From: a virus
Length of the DNA: 28,517 nt
Virus record (IMG/VR): IMGVR_UViG_3300041809_000273
Coordinates: 1 to 28,517 of that record
Strand: one strand, 5' to 3'
Made by a program: the position numbers and the translations under genes. Of this stretch, positions 1 to 28,517 are shown in pieces; within the stretch, counting starts at the first letter, position 1, and each line of letters opens with the position of its first letter. A model generated the notes under the pieces. That model saw nothing but the letters and a program-made list of their open reading frames with translations. It had not been told where the DNA came from and made no database searches.

Positions 1-1491
1 ATTCTGAACCCTATCTCCCTGACGCCCGCCGGGCAGACCCTCCCCAACCTGACACACGTCGAGATGGACACCTTCAGCCAGGACAGCGCCGTCACGCGCG
101 CCGCCCGTCGTTGGATCGCCAGCTACCGCGTGCTGCGCCTGGAGGGCGATCCTGACGCCCCTGGGGAGATGATCTACCGGCAATACTACCACACCTCAGA
201 GCGCGGTGACGCCTCGCCTGAAGGCACCCCCTACGCGAAATACACCCCCACCAACCGTGGGCGCCCGTTCCGCTTCATCCCCTTCATGTTCTTCGGCCCG
301 TTCGACAACAAGCCGGACGCCGACAAGAGTCCGCTCCTCGACATCGCGCGGCTCAACGTCAGCCACTACCGCTCCTACGCGCAGCTTGAGCATGGGCGGT
401 TCTTCACCGCCATGCCGATCTACTACGCCCAGGTCCCCGAGGGGCAGAACGAGGGCAGCTACACGATTGGGTCGAGCGTCGTCTGGGAAGTGGCGAAAGG
501 TGACAAACCAGGCATCCTGGAGTTCAACGGCTCCGGGCTGAAATACCTCACCGAGGCGTGCGACAAAAAAGAGGACCAGATCGCCGCACTCGGCGGGCGC
601 TTGGTCGGTGTCGAGCGTGTCAGCGCCGGGCAGTCCAACAACAACCTGATGCTGAAGGAAGCGAACGAGCAGGCCCTCCTGCTGAACGTCGCCAACGTGA
701 TCGACGTCGGGATGACCGCGCTGATCCGCTGGTGGGCGATTTGGCAGGACGTCTCGCCGGAAGAGGCCGCGATCATCGGCTTTGAGACCAACAAGGACTT
801 CCTGCTGAACAAGGCAGGCGCTCGTGAATACCGTGCAATCCAGATGATGTATGAGGCCGGGATCATCCCGGTCGAGGTGCTCTACGACTTCCTCCGGCGT
901 GCCGAGGTGGTGCCTGACTGGATGAGCATGAAGGACTTCACCACGTCGCTGAAGAGCGCCGACAGCTTCCCGAACATGGCAGACGTTCGTGCTCGCCAGC
1001 GTGGCGCACCGGATGCCAAGACCGAATGGGAGACCGAGCACGTTCTGCTCGATCCGCAGGTTGTTGCCGTGCGTGGCTACGATTCGCAGGCTCCGGCAGG
1101 GCAGCAGCCGCTTCCTGGGCAGATCATCGGTGGTCCCATCTCTCTGCCGGTGGCAGCACCGCCTCCTGTATCCGCTCCGCCTGCGCTGGGTCCGGATGGC
1201 AAGCCTGTTCCGCCGAAGCTGGGTCCTGACGGGAAACCCGTCCAGCCTCCCGCGCCCGTGACACCTCCGCCGTCTCCTCCGCCGACTGGACCGGTGCAGA
1301 AGACTCCGCCGCGTCAGCAAGCGGGTGGCAAGACAGTCATCAAAGACGCAGTTGGCGTCGATGACATCGGACAGGGTACCCCCGGGCAGCCGGCGGCTGG
1401 CTCCGCTGGCGCACGCAGCGGTGGTGGTGGTCTCCAGGATGGTCCTGAACTGAACCAGTCGCAGCTTGTCGCTGGGAGCACCACGGTATGA
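1..1491 (+). CDS. DUF4055 portal-like protein, 5'-truncated by the window edge
   Basis: Probable portal protein: the dodecameric ring at one capsid vertex through which DNA is packaged and to which the neck attaches. The frame is open from base 1, so the ATG at 64 is internal and the N-terminal part lies outside the window. The visible part carries the DUF4055 signature: IPFMFFGPFD, then SPLLDIARLN-SHYRSYAQLE, then a long helical stem region rich in E and A. DUF4055 proteins usually sit immediately before scaffold and capsid genes, as here; assignment to portal is from family and position. The last ~130 residues are a proline- and glycine-rich tail, probably disordered, with an 11-residue unit (LGPDGKPVPPK) repeated twice. 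The stop overlaps an ATG in an ATGA junction with a tiny downstream ORF. Confidence 0.85.
   Translation: MLNPISLTPAGQTLPNLTHVEMDTFSQDSAVTRAARRWIASYRVLRLEGDPDAPGEMIYRQYYHTSERGDASPEGTPYAKYTPTNRGRPFRFIPFMFFGPFDNKPDADKSPLLDIARLNVSHYRSYAQLEHGRFFTAMPIYYAQVPEGQNEGSYTIGSSVVWEVAKGDKPGILEFNGSGLKYLTEACDKKEDQIAALGGRLVGVERVSAGQSNNNLMLKEANEQALLLNVANVIDVGMTALIRWWAIWQDVSPEEAAIIGFETNKDFLLNKAGAREYRAIQMMYEAGIIPVEVLYDFLRRAEVVPDWMSMKDFTTSLKSADSFPNMADVRARQRGAPDAKTEWETEHVLLDPQVVAVRGYDSQAPAGQQPLPGQIIGGPISLPVAAPPPVSAPPALGPDGKPVPPKLGPDGKPVQPPAPVTPPPSPPPTGPVQKTPPRQQAGGKTVIKDAVGVDDIGQGTPGQPAAGSAGARSGGGGLQDGPELNQSQLVAGSTTV
1186..1251 (+). repeat. Two tandem 33-bp coding units in the portal C-terminal tail
   Basis: Units 1186-1218 and 1219-1251 encode LGPDGKPVPPK and LGPDGKPVQPP. 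Synonymous differences between the copies show selection on the peptide or an old duplication rather than a recent slippage event. Confidence 0.8.
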
Positions 1492-1571
1492 TCGCGACCT
1501 TTCTCTTCGTTGTGCGGTTCCTGTTCGCCTCGCGCGAGGTGGCACAACAGATGGTAATTGGTGGAGGTTGA
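1488..1571 (+). CDS. Possible 27-residue hydrophobic mini-ORF coupled to the portal gene
   Basis: An ATG at 1488 overlaps the portal stop (ATGA) and opens a 27-codon frame starting MIATFLFVVRFLFASRE, which ends at TGA 1569-1571 just before the next gene. The first half could form a short membrane helix. There is no recognisable family, and it may only serve to carry ribosomes to the ATG at 1574. The sequence also folds: CCTCGCGCGAGG (1528-1539) is a perfect palindrome flanked by CTGTT and AACAG. Low confidence as a protein; the ATGA overlap is the main support. Confidence 0.3.
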   Translation: MIATFLFVVRFLFASREVAQQMVIGGG

Positions 1572-1573
1572 TA

Positions 1574-1798
1574 ATGGCAACTCTGACCGCGAAACAACGG
1601 AAGCGAGTGCCAAAGGTGGATTTCGGAATCCCCAGCAAGGATGAGTATCCGATGGAAGACCGTAAGCATGCTGGGGACGCAAAGGCGCGTGCCAAAGACG
1701 CGCTCGATGCAGGGCACATCACGCAGGCGACGTATGACCACATCGTCGCAATGGCAGACGAGAAGCTCGGTGAGAAACCGAAAGGTGCTGGTCACTGA
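1574..1798 (+). CDS. Small DUF6582-like phage protein, 74 aa
   Basis: Function unknown. It is a short basic protein whose core, FGIPSKDEYPMEDRKHAGDA, matches the pattern of DUF6582-type phage proteins (FxxPxxxxYPxxDxxHAxxA), followed by a helical ALDAGHITQATYDHI segment. Proteins of this type are common in head regions, either free-standing or fused to capsid-protease genes. The start at ATG 1574 is chosen because GGTGGAGG lies just upstream (1560-1567); a longer in-frame extension to GTG 1466 would overlap the portal gene and has no support. It ends just before the first TGAGCCAC/TTGAC promoter, so it is the last gene of the portal transcript. Confidence 0.7.
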   Translation: MATLTAKQRKRVPKVDFGIPSKDEYPMEDRKHAGDAKARAKDALDAGHITQATYDHIVAMADEKLGEKPKGAGH

Positions 1799-1805
1799 GT
1801 TTATT

Positions 1806-1855
1806 TGAGCCACTTTGTCAGAAAAGTTGACTCAAAGTCAGTAAAACTATACCGA
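1806..1855 (+). promoter_or_regulatory. Putative late promoter with TGAGCCAC box, upstream of scaffold/capsid
   Basis: TGAGCCAC (1806-1813), 13 bp, TTGACT (1827-1832), then TATACC (1848, 15-bp spacer) or TACCGA (1850, 17-bp spacer) as possible -10. It lies in a 147-bp gap before the scaffold gene. The same box and spacing recur at 8671 and 22095, and with an 11-bp gap at 27435. GTCA-N7-TGAC forms an inverted repeat inside it (also seen in the 22095 copy). Promoter function is inferred from recurrence and position. Confidence 0.6.
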
Positions 1856-1945
1856 CGTCGTTCGAGAATACAAATCCAGGCGAGGGTCGCTTGGTGGATT
1901 ACGCCAGTGGCGGGATTCTAACAGTCCAAGGCTCGGAGGTTCCGC

Positions 1946-2737
1946 ATGCCGGAAATCGTGTTCGATACTCTTGACGCTGTCCCCGAGGGATTTCGTGAAG
2001 TGGCTAGCCAGAAAGATGGAAAGTTCACCGTGAACGTGGTGGCGGCAAACAAGCTGGCGGAGTTCCGGGACAACAACATCAGTTTGGCGCGCGAACGCGA
2101 TGGGCTGAAGGCATACCATGACTCGCTGGCGGGTATCGTGGGTGAAGACCCGGCGTCGTTCATGACCAGCTACGGCGAGCTTCAGACGATCGCCCAGAAG
2201 GTCAAGGACGGCACTCTCAAGGGCTCCGACGCCGTGCAGGCGGAAGTGGCCCAGCGGGTCGCCCAGATGAAGGCAGACTACGAGCGCCAACTTGCTCAGC
2301 AAGCCCAGGACGCAAGCACCTGGAAGAGCAAGGCCGGCGAGAACGACACGAAATGGCGCCGGTCGATCGTCGATCGGCAGATCACCGAAGCGGTGATCAG
2401 TGACGCAAGTGGTGCGCTTCCGAGCGCACTGTCGGACATCCTGACGCGCGCCTACCGCGTGTTCAAGGTCACCGACGACAACAAGCTGATCGCCAGGGAT
2501 GGCGAGGCAGTGATCTATGGAGCAGACGGGACAACCCCGATGTCTCCGCTGGAGTGGTTGGCGAAGCTCCGGGAGAGCGCGCCTTACTTCTTCAAAGGTT
2601 CCAACGGTGGCGGGGCCACCGGAGCGGCGAACGCAGGCGGTGGGTTGTATGGCGGGATGTCCCTGGCGGACTTCCAGAAGCTCGCTCCTGAAGCCAAGCT
2701 CGCACTGGCGCATCGACTGAAGCAGGGCAAGAAGTAG
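1946..2737 (+). CDS. Capsid scaffolding protein, 263 aa
   Basis: Probable internal scaffold that directs assembly of the procapsid and is then lost. The sequence is charged and strongly helical: residues ~25-135 are rich in E, K, Q, A and R with coiled-coil spacing (for example RERDGLKAYHDSL and AQMKADYERQLAQQAQDA). A mixed region with DGxxP-type loops follows, then a glycine-rich linker, and a basic C-terminus (LALAHRLKQGKK), where scaffolds typically contact the coat protein. Position between portal and major capsid gene and length fit the role. No serine-protease motif is seen, so a capsid protease is less likely. Start ATG 1946 follows GGAGG at 1935-1939. Confidence 0.75.
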   Translation: MPEIVFDTLDAVPEGFREVASQKDGKFTVNVVAANKLAEFRDNNISLARERDGLKAYHDSLAGIVGEDPASFMTSYGELQTIAQKVKDGTLKGSDAVQAEVAQRVAQMKADYERQLAQQAQDASTWKSKAGENDTKWRRSIVDRQITEAVISDASGALPSALSDILTRAYRVFKVTDDNKLIARDGEAVIYGADGTTPMSPLEWLAKLRESAPYFFKGSNGGGATGAANAGGGLYGGMSLADFQKLAPEAKLALAHRLKQGKK

Positions 2738-2787
2738 CCCATCAGCTTCGGCGTATCGCGGATCGAGTTGCGTCCAGTCGCGTAAGC

Positions 2788-2828
2788 GAGACTGACACGG
2801 CGTAAGGGCGCTGTGCCGGGTCGGTCTC
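2788..2828 (+). other. Stem-loop in the major capsid gene leader
   Basis: Arms 2788-2801 and 2815-2828 pair over 14 positions (13 paired including one G-T wobble, one A-G mismatch) around a 13-base loop. No T-run follows (next bases are TCCGAACG), so it is not a standard terminator. It lies 44 bases before the capsid start codon in the mRNA; an mRNA-stabilising or processing role is possible but not shown. Confidence 0.6.
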
Positions 2829-2871
2829 TCCGAACGCAAACCAGCCCCGCGACCTACCGAGGAGAACAGCA

Positions 2872-3807
2872 ATGGCTCTCACCCTGCTGGAGGCTTCCAA
2901 GCTGAATGATGGCGATGTCCATCGTCAGGCAATCATCGAGATGTTCGCCGCGAACAGCGACATCCTTCGTGTTCTGCCGTTCGAAGACGTGCCGGGCGGA
3001 AGCCTTTCCTACAACCAGGAAGGCAAGCTGCCGGGTGTCGCATTCCGTGGCTACAATGAAGCCTACAGCGAGAGCGTGGGCATCATGAACCCGCAGGTCG
3101 AAGTCCTGAAGATCGCCGGTGGCGATCTGGACGTCGACAAGGCGATCCTGAAGACGCGCGGCATGGAGCAGCGGTCGGTCCAGGAAGCCATGAAGGTGAA
3201 GGCGCTGAGCCTCTACCTGACCGGCAAGGTCATCAACGGCGACTCCGAGGCCGACCCGCGTCAGTTCGACGGTCTGCGGAAGCGCATCCAGGGCTACCAG
3301 CTTCTCGGCGCCAACTACGTCACGCCGACGAGCGACCTGCCGCTGTCGCTGGAGGCGCTGGACGCCGCCATCGACCGCGTCGACAACCCGACGCATCTGC
3401 TCATGTCGAAGGACATGCGCCGGAAGCTGACGGTCGCCGCGCGTAACTATCAGGTCGGTGGCTTCATCGACTACAGCCTGGACGAGTTCGGCAAGCGGGT
3501 GACGCTCTACAACGATCTGCCGATCCTGATCGCCGACTACGACGACACCGGCTCGAAGATCATCGACTGGGTCGAAGCCGGCCCGAACGGTGGCACGACC
3601 TGCCAGTCGCTTTACGTTCTGTCGATCGGCAGCGGCATGGTGACCGGCCTTCAGAATGGCACCATGGAAGTCAACGACTTGGGCGAGCTTCAGACCAAGC
3701 CGGTCTACCGCACGCGCGTGGAGTGGCTTGTTGGCCTCGCCGCGATGCACGGTCGTTGCGCCAGCCGTATCTGGGGCATCACCAACGCCGCAGTGACCGC
3801 CACGTAA
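2872..3807 (+). CDS. Major capsid protein (HK97-fold type), 311 aa
   Basis: Main shell protein. The protein begins MALTLLEASKL, typical of phage capsid proteins, and continues with a predicted extended-loop region (PGGSLSYNQEGKLPGVAFRGYNEAY), a spine-like helix after LDVDKAILKTRG, and the conserved late segment LLMSKDMRRKLTVAAR followed by YNDLPILIADYDD, a pattern shared by many HK97-fold coat proteins in which a second copy of the ligand-binding-like loop is read as gv-Pil-Dy. Length is normal for the unprocessed type that uses a separate scaffold. Start ATG 2872 follows GAGGAG at 2859-2864. Codon use is strongly GC-biased, as expected for the most expressed gene. Confidence 0.9.
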   Translation: MALTLLEASKLNDGDVHRQAIIEMFAANSDILRVLPFEDVPGGSLSYNQEGKLPGVAFRGYNEAYSESVGIMNPQVEVLKIAGGDLDVDKAILKTRGMEQRSVQEAMKVKALSLYLTGKVINGDSEADPRQFDGLRKRIQGYQLLGANYVTPTSDLPLSLEALDAAIDRVDNPTHLLMSKDMRRKLTVAARNYQVGGFIDYSLDEFGKRVTLYNDLPILIADYDDTGSKIIDWVEAGPNGGTTCQSLYVLSIGSGMVTGLQNGTMEVNDLGELQTKPVYRTRVEWLVGLAAMHGRCASRIWGITNAAVTAT

Positions 3808-3810
3808 AAA

Positions 3811-3848
3811 CGGACGCCACCCCGGGGGAGAAATCCCCTGAGGGTCCG
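3811..3848 (+). other. Stem-loop between capsid and decoration genes
   Basis: GGGGA (3825-3829) and TCCCC (3834-3838) close a GAAA tetraloop; an outer CGGAC (3811-3815) / GTCCG (3844-3848) stem extends it with internal loops. No T-run follows, so it is at most a weak terminator; mRNA 3'-end protection of the capsid message is an alternative. Confidence 0.6.
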
Positions 3849-3880
3849 ACACCACTCCCTCTGAATCAGGAGACAGTCCA

Positions 3881-4330
3881 ATGACCGTCCGTTCCGCCTT
3901 CAATCGGTTCCCGCTCGATGCCCTGCTGTGGCTTCAGCCGGATACCGCCCCCGTGATTACCGCGACCGCTGCGTCCGCCAACTCGTATCCGATCGACTTC
4001 TCGGTCGGCTACTGGAACACGGATGGTGGCGTCGACGCCGCGACCCTGCTGGAGTTCGCCGTCGAGGTGATCGTCAACACCATTGCCACCACCGGCACCT
4101 ACAGCCTCGCCGTGCAGGTTGCACCCGACGCCGCGTTCACCGTTCCGGTGGTCCTGGCGACTGTCGCGCCGACCGCGACGGGCCGCACGACCCTGGTCGT
4201 GTCGCGCGAAGCCATCGCCGCTGCGCTTGGAGCCAACCAGACGGGCTTCCTCCGGGTCTACGCAACCCTGGGTGGCACCACCCCGTCGATCGACTACGAG
4301 TCCTATCTGGCGCCGCTGTCGGGCGACTAA
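3881..4330 (+). CDS. Probable capsid decoration (cement) protein, 149 aa
   Basis: Likely a protein that binds the outer capsid surface and stabilises it. It directly follows the major capsid gene, has its own ribosome site (CAGGAGA, 3868-3874), and is predicted almost entirely beta: alternating VITATAASANSYPIDF, LLEFAVEVIVNTIATTGTYS, LAVQVAPDAAFTVPVVLATV, then FLRVYATLGGTTPSIDYESY. This layout resembles cement proteins of the Bbp16 type from Bordetella phage BPP-1, which also follow the coat gene; the resemblance is by pattern only. Strong terminator immediately downstream, so it closes the capsid transcript. An alternative is another head-associated beta-sandwich protein. Confidence 0.6.
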   Translation: MTVRSAFNRFPLDALLWLQPDTAPVITATAASANSYPIDFSVGYWNTDGGVDAATLLEFAVEVIVNTIATTGTYSLAVQVAPDAAFTVPVVLATVAPTATGRTTLVVSREAIAAALGANQTGFLRVYATLGGTTPSIDYESYLAPLSGD

Positions 4331-4355
4331 GTCCCGGCGCGACCCCAAGTAGAAA

Positions 4356-4386
4356 GGGGAGGCAAGTGTGCCTCCCCATTTTTTTT
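4356..4386 (+). terminator. Strong intrinsic terminator closing the capsid unit
   Basis: GGGGAGGCA (4356-4364), four-base loop AGTG, TGCCTCCCC (4369-4377), then A and eight T (4379-4386). The stem is a perfect 9 bp and GC-rich. It lies 25 bases after the decoration gene stop. Confidence 0.93.
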
Positions 4387-4461
4387 CCGGGGTGACGGAT
4401 CGGCTGAGAGAGCATCCCCTGCGCAAGCAGTAGCCGGATTGACCCGAACAAGGAGAAGCCT

Positions 4462-4779
4462 ATGACCGACAACACCGTCGACGTGTGGGACCTGAAGGGC
4501 GTCAAGCACACAGTCACACGCGCGAACGCCAACGATTTCGTGACGCACCTGGGCTGGACCCGGAAGTCGCCGATCGTAGCTGCGGCTGCACCGGCTGCTG
4601 CGCGCGAGCCCGAGGCCGCTCCTCCGGCTCAGGCGAAGCCGGTCGACCCGGTCGATCTCACTCAGATGTCCCGCGAGGGGCTCGTGCGCTTCGCCCAGGA
4701 ACACTTTGGCATGACGTTCGATGCGAACGTGTCTGCCGAGGCGATCTTGAACGCTATCCTGACCGAGCAGACGAGCTAA
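4462..4779 (+). CDS. Small protein with VxDxxG...GW domain and HeH/LEM-like C-terminus, 105 aa
   Basis: Function unknown. Residues 8-32 form a short domain (VWDLKG ... DFV..LGW), followed by an Ala/Pro-rich linker (~40-65) and a C-terminal helix-turn-helix-like segment (MSREGLVRFAQEHFGMTFDAN, then SAEAILNAI) of the kind seen as HeH/LEM or SAP-like tails on small phage head proteins. The N-terminal motif and its spacing recur in the next gene. Start ATG 4462 follows AGGAG at 4451-4455. It is the first gene after a strong terminator, and no clear promoter is visible between them, so it may rely on read-through. Confidence 0.65.
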   Translation: MTDNTVDVWDLKGVKHTVTRANANDFVTHLGWTRKSPIVAAAAPAAAREPEAAPPAQAKPVDPVDLTQMSREGLVRFAQEHFGMTFDANVSAEAILNAILTEQTS

Positions 4780-4803
4780 CCGTCCGCTCCAGTTTCGCAA
4801 TGC

Positions 4804-4833
4804 TTGACTGATCGCGTAAGTATAGCTTACCAA
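4804..4833 (+). promoter_or_regulatory. Putative promoter lacking the TGAGCCAC box
   Basis: TTGACT (4804-4809) with TTACCA/TACCAA at 4827-4833 (17-18 bp spacer) in the 116-bp gap before the gene at 4896. GGAGAT (4835-4840) and ATCTCC (4865-4870) could pair downstream in the leader. No TGAGCCAC box is present, so strength and regulation may differ from the others. Confidence 0.45.
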
Positions 4834-4895
4834 AGGAGATAAGGCTGACGCAGCGTGTTGGCCCATCTCCCTTGTTCTTTTTGGTGGAGGCAACA

Positions 4896-5186
4896 ATGCT
4901 GATGATGGTCTACGACAAACAGGGCGAGCCGTTCGAAGTGCGCCCCGACGTGGCGAAAAAGCTCGTCATCGAGCAGGGTTGGAACATGGGGAAGGCGGTC
5001 GCCGCTGCTCCTCACGCAGCCGCAACGCCGCCGACCGCTGCTGGGCATCCGGCCTTTGCAGTGGAGCACGCTCCCGAGCCCGTACATGTTGCGCCTGCGG
5101 TAGCCGTCACGCCCACGCCGGCTGCGCCTGCGGTAGCCGTTTCGACTGCGCCGGCTGCGGCAACTCCGGTGGCTCCCGCCGCCTAA
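4896..5186 (+). CDS. Small protein with VxDxxG...GW domain and Ala/Pro tail, 96 aa
   Basis: Function unknown. Residues 5-29 (VYDKQG ... KLV..QGW) repeat the N-terminal motif of the gene at 4462 with identical spacing (21 residues from D to G of GW), so the two look like paralogues. The remaining ~60 residues are Ala, Pro and Val rich with an 11-residue tandem repeat, and the helical C-terminal domain of the neighbour is missing. Start ATG 4896 is preferred over TTG 4872 because GGTGGAGG lies at 4883-4890. It could be a minor virion or scaffold-associated protein; nothing in the sequence decides this. Confidence 0.6.
   Translation: MLMMVYDKQGEPFEVRPDVAKKLVIEQGWNMGKAVAAAPHAAATPPTAAGHPAFAVEHAPEPVHVAPAVAVTPTPAAPAVAVSTAPAAATPVAPAA
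5091..5156 (+). repeat. 33-bp tandem direct repeat in coding sequence
   Basis: GCGCCTGCGGTAGCCGT occurs at 5091-5107 and 5124-5140, a 33-bp period encoding APAVAV plus T/P/A residues. The exact 17-bp identity suggests a recent tandem duplication in the Ala/Pro-rich tail. Confidence 0.8.
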
Positions 5187-5201
5187 CAGACGGAGGTTAT
5201 C

Positions 5202-5516
5202 ATGGGTGACTCGGAGGTTGAAGGCTTCGAACACTGGTTTCGCAATTACGGGGGCGCCATCGTCGAGCTTGCGGCGGGCACCGCAGCAAAGAAGACTGTG
5301 CAAGAAACCTTCTGTCTCCTGGGGGTGGACCTGCATGACCCTGAATCCGTGAATGATTTCCGCACTGGCATTCAGCAGGTCGTCTCCATGCAGAAGGCAC
5401 GGGAGCAGCGGATCTACTGGATGCGCAAGGGTGCCATCAACGGCGTTTTCACCATCGTCATAACGCTCGCCCTCACCGGGTTCACCTATTTCCTCGCCAA
5501 ATTCAAGGGCATGTGA
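5202..5516 (+). CDS. Single-pass membrane protein of unknown function, 104 aa
   Basis: A small protein with an amphipathic N-terminal part (HWFRNYGGAIVELAAGTAAKK), a middle segment with LGVDLHDPESVNDFRTGIQQV, a basic patch (KAREQRIYWMRKG) and one C-terminal membrane helix at ~80-99 (GVFTIVITLALTGFTYFLA). The positive patch before the helix predicts the N-terminus in the cytoplasm with a very short outer tail. Similar small tail-anchored proteins are common in phage head regions. A lysis role is not likely, since a complete lysis cassette is found at the end of the window. Start ATG 5202 follows GGAGG at 5191-5195. Confidence 0.65.
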   Translation: MGDSEVEGFEHWFRNYGGAIVELAAGTAAKKTVQETFCLLGVDLHDPESVNDFRTGIQQVVSMQKAREQRIYWMRKGAINGVFTIVITLALTGFTYFLAKFKGM

Positions 5517-5691
5517 GCAACAATTTGTTAATGCATCAGCGCGTTGCGCGAATGTCCTCTGTGGCAAAAATGCACCACAAACGCTTTCGCGCAAGATTCT
5601 TACCGAACACGCGATCGTGACGCTTGCCACGGTTGTATGCGCGGTGCATGGTTTCAGTCGCTTGGTTTTGTGCAATTTCGGCAACGAACGA
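5517..5691. other. Non-coding or degenerate stretch, visibly lower in GC
   Basis: No convincing gene. Small inverted repeats are present (CGCG-TTG-CGCG near 5540; GTGG...CCAC near 5561-5578). On the minus strand a frame without stops runs from 5754 to the TGA at 5536-5538 with an ATG at 5649; its translation contains MHRAYNRGKRHDRVFGKNL. No minus-strand ribosome site or promoter was recognised. Confidence 0.4.
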
Positions 5692-5895
5692 ATGGAACAG
5701 AACGTGGTGCCGGCGATCCTTGACGATGCGACGGTAGAGGCCGAGCAGGCCTCTTTAATTCTCGGAACACATCAAGCAGTGGAGTTAGCTGAGGCTCCCT
5801 TATCGGCGACAATCTTGCAGACGTTACTCACGGTTCTTGCGAGATCGCTTAAATCTGTAGAGCACCTGAGTTCACTGGTAATGGAAACGACATGA
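5692..5895 (+). CDS. Uncertain small ORF upstream of phoH, 67 aa
   Basis: Frame starting MEQNVVPAILDDATVEAEQA and ending HLSSLVMETT, predicted helical and acidic at the start. No family recognised. No good ribosome site precedes ATG 5692; the frame can be extended to GTG 5617, also without one. Its composition is less GC-rich than the neighbouring genes. In its favour, the stop overlaps an ATG (ATGA at 5892-5895) and an intrinsic terminator on the same strand follows, so the region is transcribed in this direction. Could be real, or leader RNA with a chance ORF. Confidence 0.35.
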   Translation: MEQNVVPAILDDATVEAEQASLILGTHQAVELAEAPLSATILQTLLTVLARSLKSVEHLSSLVMETT

Positions 5896-5912
5896 AAGAG
5901 TTTGCCCATTAG
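5892..5912 (+). CDS. Candidate six-codon leader peptide MKEFAH
   Basis: ATG at 5892 overlaps the preceding stop (ATGA); the frame reads MKEFAH and stops at TAG 5910-5912, 12 bases before a terminator hairpin. Such a placement is what a transcription-attenuation leader would look like. Chance occurrence is possible given the small size. Confidence 0.25.
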   Translation: MKEFAH

Positions 5913-5924
5913 AACTGTCTGAAG

Positions 5925-5961
5925 AGGGGTAAGGATAGCAGCACTGTCCTCGCCCCTTTTT
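5925..5961 (+). terminator. Intrinsic terminator/attenuator directly before phoH
   Basis: AGGGG (5925-5929) pairs with CCCCT (5953-5957), continuing inward through AGGA/TCCT and AG/CT with wobbles and one A-C mismatch, loop CAGCA; the T-run is 5957-5961. The phoH ribosome site starts 12 bases later, leaving no room for a promoter between them, so phoH must be transcribed through this hairpin. An alternative stem, CTGTCT (5915-5920) with GGATAG (5933-5938), would break the inner terminator stem. Confidence 0.8.
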
Positions 5962-5985
5962 CGTATGTTCCGCAGGAGAACTACC

Positions 5986-6726
5986 ATGAACGAAGACCTT
6001 CTCGACCCGCCTGTCATGACTCGCGCCTCTCGAAAGGCACTCGCTCGGCGGCAGCGGAAGGATGAGAAGACGTCACGTCGCCCCGTAGAGCGCAGGGTTC
6101 CGCTGGCTCCGCGCAACGAGAGGCAGGGTGAGTATCTTCAGGCACTCCACGATTGCGATCAGGTGTTCGGGGTAGGTCCCGCCGGCACCGGTAAGACCTA
6201 CCTCGCGGCGCGGTGGGCGATCCGTCAGGTGCTCGACCGGCGCAAGGAATGCGTGGTGATCTGCCGTCCCACTGCCGCCAAACCAAAGCACCGTTTGGGA
6301 TTCCGTCCCGGCAATCAGGACGAAAAAGTTGCCGACTGGTTGGTTCCCATCATGGACGGCTTCAAGGACGAATGTGGTGCCGCCACGATCGCAAAGATGA
6401 AGATAGCAGGCCAGATCGAGTTCGCTGCCTTTGAGACCATGCGCGGGCGCACGTTTCGCAATGCCGTGGTCATCCTCGACGAGGCGCAGAACTGCGACAT
6501 GGGCGACCTGCGGCTCTTCCTGACTCGGATCGGTGAAGGCTCCCAGGTGATCGTCGATGGCGACCTGGACCAAATCGACATCGACGATCCCGGACTGGAG
6601 AAGGTGCTCGACATGGTCGAGGAGTTCGACCTGGACGCCGACGTCATCGAGTTCGAGCCGGAGGACGTGGTGCGCAGTGCAATTGCGCGTGGGTGGGTGG
6701 GGGCCTTTGCGCGGAGCCGAAGGTGA
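5986..6726 (+). CDS. phoH: PhoH-like P-loop ATPase, 246 aa
   Basis: Cytoplasmic ATPase of the PhoH family, related to the N-terminal domain of superfamily 1 helicases; phage copies are frequent but their role is not settled. Walker A is GPAGTGKT at residues 64-71 and Walker B VVILDEAQN at 161-169. The family segment TRIGEGSQVIVDGDLDQID at ~180-198 supplies the sensor-type arginine and aspartates. The first ~40 residues are basic and probably flexible. It lacks the KH RNA-binding domain of larger PhoH2-type proteins. Start ATG 5986 is preferred to ATG 5965 because AGGAG lies at 5974-5978. It sits between the head and neck genes, an unusual place for this gene, and is preceded by a terminator-like hairpin. 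The gene stop is followed within 10 bases by a TTGACA element. Confidence 0.92.
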   Translation: MNEDLLDPPVMTRASRKALARRQRKDEKTSRRPVERRVPLAPRNERQGEYLQALHDCDQVFGVGPAGTGKTYLAARWAIRQVLDRRKECVVICRPTAAKPKHRLGFRPGNQDEKVADWLVPIMDGFKDECGAATIAKMKIAGQIEFAAFETMRGRTFRNAVVILDEAQNCDMGDLRLFLTRIGEGSQVIVDGDLDQIDIDDPGLEKVLDMVEEFDLDADVIEFEPEDVVRSAIARGWVGAFARSRR

Positions 6727-6761
6727 GTTTCTTTGACAATTACGACAGTTCTGCTTACTCG
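6724..6761 (+). promoter_or_regulatory. Putative promoter for the neck genes
   Basis: TTGACA (6733-6738), 17 bp, TACTCG (6756-6761). TGAG (6724-6727) overlaps the phoH stop, as in two of the TGAGCCAC elements, but the rest of the box is missing. It lies just before the adaptor gene at 6790. Confidence 0.45.
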
Positions 6762-6789
6762 GGAGTGTCGCACGCAGCAGGAGGCTGAC

Positions 6790-7383
6790 ATGGCGTTCAC
6801 ATTCATCGTGGAGGATGGCACGATCGTGCCGAATGCGAACAGCTATGTCGCCGTTCAGACCGCTTGCGACTACCTGGACGAAAACATCCATGTCGGTCCA
6901 CAGTGGGAAGCGCTGACGCTCGACTCACAGCAGAAGCTCCTGGCCTGGGCGACGCGCTACCTCGATCACCGAGCGATCTGGGATGGTATCCCAACAGCCG
7001 ACTATTTGGCCTCGCCGGTTGCCTGCAACGTGGTCTCGACCTGGGCAGCCTATTCGCCGCTGCTGAACACGACGTCGCCGCAGGCACTCCGCTGGCCCCG
7101 TGCCAATGTCTACGACATCGACGGCAGGCTGATCGGCATGAACGAGATTCCACTCCAGTTGATCCAGGCCACCTGTGAGATGGCGCGATACCTGATCGAC
7201 GTCGACCGGAGCGTGGAGCGCCCGCAGGATGGGCTGCTGGAACTGAAGATCGACGTGGTCACCATGAAGTTCGCGCCGGACTACACCCTCCCGAATGTGC
7301 CGGCGGACATCTCCTTCATCCTTCGGGGCCTGGGGTCGATCTCCAGCGGGCGCACCAACTTCTCCAAGATTCGGAGGGTGTAA
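6790..7383 (+). CDS. Head-tail adaptor, DnaT-like family, 197 aa
   Basis: Neck protein expected to bind under the portal ring. The sequence shows the pattern of the phage family annotated as putative DnaT-like ssDNA-binding: an opening FTFIVEDGTIVPNANSYVAV, the helix ACDYLDEN, WEALTLDSQQKLLAWATRYLDH with the tyrosine-leucine-aspartate end, and LRWPRANVYDIDGRLIGMNEIP before a helix that begins LIQATCEMARYL. These proteins are small helical adaptors in spite of the DnaT name. Start ATG 6790 follows CAGGAGG (6778-6784). The stop overlaps the next start (TAATG). Confidence 0.8.
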   Translation: MAFTFIVEDGTIVPNANSYVAVQTACDYLDENIHVGPQWEALTLDSQQKLLAWATRYLDHRAIWDGIPTADYLASPVACNVVSTWAAYSPLLNTTSPQALRWPRANVYDIDGRLIGMNEIPLQLIQATCEMARYLIDVDRSVERPQDGLLELKIDVVTMKFAPDYTLPNVPADISFILRGLGSISSGRTNFSKIRRV

Positions 7384-7751
7384 TGGTCAATGCGTTCCAG
7401 GCGATGGCACAAGGCCTTGTCCAGACAGCCATGGGGATCGGGGGCGACCTGATGGACTCGGTGGTCTACTCCAGCAACTCCGCACCCACCTACGATCCGG
7501 TGGCGGGGGCGAGCACGACGACCACGGTCACCTACACCTTCACCGGGACGATCGTGCGTTTCGGTCTCGATGAGGTGGATACCAAGGTTGTCGTCAAGAC
7601 GGATGCCAAGCTGCTCGCCGCATACCTCGACCTGCCGGTCACGCCGACTGAGAACGATACGGTCGTGGGCAAAAGCAAGAACTGGAAGGTGATCAGGACT
7701 ATCAGCACGCCCGGGACCGTCCTGTGGATCATCCACATCCGAGAGGTCTAA
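7383..7751 (+). CDS. Probable head-closure (stopper) protein, 122 aa
   Basis: Position and fold pattern suggest the neck protein that seals the DNA channel after packaging. It has a helical N-terminus (FQAMAQGLVQTAMGI), then mostly beta sequence with a threonine-rich loop (GASTTTTVTYTFTGTIVRF), and the short motifs VVVKTDAKLLAAYLDLPV and ENDTVVGKSKNWKVIRTIS, typical of small beta-barrel head-closure proteins. Start ATG 7383 overlaps the adaptor stop by one base, and the stop abuts the next GTG start, so the neck genes are translationally coupled. Confidence 0.6.
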   Translation: MVNAFQAMAQGLVQTAMGIGGDLMDSVVYSSNSAPTYDPVAGASTTTTVTYTFTGTIVRFGLDEVDTKVVVKTDAKLLAAYLDLPVTPTENDTVVGKSKNWKVIRTISTPGTVLWIIHIREV

Positions 7752-8240
7752 GTGGGCATCGTCTCCAACAAGACGGAGTTCCTGAACGGGCTTCGCGCCG
7801 CTGTGGGCGAGCAGGAGAGGCGCTTTGCCAACACCGTGAAGGGGATCGTCACCACGCTTCATCACGAGATCACGATGCGCACCCCGGTGTGGTCCGGCAT
7901 GGCGCTCGCCTCATATGAATGGACGATCGGGGCTCCCCGCGACGGGATGCCAACCGAGCCCGTGGATACCGGCCCGACCGGCAACACGAACAGGATGCCT
8001 CTTGGTCCGGAGCCGCGCCGAGCCGATAACCAAGCAGTGGCAGACGAGTCACTCGCACGCCTGTCCTTCTCGAACCCCTATGTGGCGTTCTGGCTCAACA
8101 ACAACGCACCCCACATCGGGGGCCTCGAACATGGAGAGCTTCCGGAAGCGCCGTTCACCCCACGTTCGCCGCAGGGCATGTTTGATCTCTCCGTCCACTT
8201 CGTGATGGAGAAGCTGGAATCAGGGAGCAGTCTGACATGA
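7752..8240 (+). CDS. HK97 gp10-like neck/tail-completion protein, 162 aa
   Basis: Neck or tail-completion protein of the gp10-like group. Evidence is order (between head closure and tail terminator) and the layout: an N-terminal helix (RFANTVKGIVTTLHHEITMRTPV) followed by the characteristic TPVWSGMALASYEWTIG, a loop rich in G and P, then LSFSNPYVAFWLNNNAPHIGGLEHG, where the NPY....NNG/P-H-- block is typical. The start is GTG 7752, immediately after the upstream stop, with GAGAGG at 7741-7746 as ribosome site. The stop overlaps the next start in ATGA. Confidence 0.7.
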   Translation: MGIVSNKTEFLNGLRAAVGEQERRFANTVKGIVTTLHHEITMRTPVWSGMALASYEWTIGAPRDGMPTEPVDTGPTGNTNRMPLGPEPRRADNQAVADESLARLSFSNPYVAFWLNNNAPHIGGLEHGELPEAPFTPRSPQGMFDLSVHFVMEKLESGSSLT

Positions 8241-8656
8241 GTCTTGAAGCGCAACGAGTCTGGGTGGAGACCCTGTGCAAGCGCCAGATGGCCACTCAAT
8301 ATCCAGCCGTCCCGATCAAGTTTGAGAATGCCGTCTTCGCGCAGCCGGAGACGCCCTGGATCGCCTTGTTCATCCTTGATGGCTCAGCCTTCCAGACGGA
8401 GCTAGGCGAGCAGACGGTCGACCGGCATACGGGGCTCGTCCATGTCGACGTCCTGGTTCCGCAGAACACAGGCACCTCGCAAGCAAACACCATCGCGGAG
8501 TTCGTCGGGAATGTCTTTCGCAGGCAGACCGCGACCATGAGCGACGGCGCCGTCGTGCGCTTCCGTGTCCCCAGCATGACGAAGCTGGGCGAGCAGAATG
8601 GTTTCTACCGCCTCGTCTGTCGTATCCCCTACATCAGGGACGAAGTCCGGAGATAG
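8237..8656 (+). CDS. Tail terminator protein (DUF4128-like), 139 aa
   Basis: Expected to cap the tail tube and join it to the neck, equivalent to gpU of lambda. The sequence fits DUF4128: an N-terminal helix (EAQRVWVETLCKRQM), PIKFENAVFAQPETPWIALFIL, the beta pair TVDRHTGLVHVDVLVPQNTGTSQANTIAEFV with its alpha-helix, and a final strand GFYRLVCRIPY. It starts in an ATGA overlap and is the last gene before the promoter-like element at 8671. Confidence 0.75.
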   Translation: MSLEAQRVWVETLCKRQMATQYPAVPIKFENAVFAQPETPWIALFILDGSAFQTELGEQTVDRHTGLVHVDVLVPQNTGTSQANTIAEFVGNVFRRQTATMSDGAVVRFRVPSMTKLGEQNGFYRLVCRIPYIRDEVRR

Positions 8657-8670
8657 TTTCTCTGCCATCG

Positions 8671-8720
8671 TGAGCCACATTGCCGGTTTTCTTGACAGTT
8701 TGCCTTACCCCCTCTAGGCA
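8671..8720 (+). promoter_or_regulatory. Putative late promoter with TGAGCCAC box, upstream of tail tube
   Basis: TGAGCCAC (8671-8678), 13 bp, TTGACA (8692-8697), 17 bp, TAGGCA (8715-8720). It is the best-formed copy of the family. The tail tube start is 42 bp beyond the -10. Confidence 0.65.
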
Positions 8721-8761
8721 TTCAGTCGAAATCAATTTTCCCCGGCAGTGAGGGTCACACG

Positions 8762-10591
8762 ATGCCATATTTTGCTGACAGCAACCGGTCGATCCTCCGG
8801 CTTCTCCCGGAGACCCAGTGGGGCCAGACCCCCACCAGTGGTGTGTCCCGCGCACAGCGGATGACGAGTCACAGCCTGACGACCAAGAAGACCACGGCGA
8901 TGTCGAATGAAATCCGGGACGACCGGATGGTTTCGGACATCATCGAGACCGAGATGATGTCTGACGGCAGCATCAACTTCGAGTTCGCATCGGGCAGCAG
9001 CGACGACATCCTTGAGGCGTTCGTCTGCGGCACCTGGAGCCGCCCGATGACCTTCGACTCCTGGGAGGGCACGGAGGTTTCCTGGATCGCCGTCAACGAA
9101 GTCGCCGTTTCCGGTCCGACCATCGTCCCCTACCTCACGGTCGGGCGCCGCATGAAGACCGAGAACTTCATCAATCTGGCGAACAATGGCTTCTTCCAGA
9201 TCAGCGCCGTCACCTTCAACGCCACCACCAATCAGAGCGTGGTCACGTTCACCACGTCGCCCGGCATCATCGAGGCGGGCAACCTGAAGTCGCGGCTGTC
9301 GGACGCCAACGACATCATTGTGCTGAGCAACACCGCCATCCGCGCCGGCACGGGCGGGTTAGCCGAGTTTGACTCGAACGGCACGAACGCCTTCGCCTCC
9401 GCCATCACCGCCGGCAACATCGTCGCCGGGCAGAAGATTCACGTCGAGGGGCTGGGCTACGACGTCGGGTCGATCGCCTTCTCGAAGGCGCTGGAAGCTG
9501 GTGACAGCGTGGTCGTCTTCGACGGCGTGAACACCTACACCTTCGTCGCGGGGACCGACTTCGCGTTCGGCACCACCGCCGCGATGACGGCGACCAATCT
9601 CGCCTGGGCGATCAACACCGCGCGTGTGCTTGGCATTGGCGCGCAGCCCGGTATCGAGGCCACTTACGTCAACGTGGCTGCGACCGTCACCGGCAGCACC
9701 CTCACCGTGAAGAACTTCAATGCCACCGGTGGCACCCTGAACAAGGGCGTCGACGCTGGAACCGCCATGACCGTCACCGCCTTCGCTGGCGGCAACGTGT
9801 CCGAGCATGGCATCTTCACGATCATCGCTGCGGCCAACGACGTGCTGACCGTCAGCCCGGCCCCGGCGACGAACGCAAATGTGGGTGCCGCGCCTGTCAC
9901 CATTCGGGGAAGCATGCTGCGCAATCCGAGTGTGTCCAGCAACATCATCACGCAGAGCTACACGATGGAGTCCGGCTACGAGGATGTGGGGCTCTACTTC
10001 GTGCAGAACGGTATGACCCCCTCCGGCTTCACGCTGGACGTCAACGCTTCGCAGATCATCAACGGCACCGTCGAGTTGATGGGCCGTGCGACGACCACGA
10101 GCACTGCCACTGTGATCGGCGCGGCGCCTTACACCGCTCTGAATGCCGTTACGTGCGAGTCCATGAACGCTACCACCGACGCCGGCACCGTGACGAAGAA
10201 CGGTCTGCCGCTGACGACCGCCGTCAAGCAGATCAAGATGGACTGCAAGGCGCAGCTTCGCAACCAGATGGCTGTCGGTTCGCAGTTCCCGGTTGGCATG
10301 GGCTTCGGTCGCTTCGAACTGACCGGGTCGGTGCAGGCCTACTTCGCCAACTTCGACCTGTTCAACAACTTCCTGAACCATGACTCGGTGTCGCTCGGCT
10401 TCTCGTTCACCGACTCGGCAGGTCAGCACTACGAGTTCGCCATTCCGGCGGTCAAGCTCACGGCGGACCCCATCAACGCCAAGGGCATCGACCAGGACGT
10501 CATGGAGGACATCACCTTCTCGGCGTTCCGCGATCCGGCGACCGCGTGCATGCTCCAGGTCGATCGCTTCAGCAGCCTTCGGCCTGTCTAA
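8762..10591 (+). CDS. Tail tube protein with inserted domain, 609 aa
   Basis: Major tail tube subunit. The N-terminal ~190 residues and the C-terminal ~230 match the large tail tube family (Phage_tube_2 type): opening NRSILRLLPETQWGQTP, later MVSDIIETEMMSDGSINFEFASGSSDDILEAFV, and the late segments SYTMESGYEDVGLYFVQNG and FDLFNNFLNHDSVSLGF. Family members I recall are nearer 300-450 residues. The extra length includes a segment at ~237-346 that interrupts the usual VEGLGYDV...GIFTIIAAANDVLTV loop and carries DGVNTYTFV and TATNLAWAIN, a small domain seen in many phage tail proteins. Start ATG 8762 follows GAGGG at 8749-8753. A perfect hairpin follows the stop. Confidence 0.85.
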   Translation: MPYFADSNRSILRLLPETQWGQTPTSGVSRAQRMTSHSLTTKKTTAMSNEIRDDRMVSDIIETEMMSDGSINFEFASGSSDDILEAFVCGTWSRPMTFDSWEGTEVSWIAVNEVAVSGPTIVPYLTVGRRMKTENFINLANNGFFQISAVTFNATTNQSVVTFTTSPGIIEAGNLKSRLSDANDIIVLSNTAIRAGTGGLAEFDSNGTNAFASAITAGNIVAGQKIHVEGLGYDVGSIAFSKALEAGDSVVVFDGVNTYTFVAGTDFAFGTTAAMTATNLAWAINTARVLGIGAQPGIEATYVNVAATVTGSTLTVKNFNATGGTLNKGVDAGTAMTVTAFAGGNVSEHGIFTIIAAANDVLTVSPAPATNANVGAAPVTIRGSMLRNPSVSSNIITQSYTMESGYEDVGLYFVQNGMTPSGFTLDVNASQIINGTVELMGRATTTSTATVIGAAPYTALNAVTCESMNATTDAGTVTKNGLPLTTAVKQIKMDCKAQLRNQMAVGSQFPVGMGFGRFELTGSVQAYFANFDLFNNFLNHDSVSLGFSFTDSAGQHYEFAIPAVKLTADPINAKGIDQDVMEDITFSAFRDPATACMLQVDRFSSLRPV

Positions 10592-10594
10592 ACG

Positions 10595-10630
10595 GGTAAG
10601 GCGCGCTGACCGACATCAGCGCGCCTTACC
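10595..10630 (+). other. Perfect 15-bp hairpin after the tail tube gene
   Basis: GGTAAGGCGCGCTGA (10595-10609) and its exact complement (10616-10630) enclose a six-base loop CCGACA, starting 3 bases after the stop. No T-run follows (GTTATACCC). CGGGTA (10593-10598) can alternatively pair with TACCCG (10635-10640). It is either a terminator lacking U-tract or a block to 3'-exonuclease that stabilises the tube message. Confidence 0.85.
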
Positions 10631-10671
10631 GTTATACCCGACGACGACGTCTTGGTTGCTGCGCAGCCTGC

Positions 10672-10703
10672 GGTGGGAAGTTGTGTCGGGTCGGCTTCCC
10701 ACC
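10672..10703 (+). other. Second hairpin upstream of the tail chaperone gene
   Basis: GGTGGGAAG (10672-10680) pairs exactly with CTTCCCACC (10695-10703), 14-base loop. It lies 27 bases before the chaperone start. A small palindrome GCTGCGCAGC precedes it (10658-10667). Confidence 0.75.
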
Positions 10704-10730
10704 CCCTCCCTCCAACCCGATGAGGTGACT

Positions 10731-11150
10731 ATGAGCAACAGCAAGCTGTGGCAGCGCTTTGCCACCAACGAAGACATCGAAGAGAACGGTGTGTGGGTCA
10801 ATTTCGGCGACGGCATCCGCGTGAAAGTGCGCCGGCTGAAGAGCCGGAAGAGCCAGGAAGTCCGCAAGGAACTGGACAAGCCCTTCACCAACGAAATCCG
10901 GCGCGGATCGCTCGATACCAAGACCGCTGAGGACCTCCTGGTCAAGCAGATCGCCTCCGGCGTGATCGCGGACTGGGAAGGTGTCGACGATGAAGATGGC
11001 ACGCCACTGTCCTACACTGGCGCGAACGCCTACAGGATTCTCAAGGCGCTCCCCGAGTTCCGCGATGAAATCTTCGCCGTCTCCGTGGGCAGCGAGAACT
11101 TCAAGGCGCAGACCACGGCGGACGCGGAGGGAAACTCCTCGACTTCCTGA
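10731..11150 (+). CDS. Tail assembly chaperone, short form (gpG-like), 139 aa
   Basis: Cytoplasmic chaperone that helps the tape measure protein and tube subunits assemble. The sequence has the family look: an N-terminal KLWQRFATNEDIEENGVWVNF, a beta strand IRVKVRRLKSRKSQEVRKEL, and a helix AEDLLVKQIASGVIADWEGV, ending ALPEFRDEIFAVSV. It lies between tail tube and tape measure and contains the slippery site 11129-11135 near its 3' end, leaving a five-codon tail before its stop (SSTS). Start ATG 10731 follows GAGGTGA at 10722-10728; an upstream in-frame ATG (10380) would lie within the tail tube gene and is rejected. Confidence 0.88.
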   Translation: MSNSKLWQRFATNEDIEENGVWVNFGDGIRVKVRRLKSRKSQEVRKELDKPFTNEIRRGSLDTKTAEDLLVKQIASGVIADWEGVDDEDGTPLSYTGANAYRILKALPEFRDEIFAVSVGSENFKAQTTADAEGNSSTS

Positions 11151-11500
11151 AGTGGAGTCTGAAGCCAGCGTCGAGAAACGCCGCATGGCTGACAAAACTT
11201 CGGGAAGAGAAGGAAATCAAGTCGAAAACACTGGATGACAAGCCCTCCCTGTTTCCCGATCTGCGCTGGGTGTGGGCAGCATTCAACTGGCTTTCGGGAA
11301 GGCGCTCCTACGGTATGGGTGGCGCCCTCCCGATCACCGCAGAGGCGATGCAGGCCTACCTCACCATGACAGGGATCAAGAGGGAGGACGACGTCGATCT
11401 CTATCTGCATGTCATCCCTCTCCTCGACGACGTGTGGATAGCAGAGGCGTATCGGAAAAAGGAGACCGATACCCCCAAGGCACCCAAGAGGAGGAGGTAG
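10731..11500 (+). CDS. Tail assembly chaperone, -1 frameshift product (gpGT-like), 256 aa
   Basis: Made when ribosomes slip back one base at G GGA AAC (11129-11135). It shares residues 1-135 with the short form and then reads 121 more codons, beginning LLDFLKWSLKP, to the TAG at 11498-11500. The downstream frame has no ribosome site or ATG at its start and is open from the slippery site, which is what a T-type extension requires. Its sequence contains a WVWAAFNWLSGRRSYGMGGALP segment and a basic end (PKAPKRRR), suitable for binding the tape measure. In lambda the equivalent gpG-T is essential and the ratio of the two forms matters; here the ratio is unknown. Confidence 0.88.
11129..11135 (+). 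other. Programmed -1 frameshift slippery site GGGAAAC
   Basis: In the zero frame the bases read gaG GGA AAC, an exact X XXY YYZ heptamer, resembling GGGAAAG of lambda G-T. The zero frame stops 13 bases later (TGA 11148-11150); the -1 frame continues to 11500. A short stem ACTT-CCTG-AAGT lies 7 bases downstream but is weak. Confidence 0.9.
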
Positions 11501-11512
11501 AGGAGCGCGGCG

Positions 11513-14500
11513 ATGTCGACCGAAATCCATACGATGAAGCTGGACGTTGACGCCTCCGGCGCAAAGGCGGGGTCTGATCAGTTTGCCGCCTCGATCCAGC
11601 GTATCGGCACCGCCGTTCAGAACATGGAGCGCGTTTCCGAGAAGGCGTTCCAGTCTCTCAAGGTTCGCCTGGGTGGGCTCGACTTCTCCAGGATCGCGAA
11701 GGACGTCGCACAACTCGGGTCCGTGCATGTCAATTCCGCCTCTGCCGCCAATCTCCAAAGGCTTGGGACGTCCCTGGCGCTGTTCCGGCGAGCGGTGCCC
11801 AACGCCGGGACGTCGGCGCAACTCTCGTCGTTCGCCGCCGCGCTTCGGCGCGTCCAGGTGCCTGCTGGTGACACACGCAAGATTTTCGAACTGGCGCAGG
11901 CGATCAAAGGTTTCCGTGCGCCCAGCGAGCGGCAGACGGCGAACCTCCGCGCGTTCGTCACGACTCTGAACGGGATGAAGGTCAACGCGAACGTCGACCA
12001 CATCGTGACTGAACTTCGCAAGATCACCATCGCCGCCAAGGAAGCCCGTGCCGCGCTCGCTGGGATCGGCGGGGTGCATGTATCCATCCCCAACGGGCTG
12101 CGAGGTTCCTTCGGTGGGGGCTCGGGCAGCGGGGGCTATGGCGGTGGCAACCGTGGCTACGGACCCCGTAGCAGCCTTACTCCGGGTCCCTACGACGGTG
12201 TTTTCTCCGGGAACAACCGGGCGACTGGCGCCATGCGCGGCATGGAGAACGTCGCGAACCCTGGCTACCAGATGGGCACCGTCATGCGCGCCGTGGTGCC
12301 AGCCGTCACCGCAGGCGCCGGGCTTACCAGCCTCTACCAGGAAGGTGCAGCGCTGACGCTGTTCCAGCACTCCCTGGAGAACGTCACCACGGTCAACGGC
12401 GACGTCCAGAAGAGCATGGAAAATCTGGCTGCGTCGATGAAGTTCGCCACTGACATCTCCATGAAGTTTGGCCTTGACATCGACGTTGTGCGACAACAGT
12501 GGGGGCGCTTTGCAGTAACGGCCCGCACGGCGGGGTTCTCTGATAAGCAAGCTCAAGAAATCTTCAGTAATCTTTCATCTGGTGCGCGTTCTCGTGGCCT
12601 CACGGACACGCAGATCAAGAGCCTGTTCAATGCCTTTGATCAGGCGATGTCGACCGGGCACTTCTCGATGATGCAGTTGCACCGCGAGATGGGCCTTTAC
12701 ATGCCGGCGTCAGCATTCATGGCGCAAGCACTGCACAAGTCTCCCACCGAAATCATGGAGATGACCTCGAAAGGGCAGATCGGTGCGGGAGCGGCACTTC
12801 CCCTTTCTAGGGTGATCGAGAGCACCTACGAACCGGGCCTTGAGACGGCGTTGAACTCGCCGCAGTCTGGTCTCGCTCGTTTGCGCACGCAATGGAAGCT
12901 CACTCTTGACGAGATGAACGCAAACGGCGCGTGGGACGCGATGGGCAAGCAGTTCAACCGCCTCGCCGAACTGCTCCGGCGTTCTGACGTCCAGGATATG
13001 TTCATTGCACTCGCCCATGGCATCGCTGACGGCTTGCGCATGATGGGTGACGCTGTCGTGTGGGCGGCAGACCACATGAACATCCTGATCCCCGTCTTCA
13101 AGACGTTTCTCATGCTGGGTGCGGCAGAAGCGATCCTCCGTGTCGGCGGTGCGTTCCGCAGCCTCACCGGCTTGGTGTCGGGCCTCGTGGGTCCACTTGC
13201 CCGCGCGACGGAGAAGATGATCTCGTTCACCGCTGCGCAAACCGCCAACGCCGCGCGCGGGGTAGGGGGGCTTGCCGCTAGGTTCGTGTCAGGGGCGCCC
13301 CTTCTTGGAGGGGCTGCTGCTGGTGGCGCTGCCGTGGCTGGTGGGGAGGTTGCTGCTGTTACTGAGGGGGCTGCTGCTGCCACCGCAGGCACCGCCGCTG
13401 CCACCGCTGGTTTCAGTGCCCTCGCCGCCGCAGGCTCGATCGCGACTGCCGCCATCGTCGCTGGCATGGTGGTTGTAGGCGCATCGCTTTATCTGGGGCG
13501 TGATCAGGTCGTGCAGCTTGGGAACGAGCATGAGACTGTCGCCGAATGGTGCGCGGGGCGCTGGGACAGTTTCGCTGAGCGCTTTGGCAAGATGTGGGAC
13601 AGTGTCAAGGGCTTGTCGAGCAACGCACTCAGTGCAGTTGGAAACTGGATCGGTTCGTGGGCCGCAGACATCATCCATGCGATCGGCACGACCATCGACG
13701 CGATCAAAAGGGGAATCGAGGACGTTCAGAATCTTCCGCACAACGCTATGGAGATTTTCAATGGTGGCTTGTTCCGGGCAGAATATAAGAGACCGACGAC
13801 TCAGTGGGGTGACACTGAGAAGGGATGGGGGCAGGAGGACGCCCAGCGGCGTCAGGCTGCTGCTGATGCGGCTGAAGCGAGGCGCTTAACTGCGCTGCAA
13901 AACGACCTGCAAGACAAAAAGGAAGCTGCACCCCCGAGTGGCCCTGATAAGACGCCTCCGCCGGAACTCCTTCCGGGCAAGGGGGGGCACGGCAAGTCGG
14001 AGTTGGAAAAGGCGCAGGATGCTTTTGACAGCATGCTGAAGAGCCTGACTCCCGCCATCGCCATGCTGGAGAAATTCAATGAGGAGATGGACACGATCAC
14101 CCGGGCTCAGAAGGCGGGTGCGCATAGCAAGGGCACGCTCGACATGGCTGCTGCCATGAAGAAAAACGGCGCCTCAACGTCTGATGTCAATACCTACGTG
14201 AACGGGGAATATGACCGCGCGCGGGCTGGTGTGAACGACTCGATGTTGGAGTCTGCTGGAGCGGTGACGGCGCAACAGCACGCCGAAAAAGAGTTGAGCC
14301 AGGAGCAGGAGAAGCTGAACGCTCTGGTGCAGATCGGCATTGAGACGCAGGGGAAGTATGGCCTCACGCAGGATCAGGCGACGGCGGCGATGAAGCGGTC
14401 CAAGGAAGCCCTTGCCGACAGCCTCGATCCCTTCGGGCAATACATAAAGAACCTCGACCAGGAGAACGCGCTCATGGCGCTCGGCTCCAAGGCGCGCGAG

Positions 14501-16165
14501 GTCGAGACACAAATCCGCAAGATGCAAGAGGAGGAGATCAAGAAGACCGGCATACCCCTCACGGACCAGGAGATCGCACAACTCAAGCAGAAGCTCGAAC
14601 TCCAGCAGAATCTACGCCAGCAAGACGCCAACAAGGACGTCGGGCTCCAGGCGTGGGGGAACTCATTCCAGGACTTGGGGACCGAGATCGGCAAGATCGA
14701 GCAGAAGATTCCCGACATGCTGTCGGACGTGTGGGCGAAGTTCGTCACGACCGGGAAAATCTCCATCATGGAGGTGACCCGGGAGTTGGAAGCCGACCTG
14801 ATGAAGACCTTCTCCAAAGAGATCATGCGCCAGGGCGTGGAGGCGTTGGGCATCATCAAGCCGGCTGGCTCGCCCGGGTCCGACCCGAATGGCAGCGTGC
14901 TTATCGGTGGCGCCAAGAGTCTGCTTGGTGGCGGCAGCGGGGGCACCCTGAGTGGTAGTTTCGGCGGGGGCAGCGGCCCGAGCGGTGGCTCGGGTGGCGG
15001 CTCGGATGGTGGCGGCAGCATGCTCGGTCGGGCGTGGGACTGGCTCACTGGCGGAAGCAGCAGCAGTGGTGGCGGCAACAGCGGGAATGGTGGCAGCAGC
15101 AGCGCGCCCAGCGCCAGCGATTGGCAGGACACCACGCCGAGCGCGGCGGACGGTGGCGTCGGCCCGCTCAGTCAGCAAGCCATGCCGACGAGCTACATCA
15201 GCGACGCCAGCGCTCCCAGCGCCAGTGATTGGACGTCCGGCGGCAGTGACGCGGGAAGCGGCACCGATCCATACGACATCGGTGGGGAGACGAAGTCTGA
15301 CTCGTTTAGTCGTGCTGCTGCTGCTGGTGGTAGCGGTGGCGCAGGTATTGGCGGTGGTAGCGGAAGTTTCAGCACTCGAATGAGCAACAGCAGTTCTCTG
15401 CCGAAGGTTATTAGCGGCATCACCGACTGGGTAGGTAGTAAATGGAAGTCCATGACCGGTGGTAGCGGCAGCGATGACAGTAGCGGGTCTGTAGACCTAA
15501 ACGATTTGCAGGAAGGAATCGCGCGCAATACCGTAGTTAATCCAGACGGAAGCGCTATGTCTGCGTATGGCAACTATACTGGCTATCGTAATCCTGACGG
15601 TTCGAGTTCGTTTACGGGTCCGGAAGGTTCATACGTAACCGATGCGTATGGCAACACTTCGTTCATACCGGCTCAGTCGGGATTTTTTCAGAGCATCGGG
15701 AACGGCGTTTCCAACGCCGCCAATGACATCAGCGATAGCATCTCCAACATCGGAAACTCGATCAGCAATACCACCTCAAACGTCTTCTCGTCGGCGTCGG
15801 ACTGGCTGGCCAACACGTTCGCTGGTGGTTCCTACGCCGAGGGTGGCTACTCCGGGCAGGCAGTTGCGCACTCGCTGCTTCCTGCCACCGCCTGGGCGAA
15901 CGCACCTCACTATGCTGATGGCACCGAGAACACCTCCGGCGGAATGCCGTCGATCCTGCACCCCGACGAAGCGGTGATCCCGTTGAGCCGTGGGCGCAAA
16001 ATCCCGGTCGATCTTGGTCCAAATGGTCAGAATGGTGGACAGTCGCCACTTAACGTGACCATTCATGTCACTACAACTGACGCGGACAGCTTCATGCGGA
16101 GCCAGGGACAGATCGCCTCGAAGGTCGGGATGGCACTCCAGCGCGCGCAGGGGAGGAACGGATGA
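11513..16165 (+). CDS. Tail tape measure protein, 1550 aa
   Basis: Sets tail length and is ejected ahead of DNA. The recognisable tape-measure core is residues ~250-480 (VVPAVTAGAGLTSLYQEGAAL, then LTDTQIKSLFNAFDQAMSTGHFSMMQLHREMGLYMPA). Hydrophobic segments lie at ~521-545 and ~590-663, the latter very Ala/Gly-rich and ending SIATAAIVAGMVVVGASLYLG. A long helical, coiled-coil-like part spans ~780-1090. A Gly/Ser-rich stretch at ~1135-1330 contains APSASDW twice. The C-terminal motif GGMPSILHPDEAVIPLSRGRK (about 1476-1497) is typical of tape measures. At roughly 1.5 A per residue the tail would be near 230 nm, less if the Gly/Ser part does not span. Codons from ~15300 to 15700 are visibly less GC-rich. 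Start ATG 11513 follows AGGAG (11501-11505). Confidence 0.95.
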   Translation: MSTEIHTMKLDVDASGAKAGSDQFAASIQRIGTAVQNMERVSEKAFQSLKVRLGGLDFSRIAKDVAQLGSVHVNSASAANLQRLGTSLALFRRAVPNAGTSAQLSSFAAALRRVQVPAGDTRKIFELAQAIKGFRAPSERQTANLRAFVTTLNGMKVNANVDHIVTELRKITIAAKEARAALAGIGGVHVSIPNGLRGSFGGGSGSGGYGGGNRGYGPRSSLTPGPYDGVFSGNNRATGAMRGMENVANPGYQMGTVMRAVVPAVTAGAGLTSLYQEGAALTLFQHSLENVTTVNGDVQKSMENLAASMKFATDISMKFGLDIDVVRQQWGRFAVTARTAGFSDKQAQEIFSNLSSGARSRGLTDTQIKSLFNAFDQAMSTGHFSMMQLHREMGLYMPASAFMAQALHKSPTEIMEMTSKGQIGAGAALPLSRVIESTYEPGLETALNSPQSGLARLRTQWKLTLDEMNANGAWDAMGKQFNRLAELLRRSDVQDMFIALAHGIADGLRMMGDAVVWAADHMNILIPVFKTFLMLGAAEAILRVGGAFRSLTGLVSGLVGPLARATEKMISFTAAQTANAARGVGGLAARFVSGAPLLGGAAAGGAAVAGGEVAAVTEGAAAATAGTAAATAGFSALAAAGSIATAAIVAGMVVVGASLYLGRDQVVQLGNEHETVAEWCAGRWDSFAERFGKMWDSVKGLSSNALSAVGNWIGSWAADIIHAIGTTIDAIKRGIEDVQNLPHNAMEIFNGGLFRAEYKRPTTQWGDTEKGWGQEDAQRRQAAADAAEARRLTALQNDLQDKKEAAPPSGPDKTPPPELLPGKGGHGKSELEKAQDAFDSMLKSLTPAIAMLEKFNEEMDTITRAQKAGAHSKGTLDMAAAMKKNGASTSDVNTYVNGEYDRARAGVNDSMLESAGAVTAQQHAEKELSQEQEKLNALVQIGIETQGKYGLTQDQATAAMKRSKEALADSLDPFGQYIKNLDQENALMALGSKAREVETQIRKMQEEEIKKTGIPLTDQEIAQLKQKLELQQNLRQQDANKDVGLQAWGNSFQDLGTEIGKIEQKIPDMLSDVWAKFVTTGKISIMEVTRELEADLMKTFSKEIMRQGVEALGIIKPAGSPGSDPNGSVLIGGAKSLLGGGSGGTLSGSFGGGSGPSGGSGGGSDGGGSMLGRAWDWLTGGSSSSGGGNSGNGGSSSAPSASDWQDTTPSAADGGVGPLSQQAMPTSYISDASAPSASDWTSGGSDAGSGTDPYDIGGETKSDSFSRAAAAGGSGGAGIGGGSGSFSTRMSNSSSLPKVISGITDWVGSKWKSMTGGSGSDDSSGSVDLNDLQEGIARNTVVNPDGSAMSAYGNYTGYRNPDGSSSFTGPEGSYVTDAYGNTSFIPAQSGFFQSIGNGVSNAANDISDSISNIGNSISNTTSNVFSSASDWLANTFAGGSYAEGGYSGQAVAHSLLPATAWANAPHYADGTENTSGGMPSILHPDEAVIPLSRGRKIPVDLGPNGQNGGQSPLNVTIHVTTTDADSFMRSQGQIASKVGMALQRAQGRNG
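15104..15232 (+). repeat. Short repeat APSASDW in the tape measure linker
   Basis: Encoded at 15104-15124 and 15212-15232 with two synonymous differences; a weaker third copy (SSASDW) follows at about 15790. It lies in low-complexity Gly/Ser sequence. Confidence 0.6.
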
Positions 16166-16791
16166 GTGACACCATCGGCAGCAGCACATTCCGGGAAGAG
16201 CAGTTTCCGACCGACATCAGCTACGGCTCGCGGGGCGGCTCCGGGTTCAAGACGACCGTGTTCGCGACCACCGCTGGATTTGAACAGCGCAACATCAACT
16301 GGTCGCAGTCGAAGGGTGCGTGGGACGTCGCCTACGGCATCAAGACGCTCGATCAAATGAGCGACCTGATCGCCTTCTTCATGACGATGATGGGAAAGGC
16401 GTATGCCTTTCGGTTCAAGGACTGGGCCGACTTCCAAATCTCCAATCAGCAGATCGGCACGGGCGACGGCAAAACCGCGTCGTTCCAGTTGTCGAAGACC
16501 TATCAGGTGGGCACCTTCGGTTTCACACGCACCATCCTCAAGCCTGTCGCGGGCACGCTGACGACGGTTCTGGTCGGTGGGGCACTCGCCAACCCACAGC
16601 CAACGATCAACACCACCACTGGCCTTCTCACGTTCAACGGACTTGCTCCAGTGGTTGGCGCTCCGATCGTTGTTTCGTATGTCGAGTTCGACGTTCCCGC
16701 CCGCTTCGACATCGACAAGCTCGACATCTCGCAGGACTTCTACGAAGTCGAATCCATCGCGTCCATTCCAGTCGTCGAGGTGCGGCTATGA
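16162..16791 (+). CDS. Distal tail protein, DUF2460 (GTA gp12-like), 209 aa
   Basis: Ring protein at the end of the tail tube that starts the tail tip. It is a clear DUF2460 member: FPTDISYGSRGGSGFKTTVF, then AGFEQRNINWSQSKGAWDVAYGIK, and LIAFFMTMMGKAYAFRFKDWADF, followed by the usual VGTFGFTRTILKP segment and DVPARFDIDKLDIS near the end. In the Rhodobacter GTA this gene (gp12) is followed by DUF2163, an NlpC/P60 peptidase and the large hub gene, the same order as here. Its ATG overlaps the tape measure stop, and its stop overlaps the next ATG. Confidence 0.95.
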   Translation: MSDTIGSSTFREEQFPTDISYGSRGGSGFKTTVFATTAGFEQRNINWSQSKGAWDVAYGIKTLDQMSDLIAFFMTMMGKAYAFRFKDWADFQISNQQIGTGDGKTASFQLSKTYQVGTFGFTRTILKPVAGTLTTVLVGGALANPQPTINTTTGLLTFNGLAPVVGAPIVVSYVEFDVPARFDIDKLDISQDFYEVESIASIPVVEVRL

Positions 16792-17945
16792 AAACCATCT
16801 CGGCGGCACTGAAGGCACATCTCCTCCAGGACGTGACGACGATCTGCACATGCTGGCTGATCACGCGGACGGACGGCAAGGTGTTTGCGTTCACGGACCA
16901 CGACGCTGATCTTACCATCAACGGTGTCGACTATGAGTCCGCGTCGGGCTACGTCCGCACTGCCATCAAGAGCAGCCAGACTCTTGCCGTGGACAACATG
17001 GACATCAGCGGCCTTCTGATCGACGTGAACGGAATCCCCGAACTGGACCTGAAGAAGGGCTTGTTCGATTACGCATCGGTCCAGATTTTCGTGGTGAACT
17101 GGGCGGACCTCACGCAGGGCATTATGTGCATGCGCAACGGGACCTTCGGAGAGGTGACCGTCACGACGGAGGGTGTCTTCACAACCGAGATTCGCGGACT
17201 CACGCAATTCCTGACCCAGAACTTCGGCAGGACGTATTCCGCGTTCTGCGATGCCGATCTTGGCGACGGTCGGTGCAAGGTGTCTCCCGTTGCGCCATAC
17301 ACAGGCACCGCGACCGTGACGTCCGTCGTGCAGCCCATCAAAGAGTTCTGTTCGACCAGCATCACCTATCCACCGTATAGCAAGACGCAGACTGCCACGA
17401 TCTTCTTCACGACCAACGTCAAAGAGGACGCCGCAATCGCGATCAGCGATGGCACGAACACTCTCAGTCTCGTGTGGCCCAGCGACTACAGTGGGCAGCA
17501 GTCGGCGAGCTTCGTGATTACAGCAGTCAACAACGCGCACGCCGCCGGCACCTTCTTGGGCACTGCGAGCGCGGAGAACACAATGGGCGTCTTGATCACG
17601 CTGGATACCCCCAGCGCCACAGCGACGATTACGTCGGTGGGCCTGACAGCGGTGATCTCCAGCTATGCCGATGGGGCGCTGAATGGCGGCTTGATCACAT
17701 GGCTGACGGGAAACAATTCGGGCATGTCGATGGAGATCAAGACCTACACACAAACGACGGAGGATATTCTCCTGTGGCTTGAGATGCCGTTTGCGATCCA
17801 GGTCGGCGATACTTTTACCTACGCGCCGGGCTGCGACAAAACCCGGGAGACCTGCTACTTCAAATACAACAACATCCTGAATTTCAGAGGGTTCCCGGAC
17901 ATCCCTGGCATGGATCAATACCTCTACTACCCGGATGCATCATGA
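16788..17945 (+). CDS. Tail tip hub protein, DUF2163 (GTA gp13-like) with inserted domain, 385 aa
   Basis: Tail tip protein comparable to gpL of lambda. N-terminal part: LKAHLLQDVTTICTCWLITRTDG, FTDHDADLTINGVDYES; C-terminal part GCDKTRETCYFKYNNILNFRGFPDIPG, both standard for DUF2163. Four cysteines at 154, 163, 349 and 356 match the set that in gpL holds an iron-sulfur cluster; that this protein binds one is inference. Length exceeds the ~270-300 residues usual for the family, because ~110 residues (about 181-290) interrupt the segment between GTATVTSV and SYADGALNGG. The insert contains DGTNTLSLV and a following FVITAVNNA helix, resembling the insert in the tail tube protein. Start ATG 16788 is in an ATGA overlap; a longer upstream frame lies in DUF2460 coding sequence and is rejected. 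Confidence 0.92.
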   Translation: MKTISAALKAHLLQDVTTICTCWLITRTDGKVFAFTDHDADLTINGVDYESASGYVRTAIKSSQTLAVDNMDISGLLIDVNGIPELDLKKGLFDYASVQIFVVNWADLTQGIMCMRNGTFGEVTVTTEGVFTTEIRGLTQFLTQNFGRTYSAFCDADLGDGRCKVSPVAPYTGTATVTSVVQPIKEFCSTSITYPPYSKTQTATIFFTTNVKEDAAIAISDGTNTLSLVWPSDYSGQQSASFVITAVNNAHAAGTFLGTASAENTMGVLITLDTPSATATITSVGLTAVISSYADGALNGGLITWLTGNNSGMSMEIKTYTQTTEDILLWLEMPFAIQVGDTFTYAPGCDKTRETCYFKYNNILNFRGFPDIPGMDQYLYYPDAS

Positions 17946-18370
17946 CCAGGGAAGAGGTAGTCACTGAAGCCAGAAAGTGGCTAGGGAAGCCCTGGGTTCA
18001 TCAAGGACGCGGCGAAGGTCCTACTTCCGCCGTCGATTGCATCGGTCTTGTGCAGCGTGTCGGGCACTCGATGGGCGTCCACTACGAAGACATGCTTGGC
18101 TATTCTAGGACACCAGATGGCGTGCTGTTTCTGAAGCATATGCGCAAGTTTCTGCACCCGGCTGATCCGAAGGGAAACCTCGTAGGAACAGTTGGGGTCT
18201 TCTTGCAAGCACGCTACCCACTCCACACGGGTATCTTCTCCTCACTCAACGGGGCGACGCACCTGATCAACGCGCGCGCGAACATCAGGAAGGTGGTGGA
18301 AGAGCCTTGGATTCCGGGAAACGGCTTCATCCTGGTTGAGGTGCTCGCGTTCCCTGGGTTGGAGAAGTAA
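17942..18370 (+). CDS. NlpC/P60-type cell-wall peptidase (GTA gp14-like), 142 aa
   Basis: Tail-associated cysteine peptidase that probably opens peptidoglycan during DNA entry. The catalytic cysteine is C33 in SAVDCIGLV; the histidine is H95 in YPLHTGIF, with H107 in THLINARA as probable third residue. The opening EARKWLGKPWVHQGRGEGP is typical. The size fits a single catalytic domain with no signal peptide, as expected for a virion part. Starts in an ATGA overlap with the DUF2163 gene. Confidence 0.92.
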   Translation: MTREEVVTEARKWLGKPWVHQGRGEGPTSAVDCIGLVQRVGHSMGVHYEDMLGYSRTPDGVLFLKHMRKFLHPADPKGNLVGTVGVFLQARYPLHTGIFSSLNGATHLINARANIRKVVEEPWIPGNGFILVEVLAFPGLEK

Positions 18371-18371
18371 G

Positions 18372-21300
18372 ATGGGGCAGCTTGCAGTCACAGCGGGTGG
18401 AATGGTTGCCGGCGCTGCGGTCGGCTACGAGATGGGAAACACCGCTCTAGGCACGGCGATTGGCGGCATGATCGGCGGTGTTGTTGGGGGCATGCTGTTT
18501 CCTGTCGCCGGACCCGACCGGCCCGACCTCAATGTCAGCACCTCCACCTACGGAATGCCGGTTCAGACTGTCTATGGCACTACCCGCATTTCTGGCAACT
18601 GTTTCTGGGCAACCACCCTTAACCAGCATAACCCATCCGGCAAGGGAGGGCAAAGCGCCACCGGTCCCACCTACACATGCTCTTTCGCTGTGGGGCTTTG
18701 CGGTGGACCAATTTCGGATGTCCTGCGCATCTGGGCTGACGGGAAGCTGATCTATGACAAGACGAACACGCTCCAGATCGTGCATGCGATCTCGAAGTTC
18801 AACTTCGTGTTCCGCGTCTATCTGGGGACCGAGGATCAGCTTCCGGACTACCTGATTACCGATTGGTGCGCTGCGAACGTCAGCGCGGCCCCCAACGCCG
18901 CGCCCGCCTATCGCGGGCTCGCATACGTCATTTTCGACAACATCCGCCTGGACGACTTTGCTAACCGCATCCCGAGCATCACTGCTGAGGTGGTCGCACC
19001 AGCAGACGTGTCGTTTGCTCAGGTGATGCCAGCCACGATCCCGGCTGGCAACGCCAGCAGCTTCGGTCAGGTGTCAAACCTTACACCAGACATCAATAAC
19101 GAATATGCGTATCAGGCTGTTGACGGCGGCATCGCCGTTTGGGACCTCGTAGCAAACACCCTCGTGCGCATCGTCCCTGCGTCGGACATCTATGTTGGTG
19201 CCGACAGGGATGATCCCAAGATGGCGATCACCAATATGGCTTTCTTGGCGGTGGGCGGGACAGGAACGCTTTATCTCAACCCGTGGAACTCGGGGCGCAT
19301 CGTCTCCATCAGCACGGGGGCCATGAAGCAAAACGATTCGCTTGGCACCTACTTCTTCAGCTTTGGTGCCACTGACATGCAGATATGGAACCGGCAGTTT
19401 CTTGCCGTGAACACCGACCCGGAAACGTCGACGCTGCTGCCATGGATTGAGGACCTTGGGACTGCCTATGGAATTACCGTAGTCTCCATTATTCCCGGAA
19501 TTCCTGGCATTACCGACGAGATAATCGGCGCGTTTGTGTCTCTAGTTTCTGCGGAAATATCCCCGGTCGTGCAGGGGGTAATGGGACTCATGGGTGCCCT
19601 TTCGATGTTCGCGACACCAGTTCGGTATGTGGACTTCGTGTTTGTGAATGCCGGCAACAGCATTCTAATCCTCGATGGTTCCCTGAATTATATGTATGGC
19701 GATTCGGAGGGGTCGAATTATATTCCGATGCCCTACCAGACTTTCGGGACCACGCAGGTTTGCAATGCTAATCCCGGGTCGATGACATCGGTATTTAAGG
19801 GGCCGATCGCATATGTGGTGAACTCGTCCGCATACGGCGGCAATGTCTACTTATATGCCGTTTGGTATGTCACCCTGTTTCCGCTATATTTTAGCAGTCT
19901 CGCGCACATTATGGACGGTGCGTCGTTGGAGCTTATGGCAACCATCCCGGCTTCCGTGTTTAGTTGGTCGACCATGGTGGTGCGGAGCGTCACTTACGAT
20001 CCATCGGACAACCGCCTGATCTTCTATGTGCAGGGCACGAATGGAAGTGGTGCCACCGCGTATATGCTGTTCAAGTGGGATGTAGACTCGTCAACGATGG
20101 TGTGGTCGACAGCCGTCTCCGCCTTTAATAATGCAACGCCAGCAGCGTTCTCGTCGCCATATGCCGGGATGATTGGTTTCGGGGAAGAGGAGCAGGAGTC
20201 CGCAACCCCGTTCTTTCTCTACAGCACCACGGACGGCTCGTTGAAATGGCAGGGGGCGGGTTCCCCGCAGATGGCTACCACTGGTCCCACTTACTATGTC
20301 GGTGTGACGAACTCTCTCGTCATCACCACGCCCGGTGGGGTGGTGCAGGCACAACTCGATACAGCGGAGGCTCAGCCAACCAATCTTGCGGGCATCGTCA
20401 CCGACATATGCGTAAAGTCAGGCATCGCGGCGACGCAGATTGATGTCAGCCTCCTCACACAGCCCGTGGCAGGGTATTCGGTCGATAAGCTCACTCCGGG
20501 CAGCGCTGTGCTCGGGCAGCTTTGCGCCACCTACTTCATCGACGTTGTTGAGTCCGATTACAAATTGAAGTTCGTCCCCAGGGGTTCAGCACCCGTGGCG
20601 AACATCGTGCAGGATGATCTGGCGCCTGATTCGGCGAAGTCAGACGACGTCTGGACCAACAAGCGCACCCAGGACGTCGAGCTTCCATATTTCGTGACGT
20701 TCGACTACGCGGATTCGGCGCTCGATTACCAGCGCGGCTCTGCGTATGCGAAGCGCATCTCAGGCCCGGTGAACACGACGTGGTCGAAGGCGAAGGTGAG
20801 CGTCAAGGTCCCGATCGTCATGGACGACACGCTCGCTGCGCAGACCGCCCAGAAGATCCTCTACACGGCGTGGCAGGAGAGGAATGCCTACAGCACCACA
20901 CTTGGGTGGCAGTATCTTTGGCTCGATCCGGGCGATGTGGTGACTGTGTCACTGACGAATGGTGACGTCTACACCGTGCGTTTCACGACCATCGAGACCG
21001 GTGCGGACTTCACCATGAAGTGCGATACCTGTGGCGAAGATTCGGCGACCTATTCCTCGACAGTTCAGGGGGGTGCAACGTCGTTCATCCCGCAGGGCAT
21101 TGTCGGCGTCGTCTACGCAAATTTCTATGTGTTCAACGTGCCACTTTTGGAGGACTCGGACGCGCCGGCAGCCGGAAGCACGATCCTCTATTACGGAGCA
21201 GGCGCACATCGCGCGGGGTGGACAAGTGGGGCGGTTCTGGAATCCAGCGACGGCACCACATACGATCAGGTCGGCACGTTAGGCTCGTCCGTGGTCTGGG

Positions 21301-22097
21301 GGACGGCGGCGAACGCGCTGGGGGATACGACGGCGAAATTTTCCTTGGATGTCGTGAACACGGTCACGATTGCCTTGGGCTTTGCTTCGGAGACGCTGTC
21401 GTCGATCACGGACGACCAACTCACGGCCTGGGGCAACATGGCTATCCTTGGGCAGGAGGTGATCCAGTTCCGCGACGTGACTGTGAATGGCGACGGGACG
21501 GTGACGCTGAGCGCCCTGCTGCGTGGACGGCGCGGCACGGACTGGGCAACCGACACGCACAGCATCGGCGATACGTTCGTTCTGGTAGACCCGACGACGA
21601 TGTCCGGGATAGCAACCCCGGCTTCGGAGATCGGCACGGCTGAATACTGGGAACTGGTGTCCTCCGGCCTCAATGCGGAGAGTGTGGCTCCTTATGCCTA
21701 CCGCAATCTCGGCTATCCACTGATGCCCTATGCGCCGCTGAACCACACCCGGGCGACCAGCGGTGGCAATCTCGTGGTGGGCTGGTCGAGGCGGACCCGG
21801 CTGTCGGGAGAGATGACGGACGGGACGGGGGTTGTGCCGTTGATGGAGGACTTCGAGCAGTATGACGCCTATGTGCTGGCGGCGCCGTTCGACCCCTACG
21901 TGTTCAACGCGGGCACTCCCTCCACCTTTGTCCGCGCCTACACCGGGCTGACGAGCCCGACTTTCACCTACGCGGCTGCGGACATGGCGACGGACGGGTT
22001 CAACCCGGCGACCAGCACCCTCCATCTGGTGGTCTTCCAGGTCTCGTCGGTGGTTGGGCCGGGCTTCCCCGGATGGTCCGACATGCTTCCTTGCTGA
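18372..22097 (+). CDS. Large tail tip / host-specificity protein (GTA gp15-like), 1241 aa
   Basis: Central tail-tip protein. The N-terminus is Gly-rich and hydrophobic (GMVAGAAVGYEMG ... GGMIGGVVGGMLFPVAGP, residues ~8-50), then LNVSTSTYGMPVQTVYGTTRI and CGGPISDVLRIWADGKLIYD, standard for this family. The C-terminal half (~660-1241) matches Phage-tail_3-type sequences: AQPTNLAGIVTDIC, PYFVTFDYADSALDYQRGSA, LDPGDVVTVSLTNGD, and LLRGRRGTDWATDTHSIGDTF. Between them, ~215-650, no GTA-type TIM-barrel motif is seen. Instead there are repeated beta/turn units such as GGIAVWDLVANTLVRIV, ILILDGSLNYMYG, FKWDVDSSTMVWS and STTDGSLKWQG, resembling propeller blades, plus a hydrophobic stretch ~366-420. Codons there (about 19440-20100) are more AT-rich. 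Start ATG 18372 follows GGAGAAG at 18361-18367. Confidence 0.9.
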   Translation: MGQLAVTAGGMVAGAAVGYEMGNTALGTAIGGMIGGVVGGMLFPVAGPDRPDLNVSTSTYGMPVQTVYGTTRISGNCFWATTLNQHNPSGKGGQSATGPTYTCSFAVGLCGGPISDVLRIWADGKLIYDKTNTLQIVHAISKFNFVFRVYLGTEDQLPDYLITDWCAANVSAAPNAAPAYRGLAYVIFDNIRLDDFANRIPSITAEVVAPADVSFAQVMPATIPAGNASSFGQVSNLTPDINNEYAYQAVDGGIAVWDLVANTLVRIVPASDIYVGADRDDPKMAITNMAFLAVGGTGTLYLNPWNSGRIVSISTGAMKQNDSLGTYFFSFGATDMQIWNRQFLAVNTDPETSTLLPWIEDLGTAYGITVVSIIPGIPGITDEIIGAFVSLVSAEISPVVQGVMGLMGALSMFATPVRYVDFVFVNAGNSILILDGSLNYMYGDSEGSNYIPMPYQTFGTTQVCNANPGSMTSVFKGPIAYVVNSSAYGGNVYLYAVWYVTLFPLYFSSLAHIMDGASLELMATIPASVFSWSTMVVRSVTYDPSDNRLIFYVQGTNGSGATAYMLFKWDVDSSTMVWSTAVSAFNNATPAAFSSPYAGMIGFGEEEQESATPFFLYSTTDGSLKWQGAGSPQMATTGPTYYVGVTNSLVITTPGGVVQAQLDTAEAQPTNLAGIVTDICVKSGIAATQIDVSLLTQPVAGYSVDKLTPGSAVLGQLCATYFIDVVESDYKLKFVPRGSAPVANIVQDDLAPDSAKSDDVWTNKRTQDVELPYFVTFDYADSALDYQRGSAYAKRISGPVNTTWSKAKVSVKVPIVMDDTLAAQTAQKILYTAWQERNAYSTTLGWQYLWLDPGDVVTVSLTNGDVYTVRFTTIETGADFTMKCDTCGEDSATYSSTVQGGATSFIPQGIVGVVYANFYVFNVPLLEDSDAPAAGSTILYYGAGAHRAGWTSGAVLESSDGTTYDQVGTLGSSVVWGTAANALGDTTAKFSLDVVNTVTIALGFASETLSSITDDQLTAWGNMAILGQEVIQFRDVTVNGDGTVTLSALLRGRRGTDWATDTHSIGDTFVLVDPTTMSGIATPASEIGTAEYWELVSSGLNAESVAPYAYRNLGYPLMPYAPLNHTRATSGGNLVVGWSRRTRLSGEMTDGTGVVPLMEDFEQYDAYVLAAPFDPYVFNAGTPSTFVRAYTGLTSPTFTYAAADMATDGFNPATSTLHLVVFQVSSVVGPGFPGWSDMLPC

Positions 22098-22144
22098 GCC
22101 ACAGTGTCAGAATTATTGACGCCAGGGCGGTTATGCTTTCTGTA
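22095..22144 (+). promoter_or_regulatory. Putative late promoter with TGAGCCAC box, upstream of the fibre genes
   Basis: TGAGCCAC (22095-22102) begins at the stop codon of the hub gene; 13 bp later TTGACG (22116-22121). The -10 is weak (TCTGTA at 22139 with 17-bp spacing). GTCA-N7-TGAC inverted repeat as in the 1806 copy. Confidence 0.55.
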
Positions 22145-22170
22145 GGTAATTCGAACGGACCGAGGTCGTA

Positions 22171-25155
22171 ATGGCGAACACCCTCTACCTCAACATTCCG
22201 CAGGTCTCCGCCAATCAGAACCAGAAAGAGGTGACCATCAACTCTGGCATCGCTGCGCTGGAGGCGGCTCTGTGCTCATCCCTGATCATCACGTTTGCCA
22301 GTGCCAACGTCACTCTTTCGGCGACTCAGTTCGCCGGCAACATCATGTTTCGGGTGCAGGGCACGCTGACCGGAAATAGCCTCATCTTTCCAGCCACAGT
22401 CGGCGGCAACCCCACCAATCGCCTGATCTGCGTCACGAACGAGACGACTACCCCGGTCACCCTCTCGATGGGAACGGGGACAACCGTTTCCCTTCCGGGA
22501 GGGGTGAATGCCTTCGTCTATGTGAATGGCGCGGTCGGCTGTGTGCTCTTGGCAACGTCTGCGAGTCTGGCTTCGTTGATAGTGAAGAGCGGCACCACGA
22601 CGATCGACACGGCGACCGCCAATCTGACGTTCTCGTCAAAGTTTGTCGTTACGGATACGAGCCCCGGCTCCGTCTCGTTGGACATCAACGCCAGCGTGCT
22701 CGGCTCCCTCAGCTACGAAGGCACCTGGAACGCCTCGACGAATGTGCCGGCCTTGGAAAGCAGCGTGGGCACCAAGGGCTACTTCTACACCGTCGCCACC
22801 GCTGGCACGACGGCGCTCGACGGCATCACTCAATGGAACGTAGGCGACAAGGCTATCTTCGATGGAACGGTCTGGGAGAAGATCGACGGCGTTGCCAACG
22901 AGGTGACCAGCGTTGCTGGCAGGACCGGCAATGTCGTGCTTGCCGTTGCCGACGTCGCTGGCGCTGCCCCTCTCGCCAACGCCGACCTCACAGGCGCCAC
23001 CGTCACGACGCCTGCGGCGACTGACAATTCAACCAAGATTCCCAACACCTCCTGGGTAGCTGCCTATCTCGCCGCGCAGGGATACGTCACGGCTACAACG
23101 ACTCCCGTGACGTCGGTCAACGGCATGACCGGCGTGGTGACGGGGCTGGAGCAGACGAGCAACAAAGCGGCTGCGAACGGCTATGCCAGCCTCGACGGTT
23201 CCGGGAAGGTCCCGCTCGCACAACTTCCTGCTGCGGTTGCTGGCGCCCTCAGCTACCAGGGCACCTGGGATGCCTCAGCAAACGTGCCGGCCCTGGCATC
23301 GTCGACTGGGACGAAGGGATATTTCTACACCGTTGCTACGGCGGGTAGCACGACGCTGGATGGCATCAGCACATGGAGCGTGGGAGACAAGGCCGTCTTC
23401 GATGGGACGGTCTGGGAGAAGATTGACGGCATCGCCAACGAGGTGCTGAGCGTCGCCGGGATGACCGGCAATGTCACCCTCACGGTTGCGAACGTCACGG
23501 GCGCCGCTCCTCTCGACAGTGCCGCCCTCACAGGAGCGCCCACAACCCCGGCTCCTCCGGTGGCTGACAACTCGACCAGGATTCCGAACACCGCCTGGGT
23601 TGCTGCCTATCTCGCCGCGCAGGGGTATGTCGTAGCTACGGCGGTCCCAGTCACGTCGGTCAACGGCATGACCGGTGCGGTGGTCGGGCTGGAGCAAACG
23701 TCGAACAAGGGAGTGGCGAACGGCTACGCCGGCCTGGATGGCGGTGGCAAGGTGCCAATCGCGCAGCTTCCTGCTGCGGTTGCCGGCGCCCTCAGCTACC
23801 AAGGCACCTGGAACGCCGCGACGAATGCTCCTGCTCTCGCCAGCAGCACGGGCACCAAGGGTTACTTCTACACGGTCGCCACCGCTGGCACGACGACCCT
23901 GGATGGTTATGCTGTATGGAGCGTCGGCGACAAGGCCGTCTTCAACGGCGCCACCTGGGAAAAGATCGACGGCGTCGCCAACGAGGTGCTGAGCGTCGCC
24001 GGCAGGACCGGGAATGTGGTCCTCTCAGTCAGCGATGTCTCGGGTGCGGCTCCGCTCAGCGGCGCCTCTCTCACAGGGGCGACCTCCGCCTCGACGCTTG
24101 CGGCGAATGACAATTCCACCAACATTCCCAGCACCGCCTGGGTGACGGCGTTCGTCGCCGCACTCGGATACGTCACGCTATCGACAGCCCCAGTCACGTC
24201 AGTCAACGGCATGACCGGCGCTGTTGTCGGACTGGAGCAAACCGCAAACAAGGCGGCGGCGAACGGCTACGCCAGCCTTGACGGTTCCGGGAAGGTCCCT
24301 CTCGCGCAGCTTCCTGCTGCGGTTGCTGGCGCCCTCAGCTACCAGGGCACCTGGAACGCCTCGACGAACGCACCGGCTCTGGTGAGCAGCACAGGAACCA
24401 AGGGCTACTTCTACACGGTCTCCACTGCTGGCGCGACGACCTTGGATGGGATCAGCCAGTGGAACGTGGGAGACAACGTCGCCTTCAACGGGACGGTCTG
24501 GGAGAAGATTGACGGCGTCGCCAACGAGGTGCTGAGCGTCGCAGGGATGACCGGCGCGGTGACCCTGACCGCAGCCAACATCGGCGGTCTGGGTGCTCTT
24601 GCCCCCCTGAACGTCGGCACAGGTCTCACCAGCACCAGCGGCTCTCTCACGGTCTCCTACGGCGCGGCAGCCGGGACAGCCGCGCAGGGCAATGACACCC
24701 GCATCACTGGCGCGGAGCAGACGGCAAACAAGAACGCGGTGAACGGTTACTGCGGTCTCGACTCCTCCGGCTTGATCCCCTGGGCGCAGATGCGGCCTGA
24801 AGTGCAGAACCTCCCGCTCGCCTTCATCATTCCAACGCTCCCCACCTCTGGGCAGGTCTACAACCTCGTCGTCGCCACAGCGGTAACGATCCCCGCCAAT
24901 TTTGCTGGCACGGTCGTCTACGAAACAACGCTGCCCACGGCGAACGCTGTCTTTACCGTGAATCACATCAGTTCCGGCACGACCACACAGATCGGAACGA
25001 TCACGATCACCTCAGCGAGTCACACGACCGCACTTCTCAGCACGCAAGCAGCGGTTTCTCTGGCGGTAGGAGATGTGTTGCAACTCGTCGCGCCGACACC
25101 GCAGGACACAACTCTCGCGAATGTTGGCATCACCATTCTAGCGGCAAAGGTGTAA
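22171..25155 (+). CDS. Repetitive tail fibre protein, 994 aa
   Basis: Long fibre, probably trimeric, projecting from the tail tip. The N-terminus (LYLNIPQVSANQNQKEVTINSGIAALE) resembles the attachment domain of DUF2793-type tail proteins. From residue 181 there are four copies of a ~181-residue unit: a module with GTWNASTN.PAL, GTKGYFYTV.TAG, WNVGDKA.F.GTVWEKIDG, then SVAGMTGNVVL, AAPL, DNST.IP.T.WVAAYLAAQGYV and VTSVNGMTG, and a linker GLEQTSNKAAANGYASLDG. The fourth copy is incomplete and passes into a different C-terminal domain (~870-994), predicted beta and ending ANVGITILAAKV. Start ATG 22171 follows GAGG at 22162-22165. It opens a new transcription unit after the promoter at 22095. Confidence 0.88.
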   Translation: MANTLYLNIPQVSANQNQKEVTINSGIAALEAALCSSLIITFASANVTLSATQFAGNIMFRVQGTLTGNSLIFPATVGGNPTNRLICVTNETTTPVTLSMGTGTTVSLPGGVNAFVYVNGAVGCVLLATSASLASLIVKSGTTTIDTATANLTFSSKFVVTDTSPGSVSLDINASVLGSLSYEGTWNASTNVPALESSVGTKGYFYTVATAGTTALDGITQWNVGDKAIFDGTVWEKIDGVANEVTSVAGRTGNVVLAVADVAGAAPLANADLTGATVTTPAATDNSTKIPNTSWVAAYLAAQGYVTATTTPVTSVNGMTGVVTGLEQTSNKAAANGYASLDGSGKVPLAQLPAAVAGALSYQGTWDASANVPALASSTGTKGYFYTVATAGSTTLDGISTWSVGDKAVFDGTVWEKIDGIANEVLSVAGMTGNVTLTVANVTGAAPLDSAALTGAPTTPAPPVADNSTRIPNTAWVAAYLAAQGYVVATAVPVTSVNGMTGAVVGLEQTSNKGVANGYAGLDGGGKVPIAQLPAAVAGALSYQGTWNAATNAPALASSTGTKGYFYTVATAGTTTLDGYAVWSVGDKAVFNGATWEKIDGVANEVLSVAGRTGNVVLSVSDVSGAAPLSGASLTGATSASTLAANDNSTNIPSTAWVTAFVAALGYVTLSTAPVTSVNGMTGAVVGLEQTANKAAANGYASLDGSGKVPLAQLPAAVAGALSYQGTWNASTNAPALVSSTGTKGYFYTVSTAGATTLDGISQWNVGDNVAFNGTVWEKIDGVANEVLSVAGMTGAVTLTAANIGGLGALAPLNVGTGLTSTSGSLTVSYGAAAGTAAQGNDTRITGAEQTANKNAVNGYCGLDSSGLIPWAQMRPEVQNLPLAFIIPTLPTSGQVYNLVVATAVTIPANFAGTVVYETTLPTANAVFTVNHISSGTTTQIGTITITSASHTTALLSTQAAVSLAVGDVLQLVAPTPQDTTLANVGITILAAKV
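22711..24820 (+). repeat. Four tandem 540/543-bp coding repeats in the fibre gene
   Basis: Units start at 22711, 23251, 23794 and 24337 (periods 540, 543, 543 bp); the fourth loses similarity in its second half (from ~24580). Copies 2-4 share the highly similar junction around AVAGALSYQGTW. Nucleotide similarity is high in the SYQGTW, GTKGYFYT and VTSVNGMTG blocks and lower in the linker that varies by unit. Confidence 0.95.
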
Positions 25156-25157
25156 TC

Positions 25158-26693
25158 ATGGCCTGGATGCTTGGTGACAGCTTCGATTTCTACACCACGA
25201 TGAACGATGCCCTGCCGCTGTGGACAACTGTCGGCACCTATACGTTCAACCCCACTGGCCCAGGCAGGTTTACCGGGTCCAGGTGTGTCACGATACCTGG
25301 GACCTTGGGGGGGACCTATCTGACGAAGACGGGTGGAACAAACAGTCAGACCCATCACCTTGTCTTTGCATTTTACCTGAATGCCGCACTCAGCGGGACC
25401 ACGAACTACTTCTTTGCCACCTTGGTGGACGGCTCAACCGCGCAATGCACGGTAATGTTTCGCAGTGACGGCGCCATCGTGTTCACCAACGGGGCCTACT
25501 CGGGCACCGTGCTGGAGACGTTCACCGGAGGCCTTGCGCCCTATACTTGGTATGGCATCGAGATAGAGATCACCATCAGCAACACTGCGGGCGCCATCAC
25601 GATCAGGTTGAACGGTTCCACCACACCAATTTTTTCGGCTACTGGCCTGAATACGAGGACCACGTCTGATAACTATGCGAACGCGCTCTGGCTTGGCTCC
25701 ACGACGTATGGCGCCAACCTGCAATACATTGATGACTTCCTTTGGTTCACCTGTGACGGCGCCGCACCAAACACCTGGGTAGGTGATATTCGTGCAGTGC
25801 AGATAATGCCAGACGCCGCAGGAAGTTCTACAGAATTTTCGGCAACCCAGACGAGCCCATTTAACTATAACCCGGTAACTTCCGCTCAAAGGGGGCTGTC
25901 AGTGAATATGATGACTTTCGTTGGGCACGGCAACAGCAGCACCTACGACATAATTATGTCCGCTGCCGCGTCTATTACGAGCATACAGACTTCGTTCAAC
26001 GCGGCATTCACTGGTCACATGCTGGCAGCGATATATGACAACACAGGGGCGAGCGGTGGTCCAGGAAACCTCCTTGGGACGAGTAACGTGGTAACTTCGG
26101 CAGCAGCGGGAGCAACCGTGACCTTTACTTTCCCGGCGGGGGTCAATTACGTTGCAGGTTCGGAGATTTTTGTTGGATTCCTTTCTGATACCGCTGCCAC
26201 TCTTAACGGCCAGAGTGGGTGGGGCGGCATGGTGACCACGGCAGTGTCCCAGGCATACAGTTCGGGGTTTCCAAGTTCTTTGGCGTCCACCAGTTGGAGC
26301 TTTGGCACCTCAACGCAGATAATGCTTTCTCTGCAATATACAGTGGTAAATTTCGGCATGGTCAGCGAGGCGCAGGAGAACGGTGACACCACCTACATTT
26401 ATGACAGCAACCCTGGGGACAACGATCTCTATTTATTGCCGTCGCTTGCGACGACGCCGAGCACGATTCTTGCCGTGCAGACTCGCGGCTACATGCGGAA
26501 ATCTGACACTGGCACACGAACGGGTGCGCTCCAGATCAAATCCGGAACGACCACGGCGCAGTCAGGAACGCTCACCCTGTCAACTACCTACCAGGGAGTG
26601 AACCGTGTTGACGTTGTCGATCCGAACACCGGTTCGGCATGGCAGCCTGCGGCGGTGAATGCAGTGCAGGTTGGTCCTGTTGTGGTGTCGTAA
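25158..26693 (+). CDS. Lectin-like tail protein with inserted domain, 511 aa
   Basis: Probable receptor-binding or fibre-tip protein. Residues ~1-215 look like a concanavalin A/LamG-like beta sandwich: SFDFYTTMNDALPLW, FAFYLNAALSGTTNYFFATL, TWYGIEIEITISNTAGAITIRLNG, then YIDDFLWFTCDGAAPNTWVGDIRAVQI. In related phage lectins the segment after GDIR leads straight to EAxxNGDTTYIYDS..GDNDLYLL; here ~165 residues (about 230-395, nt ~25845-26340) of a different beta-rich sequence with lower GC are interposed. The C-terminus (ILAVQTRGYMRKSDTGTRTG) is standard for the lectin family. ATG 25158 follows the fibre stop by two bases; only a weak ribosome site (AAAGGTG) is present, so translation is probably coupled. 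Confidence 0.7.
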   Translation: MAWMLGDSFDFYTTMNDALPLWTTVGTYTFNPTGPGRFTGSRCVTIPGTLGGTYLTKTGGTNSQTHHLVFAFYLNAALSGTTNYFFATLVDGSTAQCTVMFRSDGAIVFTNGAYSGTVLETFTGGLAPYTWYGIEIEITISNTAGAITIRLNGSTTPIFSATGLNTRTTSDNYANALWLGSTTYGANLQYIDDFLWFTCDGAAPNTWVGDIRAVQIMPDAAGSSTEFSATQTSPFNYNPVTSAQRGLSVNMMTFVGHGNSSTYDIIMSAAASITSIQTSFNAAFTGHMLAAIYDNTGASGGPGNLLGTSNVVTSAAAGATVTFTFPAGVNYVAGSEIFVGFLSDTAATLNGQSGWGGMVTTAVSQAYSSGFPSSLASTSWSFGTSTQIMLSLQYTVVNFGMVSEAQENGDTTYIYDSNPGDNDLYLLPSLATTPSTILAVQTRGYMRKSDTGTRTGALQIKSGTTTAQSGTLTLSTTYQGVNRVDVVDPNTGSAWQPAAVNAVQVGPVVVS

Positions 26694-26696
26694 GCC

Positions 26697-27437
26697 ATGA
26701 CCACGACAACCTGGGACCCGTCTGAGTTATCCAACGTCACCCTTGACGCCACGGACCTGATTGCGACCGCGACTTCTTCGTCGGGCGGCGCGAGGGGTCT
26801 TGGTCATCAAGCCATTGGTAAATACTATTTTGAAGTCACTTGGAATACGTTTACGGCGGGGGACACCTCTTGCTGTGGCGTTGCGAACGCCAGTTGGAAC
26901 CTTACCAGCACATCGCTCAATTCTTCGGTGTATTATGCGACGTATTCTGGAGGGCAGATCGCCACCGCAGGAACGGCAAACACAACTTCCGCTGGTTTGG
27001 TGACGGCGGGGCAGACCGTAGGTGTCGCGGTTGATCTTATCAACAAGTTGATTTGGTTCCGGATTGCGCCGTCCGGCAACTGGAACGGCTCGACTACCGC
27101 AAATCCGGCAACCGCGACTGGTGGCTACTCCATATCGGCTCTTATTACGAGTGTCTTTGCGCCGATCTATCCTTGCGTCGGCTTTGCTGCGTCGGGTGAT
27201 AAGTTCACGGCTAATTTTGGAGGCTCCGCTTTTAGTGGCACGGTTCCTTCAGGCTTCACTTCGGGTTGGCCGAGCAGCAACACCTACGAAATGGTCACGC
27301 AGGTAGGCGCTGAGGTTTGGGTGAAGAATCCGTCTGCTATGCGCGTCACGCAGGTCGGTTCCGAAGTCTGGCGCTCGGTTGCCAACTATGTGGCGCCCGT
27401 CATCACCGCTGAGCCCATTGTTATGATCCTCGCGTGA
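26697..27437 (+). CDS. SPRY-domain tail protein, 246 aa
   Basis: Residues ~20-190 have the SPRY (B30.2-like) pattern: GLGHQAIGKYYFEVTWN, CCGVANAS, then GQTVGVAVDLINKLIWFRIAP and YPCVGFAASGDKFTANFGGSAF. SPRY domains occur in some phage tail proteins, presumably for binding a surface ligand; the ligand is unknown. The C-terminus has two copies of VTQVGxEVW (~200-225) ahead of a hydrophobic end, an arrangement often seen as a tip segment after phage beta-sandwich domains. ATG 26697 follows the previous stop by 3 bases. The stop TGA is the first part of the next TGAGCCAC box. Confidence 0.75.
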   Translation: MTTTTWDPSELSNVTLDATDLIATATSSSGGARGLGHQAIGKYYFEVTWNTFTAGDTSCCGVANASWNLTSTSLNSSVYYATYSGGQIATAGTANTTSAGLVTAGQTVGVAVDLINKLIWFRIAPSGNWNGSTTANPATATGGYSISALITSVFAPIYPCVGFAASGDKFTANFGGSAFSGTVPSGFTSGWPSSNTYEMVTQVGAEVWVKNPSAMRVTQVGSEVWRSVANYVAPVITAEPIVMILA

Positions 27438-27482
27438 GCCACTTTTGCGTTTCTTGACAGGTAAGACGGACTGTCGCAAGTA
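27435..27482 (+). promoter_or_regulatory. Putative late promoter with TGAGCCAC box, upstream of the lysis genes
   Basis: TGAGCCAC (27435-27442) overlaps the SPRY gene stop; TTGACA (27454-27459) follows after 11 bp rather than 13. The -10 is weak (CAAGTA at 27477). Similar in sequence to the 8671 copy apart from the 2-bp gap. Confidence 0.6.
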
Positions 27483-27507
27483 AGGAGTACCGACATCCGA
27501 GGCAAGC

Positions 27508-28092
27508 ATGCCTGTCCTTTCCCGACTGACCGACTTCGACGACCTGCGCGACGAGTATGCCGCCTTCTGGGCAACCATGAAGGTGAACGAAGGCGTCGAC
27601 GCAGGCTCCGAGGCGGACTTCGCGGTCAATCACCAAGCAACCTATGCTGAGGCTGGCGATCCGCTCGGTGTTCCGTGGTGGTGGATCGCGATCGTCCATC
27701 GGATGGAAGCTGACGGCAACTTCCACTGTCATCTGCATAATGGCGATCCGCTGACGGCGCGCACTGTCCACGTTCCTGCTGGGCGCCCGCTGACCGGGTC
27801 TCCGCCATTCACTTGGGTTGCGAGCGCGCGGGATGCGCTGACGCTGGAGGGCTTTGCCAATCAAGACGACTGGAGCCTGCTGGTGAGCTTGTGGCGCTTG
27901 GAGCGCTACAACGGCATGGGCTACCGGCGCATGGGATATACGACGCCCTATCTGTGGTCGGGCTCGAATCACTACGTCGCCGGAAAGTTCACTTCGGATG
28001 GGCATTACGATCCGACCGACATCTCGAAGGAGATTGGCGCCGCCGTCATCCTGCGTGCGCTGATCGACAGCAACGCGGTCGTCACGCCATGA
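27508..28092 (+). CDS. Endolysin, lysozyme-like, 194 aa
   Basis: Probable peptidoglycan hydrolase for host lysis. The core PWWWIAIVHRMEADGNFHCHL with NGDPLTARTVHVPAGRP and PFTWVASARDAL, followed by LERYNGMGYRRMGYTTPYLWSGSNHYVAGKF, is a pattern found in phage and prophage lysozyme-fold lysins. E67 in the RMEADGNF block is the likely catalytic glutamate (usual form ExSxNF). No signal peptide or membrane anchor is visible, so release would depend on the holin encoded next. Start ATG 27508 follows GAGG at 27499-27502. The stop overlaps the holin start (ATGA). Confidence 0.8.
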   Translation: MPVLSRLTDFDDLRDEYAAFWATMKVNEGVDAGSEADFAVNHQATYAEAGDPLGVPWWWIAIVHRMEADGNFHCHLHNGDPLTARTVHVPAGRPLTGSPPFTWVASARDALTLEGFANQDDWSLLVSLWRLERYNGMGYRRMGYTTPYLWSGSNHYVAGKFTSDGHYDPTDISKEIGAAVILRALIDSNAVVTP

Positions 28093-28382
28093 GCGATTCA
28101 GTTCCCAGCACCGGCACCGTGGCTGACCTGGAGAGCAGCAGGGGCAGGCGTGCGTTCTTCGTCTACGCCCTGACGGTGGCGTGCTTCGCGGGTGCGTTTT
28201 CGATCGCATGGTCGGGCAACGACACGCATGTCGCCAGCGAGACAGTTCGTGCGATGCTCGACATCATCAGCACCATCCTGTGGGTCTACCTGCCGGTGTC
28301 GGCGGTCGATCGGGCCGGGATGTTCCACGGTATCGCTGCTCGGTTCAACGGCGGCAATCCTCCGCAGGAGCCCCCACAATGA
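28089..28382 (+). CDS. Holin candidate, two membrane helices, 97 aa
   Basis: Small membrane protein placed right after the endolysin. Hydrophobic helices lie at ~22-41 (AFFVYALTVACFAGAFSIAW) and ~55-73 (AMLDIISTILWVYLPVSAV), with an Arg-rich front (SSRGRR) and a Pro/Glu-rich C-terminus. Two helices and the position between endolysin and spanin fit a class II holin with both ends in the cytoplasm. Start ATG 28089 is in an ATGA overlap; a longer upstream frame lies within the endolysin and is rejected. Confidence 0.65.
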   Translation: MSDSVPSTGTVADLESSRGRRAFFVYALTVACFAGAFSIAWSGNDTHVASETVRAMLDIISTILWVYLPVSAVDRAGMFHGIAARFNGGNPPQEPPQ

Positions 28383-28517
28383 TCAGTCTCATTCTGTCTC
28401 TCTTCAGCAATTGGAAGCTGATCCTTGGTGGGGTGGTGGCGCTCGCCATCAGCCTTTTCGTGCTGGATTGGCAGCACCGTGGAGCGGAGATCACCAGCCT
28501 CACTGCGCAGAACTCCA
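28379..28517 (+). CDS. Inner-membrane spanin-like protein (Rz-like), truncated by the window end
   Basis: The 46 visible residues begin MISLILSLFSNWKLILGGVV with a membrane helix (~13-29) followed by a polar stretch (DWQHRGAEITSLTAQNS) that looks like the start of a periplasmic coiled coil. This and the position after the holin fit an Rz-type inner-membrane spanin, which works with an outer-membrane lipoprotein partner, often encoded in an overlapping frame. That part is outside the window. Starts in an ATGA overlap. Confidence 0.6.
   Translation, partial: MISLILSLFSNWKLILGGVVALAISLFVLDWQHRGAEITSLTAQNS

Follow-up and report, generated by a model that had tools for sequence, protein, structure and literature searches.

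The window, the whole 28,517-nt stretch of viral DNA analyzed here, carries four copies of a TGAGCCAC-TTGAC element at positions 1806, 8671, 22095 and 27435 (Table 1). A recount reproduced the gaps of 13, 13, 13 and 11 bp given in the initial annotation, and shuffled sequences held a mean of 0.02 such elements, with 0/100 shuffles reaching the observed four. As had also been described, all copies are intergenic, in a window whose intergenic share is ~5% by our own gene list, and the boxes at 22095 and 27435 start on the upstream gene's stop codon. All four are on one strand. With one mismatch allowed, the box alone is not enriched in the window (32 matches versus 30.1 expected), which shows that the signal lies in the combination of box and TTGAC at a fixed spacing. 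The WKTGYCRG pattern noticed within the gap corresponds, in an alignment of elements, to a second conserved block.

PHROG matches bear out the scaffold/capsid, tail tube and fiber units assigned to the first three copies, and the matches of the first protein behind element 2 are annotated as major tail tube. The lysis label of the fourth unit comes from synteny only. For the first protein of this unit, neither PHROGs nor Pfam gave a match, and it does not resemble the lysozyme of Microcystis phage Mwe-JY26; the Mwe-JY26 homolog of the following gene adjoins that lysozyme.

Table 1. Positions of the elements, proposed -10 sequences and downstream genes in the window
Feature	Position	Strand	Unit or basis
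Element 1: box TGAGCCAC, TGTCAG block, -35 TTGACT (1827-1832)	1806..1831	+	scaffold/capsid unit
Proposed -10 of element 1, TACCGA, spacer 17	1850..1855	+	
Head scaffolding protein, first gene after element 1	1946..2737	+	phrog_206, 2.4e-35
Major capsid protein	2872..3807	+	phrog_212
Element 2: box, TGCCGG block, -35 TTGACA (8692-8697)	8671..8696	+	tail-tube unit
Proposed -10 of element 2, TAGGCA, spacer 17	8715..8720	+	
Tail-tube type protein, first gene after element 2	8762..10591	+	phrog_290 minor tail protein
Element 3: box on upstream stop codon, TGTCAG block, -35 TTGACG	22095..22120	+	fiber unit
Repetitive fiber/minor tail protein, first gene after element 3	22171..25155	+	phrog_13892
Element 4: 11-bp gap, box on upstream stop codon, -35 TTGACA	27435..27458	+	putative lysis unit
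First gene after element 4, lysis role by synteny alone	27508..28092	+	neighbor homology
97-aa protein, homolog of lysis-cassette gene in G001 and Mwe-JY26	28089..28382	+	homology

With a matrix trained on 12 sites from other phages, some of them at orthologous positions, the three 13-bp copies take the highest scores in the whole window (32.6, 29.6 and 26.7). The next score in the window is 11.0, and the highest among 100 surrogates is 20.7. The 27435 copy is missed by this fixed-spacing matrix; a related contig, G001, has its own 11-bp-gap copy ahead of lysis genes. A fifth copy lies ahead of the portal gene in a 99.9% identical contig that extends further upstream. Among named phages there is no near-identity DNA match to the window, and a scan of genome contigs returned one distant fragment (L062), with no host. 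An Rfam scan of the window gave no match. Two full-motif database matches (L060 and L061) were rejected as chance occurrences, both being inside genes.

Promoter architecture

The aligned elements have the consensus TGASCC-N4-TGTCA, in which TGASCC occupies -56 to -51 and TGTCA -46 to -42; positions -40 to -38 are A/T-rich. In phages with a TGAC-type box, the upstream site reads TGAC-N6-TGTC. A TA dinucleotide at the -10 distance, 17 or 18 nucleotides after TTGAC, is found in 2/4 window elements and is lacking at 22095 and 27435. Among 52 uncurated sites, which were chosen on box and TTGAC alone so that the -10 played no part in finding them, 30 have this TA, versus 39/374 where the box is at another spacing and 200/1839 in a further comparison. 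The frequency is 33/49 in a curated set that was picked by eye from scans for position ahead of genes, again with the -10 not a criterion, and from which apparent within-gene matches, spacing-20 matches and duplicates (L008, L065) were left out. This enrichment, independent of how the sites were found, upholds the earlier reading of TTGAC as a -35 and supports the view of the element as a late promoter that combines a sigma70-type -35 and a bipartite upstream site.

The predicted -10 sequences are weak. Their final T is present in 7/33 box-bearing promoters versus 8/13 box-less promoters of Mwe-JY26 (p = 0.014), and in the window's own branch it occurs in 0/11, so that good TATAAT sequences are not found there. 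A sigma70 consensus scan of positions 1-12000 reported neither of the two elements in that interval. The box had been proposed to bind either an activator or the RNA polymerase alpha subunit. An activator site fits the data, and alpha is an unlikely reader because the box is 6 bp long and contains G and C. The AT-rich stretch at -40 to -38 suits alpha better than the box does.

Distribution among related phages

The box precedes TTGAC by 21 nt in Mwe-JY26; in Mesorhizobium phage Cp1R7A-A1 and in Ruegeria, Rhodobacter and Phaeobacter phages the distance is 21 or 22 nt. There are eight such sites in Mwe-JY26 (at 21), eight in RpAliso, six in DSS3P8 and six in Cp1R7A-A1 (at 22), with 0.2-0.4 expected by chance per spacing. 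The units behind them are those of tRNA, terminase, portal, scaffold, tail-tube and fiber genes; in RpAliso, the element precedes the first gene of six units (tRNA/methylase, portal, scaffold, tube, gene 65 and gene 70). At the late sites compared in relatives, its orientation is the direction of transcription. One Mwe-JY26 copy is inside the replication module (L064:13359, minus strand), and in RcXuper the tube gene is not preceded by a good box.

A contig reached through the regulator search described below (G009) carries, upstream of the scaffold gene, a TGACCC box that precedes TTGAC by 21 nt; this single site is at about chance level (0.28 expected) and informative by position only. Among the other regulator-bearing contigs, a convincing late element was lacking in G011, G012, G013 and G014, and G010 and G012 yielded none of the capsid, scaffold, portal and tube genes. 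That distant phages conserve the box, its spacing and its target genes supports one common late-promoter class. The element had been called an unusual promoter class for a siphovirus; it is instead clade-wide in large phiCbK-related siphoviruses and not particular to this phage.

A candidate activator

A helix-turn-helix protein of 100-123 aa, encoded near thyX and ribonucleotide reductase (RNR), is present in the element-bearing Mwe-JY26, Cp1R7A-A1, G001 and roseophages, and the order thyX-orf-regulator-RNR recurs in 5/5 roseophages fetched. None was found in the box-less Erythrobacter phage XM05 or in EliS-L02, and the box-less CbK-like phages have only the C-terminal part of the thyX-linked protein, with the HTH part missing. 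Some of the genomes searched with the regulator HMM had themselves supplied proteins for it, so only its negatives are informative; coverage of MD18 was 60 of 149 kb. The window does not include its own phage's regulator, and a contig that may carry it (L165) is tied to that phage only through sample, GC content and gene order.

The recognition helix has K-R in phages with a TGAG box and R-R in those with a TGAC box, a covariation that amounts to one split on the tree. The RpAliso site at 44682 (TGCGCC) has G where this rule predicts C. Pfam detects Sigma70 region 4 above cut-off in the candidates from MD18, RpAliso and MAL1, with no sigma region 2 match. A structure model (pLDDT 74.8, pTM 0.35) gave no Foldseek match at E <=0.001 and only weak hits to HTH domains, e.g., those of DosR and LiaR. 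We rate the chances that the thyX-linked protein is the activator of these promoters as about even. Slightly more tentative is the fuller proposal that an undescribed family of small activators, with a sigma-region-4-like HTH and a conserved GYxLDGRPA tail, might run all late units of a large alphaproteobacterial siphovirus clade via the -56/-46 site, one helix residue (K/R) tracking one box base (TGAG/TGAC).

Comparison with known systems

In phages P2 and 186, the activator site is centered near -55 and the host polymerase is used. According to PMC3931495, four late promoters with TGT-N12-ACA respond to the small phage activator Ogr (B). The likeness is that several separate late operons each have their own promoter and share one common activator site. 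The elements have the same arrangement, with one upstream site at a fixed distance ahead of several late units. However, the Ogr site is symmetric, whereas TGASCC-N4-TGTCA is asymmetric and does not match it, and Ogr is a zinc finger (CX2CX22CX4C), unlike the non-zinc HTH candidate, whose alignments show no such cysteine pattern. Host, phage group and sequence are also unrelated to those of the window's phage.

The CII sites of lambda consist of a tetramer direct repeat, TTGC-N6-TTGC, that straddles the -35 of promoters for early and lysogeny genes. TGAC-N6-TGTC is likewise a tetramer repeat spaced by 6 bp near the -35, but its place is upstream of the -35 and the genes behind it are late ones. 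The extended -35 promoters of phiCbK, TGTCGTGAATC-TTGAC, also stand ahead of the scaffold gene and have TGTC 11 nt before TTGAC, but they are without a TGASCC box and a GAATC site adjoins their -35. GANTC-based control (GcrA/CcrM) was considered for the window and dropped, with GANTC in 1/4 elements.

Proposed mechanism and alternatives

Starting from the established element, with its conservation, fixed spacing, target genes and -10, we infer activation, lateness in this phage and the identity of the activator. Host sigma70-type RNA polymerase would read each late promoter through TTGAC, a 17- or 18-nt spacer and a weak -10 starting with TA. The activator, encoded by the phage and produced from its replication module, would bind TGASCC and TGTCA as a two-part site on one helix face and contact sigma region 4 and/or the alpha C-terminal domain. 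It could thereby switch on the portal, scaffold/capsid, tail tube, fiber and lysis units jointly, joined in relatives by terminase and tRNA genes. Shared, phage-activated late promoters of the sigma70 type are the best explanation of the data and, taken as a whole, a probable one.

The same promoters might be served by another phage activator, such as the Cro/XRE-type HTH 'immunity repressor' of Mwe-JY26 (XAI96020). Its homologs occur in Cp1R7A-A1, RpAliso, RcXuper, DSS3P8, MAL1 and G009 and in neither XM05 nor EliS-L02, a distribution nearly equal to that of the thyX-linked protein. However, a short match (2e-4) is also present in the box-less CbK, no homolog was found in the partial contig G001, and the gene sits among early-type genes with box-less promoters, so we regard this substitution as unlikely. 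We give a little less credence to a host transcription factor reading the box, which would make the late genes obey a host signal. PMC9437464 reports that CtrA controls phage promoters in phiCbK and Cp1R7A-A1, regulated promoters in the same group of alphaproteobacterial phages. Yet CtrA is a host regulator with a TTAA-N7-TTAA site and no TGASCC box; that site differs from the box and, by eye, is absent from the element sequences. Moreover, the box varies between phages (TGAG, TGAC, TGCC) along with a phage gene, whereas no obvious link to the host is seen.

A phage-specific sigma factor or RNA polymerase could instead read the whole 26-bp block, with the box as its upstream and TTGAC as its downstream element. 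The region 4 matches of the regulator would suit such a reader, but TA 17 or 18 nt past TTGAC is the normal sigma70 layout and a region 2 match is lacking in Pfam, which leaves this explanation improbable. It is very improbable that the element is no promoter but serves replication, packaging or nucleoid structure and is intergenic by coincidence: its short, recurrent and intergenic nature is compatible with such a role, but its orientation at late sites tracks transcription and the -10 is at the correct distance.

The late-gene switch of phiCbK-type and roseophage siphoviruses is not described in the literature searched. The element's recurrence ahead of each late unit, and its presence in distant relatives that infect other bacteria, suggest that one phage protein may turn on all late genes together. 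The element offers a testable late regulon spanning several phage lineages and could also mark late genes and operon starts in metagenome fragments. The named candidate activator carries a simple specificity prediction, and direct testing is feasible in relatives with cultured phage-host pairs (Ruegeria pomeroyi, Rhodobacter capsulatus and Mesorhizobium loti).

The promoter element in the window and in related phages

The four pairs of a box and TTGAC that the initial annotation reported are real. They are the only exact pairs within the 28,517-base record, 0.02 would be expected by chance, and the box alone shows no enrichment in the window. As had also been described, all four are intergenic, and in two of them the upstream stop codon forms the start of the box. 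All four are on the coding strand. A fifth copy lies on contig L005, which is 99.9% identical to the window over 4,918 bases and reaches further upstream.

The window capsid protein is 78% identical to that of Microcystis phage Mwe-JY26, 64% to that of Mesorhizobium phage Cp1R7A-A1, and ~60% to those of phiCbK-type Caulobacter and Brevundimonas phages, and the window covers the head-tail-lysis region of a phage of this kin. Mwe-JY26 (PP438418.1) is filed as a cyanobacterial phage; its capsid, promoters, and regulator all match phages of Alphaproteobacteria, and the host label is worth verifying.

Upstream of the scaffold gene in contigs L006 and L007/L008, the 21-nt distance from TGAGCC to TTGACA is kept while the intervening bases differ. 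When TGAGCC was counted blindly at each distance from TTGAC, a peak appeared at 21 nt for the window together with L005, for Mwe-JY26, for L006-L009, and for the tube relatives. This peak is missing in Erythrobacter phage XM05, L010-L012, and the other 47 capsid kin, and no excess at 21-22 nt was found in phiCbK, Erythrobacter phage vB_EliS-L02, or XM05. Further copies precede many units of Mwe-JY26, Cp1R7A-A1, RpAliso, and RcXuper (see table), and the same kind of element occurs in DSS3P8, MAL1, and MD18. No convincing element precedes the RcXuper tube gene. These comparisons point to a real late-promoter class common to a clade of phages.

Element copies and other features
Genome	Position	Feature	Gene or unit behind it
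Window	1806	box-TTGAC	scaffold/capsid
Window	8671	box-TTGAC	tail tube
Window	22095	box-TTGAC	fibre
Window	27435	box-TTGAC	lysis (putative, from synteny)
L005	start 82 bp ahead of gene	TGAGCCACTTCGCCGGTTTCC-TTGACT	portal
Mwe-JY26		8 sites at 21 nt, TG[AC][CG]CC	terminase unit, portal, scaffold, tube, gene after tube, gene after tail tip, tRNA array, one replication gene
Cp1R7A-A1		TGAGCCGTTTGTCMAGAWTTNC-TTGAC or close variants, 21-24 nt	terminase operon, scaffold, tube, TIGR02217 tail gene, tail-fibre/tRNA-Cys unit
RpAliso		TGACCCGTTNTGTCA...-TTGAC or close variants, 21 nt	tRNA/methylase unit, portal, scaffold, tube, gene 65
RpAliso		box variant TGCGCC	gene 70
RcXuper		element	portal, gene 68
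RcXuper		element with one mismatch	scaffold
L165		genes assigned by eye: exonuclease, helicase, dNMP kinase, thyX, HTH regulator	
Window	4356-4377	strong terminator-like hairpin and T run, 3' of gene 3881-4330	gene with no element ahead
Window	22171-25155	fibre-like protein, about four repeat blocks of ~190 residues each (by eye; four stretches in family search)	

The copy at 27435 has a gap of 11 bp. Contig G001 likewise has an 11-bp gap in TGAGCCACTTTCACATTAC-TTGAC, ahead of a cassette that includes a weak GH19 match, below cut-off, and a homologue of window gene 28089-28382. The short-gap version may belong to lysis promoters.

Architecture of the promoter

A profile was built from the 36 sites whose spacing is exactly 21 nt. 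In it, TG[AC][GC]CC occupies -56 to -51, as fixed by how the sites were selected. A second block consists of T at -46 (25 sites), G at -45 (30), T at -44 (23), C at -43 (27), and A at -42 (21), and only A or T occurs at -40 and -38. The TGTC block lies 10 bp, or one helical turn, from the TGASCC block.

Sites for the -10 test were picked on box and TTGAC only. Of 49 curated sites, 27 have TA 17 bp after the TTGACN hexamer and another 6 have it at 18 bp. Among uncurated sites it is present in 30/52 with a spacing of 21 or 22, versus 39/374 with the box at another distance (Fisher p = 9e-14) and 200/1,839 box-less TTGAC sites. Because TA is enriched 17 or 18 bp downstream of box-bearing sites, the proposed reading of TTGAC as a sigma70-type -35 is upheld. 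The -10 of these promoters is poor: its final base is T in 7/33 and in 0/11 of the window's own branch, compared with 8/13 box-less promoters of Mwe-JY26. Poor -10s of this kind would fit activator-dependent promoters. XM05 has a box-less TTGACA-N17-TATCCT ahead of its scaffold gene (by eye).

Candidate activators

When the gene sets of phages with and without the element were compared, a protein of 100-123 aa with an HTH domain emerged in Mwe-JY26, Cp1R7A-A1, G001, and the roseophages. The domain matches Sigma70 region 4 or HTH_23, and in several members the match passes the Pfam cut-off. Its gene sits in the nucleotide-metabolism part of the genomes, with the consecutive order thyX, small gene, regulator, RNR in all five roseophages examined. 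XM05 and vB_EliS-L02 lack it, and the syntenic CbK-like genes have only its C-terminal part, with no HTH match.

An AlphaFold model of moderate confidence predicts an N-terminal three-helix HTH with a small alpha/beta tail and places a variable K/R in the third helix. Proteins of the TGAGCC phages (Mwe-JY26, Cp1R7A-A1, G001, and L168/G010, which has cGAGCC 21 nt before TTGAC) carry K-R there, and those of the TGACCC phages (five roseophages and G009) carry R-R. The regulator tree has a single split between these groups, and the covariation with the box therefore counts as one event. The regulator on L165, beside dNMP kinase and thyX, is K-R and 47% identical to the G001 protein. L165 (IMGVR_UViG_3300017988_000144) is a 5.6-kb replication piece from the same sample as L005, and it may derive from the phage of the window.

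A second HTH protein, XAI96020 of Mwe-JY26, annotated 'immunity repressor', is distributed similarly among the phages and still competes for the activator role. The thyX-linked protein is a good but unproven candidate.

Known systems and other promoter classes

Late control in P2, as described in passages of PMC3931495, similarly joins several late promoters to one activator site. However, the element is not a member of that system because site and protein class differ. The matching passages of PMC3556154, PMC9127768, PMC5648845, PMC9437464, and PMC10688885 do not describe the element, and a term search of PMC7643831 returned no matching passage. Lacusarx promoters, in the passages that treat them, come from program prediction only.

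In the genome of phiCbK (NC_019405, L133-L143), TGTCGTGAATC or a near variant immediately precedes TTGAC in up to ~20 places (22 listed, a few doubtful), on both strands, for example at 30475, 56765, and 94007. In every copy a methylation site, GAATC (GANTC), abuts the -35. A GcrA homologue encoded by phiCbK is reported in PMC3556154, and these sites are possible GcrA/CcrM-dependent phage promoters. Across 133-150 kb of vB_EliS-L02 (OL955261; L152, L153), >20 promoters with ~500-bp spacing follow a single pattern, AATAGNN-TTGACGAATCAC and then CGAATCA ~25 bp on, with two GANTC sites per repeated promoter. At 26-65 kb in Mwe-JY26 (L063, L064) there is a second, box-less class, TTTTTCNG-TTGAC-N17-TAGNTT, located chiefly at early-type genes, on both strands.
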